Of a stretch of 64,000 bases of DNA, positions 1 through 64,000 are shown piece by piece; the first letter of the stretch is position 1, and every line of letters starts with the position of its first letter. The notes beneath the pieces were generated by a model, which was not told the DNA's origin, searched no databases, and saw nothing but the letters and a program-made list of their open reading frames with translations. The position numbers and the translations under genes were made by a program. The stretch comes from Antrihabitans stalactiti (GTDB lineage: Bacteria > Actinomycetota > Actinomycetes > Mycobacteriales > Mycobacteriaceae): contig NZ_VCQU01000017.1 of assembly GCF_012932915.1 (NCBI RefSeq), positions 1 through 64,000 on the forward strand. Direction: 5' to 3'.

Positions 1-1
1 C

Positions 2-133
2 ACCAAGATCCGGTTGATCACGCGACGCGGCTTCGGGTTTCACACCCCCGAAGCCGTCGTCGCGCTGGCGATGCTCAGCCTCGGCGGTTCCCGACCCCAG
101 CTACCCGGCAGAGACCCACGGATGAGTCAGTAG
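2..133 (+). CDS. ISL3-family transposase, C-terminal end only (partial)
   Basis: An open frame enters from the left edge and ends at TAG 131-133. The 43 visible residues include TKIRLITRRGFGFHTPEA and ALAMLSLGG, which match the typical C-terminal end of ISL3-family (DDE) transposases. Only the tail is present, so it cannot be judged whether the element is intact. No terminal inverted repeat typical of an IS end is seen downstream; instead a family A palindrome begins directly at the stop codon. It could be an insertion-sequence remnant. Confidence 0.75.
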   Translation, partial: TKIRLITRRGFGFHTPEAVVALAMLSLGGSRPQLPGRDPRMSQ

Positions 134-175
134 AGCCTCTTTTAGGAGTCCCTGGACTCCTGAAAGACTCACGAG
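130..175. repeat. Family A palindromic repeat, copy 1
   Basis: The right arm ACTCCTGAAAGACTCACGAG (156-175) pairs with a left arm (130-149) whose outer part is degenerate; only its inner part, CTTTTAGGAGT, matches the family. The loop is CCCTGG. The copy lies between the transposase stop and the stop of the convergent DUF4873 gene, which begins at the next base (176). This is the most diverged of the seven copies. A bidirectional terminator or a dispersed REP-like element are both possible. Confidence 0.8.
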
Positions 176-511
176 CTATTCGACCTCGCTCAGCTCGGTG
201 GGCACGTGGTAAGGGGGAGTGCTCTTGCCGATGATGCGGTACCGATTCCATGGATCCGGGTCGCCGAGATAGGCAGGCCGTGCGCTGTGCTCGGTGCGGA
301 TCGTGGCTTTCGTGCGCTGCTCGCCGGCCAGTATCTCGGTCAGCGCGTCGTTGGGTTCGATGCGACCGATCCAGCGGTAGATGCCGTCGATCGGCTCCCG
401 ATATCCCTTGATTTCGACCTGCGCAGGTATCTCGGTGCCGCGGACGATGATCGTCGCGGGGCCGATGTAATCGGAACCTTCGTGCGGGCTGTGGGCGAAG
501 GCGCTGCTCAT
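176..511 (-). CDS. DUF4873 domain-containing protein
   Basis: 111 aa, no known catalytic function. The start at 511 is chosen because AGGAGGA lies just upstream; an upstream in-frame ATG at 562 has no such site. The sequence (YIGPATIIVRGTEIPAQVEIKG, then YRWIGRI) resembles DUF4873, a small beta-rich domain found alone or fused to flavin monooxygenases in actinobacteria. It is transcribed away from the diiron/BVMO operon starting at 655 and shares the 143-bp intergenic region with it. That fits a role linked to the operon, but this is inference. Confidence 0.7.
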   Translation of the reverse strand: MSSAFAHSPHEGSDYIGPATIIVRGTEIPAQVEIKGYREPIDGIYRWIGRIEPNDALTEILAGEQRTKATIRTEHSARPAYLGDPDPWNRYRIIGKSTPPYHVPTELSEVE

Positions 512-549
512 GGGTCCTCCTCTTGTCGCCACCTTTGACGTCATCTTTG

Positions 550-620
550 TTGTCATTGACAAGGTCGGTGGCCTCGATCACACTCTGAACAGTACACGGA
601 ACCGGCGGTATGAGATACCG
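550..620. promoter_or_regulatory. Divergent control region with two short palindromes
   Basis: Two perfect inverted repeats lie between the DUF4873 gene and the oxygenase operon: TTGTCA-T-TGACAA at 550-562 and CGGTAT-GAG-ATACCG at 606-620. The second ends 34 bases before the ATG at 655. Palindromes of this size are typical of TetR-family operators, and the operon ends with a TetR gene (7841). No promoter can be assigned with confidence. Operator function is inferred only from symmetry and position. Confidence 0.45.
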
Positions 621-654
621 ATAGTTCGAGACGTACTGCGAAGGGAGTTGGACA

Positions 655-1659
655 ATGGAGTCCGACAGCGAAGCTAGGTTTCACCGGCCGACTACGACCA
701 CGGGCGCCAGAGTTGTGCACCGTCGCGGCGTCGGCGAACGACAGAAGACCGCCCAGCGTTTGTTGTTCGCGGCAGCAGAAGCGAGCTACGACGGTGAGTT
801 GGACATCAACTGGGATGCGCCCATCGAGCCAGGGAAATACTGGCTGCCACCGCATCTGGTGTCGGTATACGGCACTCGGCTCTGGGATTCGCTGACCGAG
901 CAGCAAAAAACCGAACTGGGCAAACACGAGTTGGTCAACATTCTCACGCTCGGTGTCTATGCCGAGTGCGCGCTGTCGATGCTCATGTTCCGCGACATCG
1001 CGGAAGCCGACGGATTAGCCGACGACAGTTCACGATTCGGCCTCGCAGCGATCAACGAGGACACTCGCAACGCGACAATGTTCGGGCGGCTGATCAACAA
1101 GGCGGACCTCCCGCCCTACAAACGCCCGCGTGCCGTCGGCCTGCTGTCGCGGTTGGTGATGTTCGCGCCGACAGGCCCCGCAGGGCGGGCAACGATGCTG
1201 CTGGTCGAAGAGGCCATGCATCGCCTCGTCGTGGAGCTTGCTGTCGATCCCGACATTCAGCCACATGTACGGCAGCTCATGAAGATTCACGCGCTCGCCG
1301 GCGATCGTCACATCGAATTCGCGCGAGCCGAGGTGCAGCGCACCATCGCCGAACGCAACGCAATCGCCAACGCTATTCATTCGATTGCGGCAGCCGCCGT
1401 TGCGGCGTCGATCTATCCGCTGTTGATCAATCCCGAGGCCTACAGCGCCGTCGGCATCAACCCGGTCCGCGGGTTGCTCGCGGCATTCCTCAGCGACCAG
1501 TACGCGACGCAAGCGCGTGCGGTCACGAATTCGTTTGTGCATTTCGGCTCACGCGTCGGGCTGTTCGGCGGCGTGAGCGGCGAGATGGCGAAAGCCGTTC
1601 TGCGCCTCGGCCGAGTGTGGCCACCGCAACAGCAACGCGAGATGATTGGAGCTCGATAG
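655..1659 (+). CDS. AurF-like diiron oxygenase paralog with a degenerate metal site
   Basis: 334 aa, in the AurF/p-aminobenzoate N-oxygenase-like diiron family. GGGAG precedes the ATG. It is clearly a paralog of the next gene (both contain SYDGELDINWDAPI and QPHVRQLMKIH), but metal-ligand positions are changed. The EETRH motif of the neighbour is E135-D-T-R-N139 here, and H-x3-E-x2-H becomes H212-x3-G216-x2-H219. The ligand-type residues E104 and E185/E186 remain. The family uses an oxo-bridged diiron centre held by Glu and His, so this copy probably cannot bind iron normally. It may be a structural or regulatory partner of the intact copy, which starts 2 bases after its stop. The long conserved frame argues against a pseudogene. 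Confidence 0.8.
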   Translation: MESDSEARFHRPTTTTGARVVHRRGVGERQKTAQRLLFAAAEASYDGELDINWDAPIEPGKYWLPPHLVSVYGTRLWDSLTEQQKTELGKHELVNILTLGVYAECALSMLMFRDIAEADGLADDSSRFGLAAINEDTRNATMFGRLINKADLPPYKRPRAVGLLSRLVMFAPTGPAGRATMLLVEEAMHRLVVELAVDPDIQPHVRQLMKIHALAGDRHIEFARAEVQRTIAERNAIANAIHSIAAAAVAASIYPLLINPEAYSAVGINPVRGLLAAFLSDQYATQARAVTNSFVHFGSRVGLFGGVSGEMAKAVLRLGRVWPPQQQREMIGAR

Positions 1660-1661
1660 CA

Positions 1662-2639
1662 ATGACTTCTGTAGTAACGACCGCCGGTGCCTCGACCACG
1701 CGGGGACACAACGTCGGTGACCGCCAAAAGACCGCTCAACGGCTGCTCCGTTCGACCGCGGACCGCTCCTACGACGGCGAACTGGACATCAACTGGGACG
1801 CGCCGATCGACCCGGAAAAGAAGTGGATGTCCGAACATCGCCAAACCCTGTACGGCACAAAGCTTTGGGACAAGCTGACTCCCGAACAGCGCAACGAACT
1901 CGGAAAGCACGAAGTGGTCAGTGTGCTCAGCTTTGGCATCCTCGCCGAGGTCGGGCTGAGCGGCATGCTGTTGCGCACCGTCCTGGAGAGCGACGGCCTC
2001 GTCGACGACCACTGCCGCTATGCCCTTGCCGAAATAGGCGAAGAGACAAGACATTCGACGATGTTCAGCCGACTGATCAACAAGTCGGGGCTGGCGCCGT
2101 ACACGGCCCCGAAATTCAGCCGCTCGATTCTGCGGCTGACCGGCCTCATACCGATCGGGCCCTCGGCGTATGCGGGGACGCTGCTCATCGAGGAAGTCCT
2201 CGACCGGCTGCAACGCGAAATGATGAACGATCCCGAGGTGCAGCCGCACGTGCGTCAGCTGATGAAGATCCACGTCCTCGAGGAAGCGCGCCACATCACC
2301 TATGCCCGTGAGGAATTGGTGCGCAGCATCGCCGCGCGAGGTAAGGCGTCCAACGCATTTCACCGTGGCGTCTTCGCCGTGATGGTGCTCGGCGTCTTCC
2401 CGGTACTGATCAATCCGAAGGTCTATCGGTCGGTCGGCATCGGGGCCCTGGAAGGTCTCATCGCCGCACAGACCAGCCCTCAGTACAAGCGAAACACCGT
2501 GTTTGCGGGCGAGCCGTTGCTGCGGTTCGCGCACGAGGCCGGCTTCATCAAAGGTGCGATCAGCACGCGAATTCTGCGGTTGGCGCGTGCCTTGCCAGAC
2601 GACATCTTCGAGGAACTCACCGGAAAGCGCAGCGCATGA
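1662..2639 (+). CDS. AurF-like diiron oxygenase
   Basis: 325 aa, AurF-type diiron oxygenase family (N-oxygenases and related O2-activating enzymes). The expected ligand set is visible: E96, E127/E128 with H131 (EETRH), E177/E178, then H204, E208 and H211 in HVLEEARH. The start at 1662 directly follows the upstream paralog's stop, and the alignment of the two N-termini supports it. Its last four bases overlap the BVMO gene (ATGA). The likely electron source is the [2Fe-2S] reductase at 4978. The substrate cannot be read from the sequence; a lipid, fatty acid or sterol-like compound is a guess from the neighbours. Confidence 0.8.
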   Translation: MTSVVTTAGASTTRGHNVGDRQKTAQRLLRSTADRSYDGELDINWDAPIDPEKKWMSEHRQTLYGTKLWDKLTPEQRNELGKHEVVSVLSFGILAEVGLSGMLLRTVLESDGLVDDHCRYALAEIGEETRHSTMFSRLINKSGLAPYTAPKFSRSILRLTGLIPIGPSAYAGTLLIEEVLDRLQREMMNDPEVQPHVRQLMKIHVLEEARHITYAREELVRSIAARGKASNAFHRGVFAVMVLGVFPVLINPKVYRSVGIGALEGLIAAQTSPQYKRNTVFAGEPLLRFAHEAGFIKGAISTRILRLARALPDDIFEELTGKRSA

Positions 2640-4123
2640 CATCAACCGAGCCCATCCATACTCGAGTCCTCATCGTCGGCAGCGGATTCTCCGGCCTCGG
2701 CATGGGAATTGCCCTCAAGAAGGACGGCCGGGACGACTTCATCATCCTCGAGAAGGCCACTGAGGTCGGTGGTACGTGGCGAGACAACACTTACCCCGGC
2801 GCCGCGTGCGACGTGCCGACGCACCTCTACTCGTATTCGTTCGAGCCTCGAAGCAAGTGGAAGTCGCTGTTCTCATATCAGCCGGAGATTTTCGACTACC
2901 TCAAAGAGGTCACCGACAAGTACGGGTTGCGTCCGCACATCACGTTCGGCAAGACGCTCGTCCGCGGGTACTGGGACGAAGCGGAAGCCCGGTGGCACGC
3001 GTTCGCCGACGACGGACAGGAATACGTCGCCCAGTTCATCGTGTCGGCGATCGGCGCACTCCACATTCCGAGCATTCCGCACCTCGACGGCATCGAGAAT
3101 TTCGAGGGCGTCGCGTTCCATTCGGCGCAGTGGAATCACGACTACGACCTTGCGGGCAAGCGGGTAGCCGTCATCGGAACCGGCGCCAGCGCAATTCAAT
3201 TCGTCCCCGAGATCGTTGGCAAGGTCGGTAGTTTGCAGGTCTACCAGCGCACGGCGCCGTGGGTCCTCCCGCGCGAGAACATCGCCTTCCCAGCAGGTCT
3301 GAAAGCCGCGTTCGAATATGTGCCAGGTCTGCGTCGAGCGTTCCGCAACGGCATCTATTGGGGTGCCGAGGGCGGCGCATACGCCATGAACAAGCGGCCG
3401 AATCTGTTGCGCGGCCTCGAATTGATCGGAAAGCGTCACATCCGCAATCAGATCGCGGACCGACAATTGCGTGCGAAGGTCACCCCCGACTATCGAGCAG
3501 GTTGCAAGCGACTCCTCGGCTCGAACACCTACTACAAGGCGATCGCGAATCCGAAGACCGAACTTGTCACCGAACGCATCGCACGGGTCACGGCGGACAG
3601 CATCATCACTGCTGACGGCGTAGAGCGCAAGGTCGACGCAATCATCTACGGCACCGGCTTCCACGTCACGGATTCGTTCGAGCACCTGAGCATCAAGGGC
3701 CGCGACGGCGAGGACCTCGTCGATCGGTGGGCCCAGGAAGGCATGCAGGCGCACCGCGGAATCACCGTCGCCAATGTGCCCAACGCGTTCTTTCTGCTCG
3801 GTCCGAACACCGGACTCGGCCACAACTCGATCGTCTTCATGATCGAATCCCAGATCCGCTACGTCGTCGAGGCACTGCGGCTGGTCGATGCCAAGCGCGC
3901 GAAAGCAATTGCCCCGCGTCGCGACGTGCAGGACCGTTTCAACGCCGAGCTGCAACGGAAGCTGGCAGGCTCGGTGTGGAACTCGGGTGGCTGCTCGAGT
4001 TGGTACCTCGACGAGCACGGCAACAACCGGACGCTGTGGGCCGGCTTCACCTGGGAGTACTGGCGCGACACTCGCAGGATCAAACCCGAAGAATACGAGC
4101 TGATAGGAACCACGAAGCCATGA
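2636..4123 (+). CDS. Flavin-containing Baeyer-Villiger monooxygenase
   Basis: 495 aa. The N-terminal FAD motif GSGFSG (15-20) is followed by the BVMO fingerprint F156-x-G-x3-H162-x3-W166 and a second Rossmann motif GTGAS, presumably for NADPH. These enzymes insert one oxygen of O2 next to a ketone to form an ester or lactone. The start codon overlaps the preceding stop (ATGA), and the stop overlaps the next start in the same way, so the operon is translationally coupled. It would act after, or on the product of, the diiron oxygenase or the SDR. The ketone substrate is unknown. Confidence 0.88.
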   Translation: MTSTEPIHTRVLIVGSGFSGLGMGIALKKDGRDDFIILEKATEVGGTWRDNTYPGAACDVPTHLYSYSFEPRSKWKSLFSYQPEIFDYLKEVTDKYGLRPHITFGKTLVRGYWDEAEARWHAFADDGQEYVAQFIVSAIGALHIPSIPHLDGIENFEGVAFHSAQWNHDYDLAGKRVAVIGTGASAIQFVPEIVGKVGSLQVYQRTAPWVLPRENIAFPAGLKAAFEYVPGLRRAFRNGIYWGAEGGAYAMNKRPNLLRGLELIGKRHIRNQIADRQLRAKVTPDYRAGCKRLLGSNTYYKAIANPKTELVTERIARVTADSIITADGVERKVDAIIYGTGFHVTDSFEHLSIKGRDGEDLVDRWAQEGMQAHRGITVANVPNAFFLLGPNTGLGHNSIVFMIESQIRYVVEALRLVDAKRAKAIAPRRDVQDRFNAELQRKLAGSVWNSGGCSSWYLDEHGNNRTLWAGFTWEYWRDTRRIKPEEYELIGTTKP

Positions 4124-4968
4124 AGGACTTCAAAGACAAAGTCGCCGTCATCACGGGGGCAGGGTCGGGCATCGGCCGCGCACTCGCGCTGAATCTCGCG
4201 GAGCGTGGAACGAGGTTGGCGCTCTCCGATGTCGACACGACCGCCGTCGCCGATACCGCCGGGCGGTGCGAGAAGCTGGGCGTCAAGGCGCTTCCGTACA
4301 ACTTGGATGTCGCCGATCGCGCTGCGGTCTACGCCCACGCCGAGGACGTCCGCGCCGAATTCGGTGGCGTCAACCTGGTGTTCAACAACGCCGGTGTCGC
4401 GTTGAGTGCCGATGTCATCGACATGACCTGGGAAGACTTCGACTGGCTGATGAACATCGACTTCTGGGGAGTTGCCCACGGCACCAAGGCTTTTTTGCCG
4501 GACCTGATCGCCTCGGGCGACGGACACGTGGTGAACATCTCCTCGGTGTTCGGGCTGATGGGCATTCCGTCGCAAAGTGCCTACAACGCAGCGAAATTCG
4601 CGGTCCGCGGGTTTACGGAAGCGCTTCGGCAGGAAATGAAGATCGCTCGGTATCCCGTCGGCGTCACGTGTGTACACCCCGGCGGGATCAAGACAAACAT
4701 CGCCGTCAATGCACGAGGTATCAAGGAGACCAACGACATCGAGAAGGTGCGCGAGGGTTTCGAGCTGATTGCGCTCACCCGGCCGAGCTCTGCCGCCAAG
4801 ATCATTCTGAAAGGCGTGGAGAAGAACAAGGCTCGTGTGCTGATCGGTCCGGATGCGCGGGGCTTCGATCTGATCCCGCGCGTCGTCGGTCCGCGCTATC
4901 AGGATCTCAGCGCGCCCATCGCCCGCGTCGGGCTCAAAGCAGCCGAGCGGTTCGGCTTCGACCTATAG
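4120..4968 (+). CDS. Short-chain dehydrogenase/reductase
   Basis: 282 aa, classical SDR. The cofactor motif TGAGSGIG is near the N-terminus, NNAG follows in the middle, and the active site has Ser in NISSVFG with Tyr and Lys in SAYNAAK. Such enzymes interconvert alcohols and ketones with NAD(P)H. The start overlaps the BVMO stop by four bases. Making or removing the ketone handled by the BVMO is the simplest role. A longer reading frame upstream in this phase overlaps the BVMO gene and is not used. Confidence 0.87.
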   Translation: MKDFKDKVAVITGAGSGIGRALALNLAERGTRLALSDVDTTAVADTAGRCEKLGVKALPYNLDVADRAAVYAHAEDVRAEFGGVNLVFNNAGVALSADVIDMTWEDFDWLMNIDFWGVAHGTKAFLPDLIASGDGHVVNISSVFGLMGIPSQSAYNAAKFAVRGFTEALRQEMKIARYPVGVTCVHPGGIKTNIAVNARGIKETNDIEKVREGFELIALTRPSSAAKIILKGVEKNKARVLIGPDARGFDLIPRVVGPRYQDLSAPIARVGLKAAERFGFDL

Positions 4969-4977
4969 GGGAGTGCG

Positions 4978-6024
4978 ATGGCCGAAACGGCGAACACCCA
5001 TGTCCACAACCTCGAGGTCGTCGAGGTGATCAAGGAGACCGACGACGCCATGTCGGTGGTCTTCGAGGTGCCCGAGCACCTCGTGCACAAGTTCCGGTAC
5101 CAGCCGGGGCAGTTTCTGACACTGCGAATTCCCAGTGCGACAACAGGATCGGTCGCTCGGTGCTATTCACTGTCGAGCTCACCGCATCTGGACGACGATC
5201 TTATCGTGACGGTCAAGCGGACATTCGACGGCTACGCGTCCAACTGGATCTGTGACAACGTGGCCGTCGGGACCCGAATGACGGTGTTGTCGCCTTCGGG
5301 AGTGTTCGTCCCGAAGTCGTTGGACGCCGACCTGCTCTTGATCGGTGCGGGAAGCGGCGTGACGCCGCTGATGTCGATCGCGAAGTCTGCCCTCGTCGGC
5401 GGAGCTGCGACCGTCTACTTGATCTACGCAAACCGGGACGAGCGCTCGGTGATCTTCGGCGCCGAGTTGGACGAGATGATGGTCGAATTCCCCGACCGAA
5501 TCATCGTCGAGCATTGGCTCGAAATCGACCGGGGTTTGCCGACCGCCGACGCGCTCGTCGATCTGGTGGCGCCCTTTCCGACCTACGACGCGTTCGTGTG
5601 CGGACCCACGCCGTTCATGGCGGTGGTGGGCGACGCGCTCGCCGCGATCGGAATGCCCGATTCGCATATCCACATCGAGCGCTACCAGTCGCTGACGGGT
5701 GATCCGTTCGCCGACATCGTGATCCCCGAGATCACCGATGGCGAAACCCCTGCCACCGCCGTCGTCGAACTCGACGGAGCGAAGGTCGAGGTCGCGTGGC
5801 CGCGGACGACGCCGCTGCTGGATGTGCTGCTCAGCAGGGGCTACGACGCTCCATACTCCTGCCGGGAAGGCGCGTGCAGTGCCTGCGCCTGTACGGTCCG
5901 AACAGGAGAAGTGCGGATGTTGCGCAACGACACACTCGTCGAGGCAGACCTGGCGATCGGTCTGACACTCGCCTGCCAGGCTGTGCCGCTGAGCGACAAT
6001 GTTGAGATTGCTTTCGACCAATGA
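4978..6024 (+). CDS. FNR-type oxygenase reductase with C-terminal [2Fe-2S] ferredoxin domain
   Basis: 348 aa. Domains in order: FAD-binding barrel with R61-C-Y-S64, NAD(P)-binding domain with GAGSGVTPLMS (about 123-133), and a plant-type ferredoxin domain with C295-x4-C300-x2-C303 and C333. This is the layout of KshB- and HmpX-type reductases that feed electrons from NAD(P)H to oxygenases or desaturases. GGGGAGTGCG precedes the ATG. In this operon it is the natural donor for the diiron oxygenase. The exact partner is inferred from position. Confidence 0.88.
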   Translation: MAETANTHVHNLEVVEVIKETDDAMSVVFEVPEHLVHKFRYQPGQFLTLRIPSATTGSVARCYSLSSSPHLDDDLIVTVKRTFDGYASNWICDNVAVGTRMTVLSPSGVFVPKSLDADLLLIGAGSGVTPLMSIAKSALVGGAATVYLIYANRDERSVIFGAELDEMMVEFPDRIIVEHWLEIDRGLPTADALVDLVAPFPTYDAFVCGPTPFMAVVGDALAAIGMPDSHIHIERYQSLTGDPFADIVIPEITDGETPATAVVELDGAKVEVAWPRTTPLLDVLLSRGYDAPYSCREGACSACACTVRTGEVRMLRNDTLVEADLAIGLTLACQAVPLSDNVEIAFDQ

Positions 6025-7835
6025 AAGAAGAGCCAACGATGACAGATACCAAGGCCCCGGGCCGCGTAGCCAAGACGGTCGCGCCGCCGGTCGAGCGATT
6101 CGTGCGCAACGGTGACATCGAGATTGCCGTCTACGAGCAGGGCAAGCTCGACGGCGAGACGATCATCCTCGTACACGGCTGGCCCGACACCCACCGGCTG
6201 TGGGACGGGGTGCTGCCGTATCTGGTCGAGCGTTTCCATGTCGTCTCCTACGACACCCGCGGGCACGGCAAGACGACAAATCCGAAGGACTACAAGGCAT
6301 TCGGCCTTGCCGAACTTGCGACCGATTTCTTTGCTGTAGCGAACGCGGTCAGCCCCGTCAGCCCGGTCCACGTGCTCGCGCACGACTGGGGCGGAATCTC
6401 GCTGTGGGAGGCGGTATGTGAACCGGACGCGGAGCGGCGCATCGCGTCGTTCACGTCGGTATCCGGCCCGAATATCGACCACGTGGGTCAGTGGATGAAA
6501 AAGCGCATCTCGCGCCCGACACCCAAGAACGTGTGGCAACCGGTATCGCAGTTGCTGTCGTCGGGCTACACGTTCCCGTTCATGGTGCCCGGCCTGCAGA
6601 AGCTCTTCGGCATGGCCATCAACGAGAAGCTGTGGAAGCTGTTCTTGAATGTCTCGCAGGGCACGCCCGCTGACAAGGTCTATCTTGCTGACACCTTCGA
6701 ACAAGACTTCGTCAACGGGATGAAGATCTACCGCGCGAACATTCTGCAGCGTTCGGTCGGTGCGCGGGAGCGGCGGACCAAGGTTCCGGTCCAGCTGATC
6801 GTCGACTCGCAGGACGTCGCCATCCGGCCTGCCGGCTACGACGACGAAGCGCGCTGGACCGAACGGCTCTGGCGCCGCGACCTCAAGGCGGGTCACTGGT
6901 CGCCGTTCTCCCATCCGCAGGTCCTTGCTCAGGCGACGATCGAACTCATCGACGCGTTGTCCGGTGGCGAGCCCGCTCGTGGGCTGCGCCGGGCCGAGGT
7001 CGGTCGCGATCGCAAATATTTCGGCGACCAACTCCTCGTCATCACCGGCGGCGGCAGCGGTATCGGCCGCGAGACCGCTTTGGCCTTTGCGCGCGAAGGT
7101 GCGGAGGTCGTGCTGTCGGACGTCAACCTTGCGTCCGCGAAGGAGACTGCGGCACTTATCGCCGAATTCGGCGGTGTGGCACACCCGTACCAGCTTGACG
7201 TCTCCGACGAAGCGGCCGTGGAGGCCCACGCCGACGAGGTCGCCGAAAAGCATGGCGTGCCCGACATCCTGATCAACAACGCGGGGATTGGCCACGCCGG
7301 CAGATTCCTCGACACGTCGAGCGAGAGCTTCCGCAAGGTCATCGACATCAACCTGTTCGGTGTGATCAACGGTTCGCGTGCCTTCGGCCGCAAGATGGTC
7401 GAGCGCGGCGTCGGTGGGCAGATCGTCAACCTGTCGTCCATGGCGGCCTTCGGCCCGCAACAGGGCTTCAGCTCGTACGCGACCAGCAAGTCCGCAGTCT
7501 TCATGTTCTCCGATTGCCTGCGCGCGGAATTCGCCAGCGCCAATATCGGCGTCAGCACGATCTGCCCCGGAATCGTGCATACGAATATCGTTGCAACTAC
7601 AGAGTTTTCCGGTGTGAGTGCGGACGAAGAGGCGTCGAAGCAGGCGAAGTTCGACAAGCTCTACGAGAAGCGTGGGTACACGCCCGACAAGGTGGCCGAC
7701 CGAATCGTCAACGCGGTCAAGAAGAACAAGTCGATCGTTCCCGTCACGCCGGAGGCGCACATCAGCTACCACGGGAGCAGGCTTGCGCCCGCGGTCGTGC
7801 GGTTCGGTGCAGCGGCACGACAGGTCATTCAGTAG
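6021..7835 (+). CDS. ephD: EphD-like fusion: alpha/beta hydrolase plus SDR
   Basis: 604 aa if translation starts at the ATG overlapping the previous stop; an ATG at 6039 after GAAAGAAGAG is an equally good start. Residues about 30-310 are an epoxide-hydrolase-type alpha/beta hydrolase with H52-G-W-P, nucleophile D122 in HDWGG and probable catalytic H292 in GHWSPF. Residues about 335-604 are a classical SDR with TGGGSGIG, S472/S473, Y486 and K490. The two-domain layout matches mycobacterial EphD (about 590 aa), reported to affect mycolic acid composition. Here it sits in an oxygenase operon, so an epoxide or lactone/ester intermediate is plausible. The substrate is not known. Confidence 0.8.
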   Translation: MKEEPTMTDTKAPGRVAKTVAPPVERFVRNGDIEIAVYEQGKLDGETIILVHGWPDTHRLWDGVLPYLVERFHVVSYDTRGHGKTTNPKDYKAFGLAELATDFFAVANAVSPVSPVHVLAHDWGGISLWEAVCEPDAERRIASFTSVSGPNIDHVGQWMKKRISRPTPKNVWQPVSQLLSSGYTFPFMVPGLQKLFGMAINEKLWKLFLNVSQGTPADKVYLADTFEQDFVNGMKIYRANILQRSVGARERRTKVPVQLIVDSQDVAIRPAGYDDEARWTERLWRRDLKAGHWSPFSHPQVLAQATIELIDALSGGEPARGLRRAEVGRDRKYFGDQLLVITGGGSGIGRETALAFAREGAEVVLSDVNLASAKETAALIAEFGGVAHPYQLDVSDEAAVEAHADEVAEKHGVPDILINNAGIGHAGRFLDTSSESFRKVIDINLFGVINGSRAFGRKMVERGVGGQIVNLSSMAAFGPQQGFSSYATSKSAVFMFSDCLRAEFASANIGVSTICPGIVHTNIVATTEFSGVSADEEASKQAKFDKLYEKRGYTPDKVADRIVNAVKKNKSIVPVTPEAHISYHGSRLAPAVVRFGAAARQVIQ

Positions 7836-7840
7836 CGGAC

Positions 7841-8515
7841 ATGACTGCGGCGCCTACGATCGGACGCGTGTCAGGTACTCGGACAGACGCGCGTACCGAC
7901 CGTTGGCGTGAGCATCGCGCGGCGGTTCGGGAGCAGCTGCTCGACGAGACGGTGAGAGCAATCGAGCTGTTCGGTCCGGACGTGTCGGTCGACGACATCG
8001 CCAAGACGGCTGGGGTGCCGAAGCCCAAGCTCTACCGCTACTTCAGTGACAAGAGCGAGCTTTTCGATGCCGTCAGCGATCGGGTCCACGCGATGATGCT
8101 CGAGCGGATCACGCCGCATCTCGAGCTGTCGGGACCACCGCGGGATGCCATTCGATCGGGCCTCGCCGCCTACATCGGACTCGTGGACGAGCACCCGAAT
8201 CTCTTTCGCTTTCTGGTCAATTCGCATTTCATCGACGGTCAGACGGCGATGGAGCGAATCCGTGCGGGTGGTCAGACGCTCGCCGCGATGGGTGCGGCCA
8301 CGTTGACCGCGATCATCGAAGCGGGCGGTGGCAACGCAGGGGAAGGCGTCGAGGTCGTCGTCGACGCGCTCCTCGGCGCCGTCGCGCTCGGGGTGCTGCG
8401 GTGGCTGAATTACCCGACCATCAGTGCCGACGAATTGGTCGAACAGATGCTCATCGTCGTGTGGGGCGGGCTCGCCGCGACGCTCGAGTCACGAGGCGTC
8501 GCCATCACCTCGTGA
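7841..8515 (+). CDS. TetR-family transcriptional regulator
   Basis: 224 aa. The N-terminal helix-turn-helix covers VSVDDIAKTAGVPKPKLYRY; the C-terminal half is a variable ligand-binding domain. It starts five bases after the oxygenase operon and is probably its last gene, so it may control the palindromes at 550-620. Its stop codon TGA (8513-8515) lies inside family A repeat copy 2, so the last codons (Ser-stop) come from the repeat. Confidence 0.82.
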   Translation: MTAAPTIGRVSGTRTDARTDRWREHRAAVREQLLDETVRAIELFGPDVSVDDIAKTAGVPKPKLYRYFSDKSELFDAVSDRVHAMMLERITPHLELSGPPRDAIRSGLAAYIGLVDEHPNLFRFLVNSHFIDGQTAMERIRAGGQTLAAMGAATLTAIIEAGGGNAGEGVEVVVDALLGAVALGVLRWLNYPTISADELVEQMLIVVWGGLAATLESRGVAITS

Positions 8516-8554
8516 GTCTTTTAGGAGTCCAGAGACTCCTAAAAGACTCACGAG
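8509..8554. repeat. Family A palindromic repeat, copy 2 (perfect stem)
   Basis: A perfect 20-bp inverted repeat: CTCGTGAGTCTTTTAGGAGT, loop CCAGAG, then the exact complement. It contains the stop codon of the TetR gene and ends 18 bases before the proposed GTG start of the exporter gene. A strong stem between tandem genes could end transcription or stabilise the upstream 3' end. Confidence 0.92.
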
Positions 8555-8571
8555 CGTGTAAGTCTGTTGTC

Positions 8572-9924
8572 GTGCGTCGTGCCGCAGTTGCATTGCTGTC
8601 CTTGACCGTTGGAGTCGTCCTCGCGGACTCGGCGATCGTCACGCTCGCGCTGCCCGAGATCCTGCGGCACCTCGGTGGCAGCGTTGCGCAGGTTGCCTGG
8701 GTGCTGATCGCGTTCAACCTCGTGTTGGCATTGCTAGTAGTGCCCGCGGCGTGGGCCTGTACTCGTCGCAACCCCGCGCCGATGTGTGCGGCCGGGATCG
8801 CGATGTTCGCTGCCGCGTCGGCCGCGTGTGCGCTCGCCGGGACGATGGACGTGTTGATCGCCGCCCGTTGCGTGCAGGCGTTGGGTGGTGCGTTCGCTCT
8901 CGTCGGCTGCCTGGAATTGCTGGTCGCTGCGACCGACGAGAAACGGGGAGTCGCTCGCTGGACCACGGCGGGCGTGCTCGGAACAGCTGTAGGGCCGGTC
9001 GCGGGTGGCCTTCTCACCGAAGCAATTTCGTGGCAGGCGATCTTCGTCGTCCAGGTTCCGATCGCGGTCCTCGCGGTGCCGGCTGCGCTCGCGATCCGCG
9101 GCAATTCGGTACACGCCGTTGACAAGCATCGCCCAGCGATCGCGCCGAACCTCGCGTTGGTCTTGCTGTCCGCTGCGCTGACCGCCGCCTTGTTCCTGCT
9201 CGTCCTATTACTCGTCGAGGGCTGGGGTCGCTCGCCCGCCACCGCCGCGCTGACCGTGTCGGTAGTGCCGGTCGCAGCGTTCATTGCCACGCCGCTGGCC
9301 AGACGAGTCCGGGCTGGGCCGCGCTCGGAGTCCGCGGCCGGTTGCATCCTCATCGCGGGCGGGTTGGTCGGCCTCGCAATCCCCCCGTCCGCGCACCTGG
9401 CGTGGACGATCGCTCCACAGGCGCTGATCGGCCTCGGACTCGGTCTGACAGTGGACTCCCTCACGTTCGAGGCGCTGCGCGATCGGATGCCGCGAGCGAT
9501 GCACGGCGGTTGGACGATCGGTGCTCGGCACGCGGGAGTCGTTCTCGGCCTTGCGATTTTGACGCCGGTGTTCACCGCCGACCTCGTCGACGCCCAGGTA
9601 CCCGCGCAGGAGGCCATCACCGGGCTGGTGTTGGATGCCCCGTTGCGAACGCAGGAGAAGATTGCGCTCGCCCAGGGATTGAGCGACCAACTGGCGCGCG
9701 AGCGCGGCCGCGTGCCCGACCTGCACCCGGCGTTTGCCGAATTGCAAGTTGCCGATGAGCAGCGCGCGGCCGCGGCGACGCTCGAACGCAACCTCGATGA
9801 ACAACTCGAGCGGGCAGCAACGTACGCGTTTCGCGACTCGTTCCTCATCGGCGCGGCCTTGGCGCTTGCCGCGCTGGTGCCTCTGATTCCGTTCGGTCGG
9901 CTACGCAGGCGGGTGCACGCATGA
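8572..9924 (+). CDS. Major facilitator superfamily exporter
   Basis: 450 aa from a GTG at 8572, the first usable start after the repeat; no clear ribosome site is visible. The protein is a series of hydrophobic helices with RWTTAGVLGTAVGPVAGG, a motif C-like stretch typical of drug:H+ antiporters of the EmrB/QacA type. A charged segment of about 70 residues (rich in Glu, Gln, Arg) precedes the last helix. The stop overlaps the next gene by four bases. It probably exports a small amphipathic compound; the substrate is unknown. Confidence 0.82.
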   Translation: MRRAAVALLSLTVGVVLADSAIVTLALPEILRHLGGSVAQVAWVLIAFNLVLALLVVPAAWACTRRNPAPMCAAGIAMFAAASAACALAGTMDVLIAARCVQALGGAFALVGCLELLVAATDEKRGVARWTTAGVLGTAVGPVAGGLLTEAISWQAIFVVQVPIAVLAVPAALAIRGNSVHAVDKHRPAIAPNLALVLLSAALTAALFLLVLLLVEGWGRSPATAALTVSVVPVAAFIATPLARRVRAGPRSESAAGCILIAGGLVGLAIPPSAHLAWTIAPQALIGLGLGLTVDSLTFEALRDRMPRAMHGGWTIGARHAGVVLGLAILTPVFTADLVDAQVPAQEAITGLVLDAPLRTQEKIALAQGLSDQLARERGRVPDLHPAFAELQVADEQRAAAATLERNLDEQLERAATYAFRDSFLIGAALALAALVPLIPFGRLRRRVHA

Positions 9925-10532
9925 GGCTGCGCGCGGCGGTCCTTCCTGTCATTGCTGCGGTGCTGGTGAGCGTCGTGCTCGGTTTCCAGGTCGCGCACGG
10001 CGGCGGTGATTTTGCACCTGCGCAGCCTGCGGACCCGTGCAAGGCCAGAGTGATCGAACCGCTCGCAACCGGCATCGAAGCGCTCGGCGCGCGTCTGGTC
10101 TTCATCGGATTGGACGGCGCCGCATGCCGCCTGCACATCTCCCGCGAGGCGCTGGTGCTGCGACTGGCGCAGCCGGGGGAGCGCACGGACGCCGAGATCG
10201 ACGCAATGCGGGCGGGTCTGCTCGACGCGGTGGACCGGATGAAGTCCGAAGGCACCCTGCCGTCCGCGTCCGATCTCACCGACGAGGCGCTCGACAACGC
10301 GGACCTGCCTGGCTACGTCGAATGGCTGATCCGCCGTCTGCCCGACTCACTCGTCAACGGTGCCCTCAAGACCGACGACGTGCTGCGCCGCGTGATCAAC
10401 GACCTCGACCTCCGCGCGCTGCTCGCCGACCTGAACGATCCCGACGACATCACCCGCATGATCAATGCCAAGGTCAGCAAGGCGGTGAAGGATTCGCTGA
10501 TCGAACGACTCCGCGACTTGCTCCCCGGTTAA
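9921..10532 (+). CDS. Conserved secreted or membrane-anchored protein of unknown function
   Basis: 203 aa, no family recognised. Residues about 3-25 form one hydrophobic segment (signal peptide or anchor) followed by an extracytoplasmic part. C41 and C66 or nearby cysteines could pair, and the C-terminal half is helical and charged. The ATG overlaps the exporter stop (ATGA), so the two are almost certainly co-translated. The protein may be an accessory of the exporter, but nothing in the sequence proves it. Confidence 0.7.
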   Translation: MRLRAAVLPVIAAVLVSVVLGFQVAHGGGDFAPAQPADPCKARVIEPLATGIEALGARLVFIGLDGAACRLHISREALVLRLAQPGERTDAEIDAMRAGLLDAVDRMKSEGTLPSASDLTDEALDNADLPGYVEWLIRRLPDSLVNGALKTDDVLRRVINDLDLRALLADLNDPDDITRMINAKVSKAVKDSLIERLRDLLPG

Positions 10533-10539
10533 CCCCACT

Positions 10540-10585
10540 GTCGTGAGTCTTTTTGGAGTCCAGAGACTCCAAAAAGACTCACGAG
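10540..10585. repeat. Family A palindromic repeat, copy 3
   Basis: 19-bp perfect arms (TCGTGAGTCTTTTTGGAGT, loop CCAGAG, complement) at a convergent gene junction. The stop codon of the minus-strand peroxiredoxin-like gene (10581-10579) is inside the right arm. Compared with copy 2, the T:A pair in the stem is changed on both arms together, which keeps the pairing. Confidence 0.92.
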
Positions 10586-11130
10586 GCTTGTTCGGTTACG
10601 ACCGAGTTCAGCGCCCTGACGATGTCGTCGGCGGGGGCGATGTCGTGGGCGTGATGAGCGCGGAAGTCCCAGAGCACTTCCTTGCCGCCGATGCTGGCGA
10701 CGAAGACTCCGCCGAGTTGGCGGTTGTCGCCGGTCCGCTGGTACGGGTACACGCCTGTGCGGATGAGTCCGACCAGCGGCGCGACATTGGCAGGTCCGTG
10801 CGCACCGATCCAGGCCCGCTGCAGACCCATCGTTCGGTACAGGGTCTGGTCATTGGTCGTCAGCACGGGGAACCGTGTGCCTGCGCGCTTCCGGAAGGTG
10901 AAGGCCTGAATCGGTGTACCCAGCCCGATGAACACCACGTTGCCCCCCGCTGCCGTTATGTCGGGGTAGCGGCCATTGAGCGCCCGCGCTTGTTCGAGCG
11001 CGAATGCGCTGCCGAATTGACGAAGGAACACGAATGCGACGGGGCCGTCGCGCCAGAAATCACGGATCTCGTGCTGATGGTGGCGGTCGTCGATCAACCG
11101 CTCGTTCGCGATGACGTCTACGCGGCTCAT
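10579..11130 (-). CDS. Peroxiredoxin-like (AhpC/TSA_2 type) protein lacking all cysteines
   Basis: 183 aa with a thioredoxin-fold layout (VAFVFLRQFGSAFALEQA, then VVFIGLG). In the AhpC/TSA_2 family the segment after FLR-x-FG normally carries the reactive Cys pair. Here it reads S-A-F-A, and the whole protein has no cysteine, so peroxidase activity by the usual thiol route is not possible. The start overlaps the stop of the MpaB-type gene by four bases. A binding or scaffold role is possible. The family call rests on pattern only. Confidence 0.65.
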   Translation of the reverse strand: MSRVDVIANERLIDDRHHQHEIRDFWRDGPVAFVFLRQFGSAFALEQARALNGRYPDITAAGGNVVFIGLGTPIQAFTFRKRAGTRFPVLTTNDQTLYRTMGLQRAWIGAHGPANVAPLVGLIRTGVYPYQRTGDNRQLGGVFVASIGGKEVLWDFRAHHAHDIAPADDIVRALNSVVTEQAS

Positions 11131-12179
11131 CGACCGACCTCCTGCAACGTGCCGCCTTTACCTCGCTGGAGCGTCAAACCGGGGTCGTGGGTGAAGGGGA
11201 CTTGCCCGGTCTCCGGTGTGTGGCGGAGCGCGTTATGCGCGTATCCCCACATTTCGTAGCCGACGAACGGCACGATCAGGTGGTCCACGAGCGGGTGTGT
11301 GGCTACCTTGGCGACCTGCTTGATGACGGCCGCGGAGAGTTTGGTGCGCATAGGTATGTTCGCCAGCCCGATGATCTCTCGGACGTACGGACTCAGCAGC
11401 GGTACCGAGGACCAGAAGAACAGGCGCACAAACAGATTGATCCCGCCGAGAGGCCACACCGGGGTCCAGGGTGGCGAGGTCAGGAAGTCGACGATTTCTT
11501 GGGCCGGTCGGGTGAACGCCATGATATTTTGCTCGGCGTTGCGCACCCAGGCGTCCACGGCTTCCGGCGTCAGCGGCAGTTCCCCGGCAGGGATCCCGAG
11601 CAACTCCGCGACCTTGTGTTGCTCGGCGTAGAACTGCCGCTCGTCGTCCGCCGTGGCGTTCGGATCGCCGTAGGTCTTGTAGGCGCGCCACAGGAGCTGC
11701 CACCCGGCCACATAGGTGAACTTCAAGGCCTCGACATGGTTGGCGCGAAACTCTTGGCCGTTGCCAGGAATCTCGCCGTTGACGTGCGAATGCTTGCGGA
11801 ACAGGTCACGACCGACCTTGTCTGCGGTCGCGCTGTCGCCGAATACCGCACCGGCGAAGAACAACAGACTCCGCCGAGCCCTGCCGAGCGTGTCGTAGTA
11901 GTAGACGGAGTGCTGCCCGACCCCATATGCGCCGACTGGATCGAGCATGGCGAGAACGAGGCCTGACATCGCGCCCATTCCGGCGACGAGCACGTTTTCG
12001 TAGACCTTCCAACTGATCGAGTCCGGACCGAAATATCCATCGTCGATCCGCGGAGCCTCGGCCATGGCGAGTGCCTTATCGCCGTTCTTGCCGTGCAGCT
12101 TCAGCAGGAAGTCGTACTTTCTGTCTGCCGCTCGGCGTTCGTCGGGCGTCTTGCTCAACATTTCGCTGACGAAGCTCAC
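11127..12179 (-). CDS. MpaB/latex-clearing-type oxygenase (DUF2236)
   Basis: 350 aa from a GTG at 12179 preceded by GAGAAGG; a longer frame reaches 12239 but lacks a site and would run into the operator. The conserved core (GQHSVYYYDTLGRARRSL, then FRKHSHVNG) resembles the DUF2236 family of haem-b oxygenases, which includes MpaB' and rubber oxygenase Lcp. Some members cleave olefinic carbon bonds; others are uncharacterised. It is co-transcribed with the cysteine-free peroxiredoxin-like gene and divergent from a TetR gene, its likely regulator. The substrate is unknown. Confidence 0.75.
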   Translation of the reverse strand: MSFVSEMLSKTPDERRAADRKYDFLLKLHGKNGDKALAMAEAPRIDDGYFGPDSISWKVYENVLVAGMGAMSGLVLAMLDPVGAYGVGQHSVYYYDTLGRARRSLLFFAGAVFGDSATADKVGRDLFRKHSHVNGEIPGNGQEFRANHVEALKFTYVAGWQLLWRAYKTYGDPNATADDERQFYAEQHKVAELLGIPAGELPLTPEAVDAWVRNAEQNIMAFTRPAQEIVDFLTSPPWTPVWPLGGINLFVRLFFWSSVPLLSPYVREIIGLANIPMRTKLSAAVIKQVAKVATHPLVDHLIVPFVGYEMWGYAHNALRHTPETGQVPFTHDPGLTLQRGKGGTLQEVGR

Positions 12180-12219
12180 GAGACCTTCTCTCACGTCGTT
12201 GTGTCGGCTGTTGAGATTA

Positions 12220-12242
12220 CAATGCAATCTGTATTGCAAAGT
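12220..12242. promoter_or_regulatory. Putative TetR operator
   Basis: TGCAAT-CTGT-ATTGCA (12223-12238) is a perfect inverted repeat in an AT-rich patch between the divergent MpaB-type gene and the TetR gene. It is well placed to overlap promoters for both. Operator role is inferred. Confidence 0.55.
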
Positions 12243-12295
12243 TATATGAATTGGGCCGCCATGGCAATGGGAAGCGGGTGAGGAAGAATGAGCCG

Positions 12296-12931
12296 ATGCC
12301 GAAGGCGTTGACGCGTGAAGAATTACAAGCGCAGACCCGCGACCTGATCGTGTCGGCAGCGGAACGGGTGTTCTTGGCCCGCGGCTACCACCCGACGACG
12401 ATCGCGCAGATCGCCGAGGAGGCGGGCCGCACGCACGGGTCGATCTATGGCAACTTCGCGGGTAAAGAGGACCTGTGCCTCCACGTGCTTCGCAGTCATT
12501 TCGAACACGTGCTTGCAGGGCTGTCCACTGCGGTCCTTACTGCCGACGGCATGGATGCCAAAAGGATTGCAACGCAACAGCAGTGGGAGAAACTGCTCGA
12601 GGAACCGGCCTGGATCAGACTCGCCGCCGACTTCACGATCGCCACTCGCAGCGACCCGCTGCAAGAAGAGTCCAACCGTGACACCGTCGATGGGTTCATC
12701 GCTGGGATCCAAGCCCTGGTCCTTGTGCAGGCCGCCGCGCTCGGAGTGCAGTCGGTCGACCCCGAACTACTCGAGCGGGCCTGCGCCGCACTTCTGGCGA
12801 CTGGTGTCGGGCTTGCGGTCGGCTATTCGCTCGGCGCAACGACGCGCGAACTCGCCGTCGTGGCGTTTCTCGACAGCGTCGAGCTGTGGTTTCGCCGAAT
12901 GGAGATCAACTCGCACGCTGCTACCTCGTGA
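12296..12931 (+). CDS. TetR-family transcriptional regulator
   Basis: 211 aa. The helix-turn-helix covers TIAQIAEEAGRTHGSIYGNF. The ATG at 12296 is chosen as the usual distance before the DNA-binding domain; GAGGAAG lies 10-12 bases upstream. It is divergent from the MpaB-type operon with a palindrome between them, so it probably controls that operon and itself. Its stop TGA (12929-12931) lies inside family A repeat copy 4. Confidence 0.83.
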   Translation: MPKALTREELQAQTRDLIVSAAERVFLARGYHPTTIAQIAEEAGRTHGSIYGNFAGKEDLCLHVLRSHFEHVLAGLSTAVLTADGMDAKRIATQQQWEKLLEEPAWIRLAADFTIATRSDPLQEESNRDTVDGFIAGIQALVLVQAAALGVQSVDPELLERACAALLATGVGLAVGYSLGATTRELAVVAFLDSVELWFRRMEINSHAATS

Positions 12932-12970
12932 GTCTTTTTGGAGTCTCTGGACTCCGAAAAGACTCACGAC
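12925..12970. repeat. Family A palindromic repeat, copy 4
   Basis: Left arm CTCGTGAGTCTTTTTGGAGT, loop CTCTGG, right arm ACTCCGAAAAGACTCACGAC. The loop is the complement of CCAGAG, so this copy is in the opposite orientation to copies 2 and 3. It lies at a convergent junction: the TetR stop is inside and the SixA-type stop (12972-12970) touches its right end. One stem position is a possible G-U pair. Confidence 0.9.
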
Positions 12971-13464
12971 TAGCGGGGGATGTGGAACATCGTGAGCTCC
13001 GCCAAGCCGGTGTCGAGCTCGCTCCATGGCTGGTCGAACTCGAGGACCGCCATGGCGGAGGTGGGGAACTTCTTACTGACCGCGTCGGCGGCAGGCGAGC
13101 TTCGGTTCGCCGCGAGCTCCCAGGTTGTCCACGGCATTCCGGGGGAGTGGCCGATCATGAGCAACGTGTCGACCGCGTCGTCGACGCTGCGGACCAGGTC
13201 GATCAACTCGTGTGGTGAGGCGCCGTAGATCAGTTCCTCGTACGTGGTCGGGGCGATCAGCCCGGTTGCTTCGAGGGTCTGCCTGGTGCGCGTCGAGGTC
13301 GAGCAGAGGACGGCGTCGACGACGGGTTGGTTCTCGCGCAACCAGTCGCCTGCCAGCGCAGCTTCCCGTTGACCGCGCGGTGCTAGAGGGCGCTCGTGGT
13401 CGCCGATGCCGGTCGGATAGGCTGATTTTCCGTGCCGCATAAGGATGAGAACCCGCGAGGTCAT
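12970..13464 (-). CDS. SixA-type histidine phosphatase
   Basis: 164 aa. The start at 13464 places the signature LMRHGKS near the N-terminus, with the catalytic His in RHG. A second conserved His lies in LLMIGHSPG. This is the size and layout of SixA-like phosphohistidine phosphatases of the histidine phosphatase superfamily. The physiological target cannot be read from sequence. It is divergent from fprB with about 110 bases between them. Confidence 0.82.
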   Translation of the reverse strand: MTSRVLILMRHGKSAYPTGIGDHERPLAPRGQREAALAGDWLRENQPVVDAVLCSTSTRTRQTLEATGLIAPTTYEELIYGASPHELIDLVRSVDDAVDTLLMIGHSPGMPWTTWELAANRSSPAADAVSKKFPTSAMAVLEFDQPWSELDTGLAELTMFHIPR

Positions 13465-13573
13465 ACCGGACACGGTATGCGGCCCATCCGGCCGCGTCAC
13501 ACGCGACAATGAATGTTCAAACTCCGGTTACCATGACCGCTGCTCCGACCTCCGCGCGAACAGGGATCGATCA

Positions 13574-15232
13574 ATGGCCTACGTCATCACGCAACGATGC
13601 TGCAACGATGCCAGTTGCATCAGTGAATGCCCAGTGGACTGCATTCGGCCGACTCCGGAGCAGCGCGAGTTCGCGAACACCGAGATGCTCTACATCGATC
13701 CGGATACCTGTATCGATTGCGGTGCTTGTGTAGACGCCTGCCCGGTCGACGCCATCTTCTCCGAAGACGAGCTGTCGGCGCCGCTGGCGCGGTTCAAGGA
13801 CATCAACGCTGCCTGGTTCGATCGGCATCCGCTGGAATCCGACCTGTCGCCGCTGAAGGTTCCCCCGCGTCCGGCGAAAGAACTCGGGACGTTGCGGGTC
13901 GCGATCGTCGGCGCCGGACCGGCCGCGTGCTACGCCGCCGAAGCCTTGCTGAAGCGCGCCGACGTCGAGGTCGAGATGTTCGACAAGCTGCCGACTCCGT
14001 TCGGCCTCGTCCGCGCCGGCGTGGCCCCCGATCACCCGGGCACCAAGGGCGTCACCGCGATGTTCGAGTCGGCCTTCAAGCGCGAGGCCTTCCAGTACTA
14101 CCTCAACGTCGAGGTCGGCAAGCACATCAGCCACGACGAACTGCTCGCCCACCACCATGCGGTGATCTACGCGGTCGGCGCATCGTCGGACCGCCGCCTC
14201 GAGATCCCTGGTGAAGACCTGCCAGGCAGCCACGCCGCGACGGAATTTGTCGCCTGGTACAACGGCCATCCCAGCTACGCGGACCGCACGTTCGACCTGT
14301 CCGGTGAGCGCGCCGTGATCATCGGCAACGGCAACGTCGCACTTGATGTCGCCCGTGTGCTGACCCTCGGACCCGATGCTCTCAAGAAGACCGACATCGC
14401 CGACCACGCGCTGGAAGCGCTGCGTAACAGCAATATTCGTGAGGTCGTGCTGCTCGGTCGTCGTGGTCCCGCCCAGGCGGCGTACACGTCGCCGGAGTTC
14501 CTTGCGCTCGGTTATCTGCCTGACATCGACGTCGTCATCGACCCCGACGACCTCGTGCTCGACCCGGCAAGTCAGGCCGAGGTCGACAGCGCGGACGCCG
14601 AGCCGTCATTGCGCATGAAGGTCCAGCTTGCCGGTGAGTACGCCGCGCGGCCGGTCGACCCGTCGAAGAAGCGCATCGTGTTCCGTTACCTCGCGTCGCC
14701 GGTCGAGGTGATCGGGTCCGACAAGGTCGAAGGCCTGAAGATCGTCCGCAACGAACTTGTCGACGGCAGCGCGGTCGCGACCGACCAGACGGAGACCATC
14801 GACACCGGTTTGGTCATTCGGTCCGTCGGCTACCGCGGTGTTGCCATCGAGGGTTTGCCGTTCGACGATCGCCGCGGTGTCGTGCCGAACGAGAACGGCC
14901 GGGTCATCGACGAGGCTGGCGTGCCCGTCGAAGGTGTGTTCGTCAGCGGCTGGATCAAACGTGGTCCGCGCGGTGTGATCGGCACCAACAAGACCGACGC
15001 CGACGAAACGGTCGACCTGATCCTGCAGGACTTCCAGGCCATGAAGCTCGAGAAGCCGGCACACGACCGCAACGCCTTGAAGCAACTCCTCGACGAGCGC
15101 CAGGCGGACCTGATCGACCGGACCGGCTGGCGCAAGATCGACCAGGCAGAGCGTCAGCGTGGCAAGGCTGGTGGACGGCCGCGCGTGAAGTTCACGGCCG
15201 TCGACGAGATGGTCGCCGTCACCAAGGACTGA
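13574..15232 (+). CDS. fprB: FprB-type ferredoxin/ferredoxin-NADP reductase
   Basis: 552 aa. Residues 1 to about 90 are a 7Fe/8Fe-type ferredoxin (CCNDASCISECPVDC and CIDCGACVDACPVDA). From about residue 113 it is an adrenodoxin-reductase-like flavoprotein with FAD motif GAGPAACYAAE and NADPH motif GNGNVALDVARVL. The fused layout matches mycobacterial FprB. It would pass electrons between NADPH and ferredoxins that serve P450s or other oxygenases. The ATG is chosen because the ferredoxin fold begins immediately after it; the open frame upstream overlaps the divergent phosphatase. Confidence 0.9.
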   Translation: MAYVITQRCCNDASCISECPVDCIRPTPEQREFANTEMLYIDPDTCIDCGACVDACPVDAIFSEDELSAPLARFKDINAAWFDRHPLESDLSPLKVPPRPAKELGTLRVAIVGAGPAACYAAEALLKRADVEVEMFDKLPTPFGLVRAGVAPDHPGTKGVTAMFESAFKREAFQYYLNVEVGKHISHDELLAHHHAVIYAVGASSDRRLEIPGEDLPGSHAATEFVAWYNGHPSYADRTFDLSGERAVIIGNGNVALDVARVLTLGPDALKKTDIADHALEALRNSNIREVVLLGRRGPAQAAYTSPEFLALGYLPDIDVVIDPDDLVLDPASQAEVDSADAEPSLRMKVQLAGEYAARPVDPSKKRIVFRYLASPVEVIGSDKVEGLKIVRNELVDGSAVATDQTETIDTGLVIRSVGYRGVAIEGLPFDDRRGVVPNENGRVIDEAGVPVEGVFVSGWIKRGPRGVIGTNKTDADETVDLILQDFQAMKLEKPAHDRNALKQLLDERQADLIDRTGWRKIDQAERQRGKAGGRPRVKFTAVDEMVAVTKD

Positions 15233-15238
15233 CGGAGA

Positions 15239-16006
15239 CTACTCGTATTCGGCGAGTGGACTGACGCGCGCTGCTGCCCGGATCGTGCCGTCGACGAGGT
15301 ACCACAACCGCAGTACCTCGGTGTCGTTGTCGTAGCGCGACCGCACCATGACGTGGTCGCGAGGCAGCACGCCATTGTTGTACTCGATCACCGCTCGATG
15401 CGGTTTGGCGACCAGCTTCGGCAGGTCGACCAGCTTTTCCTCGACCGCATGCCAGTAAGCGCAATTGTTCAGGTGGTTGAACTGGTCGATGTCGGTCGCG
15501 CGGATGTGAAATTGCATGTCGGCGTCGGACTCCGGCGGTGCGGGGTCGGTCAGCCACGCCTTCCACCGCAGGCGATGCTGGTCGGTGGTTGTACCGAGGT
15601 ATTCGAGGCCGCGGTCGCTGATGCGCGACGGCATGCCTGTCTTGTCGCTGAAGTTGATCCAGAACCCCTCGGATTCGATCAACCCGCCACGTTCGCTGTT
15701 GATCTGGACTCTCATGTTCGTCCAGCGGGTCGACATGCCCGAGCACCAACGGCGCAGCGACACTTCGTCCGGCCAGATGACGGGACGGATGACATCGACG
15801 ACCGTCCGCCGGACCAACCAGTACGGGTCAGTCTGCTCGAAGAACGTCGCGTGCAGGTTTTCCCACGCGATGTCTTGCAGGTACCGCGCGACGCCGTCGA
15901 AGCGGAGTCGGTTGTCTGGGTCGACATCAGCGGCGCGCACCGGCCACGCCGTGTTGAATCCGAGCCCTCCCGGAGGTGGTGGGGGGAGCGGCTTATCCAA
16001 TGACAC
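15239..16006 (-). CDS. Acyl-ACP thioesterase-like protein
   Basis: 255 aa from a GTG at 16006 with GAGGAG upstream; an ATG at 16042 would add 12 residues but lacks a site. The sequence contains two hot-dog units: one with VRAADVDPDNRLRFDGVARYLQD and one with IRATDIDQFNHLNNCAYWHA. The N-H-x-N arrangement in the second resembles acyl-ACP thioesterases (PF01643). Such enzymes release fatty acids from ACP or CoA. It faces fprB tail to tail with six bases between stops. Confidence 0.75.
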   Translation of the reverse strand: MSLDKPLPPPPPGGLGFNTAWPVRAADVDPDNRLRFDGVARYLQDIAWENLHATFFEQTDPYWLVRRTVVDVIRPVIWPDEVSLRRWCSGMSTRWTNMRVQINSERGGLIESEGFWINFSDKTGMPSRISDRGLEYLGTTTDQHRLRWKAWLTDPAPPESDADMQFHIRATDIDQFNHLNNCAYWHAVEEKLVDLPKLVAKPHRAVIEYNNGVLPRDHVMVRSRYDNDTEVLRLWYLVDGTIRAAARVSPLAEYE

Positions 16007-16103
16007 TGCTACTGGCTCCTCGTACGCCCGCGTTGTCGGCATTGCACCGACTTATCGCACATTACCGGTGTCATTGGTACCGCATGGCGGCAAGGAACCG
16101 CGT

Positions 16104-16529
16104 TCAGCTCCCGGGAATGTCGTCGACGACGCTGGCGGCGCCTTGAGCGGCCGCGCAGAGCACCGGCGCACGCCCGTCCGCGATGCTGAAGATCTCGCAG
16201 CGGCAGACTGCTTGTCGACGGGTCGCGCTGACCACGGAAGCTTCGGCACGTAACAGCGACCCGGTAGCCGGGCGAAGGTAGGTGATGGTGAATCCGCTGG
16301 TCAGCACCTTGGGGCCGAGCACGGACCCAGCTGCGAACGTCAGCGCATTGTCGGCCGAGTAGGCGAGAACGCCACCATGCACCACGCCGAACTGCTGCAG
16401 CAACGCCGGCGTGATCGGAATCTCCAACGTTGCCGATCCGGTCTCGAACGCAGCGATTCGCCCACCGACCAGCGAGGCGAAGGGCTGTGCTGCCAAGACG
16501 CCTTGGGCGTCGTCGAGAGTGATCGTCAT
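16104..16529 (-). CDS. PaaI-type hot-dog thioesterase
   Basis: 141 aa. The motif QFGVVHGGVLAYSADNA is the HGG signature of the PaaI/YdiI thioesterase family, which hydrolyses acyl- or aryl-CoA esters. The start codon overlaps the stop of the upstream TetR gene (ATGA), so it is co-translated with its likely regulator. The substrate is unknown. Confidence 0.83.
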   Translation of the reverse strand: MTITLDDAQGVLAAQPFASLVGGRIAAFETGSATLEIPITPALLQQFGVVHGGVLAYSADNALTFAAGSVLGPKVLTSGFTITYLRPATGSLLRAEASVVSATRRQAVCRCEIFSIADGRAPVLCAAAQGAASVVDDIPGS

Positions 16530-17077
16530 GCCTGGACCGCCTTCCACGCTGCGTCGGCGAAGGTCGCGGCGACAGTCGCTGGTGCCGCTGTGACCGCTCC
16601 GTCGAGCCACAGTCGTGAGTACTCCTGCGCGGGACCGAGCCACAATGCGTAGGCGATCTCGAAGTCCAAGGCCCGGACCGCTCCATACCCGGCGTAAGTT
16701 CGCCACCAGCGCATGGTGTTTCGAAAAAACTCCCGATTGCTCGGAGACTGTTCCACACCCGCGGGCCTGGTTGCGGAGAGCACTTTTGCGCGCGCGGGGT
16801 GCTCGTCGATCCAGCGCAGGTGCGCAACGACGCCCGCTTCGACGCCCTCGCGTGCTGTGGTGCACTCGCCGACCGCTGCCCAGAACTGCGCTTGGTAGTC
16901 GGCCAGCGCGTGCAACCAGACCTGGCGATACAGGTCCGACTTGTCGGGGAAGTGGTGATACAGCGCGCCGACGGACACCCCGACGTCTGCGCGGATGTCG
17001 GCCAACCGCGCGTCGAGTGGGCCTTTGTCCGCGAACTCCGTTTCTGCTGCCAGCAGTAACCGATCTCGAACCTGCAT
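16526..17077 (-). CDS. TetR-family transcriptional regulator
   Basis: 183 aa. The ATG at 17077 gives the normal short arm before the helix-turn-helix (ARLADIRADVGVSVGALYHHF). A perfect palindrome lies 3-19 bases upstream of this start (17080-17096), which fits autoregulation and control of the coupled thioesterase gene. The ligand is probably an acyl-CoA or an aromatic compound, inferred from the partner enzyme only. Confidence 0.83.
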   Translation of the reverse strand: MQVRDRLLLAAETEFADKGPLDARLADIRADVGVSVGALYHHFPDKSDLYRQVWLHALADYQAQFWAAVGECTTAREGVEAGVVAHLRWIDEHPARAKVLSATRPAGVEQSPSNREFFRNTMRWWRTYAGYGAVRALDFEIAYALWLGPAQEYSRLWLDGAVTAAPATVAATFADAAWKAVQA

Positions 17078-17079
17078 AT

Positions 17080-17096
17080 ACCGAATATAGTTCGGT
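17080..17096. promoter_or_regulatory. Putative autoregulatory TetR operator
   Basis: ACCGAA-TATAG-TTCGGT is a perfect 6-5-6 inverted repeat just upstream of the TetR ATG on the minus strand. Binding here would block initiation or translation start of the TetR/thioesterase operon. Confidence 0.6.
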
Positions 17097-17175
17097 CTGG
17101 CGGGGTTGCAAGCGGGAATTCCGCCAGGCGGTAACTCGTTGAACAATCAACTACTGCAGGGCAAGGGAGTGTTAC

Positions 17176-18234
17176 GTGGACGTTCGATTCGGACTCGATA
17201 CCTTCGGCGACGTGACCGTCGACGGCGATGGCAACCGCCTTCACCAGGCTCAGGTGATCAGGAATACCGTCGACCAAGCGGTACTCGCCGATGAACTCGG
17301 CGTCGATGCATTCGGGATCGGCGAGCATCACCGCGACGATTTCGCCGTGTCGGCTCCCGACATCCTGCTCGCCGCCGCAGCGTCGCGTACTTCGCGGATC
17401 AAGCTCGGGACCGCTGTCACGGTGCTCAGCTCCGACGACCCGGTGCGGGTCTACGAGCGCTTCGCCACGCTGGACGCGGTCTCGAACGGGCGGGCCGAAG
17501 TGACGCTGGGACGAGGGTCGTTCACCGAATCGTTCCCGCTCTTCGGTTACGACCTTGCCGACTACGACAAGCTCTTCGCCGAGAAGCTCGATCTTTTCGA
17601 CGCTCTTCGAACCGAGGAGGCGGTGACCTGGGAAGGCGCCACCCGGCGTCCCCTGATCGATACCGAGGTCTATCCGAAGACGGAACGAGGGAACCTCGAT
17701 GTGTGGATCGGCGTCGGAGGCTCACCGGAGTCGGTCGTTCGCGCCGCTCGATATCGCATGCCGTTGATGCTCGCCATCATCGGTGGCGACCCCGTGCGAT
17801 TCGCTCCGTATGTCGAGCTCTACCGAAATGCGCTGGAGCAGTTGGAGGTCCCTGCGCTACCGATCGGGGTGCACTCGCCCGGGTTCATCCACGACGACGA
17901 CCGCACGGCGCGTGACCTGGTCTACCCGCACTACAAGGCGATGCGCGACCGGATCGGCGCGGAACGCGGTTGGCCACCTGCCACCAGGACTGGGTTCGAA
18001 GCCGAGGTGGATCACGGGGCGCTGTACGTCGGGTCGCCGGAAACCGTCGCTCAGAAGATAGCGAAGACGGTGACGGCGCTCGGTGTGGACCGCTTCGACC
18101 TGAAGTACAGCAACGGGACGATGCCCCACGAGCTCCTGATGAACACTATCGACCTCTACGGTTCGGCCGTCATCCCGCGAGTGCGCGAGCTGCTGGAGGC
18201 TGATACTCCATCGCTCGCGCGCTCGGCGGGGTGA
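17176..18234 (+). CDS. LLM-class flavin-dependent oxidoreductase
   Basis: 352 aa from a GTG with GGGAG eight bases upstream. Luciferase-like TIM-barrel features are visible: FGIGEHHRDDF, IKLGTAVTVLSSDDPVR and GRAEVTLGRGSF. Members use FMN or F420; the choice cannot be made here. It ends five bases before the convergent choD stop. The substrate is unknown. Confidence 0.82.
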   Translation: MDVRFGLDTFGDVTVDGDGNRLHQAQVIRNTVDQAVLADELGVDAFGIGEHHRDDFAVSAPDILLAAAASRTSRIKLGTAVTVLSSDDPVRVYERFATLDAVSNGRAEVTLGRGSFTESFPLFGYDLADYDKLFAEKLDLFDALRTEEAVTWEGATRRPLIDTEVYPKTERGNLDVWIGVGGSPESVVRAARYRMPLMLAIIGGDPVRFAPYVELYRNALEQLEVPALPIGVHSPGFIHDDDRTARDLVYPHYKAMRDRIGAERGWPPATRTGFEAEVDHGALYVGSPETVAQKIAKTVTALGVDRFDLKYSNGTMPHELLMNTIDLYGSAVIPRVRELLEADTPSLARSAG

Positions 18235-18238
18235 TCGG

Positions 18239-19918
18239 TCAGTTCGTGACGTCGAACAGTGGCAAGCGCAGCGCGCCGGAGGCGAAGTCAGGGACCGTGG
18301 GAGCCTTCGGACGGACCGGCGCGATCCGCTGATACGGCGCGCCCAACGGCGGCCGGGTGTCGGCTTCGCCCTTGTTCGGCCAAAACGCCATAGCGCGTTC
18401 GGCCTGCGCGGTGATCGTCAGCGACGGGTTCACACCCAGGTTTGCCGTGATCGCCGAACCGTCGGCGATGTGCAGACCTGGATGGCCGTAGACCCGTTGG
18501 AACGGGTCGATGACGCCGTGCTCGGCCGAGTCACTGATCACGCAGCCGCCGATGTAGTGGGCGGTCGCGGGCACGTTGAAGATGTCGGTCGCCAAGCTTT
18601 GCGGGTCACCTTCGACCTTCTTCGCGAATCGCCGTGCGACGTCGTGTGCCAGCGGTATCCAGGTGGGGTTCGGCTCGCCGATGCCCGGACCGGTCCGTAG
18701 CTGGCCGTGCTTGCGGTAGGAGGTCAGCGAGTTGTCCAGCGACTGCATGACCAGCAGGATCACAGAGCGGTCCGATGCTTTGTGTGCGTTGAGGCTGCGC
18801 GCGAACACCAACGGGTGCAAGACGATTGCGAGCAGGAACCGCAGGAAACGGAACGCCCCGCCGTCGATCATCGGAACGGTCTGCGGGAAGAGCACGTTCT
18901 GACCGGTGCCGTAATGGCAGACTTCGATGTGCGTATCCGCCGTCGGGTGGATCGACGACGTGATCGCGATGCCTTGGGCGAAGTCGTTCCGATTACGGGC
19001 GGACACGTTGATGATCGCTTCCGAGTTGCTCCGTGTCAGCTCACCCAGGGTCGGCGAGAGGTTCGGCAGGGTGCCGTCGTCCTTCAGTTGGTGCAGCAAC
19101 TTCTGCGTGCCCAACGCGGCAGCGGCGAAGACGACGTGCTCAGCGGTGAGAGTCGTTGTGCCCCTGCGTACCACACCGTTGGACCGGCGAGTGTGCACGT
19201 TGTAGCCACCGCCGGGCCGTGGTGACACCGCGGTCACGGTTGTGAGCTCGTGGACCTTCGCGCCCGCCTTCTCGGCGAGGTAGAGGTAGTTGCGGTCCGT
19301 CGTGTTCTTGGCGTTGTGTGGGCAGCCGGTGAAGCATTGTGCGCAGTGGACGCAGCCCTTGCGTTGCGGACCGACGCCACCGAAGTACGGATCAGCGACT
19401 AGTTCGCCCTTCGCCTCTTCGTTGAAGAACACGCCGACCTCGGTGCGGTGGAAGGTGTCGCTGACACCGAGATCGTCGGCGACCTGCCTGAGCACGTCGT
19501 CCGCTGGTGTGAGCCTCGGGTTGGTCGTGACGCCGAGCATCCGCTTGGCCTGGTCGTAGTACGGCGCGAGTTCGGAACGCCAGTCGGTGATGTGCGCCCA
19601 GGCCTTGTCGGAGTAGAACGCGGGCAGCGGCTCGTACAGCGTGTTGCCGTAGATCAACGAACCACCACCGACGCCGGATCCGCTGAACACGAGGCACTTG
19701 CCGAGCAGGCTGATGCGCTGTGTGCCCGTCAGGCCGAGCTTCGGCGCCCAGATGGATTTCTTGATGTTCCAGTTCGTTTTCGGCAGATTCTCGGGACCCC
19801 ACCTTCGACCCGCTTCGAGCACGCCGACGCGATACCCCTTCTCGGTCAGGCGGAGTGCGGTGACGCTGCCGCCGAAGCCGGAACCGATCACCAGGACGTC
19901 GTAGTCGAAGTCAGTCAT
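18239..19918 (-). CDS. choD: GMC oxidoreductase, ChoD-type cholesterol oxidase
   Basis: 559 aa, close to the 578 aa of mycobacterial ChoD. The FAD motif is GSGFGGS (12-18). A cysteine-rich stretch CVHCAQCFTGCPHNAKN resembles that of the ChoD/GMC subgroup, and GLHIADGSAITANLGVNPSLTI is the typical C-terminal FAD-binding part with active-site Asn. The family oxidises cholesterol or other alcohols with O2. Biological use of ChoD in sterol breakdown is debated. A ribosome site is not evident before the ATG, so the mRNA may be leaderless. Confidence 0.82.
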   Translation of the reverse strand: MTDFDYDVLVIGSGFGGSVTALRLTEKGYRVGVLEAGRRWGPENLPKTNWNIKKSIWAPKLGLTGTQRISLLGKCLVFSGSGVGGGSLIYGNTLYEPLPAFYSDKAWAHITDWRSELAPYYDQAKRMLGVTTNPRLTPADDVLRQVADDLGVSDTFHRTEVGVFFNEEAKGELVADPYFGGVGPQRKGCVHCAQCFTGCPHNAKNTTDRNYLYLAEKAGAKVHELTTVTAVSPRPGGGYNVHTRRSNGVVRRGTTTLTAEHVVFAAAALGTQKLLHQLKDDGTLPNLSPTLGELTRSNSEAIINVSARNRNDFAQGIAITSSIHPTADTHIEVCHYGTGQNVLFPQTVPMIDGGAFRFLRFLLAIVLHPLVFARSLNAHKASDRSVILLVMQSLDNSLTSYRKHGQLRTGPGIGEPNPTWIPLAHDVARRFAKKVEGDPQSLATDIFNVPATAHYIGGCVISDSAEHGVIDPFQRVYGHPGLHIADGSAITANLGVNPSLTITAQAERAMAFWPNKGEADTRPPLGAPYQRIAPVRPKAPTVPDFASGALRLPLFDVTN

Positions 19919-19919
19919 G

Positions 19920-19941
19920 ACACCACGGTAGGCGGTGGTGT
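19920..19941. promoter_or_regulatory. Palindrome at the choD start, divergent promoter region
   Basis: ACACCAC-N8-GTGGTGT forms a perfect 7-bp inverted repeat one base upstream of the choD ATG, in the 109-bp divergent space shared with the BVMO gene at 20028. It could be an operator or an mRNA-leader hairpin. It does not look like a KstR site. Confidence 0.35.
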
Positions 19942-20027
19942 GCAGGCGCTGAAGTGTGTTGCGGCCAGGAAATCGAGAAATTCGGCCACCTGCACCATTG
20001 CAGCGTCTCGGGGCCTAACGTCGAGGC

Positions 20028-21485
20028 GTGACATCCGAGAACAAAGCAAGCCCGTCCATCGCCATCGTCGGGACCGGGTTCGGCGGCCTTGCCGCAGCGA
20101 TCGAACTGAAGAAGGCCGGCTACACGGACCTGGTGATTTTCGAGCGCGCCGACGGCGTCGGCGGAGTGTGGCGCGAGAACACCTACCCGGGAGCGGCGTG
20201 CGACGTCCCGTCGCCGTATTACTCGTTCTCGTTCGAGCCGAACCCGTTGTGGCCGCGCCGGTTTTCCGAGCAGCCCGCCATCCTCGACTATCTGCGCGGC
20301 GTCGCCGACGAGTACGACATCAAGCGGCACATACGTTTCAGCACCGCAGTGACAGGCGCCGACTTCGACGAGTCGACCTCGCGGTGGACCGTGCGGACCA
20401 GCGGCGGCGATGTCGAGGTGGACGTCGTGATCTCGGCGGTCGGGCAGCTGTCGCGGCCATCCTGGCCGAACATCAAGGGCCGCGACACCTTCGAAGGGGC
20501 GAGCTTCCACTCCGCCGAGTGGGACCACAGCGTCGACCTCGCAGGGAAGCGGGTCGCGGTGATCGGCACCGGAGCGAGCGCGATCCAGTTCGTGCCGGAG
20601 ATTCAGCCGCAGGTCGCGAGGCTGTCGCTCTTTCAACGCACGCCTCCCTACGTCCTACCGCGTCCCGACACTGAGTTCTCGGCACGGCATCACAAGGTGT
20701 TCACTCGCGTACCGCTCACTCAGCGCGCGGAGCGGCTCGGCTGGTTCGGCATCACCGAGACCATGGGCATCGCGTTCCTTTATGCGCGCCCGCTGTCCAA
20801 GGCGATCGAACAGGCCTGCCGCACGCACCTGAAGTATCAGGTCAAAGACAAGGTGTTGCGGGCCAAGCTGTGGCCCGACTATCCGGTCGGGTGCAAACGA
20901 ATCCTGTTTTCCAGCAACTATTTACCGTCGCTCACGCAGCCGAACGTGGAGGTCGTCACCGAGGGAATCGACGAGATCACCCCGACCGGGGTGCGAACCA
21001 CAGACGGCGTGAACCACGATGTCGACGTCATCATCTTCGGGACTGGATTCACGGCGAGCGACTTCCTGGCACCGATGCAGATCCGGGGACGCGGCGGCAA
21101 GGAACTGCGTGAACAGTGGGCGGGCGGTGCGCAGGCGTACTTGGGTATGAGCGTCGTCGACTTCCCGAATCTGTTCCTCATGTACGGGCCGAACACGAAC
21201 CTCGGTTCGGGGTCCATCGTGACGATGCTGGAGAGCCAGGCGCGATACATCGGCAAGGCCATAGCGCACTCGCAGGCAACCGGTCGGCCGATCTCGGTGC
21301 GAGGCGAGGTCGCCGAGAAGTTCGATCGGTCCCTGCAAGAGCGTCTGGTCGACGGGGTGTGGTCGAAGTGCAGCAGTTGGTACCGCAACGCGAACGGGCG
21401 AGTGAGTTCCAACTGGCCAGGAACCGTCACCGAATACCGTCGTAGAACCGCCAAGTTCGACGCCTCCGATTTCACGACTGTGTGA
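20028..21485 (+). CDS. Flavin-containing Baeyer-Villiger monooxygenase
   Basis: 485 aa from a GTG start. It has FAD motif GTGFGG (15-20), BVMO fingerprint F155-x-G-x3-H161-x3-W165, and second Rossmann motif GTGASA. It is a paralog of the BVMO at 2636 but stands alone and is divergent from choD. Ketone to ester conversion with NADPH and O2 is the family reaction. A sterol or terpenoid ketone would fit the neighbour, but that is inference. Confidence 0.86.
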   Translation: MTSENKASPSIAIVGTGFGGLAAAIELKKAGYTDLVIFERADGVGGVWRENTYPGAACDVPSPYYSFSFEPNPLWPRRFSEQPAILDYLRGVADEYDIKRHIRFSTAVTGADFDESTSRWTVRTSGGDVEVDVVISAVGQLSRPSWPNIKGRDTFEGASFHSAEWDHSVDLAGKRVAVIGTGASAIQFVPEIQPQVARLSLFQRTPPYVLPRPDTEFSARHHKVFTRVPLTQRAERLGWFGITETMGIAFLYARPLSKAIEQACRTHLKYQVKDKVLRAKLWPDYPVGCKRILFSSNYLPSLTQPNVEVVTEGIDEITPTGVRTTDGVNHDVDVIIFGTGFTASDFLAPMQIRGRGGKELREQWAGGAQAYLGMSVVDFPNLFLMYGPNTNLGSGSIVTMLESQARYIGKAIAHSQATGRPISVRGEVAEKFDRSLQERLVDGVWSKCSSWYRNANGRVSSNWPGTVTEYRRRTAKFDASDFTTV

Positions 21486-21566
21486 TGTCGAAATCCGCCT
21501 GGCGGCATCGAGGTATCGCGTAGAAGGATCCAAAGGGACCTTCGTTACCCCGCAAGGAGCAACGCG

Positions 21567-21938
21567 ATGAAATATCTACTGCTGGCGTACACCAACAAGG
21601 CGGACTGGGAATCGTTCGACTACACGAGCCCCGAGTTTGCGGCGACGTGCAAGTTCTACGAAGACATCGGGGCCGAGTTGACGGAATCCGGAGAGCTGGT
21701 GCTGACGGAGGGTTTGGCAGATCCGTCGGTGACCAAGACCGTCCGCAAGACCGCCACCGGACCGGTCGCCAGCGACGGACCGTACGCCGAGGTCAAGGAA
21801 GTGCTCGCGAGCTTCGCGATCGTTGATTGTGCGTCGCACGACCGGGCGATGGCGATCGCTGCTCGTATTGCCGAGAACGTCGGCGACACCATCGAGGTCC
21901 GCCCGATCCCTGGTGCACCGCCCACCGGGGACAACTGA
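21567..21938 (+). CDS. DGPF/YCII-domain protein linked to an ECF42 sigma factor
   Basis: 123 aa, YCII-related fold with the DGPF-type motif DGPYAEVKEV. Such small proteins are regularly encoded next to ECF42 sigma factors, as here, where the sigma gene follows after four bases. They are thought to relate to the sigma factor's signal or output, but no biochemical role is established. The ATG is preceded by AAGGAGCAACGCG, a good ribosome site. Confidence 0.85.
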   Translation: MKYLLLAYTNKADWESFDYTSPEFAATCKFYEDIGAELTESGELVLTEGLADPSVTKTVRKTATGPVASDGPYAEVKEVLASFAIVDCASHDRAMAIAARIAENVGDTIEVRPIPGAPPTGDN

Positions 21939-21942
21939 GCCG

Positions 21943-23175
21943 GTGCGGCATTCTGCTGAGTTCGAGGACCTGCTGCGTGAGCTCGCGCCGCAGGTCCTCG
22001 GCGCGCTGGTTCGCCGGTACGGGCATTTCGACGTCGCCGAAGATGCGGTCCAGGAGGCACTTCTCGTCGCCGCACAGCAATGGCCCGTCGACGGGGTTCC
22101 GCAAGATCCGCGACCCTGGTTGATCAGGATCGGCTCGCGCAAGATGATCGACCTCCTCCGCAACGAGTCCGCACGTCGCGAGCGAGAGCTGACCGATGCT
22201 GCGCGTGCTCCCGTCGCCGACGTGGAACCCGTTGACGGTCAGGATGATTCGCTGGTCCTGCTGTTCCTGTGCTGTCATCCTGCGCTGACGATGCCGTCGC
22301 AGATCGCGCTGACGCTGCGAGCGGTCGGCGGTCTGACGACGACCGAGATCGCCCGCGCATTGCTCGTCCCCGAGGCGACGTTGGGGCAACGCATCAGCCG
22401 CGCAAAGCAGGCGATTCGCAAGTCCGGTGTCCCGTTCGGGATGCCGCCTTCCGGTGAGCAAGCCGAGCGGCTGGCCGCGGTGCTGCAGGTGATCTACCTG
22501 ATCTTCAACGAGGGCTACGCGAGCACGGCCGGTCCGGTCATGACGCGAATCGAGCTGTCCGGCGAAGCGATTCGGCTCGCGCGAATGTTGCATGCCGCGT
22601 TGCCCGACGACGGCGAGGTCGCCGGATTGCTCGCGCTGTTGCTGCTCACCGATGCGCGGCGCGACGCGCGAATCGGCCAAGGCGGCATGCTGATTCCGAT
22701 GGACGAGCAGGACCGTCACCTGTGGGATCGCGCGGCGATCGACGAGGGCGTCGACTTGATCACCGCCTCGATGAGCCGTGATTCGGCTGGTCCGTACCAG
22801 CTGCAGGCTGCTATCGCCGCTGTCCACGACGAAGCCTCCACGGCCGAGGAGACCGACTGGCTGCAAATCCTCGCGCTGTACACGCTGTTGGACCAGCTGA
22901 CCGACAATCCCGTCGTGCGGCTCAATCGCGCGGTCGCGGTGGCGAAGGTGCATGGACCACGCGCTGGGTTGGCCGCTGTCGACGCTGTTGCGACCGACGA
23001 TCGGGTGGCCTCGCAGCATAGGGTCGACGTGGTCCGGGCGCATCTGCTGGAGTCGGCTGGCGACCTGGGGGCAGCGGTCGAGCACTACCGCGCCGCAGCG
23101 CGGGCCGCGACGAACATTGCCGAACAGCGGTATCTGAAGACTCGCGCCGACCGGATTGCGCAGTCATCTCGATGA
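21943..23175 (+). CDS. ECF42-type RNA polymerase sigma factor with long C-terminal extension
   Basis: 410 aa from GTG 21943. Residues 1-80 form sigma region 2 (FDVAEDAVQEALLVAAQQWP). Region 4 has the helix-turn-helix TEIARALLVPEATLGQRISRAK. The remaining roughly 220 residues are the helical, TPR-like extension (DUF6596) typical of ECF42; no anti-sigma gene is adjacent, as expected for the group. The extension is reported to be needed for activity. Its last four bases overlap dinB2, so the sigma factor and the polymerase are co-translated. Confidence 0.88.
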   Translation: MRHSAEFEDLLRELAPQVLGALVRRYGHFDVAEDAVQEALLVAAQQWPVDGVPQDPRPWLIRIGSRKMIDLLRNESARRERELTDAARAPVADVEPVDGQDDSLVLLFLCCHPALTMPSQIALTLRAVGGLTTTEIARALLVPEATLGQRISRAKQAIRKSGVPFGMPPSGEQAERLAAVLQVIYLIFNEGYASTAGPVMTRIELSGEAIRLARMLHAALPDDGEVAGLLALLLLTDARRDARIGQGGMLIPMDEQDRHLWDRAAIDEGVDLITASMSRDSAGPYQLQAAIAAVHDEASTAEETDWLQILALYTLLDQLTDNPVVRLNRAVAVAKVHGPRAGLAAVDAVATDDRVASQHRVDVVRAHLLESAGDLGAAVEHYRAAARAATNIAEQRYLKTRADRIAQSSR

Positions 23176-24197
23176 AGTGGATCCTGCACGTCGATCTCGA
23201 CCAGTTCCTCGCAGCGGTCGAGAAGCGACGCCGCCCGCAGTTGCTGGAAGTCCCGGTGGTCGTCGGCGGTTCTGGAGATCCGACGAAAGCGCGGCAGGTG
23301 GTGGCCTGCGCGTCGTACGAAGCTCGCGCGTTCGGCGTCCACGCGGGGATGCCCCTTCGGGCGGCTTTCCGCAAATGTCCCGAGGCGGTGTTCTTGCCAT
23401 CGGACGGTCCCGCGTACGACGAAGCGTCGGCCGAGGTGATGGGGATCCTGCGGTCGTTCGGGCTGCCGGTGCAGGTTCTTGGTTGGGACGAAGCGTTCGC
23501 CGGCGCCGAGACCGCCGATCCGGAGGGGCTTGCCGAAGACATTCGCGCAGCGATCTCGACCCGTGCGGGTTTGGTGTGCTCGGTCGGGATCGGCGACAAC
23601 ATGTTGCGCGCGAAGATCGCCACTGGGTTCGCTAAACCTGCTGGTGTGTACCGAGTTACGGCCGACAACTGGTCGGAGCTGATGGCCCACCGACAGACCG
23701 AGGCGTTGTGGGGGATCGGCAAGCGCACGGCAATTCGGCTCCAGACACTCGGTATTTCGACAGTCGACCACCTTGCCCGTGCCGAACCTGCTTTGCTTGC
23801 AAAGGAATTCGGTCCACGGATCGGTCCGTGGCTGGGGCGGCTAGGGCAAGGCATAGGCGGAACGGAAGTCGATACGACGCCTCGCGAGCCGACCTCTCGG
23901 AGTCACTCGACGACCTTCGCGTCCGACCTGACCGATCGCGCCGATATCGACGCCCAGGTGACGGCTCTTGCGCAGCGGGTCGCGGCCGAAGTGGGCGGCT
24001 CACGCCTCGTTTCGCGTGTCGCGGTGACCGTACGGACCGCCTCGTTCTACACGCGGACCAAGATCCGCAAGCTGGATTCGCCCACGTCGTCTGTCGACGC
24101 CATCGTCGCTGCCGCGCTGGCCGTTCTGGACCTATTTCCGCTGGACCGCCCGGTTCGGCTACTCGGAGTTCGGGTCGAGTTCGCGCATCAGCCCTGA
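23172..24197 (+). CDS. dinB2: Y-family DNA polymerase IV, DinB2 type
   Basis: 341 aa. Catalytic acids D8 and D106/E107 (GWDEAF) are present, as is the helix-hairpin-helix ALWGIGKRTAIRLQTLGI. At the position of the steric gate (F13 in E. coli DinB) it has leucine, L13 in DLDQFLAAVE. Leucine here is known from mycobacterial DinB2, which readily inserts ribonucleotides. The protein lacks an obvious C-terminal beta-clamp-binding tail after the little finger. It overlaps the ECF42 gene by four bases, so it may be made under the stress that activates that sigma factor. Confidence 0.87.
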   Translation: MKWILHVDLDQFLAAVEKRRRPQLLEVPVVVGGSGDPTKARQVVACASYEARAFGVHAGMPLRAAFRKCPEAVFLPSDGPAYDEASAEVMGILRSFGLPVQVLGWDEAFAGAETADPEGLAEDIRAAISTRAGLVCSVGIGDNMLRAKIATGFAKPAGVYRVTADNWSELMAHRQTEALWGIGKRTAIRLQTLGISTVDHLARAEPALLAKEFGPRIGPWLGRLGQGIGGTEVDTTPREPTSRSHSTTFASDLTDRADIDAQVTALAQRVAAEVGGSRLVSRVAVTVRTASFYTRTKIRKLDSPTSSVDAIVAAALAVLDLFPLDRPVRLLGVRVEFAHQP

Positions 24198-24218
24198 CCA
24201 GTGGGATATTCTCGCGCC

Positions 24219-25829
24219 GTGACGCTCGCACCAGGGTCGGAGTTCGCGGGCTACCGGATTGTGCGGCTGCTCGGCGTGGGCGGCATGGGAACGGTATACC
24301 TCGCGCGGCATCCCCGGCTGCCCAGAAACGATGCCCTCAAGCTGCTGAGCGCCGACTTTTCGCAGAGCGGTGATACCCGTAAACGTTTCGAGCGCGAGGC
24401 CGACATCACCGCCGGTCTCACCCACAAGAACATCGTCTCGGTCTACGACCGCGGCGCGATCGACGGTCAGTTGTGGATTGCGATGCAGTTCATCGAGGGC
24501 AGGGACGCGGCGGACCTGATCAAGGCCGGCCCTAAATCACTGACCCCGCGACGTGCCGTCAACATCATCACCGACGTCGCGCGCGGCCTCGACTACGCGC
24601 ATCGACACGGACTGCTGCATCGCGACGTCAAACCCGCGAACATCCTCGTTCGGTCTGCCCCCGACGAGCCGAGTGGCGAGCAGGCGCTCATCACCGATTT
24701 CGGTATTGCGAGGACGACCAACGAGACTCAGCATCTGACGGTCGCAGGCGACATCATCGCGACGATCGCATACGCATCACCGGAGCAGTTGGAGGATCGC
24801 GACCTCGATCACCATTCCGACATTTATGCGTTGGGCTGCACGCTTTACGAGATGCTGACCGGGGAGAAGCCTTTCGCTCGGTCGTCGATGCCGGCAATGA
24901 TCAATGCCCATCTGTCGGCGCCACCGCCACACCCTTCCGACAAGATGCCGTCGCTACCCCGCGCGCTCGACGACGTCATTGCGCGTGCGATGGCAAAAAA
25001 CCCGCGCGACCGCTACAACACCTGCCGCGAACTCGCGGACGCCGCGAATCGGGCGCTGTTGATTCAACCGCCGCCGCAGATCCCCGTCCCGCCGACCGTC
25101 CGAACGTCGGCACCCCAAACCGTGCCCGCGCCGATCCGCCCGCTCGCACCACAGCCGCCGCCTCGACCACAAGTACCGCCGGTGCCGCCGAAAGGGCCGG
25201 TCAACGTCGGTGGAACGCTTGGCCGAACGCAGCCACCGGGGTCGCGTCGACCGCTGATCATGGGCGCGTCCGTGGCGGCAGCGTTGGTTTTCGTCGTCGC
25301 CGTCTTCTTCGCCATCAACAACAATTCCCCTGATCGTCCGACCCAGGACACGATCACGACGTCGAGCACGCCGGTCAACGACGACCCGCGCTGCAAGGGC
25401 CTCAGCAACGCTCAATGTGATCTTCGCAAACGCCTTCCGGCATCGCTGAGCGCGTACGAATGCAAGGCGGCGGACGATTCGGTGATGATCGAGGGCCGGG
25501 CCGCCATCCAGTGCGACGGGTCGCCCAGCGTGTTGTTGGTCCAGCTCGCGAGCGCGGCCGCGATGAACGCGGCGATTCAGAAGATCTACGACGAGGGTCT
25601 TCGGGAAAATCGAGCCGCGACATTCCCGACGCCGACGTCGAAAGACGACTGGAACAACCCCCAGAAGGTTCGGGGCGGCACTCTCGTCTCGACCGCCAAA
25701 AACGGAACGAATGTCATGTCCTGGAACTACGACACCGAGAACATCGTCATGCAAGCCAGATCGGACTCGCTGGACCCCGAGGGTCTGCGGGATTGGTGGA
25801 AAGACAACTCGATCCTCGCCACTGGGTGA
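24219..25829 (+). CDS. Transmembrane Ser/Thr protein kinase (PknF-like)
   Basis: 536 aa from GTG 24219, chosen by comparison with the paralog at 27343 that begins MTLEPGSTFAGY. The kinase domain (about 10-265) has G-x-G-x2-G (GVGGMG), catalytic HRDVKPANI, DFG and SPE. A Pro-rich linker follows, then one membrane helix near residue 350 and an extracellular domain of about 160 residues with four cysteines. The sensor domain is unlike that of its neighbour kinase. The stop codon is in the loop of a strong hairpin. Confidence 0.87.
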   Translation: MTLAPGSEFAGYRIVRLLGVGGMGTVYLARHPRLPRNDALKLLSADFSQSGDTRKRFEREADITAGLTHKNIVSVYDRGAIDGQLWIAMQFIEGRDAADLIKAGPKSLTPRRAVNIITDVARGLDYAHRHGLLHRDVKPANILVRSAPDEPSGEQALITDFGIARTTNETQHLTVAGDIIATIAYASPEQLEDRDLDHHSDIYALGCTLYEMLTGEKPFARSSMPAMINAHLSAPPPHPSDKMPSLPRALDDVIARAMAKNPRDRYNTCRELADAANRALLIQPPPQIPVPPTVRTSAPQTVPAPIRPLAPQPPPRPQVPPVPPKGPVNVGGTLGRTQPPGSRRPLIMGASVAAALVFVVAVFFAINNNSPDRPTQDTITTSSTPVNDDPRCKGLSNAQCDLRKRLPASLSAYECKAADDSVMIEGRAAIQCDGSPSVLLVQLASAAAMNAAIQKIYDEGLRENRAATFPTPTSKDDWNNPQKVRGGTLVSTAKNGTNVMSWNYDTENIVMQARSDSLDPEGLRDWWKDNSILATG

Positions 25830-25841
25830 CGAGGATCGAGT
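25807..25841. terminator. Hairpin at a convergent junction, probable bidirectional terminator
   Basis: ACTCGATCCTCG (25807-25818) pairs perfectly with CGAGGATCGAGT (25830-25841) across an 11-base loop that contains the kinase stop codon. It sits between the convergent kinase and TIGR03118 genes. No U-tract follows, which is common for actinobacterial terminators. It is unrelated in sequence to repeat families A and B. Confidence 0.6.
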
Positions 25842-25855
25842 CGCGGAGCGTCAGA

Positions 25856-27214
25856 TCAGGACTTGGGGCGTAATGCGCCGAACAAGCCGTCCTTTTCGTC
25901 GTCCGGTCCCGCAGTGAAGTAGAGCGCGTTGTTGTCGCCCAAGCTCTCCCCGTTGCCGAACAGCAGTGCCCAGATGCCCTCGATCTCGACGTACTTGCCC
26001 TCGTCGTTGCGGACGAAATCCACGAACGTGGCGGTGGCGTCGTCGAATGCCACGATCCGGCCTGCGCCCGCAAAGTTGCCGACGAGGATCTTGCCGCTGA
26101 GCGGTCCGAAGCCTTCGGGAGCGATCGCGACGCCCCATGGTGCGTTCAGGCGGTCCTTGTCGACGAAGGTCCGGACCAATTTGCCTGTGCCGTCGAACTC
26201 CGCCAACTTGCCCTTGCCTGGCAGGTCCTTGGCTGCGGCCTCCTGGTCCTTGTCGAGCGAATCCTCTTCGCCTGCATCGAACTTGCCGGAACCCTTGGCG
26301 TCTTCGGGCTCCATCGTGGTCGCATACGACACGAACACCCGCTCACCGATCGTCGTGATGTTGAACGGTGCCGGGTCGCCAGGCTTGGTCTTCTTGCCCT
26401 TGCTGGGGTCCGCCGGATCGATCAGGTCGCCCGAGGCGAAGGGGTTCGCATAGCCGACAGTGGGGACCAACTTCCAGTCCTTGTCTAACTGGCGGACCTG
26501 GGGGTCCTCGCCGAAGTCGGCTGCAAGTAGCGTTCCGCCGTCACCGGGCGCGATCGCGATGCCGAGGAACGCCATGCCCTGGTCTTTGCCGTTGAACACC
26601 TCCTTCGACGGTCCGTTGTGGCGGACGATCGCTCCGCCCGGAGCCTGCTCGGTCCAGGCCGAGATGGTGCCGGAATCGGTGGCGAAGATGAATCGCGCTG
26701 AGCCGGTGAGGAGTTGGTGCTGACCCTCGAAGTCGACCGGCTGATCGGTGACGACGAACTTGTCCGATGTGATCGGGGCCGGATTGAAGATCACGCCGGT
26801 GGTCTTGCCGATGCTGGCGTCGGACGTGTCGTGGTCCGCGTTGGGGATCGTGACTTCTTTGAGCCCATCTTGGTGCAGCGTGCGAAGTGCCTCGTCGGGC
26901 GACTTGGTGACATCGCCGACGAACTCGAACGACTTGTCGCCGGCTCCGACCCAGAAATGGCCACCCGCGCCCTTGGGTCGAATGGCCAGACCCCAGGCGT
27001 TGACCAGGTCAGGGAAAACGAACTTGGCCTTGTATTCGTCCTTGTTGGCCGCAAAGTTGGTCTGTAGGTAGCTGTTACCGGGCAATGACTCGATCTCGGG
27101 GACCTTGGACTCCGACGACGAGCTGCCGGAATCGCTCGAGCAACCGGTGGCGACGGCGAGTGCAACGCCGACCGCAGTCGTCAGTGCCATAGTCGATCGC
27201 ATCGTTTTCGACAC
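25856..27214 (-). CDS. TIGR03118-family lipoprotein (beta-propeller-like)
   Basis: 452 aa. The signal peptide ends in a lipobox with C25 (VATGC), so the mature protein is probably anchored outside the cytoplasmic membrane. The body contains repeated NHL/propeller-like blocks (NAWGLAIRPKG, APWGVAIAPEGFG, GKILVGNFAGAGRI) as in TIGR03118, a family without known function. It lies between two related Ser/Thr kinases. A possible IdeR box sits 43 bases upstream, pointing to iron control. Confidence 0.8.
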   Translation of the reverse strand: MSKTMRSTMALTTAVGVALAVATGCSSDSGSSSSESKVPEIESLPGNSYLQTNFAANKDEYKAKFVFPDLVNAWGLAIRPKGAGGHFWVGAGDKSFEFVGDVTKSPDEALRTLHQDGLKEVTIPNADHDTSDASIGKTTGVIFNPAPITSDKFVVTDQPVDFEGQHQLLTGSARFIFATDSGTISAWTEQAPGGAIVRHNGPSKEVFNGKDQGMAFLGIAIAPGDGGTLLAADFGEDPQVRQLDKDWKLVPTVGYANPFASGDLIDPADPSKGKKTKPGDPAPFNITTIGERVFVSYATTMEPEDAKGSGKFDAGEEDSLDKDQEAAAKDLPGKGKLAEFDGTGKLVRTFVDKDRLNAPWGVAIAPEGFGPLSGKILVGNFAGAGRIVAFDDATATFVDFVRNDEGKYVEIEGIWALLFGNGESLGDNNALYFTAGPDDEKDGLFGALRPKS

Positions 27215-27256
27215 GCGTAATCTCGCTCTCTGATCTCATATGCAGGACAACCTAAG

Positions 27257-27275
27257 AAAGGTTAGGCGAAACTAA
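27257..27275 (-). promoter_or_regulatory. Putative IdeR/DtxR iron box
   Basis: Read on the minus strand, TTAGTTTCGCCTAACCTTT matches about 15 of 19 positions of the IdeR consensus TTAGGTTAGSCTAACCTAA. It lies 43 bases upstream of the TIGR03118 start. A neighbouring CCTAA completes a second inverted pair with TTAGG (27251-27266). If real, the lipoprotein would be repressed when iron is plentiful. Confidence 0.5.
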
Positions 27276-27342
27276 CGTAGGGTTGCCTCTTATTGCAATA
27301 TCACCGACCGCGGATCGCGCCGGAAACGGCAGACCGGGTCGG

Positions 27343-29157
27343 CTAGCTGCTGACGACCTGCTCGATTCCAGGAGCTAGGACATCGCTCAGGTTCTCCCAC
27401 GGAATGGTCACGACGATGAGCCCCACCGCATGCGGACCGACTTGTCCGTCGGTGAAATGGATCTCCATGCCCGACGGCGTCGGCAGCCAGTTCGCGAAGT
27501 TGGCTTCGGTCGGTTCGATGCCGCCGGTGAAGTAGTCGGCGCCTGCGTCGGTGGTGGGCAGAAGGGTCGCTGCCTCGGTCGAGAGCTTACGCAGGCCGGC
27601 CGCTTTGTCTGCGAACAGCACATCGAGAGTGATGGGCTGCGCGTTGTCGGTGTCGATCACGACGGTGGCGACCAGCGCACTCGGGTGTGCGCCTGGCGGG
27701 ACGGCGTTCCATGAGGTCAGGAGCAGTCCGCCGACGACGTGTTCGCCGATGTGGCTGACTTCGCTGTCGGCACCCGTCAAGGTGAATACCTGGTCGGCAT
27801 TGCTGTCGATCTGATCCTGCAGCGCTGCCCGGATCGATTCGTTGAATTCCTTTGTCACCGCGGCATTTGCGCCCTCGATCTGCGGCAGATCGACGTCGTA
27901 GGTCGAGTTGTTGGGCGTCGTACCCTTCACCTGAATCGACGTTTTCGTGAACGCCGCGGCTGGTTCGACGGCGACGGTCGTCGTCGACGGTGCACTCGAC
28001 TTCGTAGCTGCGCGAGTCGTCGACGTCGCGGCCGCGGTGCTCGAATCCGACGACGAGCGCATTGCGAACGCCACGCCGCCGACGATGAACACCAATACCG
28101 CGGCCGCAGCAATTGCGATCCACATCGGTCGGCGTGATTTCGCGGGCGGAGTGGTAGGCGCGGGCGGTTGCTGCGGCGGCCGAGTTGGCTGCGGCGGTGG
28201 AGTCGGCCGGGGTGGTGGAAGGGTCGGCCTGGGTGGTGGCGTCGGCTGACGGTGCACCATTCGTCGCTGGGTCTGCGGGGGCGGATCGGCGCGGTTGTTC
28301 GTCGGCAACTGAATCGACAGCGCCCGGGCTGCGGCGATCGCCAGGTCGCGGCACGAGTCGTATCGGTGCTGCGGGTTTTTCGCCAATGCCCGCGCGATGA
28401 CCGCGTCGATCTCGGGCGGCAGTTGCGGGCGCACCGTCGTCACTCGAGGGGGCGGCTCCTCGAGATGTGCGGTCACGACGGCGATCATGTTCTTGCGTGG
28501 ATACGGGTGAAACCCGGTCAGCATCTCGTACAGCGTCGCGCCGAGCGCGTAGATGTCGGCACGGTGGTCGACAGCGTGTCCCTGCAGCTGTTCAGGTGCG
28601 GCGTACGCGATGGTGGCAATCACCTCGCCGGCGATCGTGAGTTGCCGAGTCTCTTCCATCGAGCGCGCGATGCCGAAGTCGGAGATCAGGGCTCGTTCGC
28701 CGCTGTCTTCGTCGGGCGCTGCCGTCACCAGGATGTTCGCGGGCTTCACATCTCGATGCAGCATCCCGAACCGATGCGCATGATCGAGCCCTTTGGCCGC
28801 ACCGTGCACGATCGCTACTGCGCGCCCGGGCGACAAGACGTTCGTCCCAGCCGCGACCAGACCCGCCACATCGGTTCCCTCGATGTACTGCATGGCAATC
28901 CAGAGCTGGTCGCCTTCGACGCCACGGTCGTGCACGGCGACGATATTGGGGTGGTGCAGACGTGCCGCGAGATCGGCTTCCCGTTCGAATCGCGTGCGGG
29001 ACATCGTGCTGCTCGAATGCTCACTGTTGAGCAACTTCAGCGCTTCCATCCGCGGTAAGCGTGGGTGCCGGGCGAGGTAGACCGATCCCATCCCGCCGCT
29101 TCCGAGTCGCCGTTCGATGGTGTAACCAGCGAAGGTCGAACCCGGTTCCAGCGTCAC
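27343..29157 (-). CDS. Transmembrane Ser/Thr protein kinase with DUF3298-like sensor domain
   Basis: 604 aa. The kinase domain (about 10-265) has GSGGMG, HRDVKPANI, DFG and APE. A long Pro/Thr/Gln-rich linker (about 285-340), one membrane helix (near 345-368) and a Ser/Thr/Ala-rich stalk follow. The outer domain ends with features of DUF3298 (HPSALVATVVIDTDNAQPI, VGLIVVTIPWENLSDVL), seen in RsiV-like and other cell-envelope sensors. The kinase core is similar to the kinase at 24219, suggesting duplication around the TIGR03118 gene, but the sensor domains differ. Confidence 0.87.
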   Translation of the reverse strand: MTLEPGSTFAGYTIERRLGSGGMGSVYLARHPRLPRMEALKLLNSEHSSSTMSRTRFEREADLAARLHHPNIVAVHDRGVEGDQLWIAMQYIEGTDVAGLVAAGTNVLSPGRAVAIVHGAAKGLDHAHRFGMLHRDVKPANILVTAAPDEDSGERALISDFGIARSMEETRQLTIAGEVIATIAYAAPEQLQGHAVDHRADIYALGATLYEMLTGFHPYPRKNMIAVVTAHLEEPPPRVTTVRPQLPPEIDAVIARALAKNPQHRYDSCRDLAIAAARALSIQLPTNNRADPPPQTQRRMVHRQPTPPPRPTLPPPRPTPPPQPTRPPQQPPAPTTPPAKSRRPMWIAIAAAAVLVFIVGGVAFAMRSSSDSSTAAATSTTRAATKSSAPSTTTVAVEPAAAFTKTSIQVKGTTPNNSTYDVDLPQIEGANAAVTKEFNESIRAALQDQIDSNADQVFTLTGADSEVSHIGEHVVGGLLLTSWNAVPPGAHPSALVATVVIDTDNAQPITLDVLFADKAAGLRKLSTEAATLLPTTDAGADYFTGGIEPTEANFANWLPTPSGMEIHFTDGQVGPHAVGLIVVTIPWENLSDVLAPGIEQVVSS

Positions 29158-29182
29158 TGTTCAGAGAATAGCTTCACCCACC

Positions 29183-29228
29183 CTTGTGAGTCCTTTAGGA
29201 GTCCAGGGACTCCAAAAAGACTCACGAG
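29183..29228. repeat. Family A palindromic repeat, copy 5 (in a divergent promoter region)
   Basis: Left arm CTTGTGAGTCCTTTAGGAGT, loop CCAGGG, right arm ACTCCAAAAAGACTCACGAG. It lies between two genes that diverge (kinase start 29157, oxidoreductase start 29269), the only copy not at a gene end. One stem position is an A-A mismatch. Its position means family A cannot be only a transcription terminator. Confidence 0.9.
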
Positions 29229-29268
29229 GGGTAGCGGGCATACTCGTGGTCGACGAGAGGACATTCGC

Positions 29269-30246
29269 GTGCGCGCAATCCAGGTGACCCGGCTCGATGG
29301 ACCCGAAGCGGTCGAACTTGTCGACATCGACGAGCCGAACGGTGATGGCAAGGTCGTGATCGACGTCTATGCGGCGGGGGTTGCGTTCCCCGATGCCCTG
29401 CAGAGTCGCGGTCTCTACCAGTACAAACCTCCCGTTCCCTTCGTGCCGGGTAGCGAGGTCGCCGGGATTGTGCGATCGGCGCCCGAAGGCGCAGGCGTGT
29501 CAGCCGGCGACCGCGTTGTCGGCCTCACCGCGCTTGGCGGGGGAATGGCAGAAGTTGCTGCGCTGCAACCGGATCTGGTGTTCAAGCTGCCGGACAGCGT
29601 GTCGCTGACCGCTGGAGCTGGCTTGTTGTTCAACGACCTGACCGTTCACTTCGCGTTGCTCCGCCGTGGTCGACTTACGAAGGGTGAGACGGTGCTCGTG
29701 CACGGCGCGGCCGGCGGCATCGGCACGTCGACGCTGCGCCTGGCCGGAGCGCTCGGTGCGTCGCGGACGATCGCAGTGGTCAGCTCGGAAGAGAAGGCCG
29801 AAGTCGCGCGGGCGGCCCGCGCGACCGACGTCGTCCTCGCGGACGGGTTCCTGGCGAAGGTCAAGGAACTGACCGGCGGCAAGGGCGTCGATATCGTCCT
29901 CGACCCGGTCGGCGGCGACCGTTTCACAGACAGCTTGCGTGCCCTCGCGCCTGCGGGACGTCTTCTGGTCGTCGGTTTCACCGGCGGCGAGATCCCGACC
30001 GTCAAGGTCAATCGGTTGCTGCTCAACAACGTCGACGTCGTCGGAGTCGGTTGGGGTGCCTGGTTCATGAGCCACCCCGGCTTCCTCACAGAGCAGTGGA
30101 CGGACTTCGAACCGCTGCTCGCCTCCGGCACACTCGTTGCCCCGGAGCCGGTCACCTACCCGCTCGAAGAAGCTGGTGCGGCCATCGCGTCTCTCGAGAA
30201 CCGGACCGCCAAAGGCAAGGTCGTTCTGACGGTTCGCGAATCCTGA
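29269..30246 (+). CDS. Quinone oxidoreductase-type zinc-free medium-chain dehydrogenase
   Basis: 325 aa from a GTG at 29269 with GAGAGG upstream. It has the MDR layout: a GroES-like N-terminal part (PFVPGSEVAGIVRSAP, GDRVVGL) and a Rossmann motif in VHGAAGGIGTSTLRLAGALGA. No zinc-ligand cysteines are seen, which fits NADPH:quinone reductases. A physiological substrate cannot be named. Its stop is three bases before family A copy 6. Confidence 0.84.
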   Translation: MRAIQVTRLDGPEAVELVDIDEPNGDGKVVIDVYAAGVAFPDALQSRGLYQYKPPVPFVPGSEVAGIVRSAPEGAGVSAGDRVVGLTALGGGMAEVAALQPDLVFKLPDSVSLTAGAGLLFNDLTVHFALLRRGRLTKGETVLVHGAAGGIGTSTLRLAGALGASRTIAVVSSEEKAEVARAARATDVVLADGFLAKVKELTGGKGVDIVLDPVGGDRFTDSLRALAPAGRLLVVGFTGGEIPTVKVNRLLLNNVDVVGVGWGAWFMSHPGFLTEQWTDFEPLLASGTLVAPEPVTYPLEEAGAAIASLENRTAKGKVVLTVRES

Positions 30247-30248
30247 CC

Positions 30249-30294
30249 CTCGTGAGTCTTTTTGGAGTCTCTGGACTCCTAAAAGACTCACAAC
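30249..30294. repeat. Family A palindromic repeat, copy 6
   Basis: Left arm CTCGTGAGTCTTTTTGGAGT, loop CTCTGG (reverse orientation), right arm ACTCCTAAAAGACTCACAAC. It is at a convergent junction. The stop codon of the UvrA-like gene (30290-30288) is inside the right arm. One T-T mismatch is present in the stem. Confidence 0.9.
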
Positions 30295-32717
30295 CGGTTG
30301 GACCTGCGCACGATCCGACCGCCGTCAGGTCCGCCGCCGGGTCCCATTTCTATGACGTGGTCGGCAGCCGCGATCAGCTGGTGTTCGTGCGTGATCACGA
30401 CGACCGTGCCGCCGTCGGTGACGAGCTGTTGCAACACCGATAGCAGCACATCGGTGTCGGCGAGGTGCAGACCTGTCGTGGGTTCGTCGAGGACGTACAG
30501 CGTTGCGGCACTACCCCCGGACCGTAGTTCGGTCGCCATCCGCAGCCGCTGCGCCTCGCCGCCGGACAGCTGCGGCGCGGGTTCGCCGAGATGAAGGTAT
30601 CCGAGGCCGACGCGCTGCAGATCTTCGAGTGCGGACCGGATGGCGTCCTCGCGGTCGAACACGGTCACCGCGCGGTCGACGCTGAGGGCGAGCACATCGG
30701 CGATGGTCAAGCCATGGACCGTCGCCGTCAGGGTCTCCGGGTTGTACCGCAGACCACGGCACGTCGGGCACATCGTTCTCAGATCAGGCAGGTACTGCAG
30801 ATCGATGACCAGCTCGCCGAGCCCGTCGCATGCGGGGCACCGACCGTCCGGTGTGTTGTAGGAGAAGCGGCTCGCGTTCCAATCATGTTCGCGGGCAACG
30901 GGAGACAAAGCGAACAGCGCGCGGATTCGATCGAAGACGCCGTTGTAAGTGGCGGGTGTGGATCGGGAGTTGCGTCCGATCGGTGTGGCATCGACGACCT
31001 TGACGCGTGCGAGCGGGCCCTCGATCTCCACTGCCCCGACGTGCTGTGGAAGCGGCTCGCCGTTCAGCCTGGCAACCAGCGCGGGTACAGCCGACTCCAG
31101 CAACAACACGCTCTTGCCAGCGCCCGACACCCCGGTCACGGCTGTGATCGCGCCCAACGGCAGCGCGAGGTCGACGCCGTGCACGTTGTGGCGCCGCACG
31201 TTTCGTACGGTCACGGACCCTGGCGCCCTAGGTGCGTACGACGCGACGCCACGGACCGTTCGCTCGCCTGAGAGGAATTCGCCTGTCGAACAACTGGATT
31301 CGCGAATCTCGTCCGGCGTGCCGGTCGCGACGATCGAGCCACCGTAGTCACCCGCGCCCGGACCGAGTTCGATGATGTGGTCGCACTCGCGGATCAGGTC
31401 GAGATTGTGATCGACAACGACGACTGTGTGGCCACGAGCCACCATGCGCCGCAACATCTTCACCAGTGCGGCCGTATTGGACGGATGCATGCCGGTGGAC
31501 GGCTCGTCGAGCACGTAGAGCACGCCCGTCGAGTCGTTGACTGTCGCTGCTGCGAGTTGGAGCCGCTGCCGTTCGCCGGTGGACAGCGTCGCTGCGGACC
31601 GACTCAAGGCCAGGTAGCCGACACCCAGTTCCACCAGTGGCTCGCGCAGGCGGACGATGTCGGCGGCTAGGGTGCGTGCGATCTCGGCTTGCGGGCCCGC
31701 CAACGCGCTACCGACCTCGTCGAGAAACGCCTCGACCCCGGCGATGGTGAGATCGCTTGCCTCCGCGACGTTTCGGCCCGCCAACGTGACCGACAACGCC
31801 TGCGGGTTGAGCTTCGTGCCGTGGCACACGGAACAGGTAGTCCGATGCATGAACGGCGCGATCCGGGTTCGGGTCGCGTCGCTGGTCGTCTTCTCCGCCA
31901 GCTTCCGTAAGGCCTCGACCGCGTTGTCGTACGTCGCGTTCATTGCAAAAGGGTTGCCCGCCTTGGAAATCACCGTGATGGGGACGTGCGTCGACGGACC
32001 GTTCAGCACGATGTCGCGCTCGCGTTCGGTAAGTTCGCGGAACGGGACGTCGGTGCGCACGCCGAGTTCCTTCGCCGCCGTTGCGAGAAACGGTCGGCCA
32101 GCGATGCGCCAGGTGACGACTGCGCCGTCGTCGATCGAGATCGTGTCGTCCGGAATCATCGACGACGGATCGATGTCGTCGCGTACGCCGAGACCGCCAC
32201 AGGTGGGGCACGCTCCTTGCGGACTGTTGAACGAGAAGTCGATCGCCGACGGGTTCGGTATCGGCTCGCTGCAGATCGGGCAGGGTTTCGGCAGCTCGGG
32301 AACGTCGAAGTACGACGCGTCGACACCGTGACCGTTCACGCAGTGCCGAACGCCGAGCCGCGAGTACATGAGTCGGAGGCCGTTGAGCAGCTCGGACGCG
32401 GTCCCGACGGTGCTGCGCGGTCCGGGAACGGGTGGGCGCTGCCGCAGGGCGAGCGCCGGCGGAAGGTATTCGACCGAGTCGACTGCAGGCCGCTCGGACT
32501 GGTCGAGTCGGCGGCGGGTGTAGGCAGACAGTCCTTCCAGGTACCGTCGGCTGCCTTCGCCGTAAAGAATTCCCATTGCGAGACTGGATTTTCCGGACCC
32601 GGAGACGCCTGTGATGGCAATCAGTCGGTGCAGGGGGATATCCAGTGAGACGTCCTTGAGGTTGTGCTCGCGCGCGCCGCGCACGCGGATCATCGACCAC
32701 GGCGGCGCTGGGCTCAT
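30288..32717 (-). CDS. UvrA2-type excinuclease-like ABC ATPase
   Basis: 809 aa from ATG 32717; an ATG at 32693 is also possible. There are two ABC modules with Walker A GVSGSGKSS and GVSGAGKSV, signatures LSTGERQRL and LSGGEAQRL, and Walker B VLDEP in each. Zinc-finger cysteine pairs (CPIC, CPTC, CPAC, CPTC) are present. The length is well below the roughly 950 aa of housekeeping UvrA and fits the class II/UvrA2 group, which lacks the UvrB-interacting domain and is often linked to resistance to DNA-damaging compounds. It is divergent from an AlkZ-like gene with 23 bases between starts. Confidence 0.85.
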   Translation of the reverse strand: MSPAPPWSMIRVRGAREHNLKDVSLDIPLHRLIAITGVSGSGKSSLAMGILYGEGSRRYLEGLSAYTRRRLDQSERPAVDSVEYLPPALALRQRPPVPGPRSTVGTASELLNGLRLMYSRLGVRHCVNGHGVDASYFDVPELPKPCPICSEPIPNPSAIDFSFNSPQGACPTCGGLGVRDDIDPSSMIPDDTISIDDGAVVTWRIAGRPFLATAAKELGVRTDVPFRELTERERDIVLNGPSTHVPITVISKAGNPFAMNATYDNAVEALRKLAEKTTSDATRTRIAPFMHRTTCSVCHGTKLNPQALSVTLAGRNVAEASDLTIAGVEAFLDEVGSALAGPQAEIARTLAADIVRLREPLVELGVGYLALSRSAATLSTGERQRLQLAAATVNDSTGVLYVLDEPSTGMHPSNTAALVKMLRRMVARGHTVVVVDHNLDLIRECDHIIELGPGAGDYGGSIVATGTPDEIRESSCSTGEFLSGERTVRGVASYAPRAPGSVTVRNVRRHNVHGVDLALPLGAITAVTGVSGAGKSVLLLESAVPALVARLNGEPLPQHVGAVEIEGPLARVKVVDATPIGRNSRSTPATYNGVFDRIRALFALSPVAREHDWNASRFSYNTPDGRCPACDGLGELVIDLQYLPDLRTMCPTCRGLRYNPETLTATVHGLTIADVLALSVDRAVTVFDREDAIRSALEDLQRVGLGYLHLGEPAPQLSGGEAQRLRMATELRSGGSAATLYVLDEPTTGLHLADTDVLLSVLQQLVTDGGTVVVITHEHQLIAAADHVIEMGPGGGPDGGRIVRRSNRL

Positions 32718-32740
32718 AGGCCGCAATGTTAGCGTCGGCC

Positions 32741-33838
32741 ATGGTCGAGAAGGTGCTGTCGAACCGCACGCTCAACCGAACGCTGCTTGCCCGCCAGCAT
32801 TTGCTGGAGCGGACCGAGCGCAGTGTGCCCGACATGCTCGACCACCTCGTCGGGCTGCAGGCACAAGACGTCCCGCCGCCGTTCGTCGCGTTGTGGAGCC
32901 GCGTCGCCGACTTCGATCCCGAGGTTGTATCAGCCGGGCTCGACGACCGTTCGATGGCACGAATCACTTTGATGCGCGGCACCATTCACCTTGTCACAGC
33001 CGCCGATGCGTTGCGGATCGCACCGCACATCCAGCCACAGCTCGAGAAGATCCCGTTTCGGAAGGGCTTCAACTACGGTGCGACGTTCGGGATGGATCCC
33101 GAGGACGTGCGCGCTCGCAGTGAGGCTCTACTCGGTGACGAGCCGATGACTGCCGCGGACCTCCGTGCGCTCGTTGCTGCCGAATGGCCCGACCGCGAAC
33201 CCGGACCGGTACTGCAAGCGCTGCTGTATCTGCTTCCCGTCCTGCAAACGCCACCTCGCGGCAAGTGGAAATGCAACAACCGCCCGACCTGGTCGCGGAT
33301 CGAAGCGTGGCTGGGGAGTCCGCTGGTACGCGACTACCCGGTGGACGATCTGGTCCTGCGGTACCTGCGCGCGTTCGGTCCGGCGTCGACCATGGACGTT
33401 TCGACGTGGTCCAAACTGACCGGCCTGAAGGAGGTCGTCGAACGTCTCGGTGATCGGGTCCGCACCTATCGAGACGAAGCGGGCAGGATGCTCTACGACG
33501 TCGCCGACGGGCAGTTGGCCGAACCCGACGTGGTTGCGCCCGTTCGGTTTCTGGGTTGGTACGACAACGCGCTCTTGTCGCACAAGGACCGCACTCGAAT
33601 CGTGCCGCCGGACCTGCAGATTCCGCTCGGTTCGCTCGGCGGCCTACCCGCTTCCATGCTCTTGGACGGATACGTAGCAGGCATGTACGACGTCGTCACT
33701 TCGGCCGACACCGCGACCCTTCGCCTCGCGTCGGGACGTCGTTTCTCTCGTCGCGAGGTCGGTGAAATCGAGGCCGAGGCGATGGCTCTGCTGCGATTCC
33801 TGGAGCCCGACAAGACGCCGGTCTTCCTACCGTTGTGA
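32741..33838 (+). CDS. AlkZ-like winged-helix (HTH_42) DNA glycosylase family protein
   Basis: 365 aa from ATG 32741. It belongs to the HTH_42/DUF1006 family, which includes AlkZ and YcaQ. The catalytic QxQ motif is seen at Q40-A-Q42 (GLQAQD). Known members unhook interstrand crosslinks or remove alkylated bases. Its start is 23 bases from that of the UvrA2-type gene, so both probably share one small divergent promoter region. Its stop TGA (33836-33838) lies in family A copy 7. Enzyme activity is inferred from the motif. Confidence 0.8.
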   Translation: MVEKVLSNRTLNRTLLARQHLLERTERSVPDMLDHLVGLQAQDVPPPFVALWSRVADFDPEVVSAGLDDRSMARITLMRGTIHLVTAADALRIAPHIQPQLEKIPFRKGFNYGATFGMDPEDVRARSEALLGDEPMTAADLRALVAAEWPDREPGPVLQALLYLLPVLQTPPRGKWKCNNRPTWSRIEAWLGSPLVRDYPVDDLVLRYLRAFGPASTMDVSTWSKLTGLKEVVERLGDRVRTYRDEAGRMLYDVADGQLAEPDVVAPVRFLGWYDNALLSHKDRTRIVPPDLQIPLGSLGGLPASMLLDGYVAGMYDVVTSADTATLRLASGRRFSRREVGEIEAEAMALLRFLEPDKTPVFLPL

Positions 33839-33877
33839 GTCTTTTTGGAGTCCATAGACTCCTAAAAGACTCACGAC
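33832..33877. repeat. Family A palindromic repeat, copy 7
   Basis: Left arm GTTGTGAGTCTTTTTGGAGT, loop CCATAG, right arm ACTCCTAAAAGACTCACGAC. It lies between tandem genes, overlaps the stop of the AlkZ-like gene and ends 21 bases before the palindrome at the nickel permease start. This is the rightmost family A copy; none is seen in the remaining 30 kb. Confidence 0.9.
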
Positions 33878-33898
33878 CGATTTGGGCCTTCATCTGAT

Positions 33899-33912
33899 CA
33901 CCTGAACAGGTG
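33899..33912. promoter_or_regulatory. Palindrome overlapping the nickel permease start
   Basis: CACCTG-AA-CAGGTG is a perfect 6-2-6 inverted repeat covering the first bases of the proposed GTG start at 33910. It could be an operator for a metal-responsive repressor. The match is not enough to name NikR or Nur. Confidence 0.45.
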
Positions 33913-34989
33913 TACGGTCATTTGGTGGACCGCAGCCAACTCCGCAGCGTCGTCGGCATGGCCGTCGTGGTCATCGCGCTTCACGTTGTCGGCTGGGGCG
34001 TTCTCATCTTCTTCGTCGCGCCAGGCAACTACACCGTGCAGGGCAGTGTGTTCGGAATCGGGCTCGGCGTCACTGCGTACACCCTCGGTTGCAGGCACGC
34101 CTTCGACGCCGATCACATTGCGGCGATAGACAATACGACCCGCAAGCTGATGGCGGAGGACAAAAAACCGATGTCGGTCGGTTTCTGGTTCTCGTTGGGT
34201 CACTCGACGGTCGTGTTCGTCCTTGTCGCGATGCTGGCGTTCGGCGTCAAGCAACTTGCGTCGTCGTTGTCCGACGAAGGGTCCGATCTCGAACGCTGGA
34301 CCGGGTTGTTCGGCACGACCGTCTCGGGGACCTTCCTCATCCTGATCGGTCTGCTCAATCTGGCGTCGATGGTCGGGATCTATCGGGTGTTCCAGGAGGC
34401 GAAGCTCGGCCGCTACGACGAAGAAGAGCTCGAGCGGCAGCTCGACAACCGCGGTGTGCTCAACCGACTGCTCGGACCGGTCGTCAAAGCGGTCCGTAAG
34501 CCGTGGCACATGTATCCGGTCGGGCTGCTGTTCGGCCTCGGCTTCGATACCGTGACCGAGGTGAGCTTGCTCGTCATTGCAGGCGGCGCGGCGACGACCG
34601 GATTGCCGTGGTACTCGATCCTCGTGTTGCCCGTCCTCTTCAGCGCGGGCATGTCACTGTTCGATTCGCTCGATGGTTCGCTGATGAACTACGCCTACGG
34701 CTGGGCGTTCGCGCGGCCGGTACGCAAGCTCTACTACAACCTCGTCATCACCGGGCTCTCGATCGTGGTGGCCCTGTTGATCGGAGTCCAGGAGATCATC
34801 TCGATCTTCACCGATCGCCTCGAGATCACGACCGGCCCGCTCGGGTGGATCGGCGGCCTCGATCTCGGCGCGATGGGATTCATCATCGTCGGACTGTTCA
34901 TCGCGACGTGGACGGTCGCGATCGTCGTCTGGAAAGTCGCTGGCGTGCAGGACCGCTGGGACGCTCGCCTGAAGGTGCCCGCCGAGTAG
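33910..34989 (+). CDS. nixA: HoxN/NixA-type high-affinity nickel (cobalt) permease
   Basis: 359 aa with about eight membrane helices. Signature H-A-F-D-A-D-H in helix II (RHAFDADHIAAIDN), LGHSTVV and LGFDTVTE are the conserved nickel-transport motifs of the NiCoT family. GTG 33910 is used; GTG 33925 would avoid the palindrome and is equally possible. It stands at the head of the hydrogenase locus and would supply Ni for HypA/HypB and the active site. Confidence 0.9.
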   Translation: MYGHLVDRSQLRSVVGMAVVVIALHVVGWGVLIFFVAPGNYTVQGSVFGIGLGVTAYTLGCRHAFDADHIAAIDNTTRKLMAEDKKPMSVGFWFSLGHSTVVFVLVAMLAFGVKQLASSLSDEGSDLERWTGLFGTTVSGTFLILIGLLNLASMVGIYRVFQEAKLGRYDEEELERQLDNRGVLNRLLGPVVKAVRKPWHMYPVGLLFGLGFDTVTEVSLLVIAGGAATTGLPWYSILVLPVLFSAGMSLFDSLDGSLMNYAYGWAFARPVRKLYYNLVITGLSIVVALLIGVQEIISIFTDRLEITTGPLGWIGGLDLGAMGFIIVGLFIATWTVAIVVWKVAGVQDRWDARLKVPAE

Positions 34990-35066
34990 GTCGTCATTGT
35001 GCGGGCCTGGGCTCCGTCCTATCGTGGGTACCGGGCCCACGTCTCAGTGGTCCGAGCGAGGCAGCG

Positions 35067-35396
35067 ATGCACGAGATGTCGATCACGCAGAGCGTTGTCG
35101 ATGCTGTGTGCGAGCATGCCGCCGGGCGCCATGTGCTCTCGGTGAAGATTCAGGTCGGTGCGTTGTGCGCGGTCGTCGGTGATTCGATGCAGTTCTGCTT
35201 CGAACTGGTCACCGCCGGGACCGTCGCAGAGGGTGCCAGTCTCGTCATCGACGAGCCGCCCGCGACAGGCCACTGCCACGTGTGCGGCAGCGACTTCAGC
35301 GTCGCGGACTTCATCATGCTCTGTCCGTGCGGTAGTGCCGATGTCGAGATTCTGACCGGCCGCGAGTTGCGGATCCTTTCCATGGAAGTGAGCTAG
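35067..35396 (+). CDS. hypA: Hydrogenase nickel metallochaperone HypA
   Basis: 109 aa. The N-terminal Met-His-Glu, with His2 as nickel ligand, is present. The zinc site is formed by CHVC and CPC (cysteine pairs about 16 residues apart). HypA delivers nickel to the large subunit together with HypB, which follows after two bases. The start is fixed by the need for MHE at the N-terminus. Confidence 0.93.
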
Positions 35397-35398
35397 CA

Positions 35399-36247
35399 AT
35401 GTGCGCAACGTGTGGGTGCGGCGACGACGACGGCGTGGTTATCACTGTGCCCCACGACCATTCACACGAACACGATCACGTCCATGAGCACGGGGACGAT
35501 CACTCGCACGACCATGTGCACGACCACAGTCATTCGCATGACCACGTGCACGACCATTCACACGGCCATGACCACGACCACGACCATGACCACGGCCATA
35601 CCGAGACGATCACGCTCGAGCAAAAGGTGCTCGCCAAGAACGACCTGCTCGCCGAGCGCAATCGCGGCTGGCTGGCTGGGCGGGGGATCGTGGCGCTCAA
35701 CATGATGAGTTCACCAGGCTCGGGGAAGACGACGTTGCTCGCGCGCACCATTCGTGAGATGTCGAGCAGTCGCCCGATTGCCGTCATCGAGGGCGATCAG
35801 GAGACGACGCTCGACGCCGATCGGATCAAGTCGGCGGGTGCCTCGGTCGTTCAGGTCAACACCGGGGCAGGCTGTCATCTCGACGCCGAAATGATGCAGA
35901 ACGCGCTGACCGCGTTGGATCCGCCGACCGGATCGTTGCTCTTCATCGAGAACGTCGGGAACCTCGTGTGCCCGGCTTTGTTCGATCTTGGCGAGCGCGC
36001 GAGAGTGGTGGTGGTGTCGGTTACCGAAGGTACCGACAAACCGTTGAAATACCCTCATATGTTCGGCGCCGCGGACCTGGTGATCGTCAACAAGGTCGAT
36101 CTGCTGCCCTACGTCGACTTCGACGTCGCAATGTGCGAAAAGTACGCTCGCTCAATCAATCCCGGGCTCGAGCTGATGACCCTGTCGGCGACAACTGGGG
36201 AGGGGATCGACCGCTGGTACGAGTGGGTCGAAGATCGTACAACATAG
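35399..36247 (+). CDS. hypB: Hydrogenase nickel incorporation GTPase HypB with His-rich nickel store
   Basis: 282 aa. C2, C5 and C7 near the N-terminus (CATCGC) form a high-affinity metal site. A His/Asp stretch of about 50 residues (19-68) contains 24 histidines, and the GTPase domain follows with P-loop SPGSGKTT and NKVD. The His-rich part stores nickel, as in NikR/HypB systems of hydrogenase-rich bacteria. It lies directly behind hypA. Confidence 0.94.
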
Positions 36248-36260
36248 ATCATCTACGGCG

Positions 36261-36289
36261 TTGACATTCACGATCTTGAGTAGCAGATT
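36261..36289 (+). promoter_or_regulatory. Putative promoter upstream of hhyS
   Basis: TTGACA (36261-36266) and CAGATT (36284-36289) are separated by 17 bases, a good sigma-70-like spacing, in the 125-bp gap before hhyS. The -10 is weak. If used, the leader of hhyS would be about 75 bases and would contain the inverted repeat GTGTCAC/GTGACAC (36298-36304 and 36330-36336). Confidence 0.45.
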
Positions 36290-36305
36290 AGTGAGCAGTG
36301 TCACA
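36290..36305. promoter_or_regulatory. Putative CRP-type binding site upstream of hhyS
   Basis: AGTGA-GCAGTG-TCACA matches nine of ten positions of the CRP consensus TGTGA-N6-TCACA, which actinobacterial Crp proteins also use. It lies immediately 3' of the putative -10 and 68 bases upstream of the ATG. Binding could repress the promoter at 36261 or activate one further downstream. Confidence 0.5.
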
Positions 36306-36372
36306 CAAGAGGGCCGACGGTCGACTCCGGTGACACAGGGACTACAGCCCCAGTCCTGGAAGGCAGCTCACT

Positions 36373-37428
36373 ATGCCGACGAAAGAAGCAATCAAAGCCG
36401 AAGAGACCCTCATTCACGTGCTGTGGATCAATGCGGGCCTCAGTTGTGATGGTGATTCGGTCGCCCTGACCGCCGCCACTCAACCCAGCATCGAGGAGAT
36501 TGCCCTCGGTGCATTACCCGGACTTCCTCAGATCGCGGTGCACTGGCCGTTGATCGATTTCGAGTGCGGACCGCAAGGCGGTGCGGACGACTTCCTCGAG
36601 TGGTTCTGGAAAGCCGACCGCGGCGAGCTGGATCCATTCGTCCTGGTCGTCGAAGGATCGATTCCGAACGAGCAGCTGCACGACGAAGGCTATTGGTGCG
36701 GTTTCGGCAACAACAGAGAGACCGGACAACCTGTCACCACCAGCGAGTGGCTCGACAAGCTGGCGCCCAAGGCGACTGCGATCGTCGCAGTCGGCACGTG
36801 CGCGACCTACGGCGGCATCCACGCGATGGCAGGTAACCCAACCGGCGCGATGGGTGTTCCCGATTACCTCGGCTGGGATTGGAAGTCCAAGGCGGGCATA
36901 CCAATTGTGTGTGTTCCCGGGTGCCCGATCCATCCGGACAACCTGTCGGAGACCCTGACCTACCTGCTGTACATGGCAACGGGTCAAGCTCCGATGATTC
37001 CGCTCGACGACGCGCTGCGCCCGCAGTGGTTGTTCGGCAGCACCGTGCACGAAGGGTGCGACCGCGCCGGCTATTACGAGCAGGGTGATTTCGCCAGCGA
37101 GTACGGCTCGCCGAAGTGCATCGTGAAGCTCGGCTGCTGGGGGCCGGTAGTCAAATGCAATGTCCCCAAACGGGGTTGGATCAACGGTGTCGGCGGTTGC
37201 CCGAATGTCGGCGGAATCTGCATCGGTTGCACGATGCCGGGATTCCCGGACAAGTTCATGCCGTTCATGGACGAGCCGCCAGGTGGGAAGCTGTCGACCA
37301 AGGCCTCTGGACTCTATGGGTCAGCGATTCGCAACCTGCGCAAGGTCACCAAGAAGACACTCGACAAAGAGCCTGCTTGGCGTGCCCGCGGACCGAAACT
37401 CACCACCGGTGCCACGCGCACCTGGTAA
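36373..37428 (+). CDS. hhyS: Group 1h [NiFe]-hydrogenase small subunit HhyS
   Basis: 351 aa, carries the iron-sulfur relay. In place of the usual CxxC of the proximal cluster it has C25-D-G-D28, the Cys/Asp arrangement known from actinobacterial-type, O2-insensitive hydrogenases (group 1h/5). Further cysteines lie in CGPQGG, GTCATYG, CVPGCPIH, a GCDRAG stretch, LGCWGPVVKCN, GGCPN and CIGCTMPG. There is no Tat signal and no C-terminal membrane helix, so it is probably cytoplasmic or peripheral. With HhyL it oxidises H2 at very low concentrations to feed the respiratory chain. Confidence 0.94.
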   Translation: MPTKEAIKAEETLIHVLWINAGLSCDGDSVALTAATQPSIEEIALGALPGLPQIAVHWPLIDFECGPQGGADDFLEWFWKADRGELDPFVLVVEGSIPNEQLHDEGYWCGFGNNRETGQPVTTSEWLDKLAPKATAIVAVGTCATYGGIHAMAGNPTGAMGVPDYLGWDWKSKAGIPIVCVPGCPIHPDNLSETLTYLLYMATGQAPMIPLDDALRPQWLFGSTVHEGCDRAGYYEQGDFASEYGSPKCIVKLGCWGPVVKCNVPKRGWINGVGGCPNVGGICIGCTMPGFPDKFMPFMDEPPGGKLSTKASGLYGSAIRNLRKVTKKTLDKEPAWRARGPKLTTGATRTW

Positions 37429-37469
37429 CTCCAGCACGGCCAGACTTGCAGTTTGAGAGGCAATTTTCC

Positions 37470-39266
37470 ATGACAACGATAATTCCGGGTGCATCGAGCA
37501 AGTCGACAGACGCCGACGGTCTGGTGGAGATGGCGTGGGACCCCATCACCCGCATCGTCGGCAGTCTCGGCATCTACACGAAGATCGATTTCAAACAGAA
37601 GGAAGTCGTGGAGTGCCACAGCACGTCCTCGATCTTCCGGGGCTATTCGATCTTCATGAAGGGCAAAGACCCGCGCGACGCGCACTTCATCACGAGCCGC
37701 ATCTGCGGCATCTGCGGCGACAACCACGCGACCTGTTCGTGCTACTGCCAGAACATGGCCTACGGGGTAAAGCCGCCGAACCTCGGCGAATGGATCGTCA
37801 ATCTCGGCGAGGCCGCTGAATACATGTTCGACCACAACATCTTCCAAGAGAACCTGGTCGGCGTGGACTTCTGCGAGAAGATGGTGTCCGAGACCAACCC
37901 CGGCGTGCTCGAACTGGCCAATCGCACCGAGGCGCCGCATGCCGGCGACCACGGAATGAAGACCATCGGCGACATCATGCGGTCGCTGAACCCGTTCACG
38001 GGCGAGTTCTACCGCGAGGCCCTGCAGGTCAGTCGGTGGACGCGAGAGATGTTCTGCCTCATGGAGGGTCGCCACGTTCATCCGTCGACGCTCTATCCGG
38101 GCGGCGTGGGCACCGTCGCAACGATTCAGTTGATGACGGACTACATCACGCGACTCATGCGCTACGTCGAGTTCATGAAGAAGGTCGTGCCCATGCACGA
38201 CGACCTGTTCGACTTCTTCTACGAGGCGCTGCCCGGCTACGAAAAGGTCGGCCTGCGCAGGACACTGCTCGGCTGCTGGGGATCGTTCCAGGATCCGGAT
38301 GTCTGCAACTTCGCCTACAAGGACATGGAGAAGTGGGGCCGGGCGATGTTCGTCACGCCGGGCGTCGTCGTCGACGGAAAACTGGTCACGACATCACTGG
38401 TCGACATCAACCTCGGCATCCGAATCCTTTTGGGCAGTTCGTATTACGACGACTGGACCGACCAGGAAATGTTCGTGAAGAAGGATCCGCTCGGCAACCC
38501 GGTCGACCGGCGGCACCCGTGGAATCAGCACACGAACCCGCATCCGCAGAAGCGGAACATGGACGACAAGTACAGCTGGGTGATGTCGCCGCGTTGGTAC
38601 GACGGCACCGACCATCTCGCGCTCGACACCGGTGGCGGCCCGCTCGCGCGGTTGTGGCCGACGGCGTTGGCTGGGCTCGTCGACATCGGCTATGTGAAGT
38701 CGACAGGGCACAGCGTGCAGATCAATCTGCCGAAGACTGTGCTGAAGGGACCGGTCTCGTTCGAGTGGAAGATTCCGGTGCACGGCAGCAACACGATCGA
38801 ACGCAACCGCGCACGGACGTACTTCCAGGCCTACGCGGCGGCGTGTGCGCTGCACTTTGCGGAGAAGGCGCTCGTGGAGATTCGCGCGGGCCGGACCAAG
38901 ACGTGGGAGAAATTCGAGGTACCCGACGAGGCAATCGGTTGCGGATTCACCGAGGCGGTCCGCGGAGTTCTGTCCCACCACATGGTGATTCGCGACGGCA
39001 AGATCGCCAACTACCACCCGTATCCGCCGACGCCGTGGAACGCGAATCCACGCGACAGCTACGGCACACCGGGACCGTACGAAGACGCGGTGCAAGGGCA
39101 GCCGATCTTCGAGGAGAACGACCGCGACCACTTCAAGGGCATCGACATCATGCGGACCGTCCGCAGCTTCGACCCTTGCCTGCCATGCGGCGTCCATATG
39201 TATCTCGGAGAGGGCAAGACGCTCGAAAAGTTGCATTCGCCAACGCAATCCGTCACCGGCGAATGA
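37470..39266 (+). CDS. hhyL: Group 1h [NiFe]-hydrogenase large subunit HhyL
   Basis: 598 aa from ATG 37470 (GAGAGG upstream). The NiFe(CN)2CO site is held by C79 and C82 (RICGICGDNHATC) and by C570 and C573 in DPCLPCGVH. The 22 residues after H576 form the tail removed by the maturation protease encoded at 42896. The start lies 41 bases after hhyS. Together with C25/D28 of HhyS, these features identify the high-affinity, O2-insensitive actinobacterial type. Confidence 0.95.
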   Translation: MTTIIPGASSKSTDADGLVEMAWDPITRIVGSLGIYTKIDFKQKEVVECHSTSSIFRGYSIFMKGKDPRDAHFITSRICGICGDNHATCSCYCQNMAYGVKPPNLGEWIVNLGEAAEYMFDHNIFQENLVGVDFCEKMVSETNPGVLELANRTEAPHAGDHGMKTIGDIMRSLNPFTGEFYREALQVSRWTREMFCLMEGRHVHPSTLYPGGVGTVATIQLMTDYITRLMRYVEFMKKVVPMHDDLFDFFYEALPGYEKVGLRRTLLGCWGSFQDPDVCNFAYKDMEKWGRAMFVTPGVVVDGKLVTTSLVDINLGIRILLGSSYYDDWTDQEMFVKKDPLGNPVDRRHPWNQHTNPHPQKRNMDDKYSWVMSPRWYDGTDHLALDTGGGPLARLWPTALAGLVDIGYVKSTGHSVQINLPKTVLKGPVSFEWKIPVHGSNTIERNRARTYFQAYAAACALHFAEKALVEIRAGRTKTWEKFEVPDEAIGCGFTEAVRGVLSHHMVIRDGKIANYHPYPPTPWNANPRDSYGTPGPYEDAVQGQPIFEENDRDHFKGIDIMRTVRSFDPCLPCGVHMYLGEGKTLEKLHSPTQSVTGE

Positions 39267-39273
39267 CAGCCGA

Positions 39274-40170
39274 ATGACGACGGATGCGGATGGGTGGCGC
39301 GAAGCTGGCGATCGAATCGAGACATTGCTCGACGCCAGCTCGGCTGGCGGCGTGGTTGCTCGCGAACGTGCCGAGCAACTCGTCCGCGAGGTTGTAGATC
39401 TCTACGGCGCAGGGTTGGAGCGCATCGTCGCGTTGGTGCGCACCAACCATGCGCTGCTGGACCAATTCGCGTCGGACGAGCTGATTGCCAGCCTGCTGCT
39501 CGTGCACGGACTGCACCCGCACGACGTCGAGACCCGGGTCCGGTCCGCGCTCGACAGCGTCCGGCCCTACCTCGGTAGTCATGGCGGCGACGTCGAACTG
39601 ATTGCCGTCGAAAATGACGTCGTGCGGCTGCGATTGACGGGCAGTTGCAAGAGCTGTCCGTCGTCGTCGGTGACGCTCGAGCTCGCTGTGAAGGATGCGG
39701 TCCAGGCAGCCGCGCCCGAGACGACCGACATCGAAGTGGTCGGCGAGCCCGTCAAGAGTGCCGGCCTGATTTCGGCGGAATCGCTGATGTCGCGCGTGCA
39801 TTCGGAGTCTCACCACGCTGGCGCGTGGGTGGCGATTCCGGAACTCGCGGAGTTGCAACCGGGCGAGATCGGCGGGTTTGCGGTCGCGGGCTTGCCGATC
39901 TTGACTTGCCGGATCGGCGACGATCTCTACGCGTACCGGGATCGATGTCCGTCGTGCATGAAGTCGTTGGCGGGTGCGCTGCTGGCTCGCCGCGCGGGCG
40001 GAGTTGCGGGCGATGTGGTGCTGCGCTGCCCGGTCTGCCACGCGCACTACGACATTCGGCACGCTGGCGCCGGAATCGATGACAGTTCGGAACACCTCGA
40101 CCCCCTACCTGTTCTGGTCCGTGACGGCGTTCTTTCCGTCGCGGTTCCGGTGACGGAGGGCGCCGGGTGA
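39274..40170 (+). CDS. hhyE: HhyE-like iron-sulfur protein: NifU-type domain plus modified Rieske-like domain
   Basis: 298 aa. The middle part (about 85-155) is a NifU C-terminal-type domain with C125-x2-C128 (CKSCPSS). The last 100 residues resemble a Rieske ferredoxin, but the first ligand motif is C225-P-S-C228 instead of Cys-x-His, and the second is C252-P-V-C255-H256-x-H258. Position right after hhyL matches the HhyE iron-sulfur protein of mycobacteria, proposed to carry electrons from the hydrogenase to the membrane. The stop overlaps the next gene by four bases. Confidence 0.82.
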   Translation: MTTDADGWREAGDRIETLLDASSAGGVVARERAEQLVREVVDLYGAGLERIVALVRTNHALLDQFASDELIASLLLVHGLHPHDVETRVRSALDSVRPYLGSHGGDVELIAVENDVVRLRLTGSCKSCPSSSVTLELAVKDAVQAAAPETTDIEVVGEPVKSAGLISAESLMSRVHSESHHAGAWVAIPELAELQPGEIGGFAVAGLPILTCRIGDDLYAYRDRCPSCMKSLAGALLARRAGGVAGDVVLRCPVCHAHYDIRHAGAGIDDSSEHLDPLPVLVRDGVLSVAVPVTEGAG

Positions 40171-40802
40171 GTGGCTCGCCGTTGGACGTATTGCGTCGGA
40201 TAGCGGCCGACCGACCGCGAGCCGTCGTCGGTGAGCGCTGCGAGATGTGTGCCGAGCCGATTCGTGACGAACATCAACATGTGGTGAGTTTGCAAGGGCG
40301 CCAACTCATGTGCGTGTGTCGCGGCTGCTATTTACTCTTCACCGACCAGCAGGCGGAGCTGCGGTTCCGCGCGGTCCCGGACCGCTATTTGTCGTTCCCC
40401 GATTTCGCTCTGTCGCCCGGTCGTTGGGACGCACTGGAGATTCCTGTCGCGCTCGCGTTCTTCTTCCACAATTCGACGATCGGCCGGACCGTTGCGTTCT
40501 ACCCGGGTCCGGCCGGTGCGACGGAATCGGAGCTCCCGCTCGACGCGTGGGAGCAGGTGTGTGCGGAGAACCCGTTGCTCTCGGTCGTACTGCCAGACGT
40601 CGAAGCGTTGTTGATCCGAATTCCGGAGCGCGGCGAAGGCGATCCGGAGTGCTACCTCGTTCCGATCGATGCCTGCTATCAGTTGGTCGGCGGCTTGCGG
40701 CAAGTGTGGCGAGGGTTCGACGGTGGCCAGGACGCGCGACGGGCAATCGACGAGTTCTTCGCGACGGTCACCGCGCGGAGTAGGGTGGCGAAGGTGCCAT
40801 GA
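40167..40802 (+). CDS. DUF5947 family hydrogenase-cluster protein
   Basis: 211 aa. Near the N-terminus two cysteine pairs (CEMC and, after the HQHVV loop, CRGC) suggest a zinc ribbon or Fe-S site. The rest is a mixed alpha/beta domain with no known motif. It overlaps its neighbours on both sides by four bases, so it is made together with HhyE and the DUF6084 protein. Genes of this type are found with group 1h hydrogenases. Function is not known; assembly or electron transfer is a guess. Confidence 0.78.
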   Translation: MSGSPLDVLRRIAADRPRAVVGERCEMCAEPIRDEHQHVVSLQGRQLMCVCRGCYLLFTDQQAELRFRAVPDRYLSFPDFALSPGRWDALEIPVALAFFFHNSTIGRTVAFYPGPAGATESELPLDAWEQVCAENPLLSVVLPDVEALLIRIPERGEGDPECYLVPIDACYQLVGGLRQVWRGFDGGQDARRAIDEFFATVTARSRVAKVP

Positions 40803-41440
40803 CCGCCTTGACCTTCACCGTTCTGGATGTCGCACCGCAGCCATACGCTGCCGAGCCGATCCTCAACGCGCGGCTTCGCATCGAGGAAGGCACGGGCGCG
40901 ACCGTCCATGCCATTGCGCTGCGCTGTCAGGTCCGGATCCAGCCGCACAAGCGCCGCTACTCCGAAGCTGAGGCCGAAGGGCTGCTCGACCTTTTCGGTC
41001 CGCGTGATCGGTGGGGGTCGACGCTGCGAAACTTCTTGTGGCTCAATGCCAGTGCGATGGTTCAGGGCTTCACTGGCTCGTGTGAGGTGGACCTACCGAT
41101 GCCGTGTACGTACGACTTCGAGGTATCCGCGTCGAAGTACTTGCATGCGCTAGAAGCGGGCGGCCTCGCGGTGCCGCTCGAATTTCTTTTCAGCGGAACG
41201 ATTTTCACCAAGTCGGAGTCGGGATTCAGCGTCGGCCAGGTGCCATGGGACCGCGAAGCGTCCTACGACATGCCGGTGCAGGCATGGAAAGACTTGGTGG
41301 CCGCCCACTTTCCGAACAGCGGCTGGGTGCGGCTTGATCACGCGACGGTTGCGACCCTTGCCCGCTTCAAGTCCGAACGCGGGTTGATCAGTCTCGACGA
41401 CGCGATCAATCTGCTTGTGGCACGGGAGGCGGTCGAATGA
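40799..41440 (+). CDS. DUF6084 family hydrogenase-cluster protein
   Basis: 213 aa, no cofactor motif. The first half is predicted beta-rich, with FTGSCEVDLPMPCTYDFEV resembling a barrel edge. It is coupled at both ends (ATGA overlaps). Conserved association with hhySL suggests a dedicated accessory role. I cannot assign a function. Confidence 0.75.
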   Translation: MTALTFTVLDVAPQPYAAEPILNARLRIEEGTGATVHAIALRCQVRIQPHKRRYSEAEAEGLLDLFGPRDRWGSTLRNFLWLNASAMVQGFTGSCEVDLPMPCTYDFEVSASKYLHALEAGGLAVPLEFLFSGTIFTKSESGFSVGQVPWDREASYDMPVQAWKDLVAAHFPNSGWVRLDHATVATLARFKSERGLISLDDAINLLVAREAVE

Positions 41441-42780
41441 GCCCGGCGAATAGTGCAGACAATGTGCGTGCGGTGGCTGACGCCGTTCTGTACGAGGGGT
41501 ACTTGCTGTATCCGTATCGGTCGACGTCCTCGAAGAACCAATCACGCTGGCAGTTCGGCGTTCTCGGACCACCCGGTGCCGCAGCCGGTGGGATGGGGGA
41601 AGAGCCAGGGATGTCGAGCCAGGTGCTCCTCCGTCCTGGTGACTGGGCTCAGCTTTCCGTCACCGTCCGGTGCTTGCAACTGCAGCATCGGCAGGTCGAG
41701 GCCGCGTCCGACGGCGAGTATCAGCCGGTCGACGAGCTGGTAGTCGCTGGGACGCAATGGATCACGTGGGACGAGGCCATCGAGCGTGAGGTCGAGCTGG
41801 GTCCGTTCACGGTCGACGAGTTGCTCGGTGGGTTCAGTCTTCATGTCGAGTTCTCTGGCGGCGTGGAATATGAGTCTCTCGACGGCGGTCGGATATCTCG
41901 GACGAGGTGGCCGCTGCGAGGCGTCATGACGTTGACCGGTACGAATATCGGCGGGTTGGTTCGCGTGGGTATCGAGGTGCGCAACACTGCCGAGCCGGCG
42001 GCCGACAAGGATGCCGCAATCCGGACGTCGTTCATCGGCGCCCACCAGATTCTTACGGTCCAAGGTGCTCAGTTCGTCTCGTTGCTCGAACCGTCGGACG
42101 ACGACGCTACCGCCGCAGCGGCGTGCAAGCACTCGCGGTGCTTCCCGGTCCTGGCTGGGTTGCCGGGGGAGACCGACACGATGTTGGTGTCGCCGATCAT
42201 CCTCTACGACTATCCGGAGGTTGCCGAACAGAGCGCAGGAGCGCTTTTCGACTCGACGGAGATCGACGAGATTCTGAGTCTGCGCATCATGACGTTGACC
42301 GACGAGGAGAAGGCGCAGGCGCGCGCAACCGACCCAATGGCGGCGGCGATCATCGACCGTTGCGATGCGATGTCGCCCGCCGACATGCAACAACTGCACG
42401 GCATCTTGCGCGACCCGCACGCTCGTCTCGTCCCTGAGTTGGACGACGACATCCCGTGGTGGACAGAGGAGGCCGACGGCACGGTCCAACCCGATGTCGA
42501 TGGCGTGATCGTCGACGGCGTACGCATCGCGAAGGGCAGCATGGTCCGCATTCAGCCGTCCCGTCGCGCGGATGCGCACGACTTGTTCTATGCCGGGCAG
42601 ATCGCGCGGGTGACGCTCGTACATGGTGACGTCGACGGCGAAATCCACGTCGGGGTCGTCCTCGTCGAGGATCCGGCCTCGGAAATGCACGAATGGTATG
42701 GCCGGTACTTGTACTTCGCGCCTGACGAATTGCAGCCACTTTCGTCAGAAGCGGTGAAAGGAAAGGAGAAAATCCAATGA
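41437..42780 (+). CDS. Hydrogenase-cluster protein of unknown function (447 aa)
   Basis: 447 aa, no family recognised with confidence. The N-terminal half (about 1-200) is beta-rich and Trp-containing; a cysteine/histidine spot (AACKHSRCFPVL) is near residue 230. The last 90 residues, after two acidic segments, look like an SH3-type barrel (GVRIAKGSMVRIQPSRRAD, IHVGVVLVEDPA, LYFAPDELQPL). It overlaps DUF6084 and the next small gene by four bases each, so it is part of the hhy operon. It may be a structural accessory of the hydrogenase complex. Confidence 0.72.
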   Translation: MSPANSADNVRAVADAVLYEGYLLYPYRSTSSKNQSRWQFGVLGPPGAAAGGMGEEPGMSSQVLLRPGDWAQLSVTVRCLQLQHRQVEAASDGEYQPVDELVVAGTQWITWDEAIEREVELGPFTVDELLGGFSLHVEFSGGVEYESLDGGRISRTRWPLRGVMTLTGTNIGGLVRVGIEVRNTAEPAADKDAAIRTSFIGAHQILTVQGAQFVSLLEPSDDDATAAAACKHSRCFPVLAGLPGETDTMLVSPIILYDYPEVAEQSAGALFDSTEIDEILSLRIMTLTDEEKAQARATDPMAAAIIDRCDAMSPADMQQLHGILRDPHARLVPELDDDIPWWTEEADGTVQPDVDGVIVDGVRIAKGSMVRIQPSRRADAHDLFYAGQIARVTLVHGDVDGEIHVGVVLVEDPASEMHEWYGRYLYFAPDELQPLSSEAVKGKEKIQ

Positions 42781-42896
42781 GGATTATGGGAGAGATTGCC
42801 ACCGTATTTGTGGCGGTCGGGCTGGTCGCCGGAATTGCTATCGGCATCAGCTCGATCCCGGATATCAAGCGGTACCTGCGAATTCGTCATATGTAG
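42777..42896 (+). CDS. Small single-span membrane protein (DUF6893-like)
   Basis: 39 aa, ATG with AAAGGAGAAAA upstream. One hydrophobic helix (ATVFVAVGLVAGIAIGI) is followed by a basic tail ending KRYLRIRHM. It is coupled to genes on both sides (four-base overlap upstream, one-base overlap downstream). Tiny membrane peptides of this kind accompany hhySL operons. It could anchor the soluble hydrogenase or HhyE to the membrane. That role is inference. Confidence 0.78.
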   Translation: MRIMGEIATVFVAVGLVAGIAIGISSIPDIKRYLRIRHM

Positions 42897-43384
42897 TGAA
42901 AGTCCTCGTCGCGGGCATCGGCAACATCTTCCTGTGTGACGACGGTTTCGGACCGGAAGTGTTGCGCAGGATGGCAACTCGTGAGCTCCCCAGCGGAGTT
43001 CGCGCGGTCGACTTCGGCATTCGTGGTGTGCATCTCGCCTACGAACTGCTCGACGGCTGGGACGGGCTCGTTCTTGTAGACGCCGTGCCGAACCGCGGTG
43101 CGCCGGGAACGCTCAGAGTGTTCGAAATCGACGATCCGAGCGCGCTGGGTCATGCGCAATTCGATGCTCATGCAATGGATCCCGGCGCGGTGATCGCAAG
43201 TCTGCGCGCGCTCGGCGGCGAGCTACCGCCGACCGTCGTCGTCGGCTGCCAGGTGGGCAGCGTCGACGAGGGAATCGGTCTGACACCGGCGGTGGCGGGA
43301 GCGGTCGACGAGGCCGTCGACGCAGTGTTCGATGTGCTCGGAAGGATGGTGGCGCAATGTGCCTCGGAATCCCCGGCCAGGTAG
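42896..43384 (+). CDS. Hydrogenase maturation protease (HyaD/HupD family)
   Basis: 162 aa from a GTG that shares one base with the previous stop. The motif GIGNIFLCDDGFGPE carries the first acidic nickel ligand, and a His in AHAMDPG (about residue 96) fits the second metal-binding region. The enzyme cuts the tail of HhyL after nickel insertion. Its end overlaps hypC by 28 bases. Confidence 0.9.
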   Translation: MKVLVAGIGNIFLCDDGFGPEVLRRMATRELPSGVRAVDFGIRGVHLAYELLDGWDGLVLVDAVPNRGAPGTLRVFEIDDPSALGHAQFDAHAMDPGAVIASLRALGGELPPTVVVGCQVGSVDEGIGLTPAVAGAVDEAVDAVFDVLGRMVAQCASESPAR

Positions 43385-43605
43385 TCCGCATGCTCGAGGG
43401 GTACGGCGACCAACTCGCCTTGGTCGACGTGGTCGGCGAACAACGCCGCGTGAACATCGGCATGCTCCCCGAAGGCGTCACGGTCGGCGCGGGGGATTGG
43501 ATCGTCATTCACATGGGTTTCGCCATGGAGAAGACCGACGCTGCCGGCGCAGAGAAGGCGATGTCCGGCTTGGAGATGATGGGTCGTCCCCGCGACCTCC
43601 CCTAA
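43357..43605 (+). CDS. hypC: Hydrogenase assembly chaperone HypC (first copy)
   Basis: 82 aa, begins MCLGIPGQV with the essential Cys2. HypC carries the Fe(CN)2CO unit with HypD and escorts the large subunit. It overlaps the protease gene by 28 bases. The second hypC (48212) and a HypC-like domain fused to a SIS domain (50281) make three HypC-type proteins in this locus. Family B repeat copy 1 begins two bases after its stop. Confidence 0.92.
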   Translation: MCLGIPGQVVRMLEGYGDQLALVDVVGEQRRVNIGMLPEGVTVGAGDWIVIHMGFAMEKTDAAGAEKAMSGLEMMGRPRDLP

Positions 43606-43606
43606 C

Positions 43607-43650
43607 CCGTGCGCGCGTCTCACCCATCCAGGGGTGAAATTCACGCACGG
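43607..43650. repeat. Family B interrupted palindrome, copy 1
   Basis: Outer arms CCGTGCG and CGCACGG pair perfectly, as do inner arms CACCC and GGGTG. Between them are the unpaired blocks CGCGTCT and AAATTCA. The stop of the minus-strand MarR gene (43643-43641) lies inside the right half. It marks the convergent junction between hypC and the MarR gene, at the left edge of the regulator/enzyme cassette. Confidence 0.9.
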
Positions 43651-44117
43651 TTCGCTGCGGTCATATCGCTGATCCGGCGTTGCAACGCCTGTCCGGCTGG
43701 AAGTTGCGCCACGAGGGTGCGCAGCACAGGCATCGCAGCCGCGACCTGGGCGTCATCCAAAATGTAGTTGAGGCCTTGATAGAGGTTTTGTTCGATCTGG
43801 CTCACGATTTGTGCGGCGACGAGGCCCGCCGAGGTGAGCGACAGTACTGTGGTCCGCCGGTCCGCAGTACCGGCAGTCGACTCGACAAGGCCCTTGCTTG
43901 CGAGCGTGCTCATCAGCCTGCTCGGGCTACCTCCCTCGCAGACAAGACGCTGCCCAATCTCTCGTACGGTCAACGGGCTCTTTGCATCCCGCAAAACCGC
44001 GATTGCCTCAGCTTGCGAAGGCGTGAGGTCGTGCGGCTTGAGTGCTGCCGTGAGCGCCCGCGCCCCTTCGCGCTGGGCGGCGAGGACGAGGTAGCGGAAT
44101 TCCTCTATCGAGTCCAT
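43641..44117 (-). CDS. MarR-family transcriptional regulator
   Basis: 158 aa from ATG 44117; a GTG two codons upstream is also possible. It has a winged helix with LTVREIGQRLVCEGGSPSRLMSTLASKGLV and wing residues DRRTTVLSLT. It is divergent from the alpha/beta hydrolase with a large symmetrical operator between them, so it probably represses that gene and itself. Its stop codon comes from family B copy 1. Confidence 0.86.
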   Translation of the reverse strand: MDSIEEFRYLVLAAQREGARALTAALKPHDLTPSQAEAIAVLRDAKSPLTVREIGQRLVCEGGSPSRLMSTLASKGLVESTAGTADRRTTVLSLTSAGLVAAQIVSQIEQNLYQGLNYILDDAQVAAAMPVLRTLVAQLPAGQALQRRISDMTAANRA

Positions 44118-44147
44118 CTTCACAGCATATTGCGTCTTGCAAATCGA

Positions 44148-44178
44148 TGACGTGTCACGTTAATATGATGACACGTCA
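44148..44178. promoter_or_regulatory. Double MarR operator
   Basis: TGACGTGTCA (44148-44157) and TGACACGTCA (44169-44178) are perfect inverted copies separated by 11 AT-rich bases; each is also nearly self-symmetric. Centre-to-centre spacing is 21 bases, two helical turns. It lies 20 bases before the hydrolase ATG and about 30 before the MarR start. Confidence 0.7.
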
Positions 44179-44198
44179 CCTACTTTGAAAGAGGCCAC

Positions 44199-44966
44199 AT
44201 GTCATCCACTCAGCCAACCCTCGTCACAGTCCCTTGCTTCTCGGGAGCTCCGTGGGACGAGCATCAGCTCGCACCGCTGCAGGCCTACCCGGTGCGCACG
44301 ATGCGCCTCCCCGAGGCGGTCGACGAGGTCGAGCGGTACGCGGACTTCGTCGCCGAGCAAGTCGAGGGCCTCGATGACTATGTACTAGTCGGCGACTCGT
44401 TCGGCGCCGTCATCAGCCTCACCCTCGCGCTGCGGCAACCAACCGGACTTCGTGGATTGGTGCTCTCCGGCGGGTTCGCGGCCAACCCCCTCCCGCGCTG
44501 GAAGGGCATCGCCGCGCGCGCCTCGCACTACGCCCGCGGACCGCTCTACCGGAACGGCACACTGCGCTTCCATGCTCGCGAGCTCGCGTCGCGGTTCGAC
44601 CGCGATGCCGAGGTTCCGCACACCCAAAACGATTACCGCCAGTTGTTCGTGGAGAACACGCCAGCGGGCTCCTATAGCGCGCGTGTCACGAGCGTCATTT
44701 CCTTCGACGTGCGCGATCAACTCGCCAAAGTCAGCGTCCCCACCCTGCTCATCACCCCGGAAGACGACCAACTCGTCGGCGACCAAGCCGCTCGGGAGCT
44801 GCGCGAAGGCCTCCAGAACGCCCGTGAGGTGGTGCTCCCTAGCACGGGGCACATGTTTCGCTTCACCCACCCGAGCCTGTACGGCCAGACGATTGTGGAG
44901 TTTCTGCAAGGCCTCGACAGTCCCGCACGCGAGAGCCGTGCGCGCGTCTCACCCCTGCCGGGGTGA
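44199..44966 (+). CDS. Alpha/beta hydrolase
   Basis: 255 aa. The nucleophile elbow is G-D-S-F-G (LVGDSFGAVISL), the acid is probably in TPEDDQLVGD, and the catalytic His is in STGHMFRF. These fit the serine hydrolase type of the alpha/beta fold. It is divergent from and probably controlled by the MarR regulator. The last nine residues (RARVSPLPG) and the stop are encoded by family B copy 2, so the C-terminus was shaped by the repeat. Confidence 0.84.
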   Translation: MSSTQPTLVTVPCFSGAPWDEHQLAPLQAYPVRTMRLPEAVDEVERYADFVAEQVEGLDDYVLVGDSFGAVISLTLALRQPTGLRGLVLSGGFAANPLPRWKGIAARASHYARGPLYRNGTLRFHARELASRFDRDAEVPHTQNDYRQLFVENTPAGSYSARVTSVISFDVRDQLAKVSVPTLLITPEDDQLVGDQAARELREGLQNAREVVLPSTGHMFRFTHPSLYGQTIVEFLQGLDSPARESRARVSPLPG

Positions 44967-44979
44967 AATTCACGCACAG
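44936..44979. repeat. Family B interrupted palindrome, copy 2
   Basis: Same layout as copy 1: outer CCGTGCG/CGCACAG (one mismatch), unpaired CGCGTCT and AAATTCA, inner CACCCC/GGGGTG with loop TGCC. It contains the last nine codons and the stop of the hydrolase gene and ends at the stop of the convergent TetR gene. Confidence 0.9.
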
Positions 44980-45552
44980 TCAGTGCAGGCCGCGCATGAC
45001 GGCGTCGACCAGCGATTGAGCTACGCGGCTGGGTATTTCGCCGCCGTCAGGTCCGTGCTCGAAGTAGTGCAGGAACGCTTGTTGAAAGCAGGCGCCGAAT
45101 AGCAAGGCAGCGATTGCGTCCGGGTCGGAGTCGGCGGCGATGCGGCCGAGTCGTTGCTCGTCGCGCAGGTAGTTGGCCAGCCACGAGACCACGTTTGCCG
45201 GTCCGGCACCGTACTTGGCGAGTGACTCGCGGGTCGCGGCGAGGAGGCTCGGCGCCGCCAGGAGTGAGCCCATCATCGGGAACGTCGTCCCGTAGAAGCG
45301 CAACGCATCGTTCGCAGCCGCGACGAGGTTGTCGGCGACCGTCCCGGACCCTGCCTTCGAGACCGGCGCGAATGCCTGGACCCGCTCGGAAAACACGTGC
45401 AGCAACAGATCTTCTTTGTCGCGAAAGTACTTGTAGAGCAGCGGCTCGGAGCATTCGGCCACGCGCGCAATCTCTTTCGTCGTCGCGCGTGCATAGCCCT
45501 GCGTGCGCATGACCTGCGCGGCCGCGTCGAGTATTCGATCCCTGGTGCTCAC
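44980..45552 (-). CDS. TetR-family transcriptional regulator
   Basis: 190 aa from a GTG preceded by GGTGGAGGACT. The helix-turn-helix covers ATTKEIARVAECSEPLLYKYF. It is divergent from the NAD(P)-binding protein gene, with two symmetrical sites in between. The likely role is repression of that gene and of itself. Confidence 0.86.
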   Translation of the reverse strand: MSTRDRILDAAAQVMRTQGYARATTKEIARVAECSEPLLYKYFRDKEDLLLHVFSERVQAFAPVSKAGSGTVADNLVAAANDALRFYGTTFPMMGSLLAAPSLLAATRESLAKYGAGPANVVSWLANYLRDEQRLGRIAADSDPDAIAALLFGACFQQAFLHYFEHGPDGGEIPSRVAQSLVDAVMRGLH

Positions 45553-45575
45553 AGTCCTCCACCTTGACAAGCGCG

Positions 45576-45612
45576 TTAGCGATCACTAACCATAGAGGTT
45601 AGTAATCACTAA
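45576..45612. promoter_or_regulatory. Tandem TetR operators
   Basis: TTAG-CGATCA-CTAA (45576-45589) and TTAG-TAATCA-CTAA (45599-45612) share TTAG-N6-CTAA, lie in the same orientation and have starts 23 bases apart, in the 75-bp divergent region between the TetR gene and the gene at 45628. Confidence 0.7.
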
Positions 45613-45627
45613 CCACGGGAGGTTCGG

Positions 45628-46269
45628 ATGGAAATAACAATCTTTGGCGCGACAGGCGGAACCGGCGTCGAGTTGGTCCGGCAGTCGCTCGACGCTGGTC
45701 ATCGGGTCACGGTGGTCGTTCGCGATCCCGCGCGCCTACCTGCCGAGCTTCGGGATCGAGTCGACGCTGTGACCGCTGACGTTTTCGATCCGGCAGCGCT
45801 CGAAGCCGCGGTGAAGGGGCGCGATGCGGTGCTGACCGCAATGGGTTCGCGGACGGGCCTGAAGGCCACAACAGTGTGTGCGGATAGTGCGCACGCGATC
45901 GCGCTCGCGATGGCGGCCACGCAGACTCGTCGGTTGCTGATGGTCAGTACGAGCGGTCAAGTTGCCGACTCCGGTGACGGCGCCATCATGCGGACCGTGT
46001 TGAAACCGCTTATCCTGCAACCGATTTTCAAGAAGGTGTACGACGATATGCGCGCGGCGGAGCGGCATCTGGAGGCAACCGATCTGGATTGGACCTTCTT
46101 CCGGCCGTCCAAACTGACCAATGCCGAGTTGAAGCTGCCGTACCGTACCGCCGTCGACCGAAACATCAAGCACGGCCTGACCACCTCGCGCGCGGACCTC
46201 GCTCACTGCATGTTGCGCACGATCGAGGACCGCTCGTCGATCAGGCGCTCGATCTCGGTCGCCTCCTGA
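45628..46269 (+). CDS. NAD(P)-binding oxidoreductase (atypical SDR)
   Basis: 213 aa with GGGAGG before the ATG. The N-terminal motif FGATGGTGVELV is that of the PF13460 NAD(P)-binding family (NmrA/BVR-B-like), which lacks the usual Tyr-x3-Lys site. Members are reductases, isomerases or redox sensors; no substrate can be named. It is divergent from its probable TetR regulator. Family B copy 3 follows after nine bases. Confidence 0.82.
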   Translation: MEITIFGATGGTGVELVRQSLDAGHRVTVVVRDPARLPAELRDRVDAVTADVFDPAALEAAVKGRDAVLTAMGSRTGLKATTVCADSAHAIALAMAATQTRRLLMVSTSGQVADSGDGAIMRTVLKPLILQPIFKKVYDDMRAAERHLEATDLDWTFFRPSKLTNAELKLPYRTAVDRNIKHGLTTSRADLAHCMLRTIEDRSSIRRSISVAS

Positions 46270-46278
46270 CGCCGGGAA

Positions 46279-46322
46279 CTGTGCGTGAATTTCACCCCTG
46301 GGAGGGTGAGACGCGCGCACGG
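46279..46322. repeat. Family B interrupted palindrome, copy 3 (inverted)
   Basis: Same element as copies 1 and 2 in opposite orientation: CTGTGCG, TGAATTT, CACCCC, loop TGGG, AGGGTG, AGACGCG, CGCACGG. It lies at the convergent junction of the NAD(P)-binding gene and the DUF6390 gene, at the right edge of the cassette inserted in the hydrogenase locus. Confidence 0.9.
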
Positions 46323-46324
46323 GG

Positions 46325-47068
46325 TCAGGTGGTGGCGAGGCGCCGATTGGTCCGTTCGAGCTGCCATTCCGTCCAGTAGCGAAGTTCGTCGACCTGTTGG
46401 GGCGCGAGCCAATCGCAGACGAAGTCCCAGTGGATGGCAACGTAATCGCCTGCGTGTAGGTGCGAGACGAACTCGCCGGCGTCCACTCGACTACGGACCG
46501 TACGTTCCTGCGGATCGCCGAGTTCCAGCGTGCCGTCGAACTCGAGCGGCCTCGACTGCACGACCACTTCGCCGGCGCGGACCTCGGTGACCTTGCCCCA
46601 GCTGATGCGGCACGAGTCGAGGACCTGCAGTGGTTGCGGCATCCCGCTGCCGAGCAACCGCGTCCAGGGGTAGACGCCGAAGACGTGGAATGCGTGGGTG
46701 GGTGCGGCCTCGTCGAGCAGCGCATCGGTGAGGTGCTTCCAGTAGTGACCGGCCTGGGACGCGAAGCGGGTCAACAACTCCGAACCGAAACGGGCGCGAT
46801 CGATTTCGCCGGTCAGCTCCGAGCCGGTCCAGTATGCGCGGACCACATGGTCGTCGAGCGGATCGTCCAGACCGCTCAACTCGGCGATCAGTTGCTGGTA
46901 GGGCCATGCGCCACTGAACCGTCGAGCGATCGCCGCGATATCGGCGTCGACGTCAGCGCCGCACGCGGCAGCTTCGAGCGCTCGCGCATCGGCCGGACCG
47001 CAATAGCCGAGAGCATTCGGCGCGTATGCGTACTGCGCGAACAAACGATGGCCTGGCGGTGTCGACAC
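46325..47068 (-). CDS. DUF6390 family hydrogenase-cluster protein
   Basis: 247 aa from a GTG that directly follows the hypD stop. It has no cofactor motif; conserved-looking aromatic segments include HVFGVYPWTRLLG and AIHWDFVCDWL. It is the last gene of the hypF-to-hypD minus-strand operon. DUF6390 genes are seen with actinobacterial hydrogenases. The function is unknown. Confidence 0.76.
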   Translation of the reverse strand: MSTPPGHRLFAQYAYAPNALGYCGPADARALEAAACGADVDADIAAIARRFSGAWPYQQLIAELSGLDDPLDDHVVRAYWTGSELTGEIDRARFGSELLTRFASQAGHYWKHLTDALLDEAAPTHAFHVFGVYPWTRLLGSGMPQPLQVLDSCRISWGKVTEVRAGEVVVQSRPLEFDGTLELGDPQERTVRSRVDAGEFVSHLHAGDYVAIHWDFVCDWLAPQQVDELRYWTEWQLERTNRRLATT

Positions 47069-48202
47069 TCAAACTCCTGCGCGTTGTCCCACCAAAAGTG
47101 CAGTCTCCCTGTGCAACCGGCCGAAGTTGTAGTACGCCGCGCAGGCGCCTTCGGGTGAGACCATGCAAGTACCGATCGGGGTCTCGGGCGTGCAGGCTGT
47201 GCCGAACACCTTGCACTCCCACGGCTTGATGACGCCCTTCAGTACCTCGCCACACTGGCATGCTTTCGGGTCGGCAACCCGGACTCCAGGCATGGAGAAC
47301 CGCTCTTCGGCATCGAATTCGCTGTAGTTCCGATGAACCTTGAGTGCGCTCTGCGAGATGAAGCCGAGGCCGCGCCATTCGAAATGTGGTCGCAGCTCGA
47401 AGGTTTCGGCCATCAGTTTCAACGCTTGGACGTTGCCTTCGGTCTTCACCACGCGGGTGTACTGGTTCTCGATCTCGCAGCGTCCGTCGCGTATCTGTTG
47501 CAGCAGCATGTGGACCGACGCCAGGATGTCCAGCGGTTCGAAACCGGCGACCACCATCGGTTTGCCGTAGACCTCGGACACGAACCGATAGGGCCGGGTG
47601 CCGACCACGGTGGATACGTGCCCCGGACCCAGGAACCCGGACAGTCGCAGGTCCGGCGAATCCAGGATTGCTTTGATCGGCGGCACGATCGTCACGTGAT
47701 TGCAGAACACCGTGAAGTTCTTGACACCCAACTGTTTTGCGCGGACCAACGTGACCGCGGTAGACGGCGCCGTGGTCTCGAAACCCACTGCGAAGAAGAC
47801 GACCTCCTTCGACGGGTTGTCGACCGCGATCTTCAACGCATCCAGCGGCGAATAGACGAATCGAACGTCAGCACCGCGGGCTTTCGCCTCGATGAGGTTG
47901 CCGCGCGAACCGGGCACTCGCATCATGTCGCCGAAGGTCGTGAAGATCACCGCGGGGTGTTCGGCGAGCGACATCGCGTCGTCGACCCTGCCCATGGGTA
48001 TCACGCACACCGGACAGCCTGGGCCATGCACCAGCTCCACCGACGACGGGAGCAGGTGCTCGATGCCGTGTCGATAGATGGTGTGGGTATGCCCGCCACA
48101 GACTTCCATGAATTTGTACTCACCGTCACCGGCGAGTTCGTTGATGGATTTGACCAACGCCCGCGCGGCCGCGGGGTCTCGGTATTCGTCGACGAACTTC
48201 AC
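47069..48202 (-). CDS. hypD: Hydrogenase assembly protein HypD
   Basis: 377 aa. The conserved CGGHTHTIYRHG and HGPGCPVCV motifs and a C-terminal [4Fe-4S] region (CQCGEVL, CKVFGTACTPE, GTCMVSPEGAC) are complete. HypD assembles Fe(CN)2CO together with HypC. It follows the second hypC after nine bases. Confidence 0.95.
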   Translation of the reverse strand: MKFVDEYRDPAAARALVKSINELAGDGEYKFMEVCGGHTHTIYRHGIEHLLPSSVELVHGPGCPVCVIPMGRVDDAMSLAEHPAVIFTTFGDMMRVPGSRGNLIEAKARGADVRFVYSPLDALKIAVDNPSKEVVFFAVGFETTAPSTAVTLVRAKQLGVKNFTVFCNHVTIVPPIKAILDSPDLRLSGFLGPGHVSTVVGTRPYRFVSEVYGKPMVVAGFEPLDILASVHMLLQQIRDGRCEIENQYTRVVKTEGNVQALKLMAETFELRPHFEWRGLGFISQSALKVHRNYSEFDAEERFSMPGVRVADPKACQCGEVLKGVIKPWECKVFGTACTPETPIGTCMVSPEGACAAYYNFGRLHRETALLVGQRAGV

Positions 48203-48211
48203 GGTGCTACC

Positions 48212-48484
48212 TCAAGCAATCTGTGAGGAGTTGAATGCGTCGATCTCGTTCACGTAATCGGCGCCCATCTTCTGGACTTGATCGAGCGTGAGTTGCGCCT
48301 CGACTTCATCGATCTTCGACATGGCGAAGCCGACGTGGACGAGTACCCAATCGCCGACTACCAAGCCTTCGTCGGCAAGCAGTCGCACGCTGATGATCCG
48401 TCGAATTCCGTTGACATCCACCTTCGCAAGGTGTTGTTCGGCGTCGACGATGTCCACGACTTGTCCGGGGATTCCCAAGCACAT
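48212..48484 (-). CDS. hypC: Hydrogenase assembly chaperone HypC (second copy)
   Basis: 90 aa from ATG 48484 (AGGAGGAGCC upstream). It begins MCLGIPGQV with essential Cys2. It is co-transcribed with hypE and hypD, so this copy probably serves the HypC-HypD step, while the copy at 43357 may act with HhyL. That division of labour is inferred from position only. Confidence 0.92.
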   Translation of the reverse strand: MCLGIPGQVVDIVDAEQHLAKVDVNGIRRIISVRLLADEGLVVGDWVLVHVGFAMSKIDEVEAQLTLDQVQKMGADYVNEIDAFNSSQIA

Positions 48485-48497
48485 GGCGGCTCCTCCT

Positions 48498-49598
48498 TCA
48501 ACAGATTCTCGGTAGCGGATCGCCGACGAGCATGTCGACAATGCGGCTGCCGCCGAACGACGTTCGCAATGCGACGATTCCGGGCGGATCGCCGAGCACT
48601 TCGCCGATCACGGCGGCATTCGCGCCGAGTTTGTGCGATCGAAGCGCGGCGAGTGCGGCGTCGGTTTCTTCCGGTGGCACGATCGCGATGAACTTGCCCT
48701 CGTTGGCGACGTACAGCGGGTCGATGCCCAACATGTCGCACGCGCCGAGAACCTGCGGTTGCATCGGCAACTGGCCTTCGTCGAGAATGACAGCGACTCC
48801 GGCAGTTTGGGCCAACTCGTTGCAGACCGTGCCTACGCCGCCGCGTGTGGCATCGCGCATCCATCGGGTGGACGGCGCGGCGGCCAACATCGCCTCGACC
48901 AGGTGGTTGACGGCTGCGGTGTCGGAGACGATGTCTGCTTCGATGGCCAACTCGCCGCGAGCCAGCATCACTGCCATGCCGTGCTCGCCGATGGTCCCCG
49001 AGACCAGCACGCGGTCGCCCGGCTTGACGAGCATGGGTGACAGCATCCGCCCCGCCGGGACCAATCCCATTCCGGCAGTAGAGATGTACAGCCCGTCCGC
49101 GGCGCCTTTGCCGACGACCTTGGTGTCGCCGGTGACGATCTGAACCCCGGCCGCCGACGCCGAATCGCTCATGTCGACGACGATGTCTCGGAGTCGACCG
49201 ATGTCGAAACCCTCCTCGATCACGAACGCCGCGCAAAGCCATTGTGGGACAGCGCCCGAGACTGCGAGATCGTTGACGGTCCCATGCACGGCGAGGTTCC
49301 CGATCGAGCCGCCTGGGAACTCGAGCGGCTGCACGACGAACGAGTCCGTGGAGAATGCCATGCGTTCGCCGGACGGCAGGGTCATGACCGCGGCGTCGCC
49401 GAGTTGTTCCAACTCAGGATTCCGAAACGCTTCGACGAAGACCGAGTCGATCAGTGCAGCCGACGATTTGCCGCCGGCGCCATGCGCCAGGGTCACGACC
49501 GATTCGAGCAGCCGCGGTCTACGTTTGCGGTACTCGTTGATGCGTTCGAGCACCCTGCCTTCACGTTCGGAGGCTGTCGCCGATTCGGTACTGACCAT
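48498..49598 (-). CDS. hypE: Carbamoyl dehydratase HypE
   Basis: 366 aa. AIR-synthase-like fold with LAHGAGGKSSAALI, GDAAVMTL and TGDTKVVGKG. It ends in PRIC, the terminal cysteine that receives the carbamoyl group from HypF and turns it into the cyanide ligand. The start overlaps the preceding SIS gene stop (ATGA). Confidence 0.95.
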   Translation of the reverse strand: MVSTESATASEREGRVLERINEYRKRRPRLLESVVTLAHGAGGKSSAALIDSVFVEAFRNPELEQLGDAAVMTLPSGERMAFSTDSFVVQPLEFPGGSIGNLAVHGTVNDLAVSGAVPQWLCAAFVIEEGFDIGRLRDIVVDMSDSASAAGVQIVTGDTKVVGKGAADGLYISTAGMGLVPAGRMLSPMLVKPGDRVLVSGTIGEHGMAVMLARGELAIEADIVSDTAAVNHLVEAMLAAAPSTRWMRDATRGGVGTVCNELAQTAGVAVILDEGQLPMQPQVLGACDMLGIDPLYVANEGKFIAIVPPEETDAALAALRSHKLGANAAVIGEVLGDPPGIVALRTSFGGSRIVDMLVGDPLPRIC

Positions 49599-50281
49599 CA
49601 GTGCGCTCCTGTCATCGATCGTGCTGCAGCCCTGGTGAGTTCGGTCATCCGTTCCTGCATCGCCACCCACAGTTGGTAGCCGACGACGGCGTGGCTTTCT
49701 TGAATCCGGTGAATACTCTGGGAGCGAATGGTGAAGCAGAAGTCCAGGTCTGCGGTGACGGCCATCCTGCCGCCGTCGTGCCCCGCGAACCCGATGGTGA
49801 GCAAGCCGCGCGTCTTCGCTTCCGCCAACGCCGAAAGCAGGTCGTCGGAGTTCCCAGACGTCGACAGCGCGATCGCGATGTCACGGTCTCGGGAGTGCGC
49901 GATGATCTGTCGCTTGAAAATGAGGTCGAAGCCGACGTCGTTGCCGAGTGCAGTGACGACGGAGGTGTCCGCGGCAAGCGACCAGGCTGCCACCGGCCTG
50001 CCTCGAGCAGGGCGGCTGAACAGGGTCGCCAATGTTGCTGCATCCGTGGAGCTTCCGCCGTTGCCGAGCGTGTAGAGCCGGCCACCGAGGGCGAATCGGT
50101 CGGCCATCTGCGTGCCCGCGGCGCGGATTGCCTCGCCCCACTCGGCCATCGACTCGCGTTGCAGGGCAGCGCTGACCGCAGCCTTGCCACGTGCGGACTC
50201 CGCGAGATCGGCCAGTAGGGCGCTCGCGTTGGTCTCTTCGGCGTCGATGAACGGGTACAGGAAATTCGTGTTCTCGGTCAT
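49598..50281 (-). CDS. SIS-domain protein (GmhA-like) in the hyp operon
   Basis: 227 aa with sugar-isomerase (SIS) features LYTLGNGGSSTDAATLATLF and ALSTSGNSDDLLSAL, as in phosphoheptose isomerase GmhA. It is coupled to hypE (four-base overlap) and to the SIS/HypC fusion (overlap by one codon at 50279-50283). Its repeated presence in actinobacterial hyp operons suggests a role in hydrogenase maturation rather than heptose synthesis, but no reaction is known. Confidence 0.8.
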   Translation of the reverse strand: MTENTNFLYPFIDAEETNASALLADLAESARGKAAVSAALQRESMAEWGEAIRAAGTQMADRFALGGRLYTLGNGGSSTDAATLATLFSRPARGRPVAAWSLAADTSVVTALGNDVGFDLIFKRQIIAHSRDRDIAIALSTSGNSDDLLSALAEAKTRGLLTIGFAGHDGGRMAVTADLDFCFTIRSQSIHRIQESHAVVGYQLWVAMQERMTELTRAAARSMTGAH

Positions 50282-51021
50282 CACATCGCTCCCGCTCGAT
50301 CGTCCAGTCGGGTGATCGCAGCGCCGCCGTGGACAAGGACCAAATCGTTGACTTCGACCTCGCCGAGGACTGTGACGTCGATCAACTCTTCGCCCGAAGC
50401 CGTTCGGACCAGCGCAGATTCGAACGCGGACTGAGGGGGCAGGATCACTTCGGCGAGACGCCCCTCGTCGCTGCAGGTGATGCAGACCTCGTCGGTACAT
50501 TCCGGCTCGTCGACGGTCATCAGCCCAGGATGTTCGAAGCAGACGTGCGTGAGCTCCCACAACAGGTGATACATCAGCACGAACCGGCCGGTCGCTGGAA
50601 CCATCGGATCGTCGGAGTTGACCCAGAGAATGTGGTTGGCGCTACCAGGCGGGGGTCGATCGCCGTAGCCGATCCAGATCGTATCGGCTCCCCACACCGG
50701 CGCCCGGCGCATCGCGTCGAGGACTTGCGGCTGATCAGCCGACGCGACGGCGATGATCACATCACCCGGCCGGGTCGCGACCCGGCACTGCGCCACCGGA
50801 TCCGGCTCGACCAGAGCGACCGACGGCAACGCTCGCTTACCCATGATCACCGGATGGACGAACTCGACTGCGATGTGATGCGCGTGTGGTTCCCATTGCG
50901 GCGAGATCGTCCACAGGGTCGCGCCTGCATTGAATCGTCGCGCCAAAGCCAATGCCGCAGTGGCCAGGTCGGCGGCGAGATCGGTGTCGATGAGTTCAAC
51001 GTCCGCGGGTGCCGCAGTCAT
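50281..51021 (-). CDS. SIS-like/HypC-like fusion protein
   Basis: 246 aa. Residues about 15-165 resemble a degenerate SIS fold (ATLWTISPQWEPHAHHIAVEF, GDVIIAVASADQPQVLDAM). Residues about 170-246 resemble HypC/HupF: CTDEVCITCSDEGRLAEV with C175, C180 and C183, then LGEVEVNDLVLVHGGAAI, which parallels the HypC segment V-G-D-W-V-L-V-H. The essential N-terminal Met-Cys of true HypC is absent. It lies between hypF and the separate SIS gene, overlapping both. Confidence 0.75.
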   Translation of the reverse strand: MTAAPADVELIDTDLAADLATAALALARRFNAGATLWTISPQWEPHAHHIAVEFVHPVIMGKRALPSVALVEPDPVAQCRVATRPGDVIIAVASADQPQVLDAMRRAPVWGADTIWIGYGDRPPPGSANHILWVNSDDPMVPATGRFVLMYHLLWELTHVCFEHPGLMTVDEPECTDEVCITCSDEGRLAEVILPPQSAFESALVRTASGEELIDVTVLGEVEVNDLVLVHGGAAITRLDDRAGAM

Positions 51022-53336
51022 GTAATCGCTCCCATTTCCCGGGCAATTGCCCGACCGATCACCGCTTGACCGAGCGATAGTCCACCGTCGTTCGGGGGTA
51101 CCTTCTCGTGGGTCAACACTTCGAACCCACTGTCCTGCAAGTTCTTCCGCAGCAGCCGAAGAAGCAGGCGGTTCTGGAACACGCCGCCGGTCAGCCCGAC
51201 CGTCGAGACGTCGTGCCGACGGACCAGCTCGGCCGTCGCATCCGCGAGGGCGTAATGGAAGCCGAGCGCGAGTTCGGCAATCGGTCGGCCTTCCCGCATC
51301 TCCCCGATCACATCGGCCAGCAACGAGTCGAAGCGGATCTCGTTGCCTTCGATCGTCATTCGTAGGGGAGCGGCGCTGCCGGCGGTCCGGGCCAGCGCCT
51401 CCAGCTCGACGGCTGCCTGGGCTTCGTAGCTCGCCCTGTGACACACACCGAGCAGCGATGACACACCGTCGAACAGCCGTCCGACGCTCGTCGTCCGGGC
51501 ACATGCGGTCCCCTCGCGCAGTTGCGACGCAACGAGCCGCCGCTCGACCGGCTCGAGCGCAGCCGTGCACGGCAGGTCGTCGATGTCGATCAGTCCAGCT
51601 TCGTGCAGCAGCGCTGCAGCGACACGAGCGGGATTGCGCACCGCCGCATCACCGCCGGGCAGCCAGAACGGTTGCAGGTGGCCGACGCGCACGGCGTCGC
51701 GAACATCCGGACCGACTTCGAGGAGCTCACCACCCCAGACCGTACGGTCACAGCCGTATCCCGTGCCGTCGAAGGCAATTCCGAGCACCTTCGTGCCGAG
51801 CCGGCCATGCTCGGCGAGCAAGGACGCGACGTGCGCGTGATGGTGCTGGACCGTGCGCAACTCGATCCCGCTCGCGTCGCTGTGGCGTTGCGCCCAATGG
51901 CGTGTCGAGTACCCGGGGTGGTCGTCGGCGACCAGCAGTTGCGGCGTGACGCGATGCAGCGTCGTCAACTGCGCGACCGAACTCTCGAACGCCCGCTGAC
52001 TTTCCAGCGATCCCATATCGCCCAGATGCGCCGAACAGAATGCGTAGTTCTCCCGCGTCAGGCAGAAGGTGTTCTTGACCTCGGCGCCGACGGCGAGCAC
52101 GACCGGTCCCGGCTCGGGCAGCAGAACGGGGAGCGGTGCGTAGCCGCGCGACCGCCGGATCGGCAACACCGCGCCGTCGGTCACGGTGAGCACCGAATCC
52201 TCACACGGCACAGCAATTTTGCGGTCGTGCAGCAGGAATGCATCGGCGATGGCGCCAAGTCGCTGACGGGCGTCGTCGTTGTCGAAACACAACGGTTCGT
52301 CGCTGGCGTTACCCGATGTCATGACGAGCAGCCGCGGACCGCCGCGGAACAACAAGTGGTGCAGGGGCGTGTACGGCAGCATCACGCCGAACTCGTCGAC
52401 ACCGGGCGCCACCTCGGTGGCGACCAGCGTCGTCGATCGCCGCTTCATGAGCACGATCGGGTGAGCCGCGCCGGCCAATAACCGCTCATCGATGTCCGAC
52501 ACCTCGCAGATCGCACCGACGACACCGAGATCGGCTGCCATCAGGGCGAACGGCTTGTCCGGTCGCCGCTTTCGGGAGCGCAACCGGGCGACGGCCGCGG
52601 AGTTTGCGGCATCGCAGACGAGGTGGAATCCACCCAATCCTTTGACTGCGACGATGCGTCCGGCGTCGAGCGCGTCGTGTACGCGACGCATGACGACGTC
52701 GTCGCCGAACTCTTGTCGGCCTGCCTGCTCGAAGTAGATGCGTGGTCCGCACGCGTGGCACGAGATCGGCTGCGCGTGATAGCGGCGATTCGATGGCATG
52801 TGGTACTCGATGAGGCATTGCGCGCACATCGGGAACGGCGCCATCGTCGTGGCTGGCCGGTCGTAAGGGAGGTCCGTGATGACCGTGAAGCGAGGCCCGC
52901 AGTTGGTGCAGTTGATGAACGGATGCAGGTAGCGCCGGTCGGTCGGATCGTTGAATTCGCGCACGCAGTCCGCGCAGGTGGCGACATCAGGTGAAATCAA
53001 TGTTCGCGCATCGGCCCGATGCCGGCTGTCGACGATGTCGAACGACGTGTCACCCTGTGCTGCAACGATATCGGTGTGGATGTCGACGATGACCGAGAGT
53101 GGCGGCGCATCCGTCCGCAGCCGCGTCGCGAAGGCCGCGATCGTCGCGGAGGGTCCCTCGATCTCGATGAACACGCAGTAATCGTCGTTACCGCAATGCC
53201 CGGACAAACCGAGGTCGCGCGCGAGCTTGGCAACGAAAGGGCGGAACCCGACACCTTGCACGATGCCGCGAACAATCATTCGGCGCCGTTGGACCGTGGT
53301 GCCGACGACGGATTCCGGATCTACCTGGGTGCTCAT
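51018..53336 (-). CDS. hypF: Carbamoyltransferase HypF
   Basis: 772 aa. In order: acylphosphatase domain (RGIVQGVGFRPFVAKLA), two zinc-finger pairs (CADC/CTNC and CAQC/CHAC), YrdC-like domain, and Kae1-like domain with HHHAHVASLLAEH. It makes thiocarbamate on HypE from carbamoyl phosphate. ATG 53336 is used; a GTG at 53348 is possible. It is the first gene of the minus-strand hyp operon. Confidence 0.94.
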   Translation of the reverse strand: MSTQVDPESVVGTTVQRRRMIVRGIVQGVGFRPFVAKLARDLGLSGHCGNDDYCVFIEIEGPSATIAAFATRLRTDAPPLSVIVDIHTDIVAAQGDTSFDIVDSRHRADARTLISPDVATCADCVREFNDPTDRRYLHPFINCTNCGPRFTVITDLPYDRPATTMAPFPMCAQCLIEYHMPSNRRYHAQPISCHACGPRIYFEQAGRQEFGDDVVMRRVHDALDAGRIVAVKGLGGFHLVCDAANSAAVARLRSRKRRPDKPFALMAADLGVVGAICEVSDIDERLLAGAAHPIVLMKRRSTTLVATEVAPGVDEFGVMLPYTPLHHLLFRGGPRLLVMTSGNASDEPLCFDNDDARQRLGAIADAFLLHDRKIAVPCEDSVLTVTDGAVLPIRRSRGYAPLPVLLPEPGPVVLAVGAEVKNTFCLTRENYAFCSAHLGDMGSLESQRAFESSVAQLTTLHRVTPQLLVADDHPGYSTRHWAQRHSDASGIELRTVQHHHAHVASLLAEHGRLGTKVLGIAFDGTGYGCDRTVWGGELLEVGPDVRDAVRVGHLQPFWLPGGDAAVRNPARVAAALLHEAGLIDIDDLPCTAALEPVERRLVASQLREGTACARTTSVGRLFDGVSSLLGVCHRASYEAQAAVELEALARTAGSAAPLRMTIEGNEIRFDSLLADVIGEMREGRPIAELALGFHYALADATAELVRRHDVSTVGLTGGVFQNRLLLRLLRKNLQDSGFEVLTHEKVPPNDGGLSLGQAVIGRAIAREMGAIT

Positions 53337-53435
53337 ACCCGAGTCCACATCGTTGGATATGCCCCGCCGAATGGGCTGTGTCGACGATGGCTACAAGATC
53401 GATCCTGCTCCTGCAGAACCGATGCTGCAAGGTCC

Positions 53436-54044
53436 TCAGGGCTTGGGTTTCAGCGCCGTATCGAGGGTCGCTGCCCACCGGCGGACGATCTTCTTTCGGC
53501 GTGCCGAGTCGTCGGTGAGCACATCGGCGAGGCCGAGACCTCGAGCGAGGTCGAGCGTCGCCTGGACCAATTGGTGCGTCGCAGGGTCCGAGTCGTCGAC
53601 ACCGAGCGCGTCGATCGTCAGTCGATGAGCTGTCCGGCCGAACTTGGCCTCGAGGGGGACGATTCGCTCCTTCAACGCAGGGTCGGCCGCAGCAGCGGTC
53701 CACACTTGCAAAGCCGCCTTGAACATCGGGCCGGTGAAGTACTCGACCAGCTCGGAAATCACCGTTTCCGTCTTACGTGCAGCACTTGCGCCGGCTGATT
53801 TTGCCGCGTCCATAGCGGTCGTCATGCGCGAATCGAACATGAACTCCAAGGCTGCCGTGATGAGGTCTTCGCGGACCGGGAAGTGGTGTTGTGCCGCGCC
53901 GCGCGAGACCCCAGCTCGTTCGGCGACGTCCGCCACCGTCGTTGCGCTCCAGCCTGACTCGGCCAGGCAGTCGATCGTCGCCTCCAGCAGACGCAAGCGA
54001 GTGGCGCGGCTTCGGTCCTGCTTCGGTTCACGAACCGTCGTCAC
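53436..54044 (-). CDS. TetR-family regulator of the acyl-CoA operon
   Basis: 202 aa from GTG 54044, which has AAGGAGG eight bases upstream; a GTG at 54053 overlaps that site. The helix-turn-helix covers TTVADVAERAGVSRGAAQHHF. It is the last gene of the operon that starts at 63330, so it probably controls the palindrome at 63391-63410. A CoA thioester ligand would fit. Confidence 0.83.
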   Translation of the reverse strand: MTTVREPKQDRSRATRLRLLEATIDCLAESGWSATTVADVAERAGVSRGAAQHHFPVREDLITAALEFMFDSRMTTAMDAAKSAGASAARKTETVISELVEYFTGPMFKAALQVWTAAAADPALKERIVPLEAKFGRTAHRLTIDALGVDDSDPATHQLVQATLDLARGLGLADVLTDDSARRKKIVRRWAATLDTALKPKP

Positions 54045-54059
54045 GCCACTCACCTCCTT

Positions 54060-54833
54060 CTACTGTGCCCAGCTCGGTGTTCGCCGCTGCAAGAAAGCCA
54101 TCATGCCTTCTCGTACTTCCTCGGTGCCGAAGAAGCTCGCTGACCGCGCCGCAAGTTCGTCTGCGGACCGATCGAACTCGGCCAGCATCGCTGCCGTGAC
54201 GAGTCGCTTGCTCTCGGCCAAGCCCTGCGGAGATCCTTTGCGGAGATTGGCGCACACCGTGGCAAGCTCGGCCTTCGGGTCGTCGACGGCGGTCGTGATC
54301 AGGCCGATCGCAGCGGCCTCGTCGGCGTCGAACTTTTCGCCGGTGAGGTAGTAGCGGCTGGCCGCGCGCGAGCTGAGCCGGGGAAGCAGCGTCAACGAGA
54401 TCATGAAGGGAGCAAGTCCCAACCGGACCTCGGTGAGCGCGAACGAGCTGTCCCGACCGGCAATGACGATGTCGCAGGCCGCGACGATCCCCATGCCACC
54501 GGCGCGGACATTTCCGTCGATCACAGCGACGACCGGCTTGGGCACCTCGATGATCCCGCGCAGCAAGGTGAGCATCACCCGGGTTCGATCGTCGGCTGCA
54601 ACCGCCGGATCTGCATTGCTCGCCTCGCTCAGATCGGCACCCGCGCAGAACGTGTTGCCGGTGTGCGTGAGCACGATTCCGCGAACCGCGGGGTCCGCGG
54701 CAGCCTGCTGCAGACCTTCGAGCAACTCGCGAACGAGCTTCGACGAGAGCGCATTACGGTTGTGCGGCGAGTCGAGGGTCAGCGTCGCGAACCCGCTGTC
54801 GACGCCGTACTGCACGAACGGTTCGTCTGCCAT
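54060..54833 (-). CDS. Enoyl-CoA hydratase/isomerase family protein (AtuE-like)
   Basis: 257 aa, crotonase fold. The oxyanion-hole segment is NTFCAGADLSE with GNVRAGGMGIVAACD, and a catalytic-type Glu is in ALTEVRLGLAP. In this operon it would hydrate the unsaturated or carboxylated acyl-CoA made by the dehydrogenase and carboxylase. The start is one base from the preceding stop. Confidence 0.86.
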   Translation of the reverse strand: MADEPFVQYGVDSGFATLTLDSPHNRNALSSKLVRELLEGLQQAAADPAVRGIVLTHTGNTFCAGADLSEASNADPAVAADDRTRVMLTLLRGIIEVPKPVVAVIDGNVRAGGMGIVAACDIVIAGRDSSFALTEVRLGLAPFMISLTLLPRLSSRAASRYYLTGEKFDADEAAAIGLITTAVDDPKAELATVCANLRKGSPQGLAESKRLVTAAMLAEFDRSADELAARSASFFGTEEVREGMMAFLQRRTPSWAQ

Positions 54834-54834
54834 A

Positions 54835-55995
54835 TCAGTAAGACTTCGGCAGGCCGAGCGAGTGCTGCGCCACGAAGTTGAGCACCATCTCGCGGCTGAC
54901 CGGCGCAATACGCGCAATTCGCGCAGCACCCAGCATCGAGGCAAGGCCGTATTCCTTGGTCAGCCCGGCGCCACCGTGAGTCTGGATCGCCTGATCGAGA
55001 GCCCTGATGCTCGCTTCGGCAGCGGCGTACTTCGCCATGTTGGCGGCCTCGGCAGCGCCGAACTCATCGCCGGCATCGTAGAGCGTCGCAGCCTTCTGCA
55101 TCATGACCTTCGCGAGCTCGAGCTCGATCTTGATCTGTGCGAGCGGGTGCGCAATACCTTGGTGCGCACCGATGGAGGTTTTCCATACCGTGCGCTCCTT
55201 CGCGTACTCCACGGCGCGGTCGATCGCGTAGCGACCCATTCCGACAGCCATGGCCGCGCCCAGGATGCGCTCTGGGTTCAGTCCGGCGAAGAGCTGTGCG
55301 ATGGCAGCGTCTTCCTGCCCGACCAGAGCATCGGCCGGCAGCCGGACATCGTCGAAGAACAGCGAATACTGGTGATCCGGCTCGATGATGTCCATCTCTT
55401 GCTGGGTCTTGACGAGGCCTTCGGCATCGGTCGGCATGATGAACAGCGCCGGCTTGAGCTTGCCGGTCTTCGAGTCCTCGGTGCGCGACACGACGAGAAT
55501 CGCTTCGGCTTGATCGACGCCCGAGATGTAGATCTTCTGGCCGCTGATAATCCAGTCGTCACCATCGCGCCGAGCGGTCGTAGTGATCTGGTGCGAGTTG
55601 GAGCCCGCGTCGGGCTCGGTGATCGCAAAGACCATCTTGGTCGACCCGTCGGCCAGGCGCGGCAGCCACTTTTCCTTCTGCGCGTCCGTGCCGTACTTCG
55701 TGATGATCGTGCCGCAGATCGCCGGGGAGACAACGACCAGCAGCAGTCCTGCACCGTTTGCGGCCATCTCTTCCTGCACGAGCGCCAGCTCGTAGATGCC
55801 CGCGCCCCCGCCGCCGTACTCCTCCGGCAGATTGACGCCGAGGAAGCCGAGTTTGCCTGCCTCGTCCCACAATTCGGTCAGTGCTTCGCCGACCCGTGCC
55901 TTGGGTAGCACGTAGTCGCGGTAGTTGTACTTCTCCGTGAGCGCCGCAACCGCCGCGCGTAGTTCCTTCTGCTCTTCGGTCTCGATAAAGCTCAT
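54835..55995 (-). CDS. Acyl-CoA dehydrogenase
   Basis: 386 aa. Family features include FAITEPDAGSN, the FAD-contact segment QTHGGAGLTKEYGLASML and an N-terminal helical domain. It is coupled to the biotin-carboxylase gene by four bases. It would introduce the alpha-beta double bond of the acyl-CoA before carboxylation. Length is normal. Confidence 0.9.
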   Translation of the reverse strand: MSFIETEEQKELRAAVAALTEKYNYRDYVLPKARVGEALTELWDEAGKLGFLGVNLPEEYGGGGAGIYELALVQEEMAANGAGLLLVVVSPAICGTIITKYGTDAQKEKWLPRLADGSTKMVFAITEPDAGSNSHQITTTARRDGDDWIISGQKIYISGVDQAEAILVVSRTEDSKTGKLKPALFIMPTDAEGLVKTQQEMDIIEPDHQYSLFFDDVRLPADALVGQEDAAIAQLFAGLNPERILGAAMAVGMGRYAIDRAVEYAKERTVWKTSIGAHQGIAHPLAQIKIELELAKVMMQKAATLYDAGDEFGAAEAANMAKYAAAEASIRALDQAIQTHGGAGLTKEYGLASMLGAARIARIAPVSREMVLNFVAQHSLGLPKSY

Positions 55996-57968
55996 TTCGA
56001 CTCCTCGTTCTCGACTACTGCCAACACGGCTCCGACCTCGACCTGTTGGCCGACGGTGACGTTCAATTCGGTGAGCACACCCGCAGCGGGTGCGACGATC
56101 TTGTGCTCCATCTTCATCGCCTCTAGCCACAGGATCGGTTGTCCTGCCGTTACTTCCGCGCCGACCTCAGCACCCAACCGGATGACCGAGCCCGGCATCG
56201 GCGCGAGCAACGAACCGGCGGCAACTTGCGCCGACGGGTCGATGAAGCGCGGCAAACGTCGGACCGTCACCGGGCCGAGTGCGGAGTCGATGCACACCAG
56301 GTCGCCGTAGCGCGCGACCTCGAAACGCCGTTGCGGGCCGTTCGGCTCGGTCATGACCACATGGGTCGGCGTCGCTTCGACGACCGTCAGACCGTCATGG
56401 CCTTCGACGACGACGCCCGACCTGGTGACGCGGTAACGAACGTCGTGCGTCCCGGAGGTCCGACTCTCGTACGACTTGAGCTGCGGCTGTGCAGGCAGGT
56501 TGCGCCAACCGCTCGGCAGCCCTGCCCCTACCCGGGCGGCACGGCGATTCGCCGCGGATTCCGCGAGGGCAGCCGCAACGACCGACAGGGCCTCGTCGGC
56601 ATCGGACACCAATGGCGCCGACAAGGTATCCAGACCATGCGTTGCGAAGAAGGCTGTATCTGTGTCGCCGGCAAGGAACGCGTCGTGGCGCAGCACCCGG
56701 ACCAGCAAATCGCGGTTGGTCACCAGACCGTGAATCTTCGCGCGCTGCAAGGCCGACGCCAACAGATGCGCTGCTTCATCGCGTGTGTCGGCGTAGGAGA
56801 TCACCTTGGCCAACATCGGGTCGTAGTGCACACCGACGACCGACCCGTCGACGACGCCGGTATCCAAGCGGACCCCGGCATTCTCCAGGACCGTGAATTC
56901 GCCTGTGGTCTGCGGGATTTCGATCTTGTGGATCGTTCCGCTCTGTGGTTGCCACTCATGAGCGGGGTCTTCGGCGTAGAGCCGGACCTCGATCGAGTGC
57001 CCCCGCAAGGCGGGCTGCTCGGCGGGCAGCGCCTTTCCGGCAGCGACCTGCAGCTGCAGTCGAACCAGGTCGAGACCGGTGGTCTGCTCGGTCACCGGGT
57101 GCTCGACCTGAAGTCGGGTGTTCATCTCCAGGAAGAAGAAGTCGCCCTTCTCGTCGGCCAAGAACTCGACGGTCCCAGCGCCTTCGTAACCGATGGCCTC
57201 TGCTGCCAAGCGTGCGGCGTGGAAGAGGCGCTCCCGCATCCCATCGACGCGTTCGACGAGCGGGGACGGAGCTTCCTCGACGACCTTCTGGTGGCGTCGT
57301 TGAATCGAGCATTCGCGTTCACCGACCGCCCAGACCGTGCCATGGGTATCTGCCATCACCTGGACCTCGATGTGGCGACCAGTTTCGAGGTAGCGCTCGC
57401 AGAACACCGTCGGGTCGCCGAAAGCGGACTGCGCTTCGCGCTTGGCCCCCGCGATTTCGTCCTCGAGTTGGTCCAGCGACCGCACGACTCGCATGCCGCG
57501 CCCGCCACCACCAGCTGAGGCCTTGATCAGCACCGGCAGCATCGATTCTGTCACCTCGGCCGGATCGAGTTCGGCGAGGACGGGCACACCTGCCGCATCC
57601 ATCATCTTCTTCGACTCGACCTTGCTGCCCATCTGCTCGATGGCCTTCACCGGCGGACCGATCCATGTCAGTCCGGCGTCGAGGACAGACTTGGCGAAAT
57701 CGGCGTTCTCGGAAAGGAATCCGTAGCCGGGGTGGATTGCGTCGGCACCGGCGGCCTTAGCGGCCGCGATGATCAGTTCGCCGCGCAGGTACGTCTCCGC
57801 CGGGGTGTTTCCGGGAAGCCGGATTGCTGCGTCGGCCTCGGCTACGTGCGGCGAATTGGCGTCGGCGTCGGAGAACACGGCGACCGTTCCGATGCCCATG
57901 CGGCGGCAGGTCGCGAACACGCGGCGCGCGATTTCGCCGCGGTTGGCTACGAGGACACTCGAGATCAT
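55992..57968 (-). CDS. Acyl-CoA carboxylase alpha subunit (biotin carboxylase + biotin carrier)
   Basis: 658 aa. The biotin-carboxylase domain (about 1-450) has SAGGGGRGMRVV and EMNTRLQVEHPVTE. The biotin-carrier domain at the end has EAMKMEH with the biotinylated Lys. The layout fits methylcrotonyl- or geranyl-CoA carboxylase alpha subunits (AtuF/LiuD). Partner is the beta subunit encoded just upstream in the operon. Which acyl-CoA is carboxylated cannot be decided from sequence. Confidence 0.9.
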   Translation of the reverse strand: MISSVLVANRGEIARRVFATCRRMGIGTVAVFSDADANSPHVAEADAAIRLPGNTPAETYLRGELIIAAAKAAGADAIHPGYGFLSENADFAKSVLDAGLTWIGPPVKAIEQMGSKVESKKMMDAAGVPVLAELDPAEVTESMLPVLIKASAGGGGRGMRVVRSLDQLEDEIAGAKREAQSAFGDPTVFCERYLETGRHIEVQVMADTHGTVWAVGERECSIQRRHQKVVEEAPSPLVERVDGMRERLFHAARLAAEAIGYEGAGTVEFLADEKGDFFFLEMNTRLQVEHPVTEQTTGLDLVRLQLQVAAGKALPAEQPALRGHSIEVRLYAEDPAHEWQPQSGTIHKIEIPQTTGEFTVLENAGVRLDTGVVDGSVVGVHYDPMLAKVISYADTRDEAAHLLASALQRAKIHGLVTNRDLLVRVLRHDAFLAGDTDTAFFATHGLDTLSAPLVSDADEALSVVAAALAESAANRRAARVGAGLPSGWRNLPAQPQLKSYESRTSGTHDVRYRVTRSGVVVEGHDGLTVVEATPTHVVMTEPNGPQRRFEVARYGDLVCIDSALGPVTVRRLPRFIDPSAQVAAGSLLAPMPGSVIRLGAEVGAEVTAGQPILWLEAMKMEHKIVAPAAGVLTELNVTVGQQVEVGAVLAVVENEESK

Positions 57969-57973
57969 GGCGC

Positions 57974-59572
57974 TCACATCCTGAAGACGCCGAAGCGTTC
58001 GGCGCCCTTGATCGGTTCGGTCGCGATGGCGGACAAGCACATTCCGAGAACGGTCCGGGTATCGCGCGGATCGATGACGCCGTCGTCGTAGAGCATCCCT
58101 GACATGAACATCGGCAGCGATTCCTTCTCGATCTGCGCTTCCACCATCGCGCGCATGCCGGTGTCTGCGGCCTCGTCCCACGCCTGACCGCGCGCTTCCG
58201 CCGCGGCCTTCGCGACGATCGAGATCACGCCCGCCAACTGCGCCCCGCCCATCACCGCGGACTTCGCGCTGGGCCAGGTGAACATGAAGCGCGGGCTATA
58301 CGCGCGGCCGGACATGCCGTACGCGCCAGCGCCGTAGGACGCGCCCATCACCAGCGAGATGTGCGGCACCGTCGAATTGGAGACCGCGTTGATCATTTGC
58401 GCGCCGTGCTTGATGATGCCGCCCTGCTCGTATTCCTTGCCGACCATGTATCCAGTCGTGTTGTGCAGGAACAGCAATGGCGTGTCGTACCGGTTGGCCA
58501 ACTGAATGAACTGTGTTGCCTTCTGCGCTTCTTCGGAGAAGAGGACGCCGCGGGCATTGGCGAGAATCCCGATCGGATAGCCGTGCAGCTCCGCCCAGCC
58601 CGTCACCAGGCTGCCGCCATATAAGGGCTTGAACTCGTCGAAATCGGAACCGTCGACGATGCGCGCGATCACCTCGCGGGGATCGAACGGAATCTTCAGG
58701 TCCGACGGCACGATGCCGACCAGTTCTTCCTGGTCGTACAACGGCTCGATGACCTCGGCACGTGGCGCTGGGCCCTTCTTCCGCCAATTCAGCCGCTTGA
58801 CGATCGAGCGTCCGATCCGGATCGCGTCCTGTTCGTCGACGGCGAAGTAGTCCGCCAAACCCGAAATACGAGCGTGCATTTCGGCGCCACCGAGAGATTC
58901 GTCGTCCGACTCTTCTCCCGTCGCCATCTTCACCAGCGGCGGACCACCCAGGAAGACCTTCGATTGCTCCTTGATCATCACGACGTGATCCGACATGCCG
59001 GGGATGTAGGCACCGCCAGCGGTGGAGTTGCCGAACACGAGCGCAATCGTCGGGATGCCGGCGGCAGAGGCTCGCGTGAGGTCGCGGAACATCTGACCAC
59101 CGGGGACGAAGACGTCCTTCTGGGTCGGCAGGTCCGCACCGCCCGATTCGACCAGCGCGATCACGGGAAGCCGGTTCTCCCTGATGATGTCGTTGATCCG
59201 CAGCGTCTTCTTGAGCGTGTACGGGTTGGACGTGCCGCCCTTCACGGTCGGGTCGGGCGCGGTGATCATGCACTCGACGCCTTCGACGATGCCGATACCG
59301 ACGACCACGCTGCCTCCGACGTGGAACTGGCTGCCCCACCCCGCCAATGGGCACAGCTCCAGGAACGGCGAGTCCTCGTCGATGAGCAGTTCGATGCGTT
59401 CGCGCGCGGTCAGCTTGCCGCGCTTGCGGTGACGGGCAACCTTGTCCGGACCGCCGCCGCCGATGGCCTTGGCGAACTCGGCCTCGACCTCTGTGAGCTT
59501 CGCGGTCATCGCGTCGGACGCGGCTCGATAGTCGTCCGACGTCGGGTCGAGAGTGGTTCTCAATACGCTCAC
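57974..59572 (-). CDS. Acyl-CoA carboxylase beta subunit (carboxyltransferase)
   Basis: 532 aa, with both carboxyltransferase half-domains. Oxyanion-hole-type glycines are in FGNSTAGGAYIPG and VMGASYGAGAYGM. It is similar in length and motifs to methylcrotonyl/geranyl-CoA carboxylase beta subunits (LiuB/AtuC). The gene ends five bases before the alpha-subunit start. Confidence 0.9.
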   Translation of the reverse strand: MSVLRTTLDPTSDDYRAASDAMTAKLTEVEAEFAKAIGGGGPDKVARHRKRGKLTARERIELLIDEDSPFLELCPLAGWGSQFHVGGSVVVGIGIVEGVECMITAPDPTVKGGTSNPYTLKKTLRINDIIRENRLPVIALVESGGADLPTQKDVFVPGGQMFRDLTRASAAGIPTIALVFGNSTAGGAYIPGMSDHVVMIKEQSKVFLGGPPLVKMATGEESDDESLGGAEMHARISGLADYFAVDEQDAIRIGRSIVKRLNWRKKGPAPRAEVIEPLYDQEELVGIVPSDLKIPFDPREVIARIVDGSDFDEFKPLYGGSLVTGWAELHGYPIGILANARGVLFSEEAQKATQFIQLANRYDTPLLFLHNTTGYMVGKEYEQGGIIKHGAQMINAVSNSTVPHISLVMGASYGAGAYGMSGRAYSPRFMFTWPSAKSAVMGGAQLAGVISIVAKAAAEARGQAWDEAADTGMRAMVEAQIEKESLPMFMSGMLYDDGVIDPRDTRTVLGMCLSAIATEPIKGAERFGVFRM

Positions 59573-59666
59573 TGGGTAACTCCTAGTCGCTGCGCTCGTC
59601 GTTCCGCTCCTCGCTGCGTTCCTCGCTGCGCTCCGGTACTCGCTGCGATGCTCACTCCTCGCTCGC
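59573..59666. repeat. Low-complexity GCTGCG/CTCGCT-rich spacer
   Basis: The 94 bases between the beta-subunit gene and the next dehydrogenase gene consist of degenerate copies of a short unit such as CGCTGCGTTCCTCGCTGCG. Similar simple-sequence spacers occur in other high-GC actinobacteria. No stop-proximal hairpin with a U-tract is seen. It interrupts an otherwise tightly packed operon. Confidence 0.65.
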
Positions 59667-60812
59667 TCACTGGAACCCCAACAGTTTCGACGCCAGCATG
59701 GTCATGATTTCGTCTGTGCCGCCACCGATTCCGATGATGCGGAAGTCGCGGTAGATGCGCTCCACCTCGGATTCACGCATGTAACCCATGCCGCCGAACA
59801 GCTGGACCGCTTCGTTCACGACCCACGCGCCGTTCTCGACTGCCGTGTTCTTCGCGAAGCAGACTTCGGTGATGAGGTTCGTCTCGCCGGCTTCTGCTCG
59901 CTCGGCGAGAGCACGCGTGTAGACGCGGGCGACATCGACCTTGCGGGCCATCTCTGCGAGCTTCATCTGAACGTGTTGGCGGCTGATGAGCGGGCGACCG
60001 AACGTCTCCCGATCGCGACACCACGCGACGGCGAGATCGAGGGCGCGTTGCGCGTGACCGTAGGCAAGGACAGCGAGCCCGATTCGCTCGGACACGAATG
60101 CGGCGGCGATCTGCGCGAAGCCGGTGTTCTCGGGTCCGACGAGGTTCTCGGCAGGCACGCGCACGTCGACGTAGGACAACTCCGCCGTATCCGACGCGAG
60201 CCAGCCCATCTTCTCCAGCTTGCGCGAGACCGTGAATCCCGGCGTGTTCTTGTCGACGACGAGCAGTGACACGCCACCGGCGCCCGGACCGCCTGTGCGG
60301 ACCGCTGTGGTGACGAAGTCGGCGCGGACACCGGAGGTGATGAACGTCTTCGAGCCGTTGACGATGAAGTGGTCGCCGTCGCGCTTGGCCGTTGTCGTGA
60401 TGTTGTTGACGTCGGACCCGCCGCCCGGCTCGGTGATGGCGAGCGAGCCGATCAGATCGCCGGCGAGGGTCGGCTTGACGTAGCGGTCGATCAGATCCGT
60501 GTTGCCCGAGGCGATGATGTGCGGGACAGCGATCCCGCAGGTGAACAGCGACGCCCACAGGCCGCCCGAGACACCGGCGTAGAGCGCCTCTTCCATGAGA
60601 GTGACTTCGTCGATCCGCGTGCCACCGGAGCCGCCAGCCGATTCTGGGAACGCCAGTCCGAGCAGGCCCAGCTGGCCGGCCTTCTTGTGTAGTTCGCGCG
60701 GCAGTTCGCCGTCGCGCTCCCACTGATCGAGCTCGGGCAGAATGTCTCGTTCGACGAATCCGCGAACGGTCGCGCGCAGGGCCTTGCGCTCGTCATCGGT
60801 CCAAACACTCAC
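59667..60812 (-). CDS. Acyl-CoA dehydrogenase
   Basis: 381 aa from GTG 60812, which overlaps the AtuA-like stop by four bases. It has SLAITEPGGGSDVNNI, QLFGGMGYMRESEVERIYRD and GGTDEIM near the end. It is a distinct paralog of the dehydrogenase at 54835; two different dehydrogenase steps per cycle are common in acyclic-terpene and branched-chain pathways. Confidence 0.9.
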   Translation of the reverse strand: MSVWTDDERKALRATVRGFVERDILPELDQWERDGELPRELHKKAGQLGLLGLAFPESAGGSGGTRIDEVTLMEEALYAGVSGGLWASLFTCGIAVPHIIASGNTDLIDRYVKPTLAGDLIGSLAITEPGGGSDVNNITTTAKRDGDHFIVNGSKTFITSGVRADFVTTAVRTGGPGAGGVSLLVVDKNTPGFTVSRKLEKMGWLASDTAELSYVDVRVPAENLVGPENTGFAQIAAAFVSERIGLAVLAYGHAQRALDLAVAWCRDRETFGRPLISRQHVQMKLAEMARKVDVARVYTRALAERAEAGETNLITEVCFAKNTAVENGAWVVNEAVQLFGGMGYMRESEVERIYRDFRIIGIGGGTDEIMTMLASKLLGFQ

Positions 60813-62524
60813 GCGAGTAGCTCCTCTGGAATATCGATGTGCCGAGACCGCAGCCATTCCGCGAGTCCCTTTGCCTGTGGATCGAATCGGGCCTGGTAAG
60901 CCACGCCCTTGCCGAGCAGTCCTTCGATGACGAAGTTGACGGCGCGAAGGTTCGGCAGCACGTGCCGCGTGACTGTCAGCGGTGCTGTTTCCGGCAGCAG
61001 CCGTTGCAGTTCCTCGACGGTCAACGTGTTGACGAGCCAGCGCCACTGTTCGTCGGTGCGAACCCAGACGCCGATGTTCGCGTTACCACCTTTGTCGCCG
61101 CTGCGCGCGAGCGCGATGGTCCCGAGGGGAACGCGGCGGGTAGTGGTCGTGCCCAAGGGCTCCGGCAAGTCCGGTTCGTCGACGGCATCGAGCGGCCGGG
61201 TGTCGGTGGCCTGGGCGACGTCGACTCGGCGGCCGTCCGGAAGCGCTGCGATGTGCGGCACTTTGTCGGCGTCGACGTAGCCCGCGGTGAAGATCCCGTA
61301 CGGCGATCCGTTGCCAGGCAGCGAGGTGAAGCTGCACCCCGGGTAACTGGCAAGAGCGAGTTCGACGGCGACGCTGGAGAAGGTGCGGCCCACCTTGTTG
61401 GGGTCGGTGTCCCGGACCACGCAGCGCAGCAGGGCGCTGGCCTGCTCCTCGGTGTCGGCATCCGGGCGGTCCAAACGGGCAAGGGTCCAATCGATTTCGG
61501 CGGGTCGCACGGTCAGCCAGGATTCGAGCTGCTTCTGCGCGAGTTCGGCCTTCGCCTCGATGTCGAGACCGGTGAGGATGAACTCCATCTCGTTGCGGAA
61601 ACCGCCGAGTGAGTTGAGCGAGACCTTCAGCTGCGGCGGAGGCGCTTCGCCGACGACGCCGCTGATCAACACGCGGTCCTCCCCGTCGGAGCTCAGCGTG
61701 ATGGTGTCGAGTCGGGTCGTCACATCAGGTCCGGCGTAGCGAGCGGTCTGAATCTCGTACATCAGTTGTGCTTCGACGGTATCGACGGTGACAGCGCCGC
61801 CGGTGTTCTCGTGCTTGGTGATGACGCTGGAGCCGTCGCGGCGAATCTCTGCGATCGGGAATCCGGGGCGCGTCAGGTCGGCGATCTCTTTGAAGAACGA
61901 GTAGTTGCCGCCGGTCGCCTGCGTGCTGCATTCGATGACGTGGCCCGCAACGACCGCACCGGCGAGTTGGTTGTAATCGGTTCGGCTCCAGCCGAAGTGC
62001 GCGGCGGCAGGACCGACGATCACCGATGCGTCGGTGACCCGTCCGGTGACGACGACGTTGGCGCCGGCATTGAGGCACTCGACGATTCCCCAACCACCCA
62101 GATAGGCGTTCGCGGTGAGGGGAGTGCCGAGTTGCAACTCCGCAGCCCGGGCCGCGATGTCGTCCCCTTCGACGTGGGCGATCTTCGCGTCGAGGCCGAG
62201 CTTGTCGGCAATCTCGCGCAGCCGCGTTGCGAGCCCTGCGGGGTTGAGCCCGCCCGCGTTGGCGACGATCTGCACGCCTTTGTCGAGTGCCAGACCGAGA
62301 CAGTCCTCGACCTGCCGCACAAAGGTTTTGGCGTAGCCGAGATCGGCGTCCTTCATCTTGTCGCGACCGAGGATGAGCATGGTCAGTTCGGCGAGGTAGT
62401 CGCCGGTGAGCACGTCGAGCTCGCCGCCTTCGAGCATCTCGCGCATGGCGCTGATGCGGTCGCCGTAGAAGCCCGAGCAGTTGCCGATCCGGAGCAGGTC
62501 CGGGTTCGGACCGAGCGCGGTCAT
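60809..62524 (-). CDS. AtuA-like (DUF1446) acyclic terpene utilization protein
   Basis: 571 aa. The N-terminal DUF1446 domain has [29 protein letters not shown] and [16 protein letters not shown]. The C-terminal AtuA-ferredoxin-like part has [15 protein letters not shown]. The family is required for citronellol/geraniol breakdown in Pseudomonas, but its reaction is unknown. It overlaps both neighbours by four bases. Confidence 0.87.
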
Positions 62525-63330
62525 GCCTGCGCCGCCGTTCCGGCGAATTGGCCAGGCTGACGGCCCGATCCCGGGGCGCCTGCAAAGGCCTGCGCAATCG
62601 TGAGCCAATGCGAGGCGTCGGCGCCCACCGCCTCGACATCGAGATCGTCGAGGTGCCTGCGCTGCGTGACCAGCAGACAGAAATCGAGCGCGGACCCGGT
62701 GACGCGTTGGGCTGCGTCCTCGGCGCCCCACGACCACGTCGACCCGTCCGGTGCGACGAGTTCGACCCGGATGTCCTCGGTGGGCGGCTGTTCGTTGCGG
62801 ACGCTGTACGCGAAGTTGCGGGCGCGCACTCCGATGTGCGCGACGTGGCGCAATCGTGCTGTCGGCGTGCGAGTTTCGCCGAGTGTGTCGGCGACGTCCT
62901 GCCCATGCGCCCAGGTCTCCATGATGCGTGCAGTCGCCATCGAGGCGACGGCCATCGGCGGACCGAACCAGTCCAACTTCCGGCCGGGCGCAACGGCGCG
63001 AAGTGCGGTGACGAGGGCTGAGCGGTCTGCGCGCCACAGTTCTAGAAGGTCCGCGGTGGGCGTCTTGGCGAGTTCCTCGGCCGCGACGTCGACGAAGCCA
63101 GTGGGGTTCTCCCATGCCTTCTTCACCACCGCGGCGAACGCCTCGGGGTCGGTAGCCGACAGAGTCGCGACTCCGTCGGTCCACGCCAGGTGCGCAATCT
63201 GGTGCGCGATGGTCCAGCCGGGGGAGGGGGTTTCGAGCGACCACGCCTCGGCGCTCAATCCTGCTACCAATCGGTCCAGGTCCGCGCCTTCGGCTTCGAG
63301 ATCCGCCAATACGCCGTCAAGATCTGCCAC
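62521..63330 (-). CDS. TIGR03084 family protein (DinB/MDMPI-like metal-binding fold)
   Basis: 269 aa from GTG 63330 with AAGGAG eight bases upstream. The N-terminal helical bundle has His residues [13 protein letters not shown] and [12 protein letters not shown], which would form the metal site of maleylpyruvate-isomerase-like (DinB-fold) proteins. TIGR03084 members often accompany AtuA-type operons. A thiol-dependent or metal-dependent transferase role is assumed, not shown. Confidence 0.83.
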
Positions 63331-63390
63331 GTTGCAAACTCCTTGTTGTCTAGCGCTTCGGCACACAGCCTCACACCGCCACCGAAAAAA

Positions 63391-63410
63391 AGCAAGCATG
63401 AACGCTTGTT
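63391..63410. promoter_or_regulatory. Putative TetR operator of the acyl-CoA operon
   Basis: AGCAAGCATGAACGCTTGTT holds the inverted repeat CAAGC-N6-GCTTG, about 60 bases upstream of the first gene of the minus-strand operon and about 60 from the divergent lipoprotein gene. It fits the size of sites bound by TetR-type acyl-CoA sensors. Confidence 0.55.
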
Positions 63411-63467
63411 AATGATCGTCGAGCGTGGACCCGTCGTCGTCACACGCTCGCCGGTAGAGTTCTGGGG

Positions 63468-64000
63468 GTGCGAACCAAGCTGCCGGCCGTCGCTGCTATT
63501 GCAGTGGCCCTCGTCCTGTCCGGCTGCGGGGGCGGTGACAAGACGAGCGACGACGACGCGATCCCCACTCGGACGCCGCCCAAGGTGTCACCGGCGGGCC
63601 CGTTCTTCGGGGAGTGCGGTTCGGTGACCGACCAGGAAGTCCAGACCGCCTTCGGTGTCTCCTCGTTCGCGTCCGTCACCCGCAACTCGGTCGGCTGCGT
63701 GTGGGAGGTCGGTGGCGGCAGTAGCGCGCCCAGCGTCAGCTTCTCTTGGTACCGCGGCAGCCCGATCGGTCGTGAGGCCGCAGGATCGGACCGACTACAG
63801 CGCCCACCCAAGCCGGTCGAAATTCGCGGTCACGAAGGTTTCATCGGCCAGATCCCCGGGCAGTTGTGCGAACTCGGCCTGCAATACGGCGACGACTTCA
63901 TGCACTGGTCCGTCACGTACGCCGGTTTCCCACCGTTCAAGGACGAATGCGCGGTGGCGCGTGAATTGGCCGAGCTCACCGCGTCGAGGGTCCAGGGATG
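63468..64000 (+). CDS. DUF3558-family lipoprotein (partial, runs off the right edge)
   Basis: 177 codons are visible from GTG 63468. A short signal peptide ends in a lipobox LSGC (Cys20), then an acidic linker. The folded part has FFGECGSVTDQEVQTAFGV, a cysteine in NSVGCVWEV and more cysteines downstream, as in DUF3558 (LprB/LprC-like) cell-envelope lipoproteins. Function is unknown. The 3' end is outside the window. Confidence 0.78.
   Translation, partial: MRTKLPAVAAIAVALVLSGCGGGDKTSDDDAIPTRTPPKVSPAGPFFGECGSVTDQEVQTAFGVSSFASVTRNSVGCVWEVGGGSSAPSVSFSWYRGSPIGREAAGSDRLQRPPKPVEIRGHEGFIGQIPGQLCELGLQYGDDFMHWSVTYAGFPPFKDECAVARELAELTASRVQG

Follow-up and report, generated by a model that had tools for sequence, protein, structure and literature searches.

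Stop-codon-associated palindromes in Antrihabitans suggest an apparently undescribed REP-like superfamily of Mycobacteriales

What are the long palindromes that recur in the left 34 kb of this stretch of DNA, and how have they come to lie at the ends of genes? The window, as we call the whole 64-kb stretch analysed, corresponds to the initial 64 kb of contig C9 in an Antrihabitans genome of 6.76 Mb and 26 contigs, and a sequence-only reading of it had described seven such elements, here termed family A. All seven are present with the starts then given, the arm pattern has 13 matches in the window compared to a mean of 0.00 over 100 shuffles, and each of the seven folds far better than its shuffled versions (7/7, z from -4.9 to -10.5). 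Copy 1 (130..175), at the contig edge, is damaged: its outer left arm is replaced by the end of an ISL3-family insertion sequence, comprising a transposase C-terminus and a terminal repeat (1..139, plus strand), and the junction reads ...GTAGAGCC up to the boundary and TCTTTTAGGAGTC beyond it. Positions 1-139 match ISL3 transposase genes on Rhodococcus plasmids by up to 84.5%. Copy 2 (8509..8554) has a perfect 21-bp stem and lies between tandem genes, of which the upstream one, the TetR-type gene 7841-8515, ends on the TGA of the element. Copies 3 (10540..10585) and 4 (12925..12970) occupy convergent junctions, where the minus-strand gene 10579-11130 and the plus-strand gene 12296-12931, respectively, end on an arm TGA. 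Copy 5 (29183..29228) lies between divergent genes and has three mismatches in its outer 42 nt, copy 6 (30249..30294) is again at a convergent junction, and copy 7 (33832..33877), in a tandem gap, has a TGA that serves the AlkZ-like gene 32726-33838 as stop codon. By our own gene calls the two tandem and one divergent settings described earlier stand, and the four convergent ones are reduced to three, copy 1 being at the contig edge beside the ISL3 transposase. For this genome, seven copies in 34 kb is a high density (Poisson P about 1e-4, for an interval chosen post hoc). The confinement to the left 34 kb holds for family A and fails for a second 40-bp family (GTGCG type), which has three members in the right half of the window, all at convergent junctions: two at 43609..43648 and 44938..44977, and one in the opposite orientation at 46281..46320. 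At gathering scores, the only Rfam match in the window is a hya RNA (RF02992), and the palindromes match no curated RNA family. The hya RNA, at 36297-36369, is located just upstream of a NiFe-hydrogenase cluster (large subunit 37470-39266).

Beyond the window, a whole-palindrome search places family A at 203 near-complete sites in the 6.76-Mb genome, and the core arm has 212 matches per strand and 0 in the reversed control. The copies are neither few nor gathered in one duplicated block, and the proposal of a dispersed, genome-wide REP-like family is supported. The anatomy was read in 1.65 Mb of the 6.76 Mb, comprising contig C1 in full, the window and parts of further contigs, some of them chosen for holding copies. 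The core is a 40-bp unit from GTG to CAC, GTGAGTCTTTTNGGAGTC-YMKR-GACTCCNAAAAGACTCAC, and C-rich flanks (CCCACCC) belong to the element on both sides. The loop letters are as originally described, and the loop is four nucleotides long in 84 of the 85 sampled copies and three in one; the six bases given before had counted the closing C-G pair. The loops (CCTG 29, CAGG 28, CAGA 8, TCTG 5, TATG 5, TATA 5 and CATA 4) conform to a symmetric Y-M-K-R rule at the palindrome centre. They do occur in two orientations, and the loop was considered as a direction signal, which we reject: orientation is unrelated to transcription (17 versus 17 among 37 tandem copies, three not assignable) and to position along contig C1 (19/31 neighbours concordant, P 0.10).

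Within the stem, 17 of the 18 pairs of family A are nearly invariant, and the sequence of pair 12 varies freely (TA 29, AT 24, CG 9, unpaired 19; n=81). The change on both arms at the variable position is confirmed for copies 2 (A:T) and 3 (T:A), and paired stem changes are found in the family as a whole. Selection for pairing, as suggested from these changes, agrees with pair 12 being paired in 62/81 copies in spite of its free sequence, but half of the sampled second-family copies (26/52) have identical unpaired positions, and no RNA-specific bias is apparent. Among mismatches on the transcribed strand, G-U is not favoured over A-C (17 versus 12, P 0.46), so that selection at the RNA level is not demonstrated by the stem.

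Using gene calls from a simple caller of our own, 37 of 85 copies lie at convergent junctions, 37 in tandem gaps, five between divergent genes, three inside called genes and three at edges, and on contig C1 convergent placing is enriched (17/34 copies versus 189/1058 junctions, P 1e-5). The nearest stop codon is at most 16 nt away in 66/74 cases, and in 15/74 the distance is -7, which means that the TGA of the arm is itself the stop codon. Elements in tandem gaps keep close to the stop codon of the gene before them, not to the start of the gene after them, with 29/37 within 16 nt of the stop compared to a mean of 15.7 and a maximum of 25 in 10000 random placings. Of the GTG...CAC palindromes of all sampled genomes that have the 3′ end of a gene beside them, 139/156 are no more than 20 nt from its stop codon (by sample, 102/117, 27/29, 1/1, 2/2, 4/4 and 3/3), and only 4/127 sampled 40-mers fall inside called genes. 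In the window genome the adjoining stops are enriched in TAA (30/126 versus 139/1333, P 5e-5) and not in TAG (34/126 versus 371/1333), and in A. stalagmiti TAG is enriched (23/33 versus 179/590, P 9e-6). A TA target-site duplication is not claimed on these grounds, as TA-containing stops are enriched, yet the far side often has no TA; no target-site duplication of any kind was recognised at the element flanks. A hairpin near the gene end is present and a U-tract is absent: in the eight nucleotides that follow the element T amounts to a fraction of 0.23 and 0.10, and 9/116 and 0/44 sides, respectively, have four or more T, which makes a classical intrinsic terminator unlikely.

The relatives reveal a further component of the element. 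The window genome was compared with A. stalagmiti YC3-6, A. cavernicola C1-24 and Antrihabitans sp. YC2-6 (Nocardiaceae), and these carry species-specific versions. In A. stalagmiti a diverged sister family, CTCGTGAGTCYTTTYGGAGG, occupies 168 places; its arms are changed on both sides. In the 37 copies read there (in 0.71 Mb), the space between stop codon and palindrome holds a 12-nt GC-rich mini-hairpin, for example GCGGCTACGCCG or GGCGCTTCGCGC, and such mini-hairpins occur on both sides of the palindrome. Exactly 12 nt separate the stop from the 46-mer in 19/37 cases, and in 17 of those 19 the stop is TAG. Mini-hairpins right behind stop codons accompany palindromes almost exclusively, in 20/26 instances in A. 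stalagmiti and 5/6 at named Rhodococcus loci, and none was found behind 182 Mycolicibacterium or 217 Nocardia gene ends. In a few copies read from A. cavernicola, Antrihabitans YC2-6 and a further genome (G098) the mini-hairpins are whole, partial or missing, and the palindrome is present at 3/16 named Rhodococcus or Rhodococcoides loci examined.

The second family of the window genome (GTGCGYGNNTYTNNCCCN-type, 40 bp, 155 places) has 0 copies in the three sister Antrihabitans genomes. It resembles family A in length and in its GTG...CAC ends, and families inside one genome differ at most inner positions. Its copies are often imperfect, with common mismatches at pairs 8, 9 and 11 in 26/52 sampled copies and perfect pairing in five, and since half of the sampled members carry one set of mismatches, they must be products of copying. 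Twenty-seven palindromes of several genomes align without gaps over 40 columns and show double changes at 14/18 pairs; their 97.3% pairing is partly due to choice, as the rows were hand-picked as good 40-bp palindromes, and other lengths, such as 38, 42, 45 and 47 bp, were left out. A covariance model built from this alignment extends the search to relatives that the sequence-only reading had suggested, and at E 0.001 matches 25/91 genomes (own included) and 11/31 genera of the taxonomic family; at E 1e-5, it matches 7/81 genomes drawn from the order (own included). The numbers vary within genera: with both strands counted, the four Antrihabitans genomes have at least 72, at least 72, at least 62 and at least 8 matches, and five genomes of another genus (g10) have 0, at least 57, 0, at least 21 and at least 8. 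Two order-level relatives of another family (G462 and G450) give at least 34 and at least 12 matches to the 40-bp model. A BLAST search of phages, plasmids and viral contigs, run with no positive control for short palindromes, returned no element. Altogether, the palindromes appear to form a real and large REP-like superfamily of unusual anatomy, which is apparently undescribed.

Comparison of orthologous loci with and without the element indicates that occupied junctions are seldom common to sister species. Sampled parts of the window genome and of A. stalagmiti yield 238 reciprocal best hits. Behind these genes an element is present in the window genome alone in 11 cases, in A. stalagmiti alone in 10 and in both in three; where the next gene is syntenic as well (n=137), the counts are two, three and zero. 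A looser scan that admits decayed copies and other hairpins finds 9 gene ends occupied in both species, 19 and 8 in a single one and 202 in neither, a sharing above chance (P 1.5e-5), and for the syntenic subset the corresponding figures are 4, 4, 1 and 128. Two syntenic junctions have a 40-bp palindrome in either species, set in similar flanks, and in each case the families differ. The sharing of hairpins in the looser scan and the family difference at these two junctions suit a kept function better than free movement.

An element can also be followed at one gene end in Rhodococcus, behind a conserved ATPase gene, where 15 loci comprise three with the full module, two with a single mini-hairpin only, four empty ones and six with unrelated flanks. 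In the full loci TAG is followed by a mini-hairpin, the palindrome and a second mini-hairpin, the arm sequence being different in each of the three, and the empty ones have TAG or TAA, then CGGG and then the TCA of the other gene, leaving four nucleotides between the stops. This series implies that the module comes and goes in one piece at the stop codon, with arms that change. Copy 6 of the window and the gene 30288-32693 are missing together at the matching place in A. stalagmiti, where the orthologous flanking genes are adjacent. That gene, on the minus strand, encodes a UvrA-like ABC ATPase and has its stop codon within the palindrome; it is also absent between the orthologues of its neighbours in Antrihabitans YC2-6. 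Because the element at 30249 accompanies a gene absent from relatives, an integron-like attC cassette was considered, and was set aside as improbable, the elements being not arrayed and near symmetric. Nor do we claim that the elements mark breaks of synteny, since a raw enrichment reduces to P 0.033 in one direction and 0.17 in the other when gaps of at least 30 bp are compared.

The palindromes are in turn entered by other mobile DNA. Among the 39 ends of 20 large contigs, counted without the C9 end, 18 are insertion sequence (IS) ends inside family A palindromes, five of them of ISL3 and 13 of elements with TGT...ACA ends; multi-copy IS sit at contig ends, and the figure is therefore no estimate of all IS insertions. 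The bodies of these IS lie in contigs that read N. The ISL3 ends (contig ends of C9, C21, C26, C7 and C11) interrupt the palindrome at its AT-rich octamer, and an 8-bp duplication, TCTTTTWG, is implied by the flanks of both ends in different copies. On Rhodococcus plasmids, by contrast, related IS are located in other kinds of sequence. The IS with TGT...ACA ends, of which there are several variants, are always at GAGTC, at the same base beside the palindrome centre (contig ends of C3, C4, C7, C10, C13, C20, C21, C22, C23 and C25, and C1:901846), and have no match in plasmid searches. Two open reading frames beside the IS end at C1:901846 have no Pfam match, and what is left there resembles a remnant. 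Throughout the sampled DNA, the end motifs searched for both IS occur only in palindromes, barring two unrelated matches to a loose motif, and, judged from these junctions, insertion sequences land preferentially in the palindrome.

The REP-associated transposase that the sequence-only reading proposed to look for was not found in the genus: Y1_Tnp (PF01797) is detected in 0/4 Antrihabitans genomes, compared to 5 of 14 control genomes, and among 15 carrier genomes a single one gives a weak match (25 bits versus a cut-off of 23). Mobilisation by a RAYT is accordingly rejected for the genus. No donor enzyme was found, and in the 1.65 Mb read the only lone arms are beside IS insertions or in mismatched or widened copies, so that no full-length element with palindrome ends is seen.

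The reading that fits these observations best, to which we assign a probability of about 0.6, is a REP-like superfamily of Mycobacteriales that is copied without a Y1 transposase and places hairpins at the 3′ ends of transcripts. The 40-bp GTG...CAC palindromes would be disseminated along the chromosome by copying that makes no use of a Y1 (RAYT-type) enzyme, would be gained and lost at gene ends, and would persist directly behind stop codons. Transcription arriving from either side would then yield an mRNA whose end falls within or beyond a hairpin of 18-21 bp, which begins a few nucleotides after the stop codon or with the stop codon itself. Such a hairpin may shape the 3′ end, either through termination or processing independent of a U-tract, or as a barrier to 3′ exonucleases or to ribosomes at the stop. 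A bolder version, which we regard as unlikely, is a new kind of mobile DNA of Mycobacteriales aimed at stop codons, in which a unit of 12-nt mini-hairpin, 46-bp palindrome and 12-nt mini-hairpin would enter harmlessly by being placed exactly behind a stop or able to supply one, driven by a non-RAYT enzyme, with families swapped in place and the palindrome serving as a safe harbour for IS.

Ordinary host terminators, bidirectional and lacking a U-tract, would account for the position at stop codons, the convergent enrichment and the covariation under selection alone, with families arising by compensatory substitution and gene conversion and no movement at all. The above-chance sharing at orthologous ends, the in-place replacement at two syntenic junctions and the retention of the module, with differing arms, at one gene end in three Rhodococcus species point the same way, as do Streptomyces terminators, which according to the portion of PMC12207403 drawn on here have few U. 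This reading nevertheless has to explain near-identical sequence at some 200 loci, species-specific families with common mismatches, empty orthologous sites and patchy presence inside genera, and we consider it unlikely. The copied imperfections, indel states and patchy copy number would also be produced by non-autonomous MITEs whose transposase, of the DDE or another type, has ends that match the arms. The 1.65 Mb read, about a quarter of the genome, contains no full-length partner and no free-standing arm apart from those beside IS insertions or in mismatched or widened copies, and no target duplication was recognised; we hold this origin improbable. Two-fold symmetric binding sites of a chromosome-organising or regulatory protein would suit the 17 nearly invariant pairs with one free pair and the symmetric Y-M-K-R centre; a DNA site has no need of a stop codon to set its position, however, and the inner positions differ between families of one genome, for which reasons we hold such a role highly improbable.

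The REP-like superfamily favoured here can be set beside several known systems. A hairpin motif at Mycobacterium tuberculosis gene ends, TRIT, is reportedly described in the RNIE paper, and the Antrihabitans element is similar, by description only, as a gene-end-enriched hairpin motif in Mycobacteriales. The 40-bp model at E 0.001 finds nothing in genera with many sampled genomes, such as those designated g45 and g22. As described in the parts of the REP literature cited here, REPs are short high-copy palindromes in species-specific families, located between convergent or tandem genes and downstream of genes (PMC3733652), some of them within 15 nt of a stop codon, a placing which a cited study ties to translation control (PMC12306157), and they are targets of insertion sequences (PMC1525189; on copy number, position and use as IS target see also PMC1590033). 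In the broad sense the present elements belong here, being short palindromes in many dispersed extragenic copies (203 and 155 places). They differ from the GTAG and CGTC REPs of PMC3733652 in being two-sided and in having no GTAG or CGTC tag at one end; with both flanks read, TAG appears only as the neighbouring stop codon, preceded by a varied base. The CGTC REPs, which in the same source apparently lack a dedicated transposase, are similar in that respect, but carry the tag and are found in other phyla. The main text of PMC3733652 does not mention Rhodococcus, Nocardia or Actinobacteria, and no account of these palindromes was found in the literature searched, with most subscription papers outside its scope. 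The IS that target REPs are members of IS3, IS110, IS4, IS256 and IS5 with a fixed insertion point inside the palindrome, as covered in part of PMC1525189, in contrast to the ISL3, with its inferred TCTTTTWG duplication, and the IS with TGT...ACA ends seen here.

Whether REPs are selfish elements, terminators or brakes on translation, and by what they are copied, is a long-standing puzzle. The present superfamily is large and patchy, lacks the usual transposase and occurs in genera with cultured strains, and with species of a single genus holding some 200, some 170 or few copies, tests of the copying agent and of what the hairpins cost or are used for come within reach. Assemblers and annotators would also profit, given how often contigs end in an IS copy inside a palindrome. 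Compared to the REPs of E. coli and other Proteobacteria, the present elements have arms of 18-21 bp, a 40-bp core, mini-hairpins, a location almost always behind stop codons and no Y1 transposase in the genus, and their tie to the stop codon is tighter than that of E. coli REPs, of which about 11% lie within 15 nt according to the portion of PMC12306157 used here, the two figures coming from different search methods.
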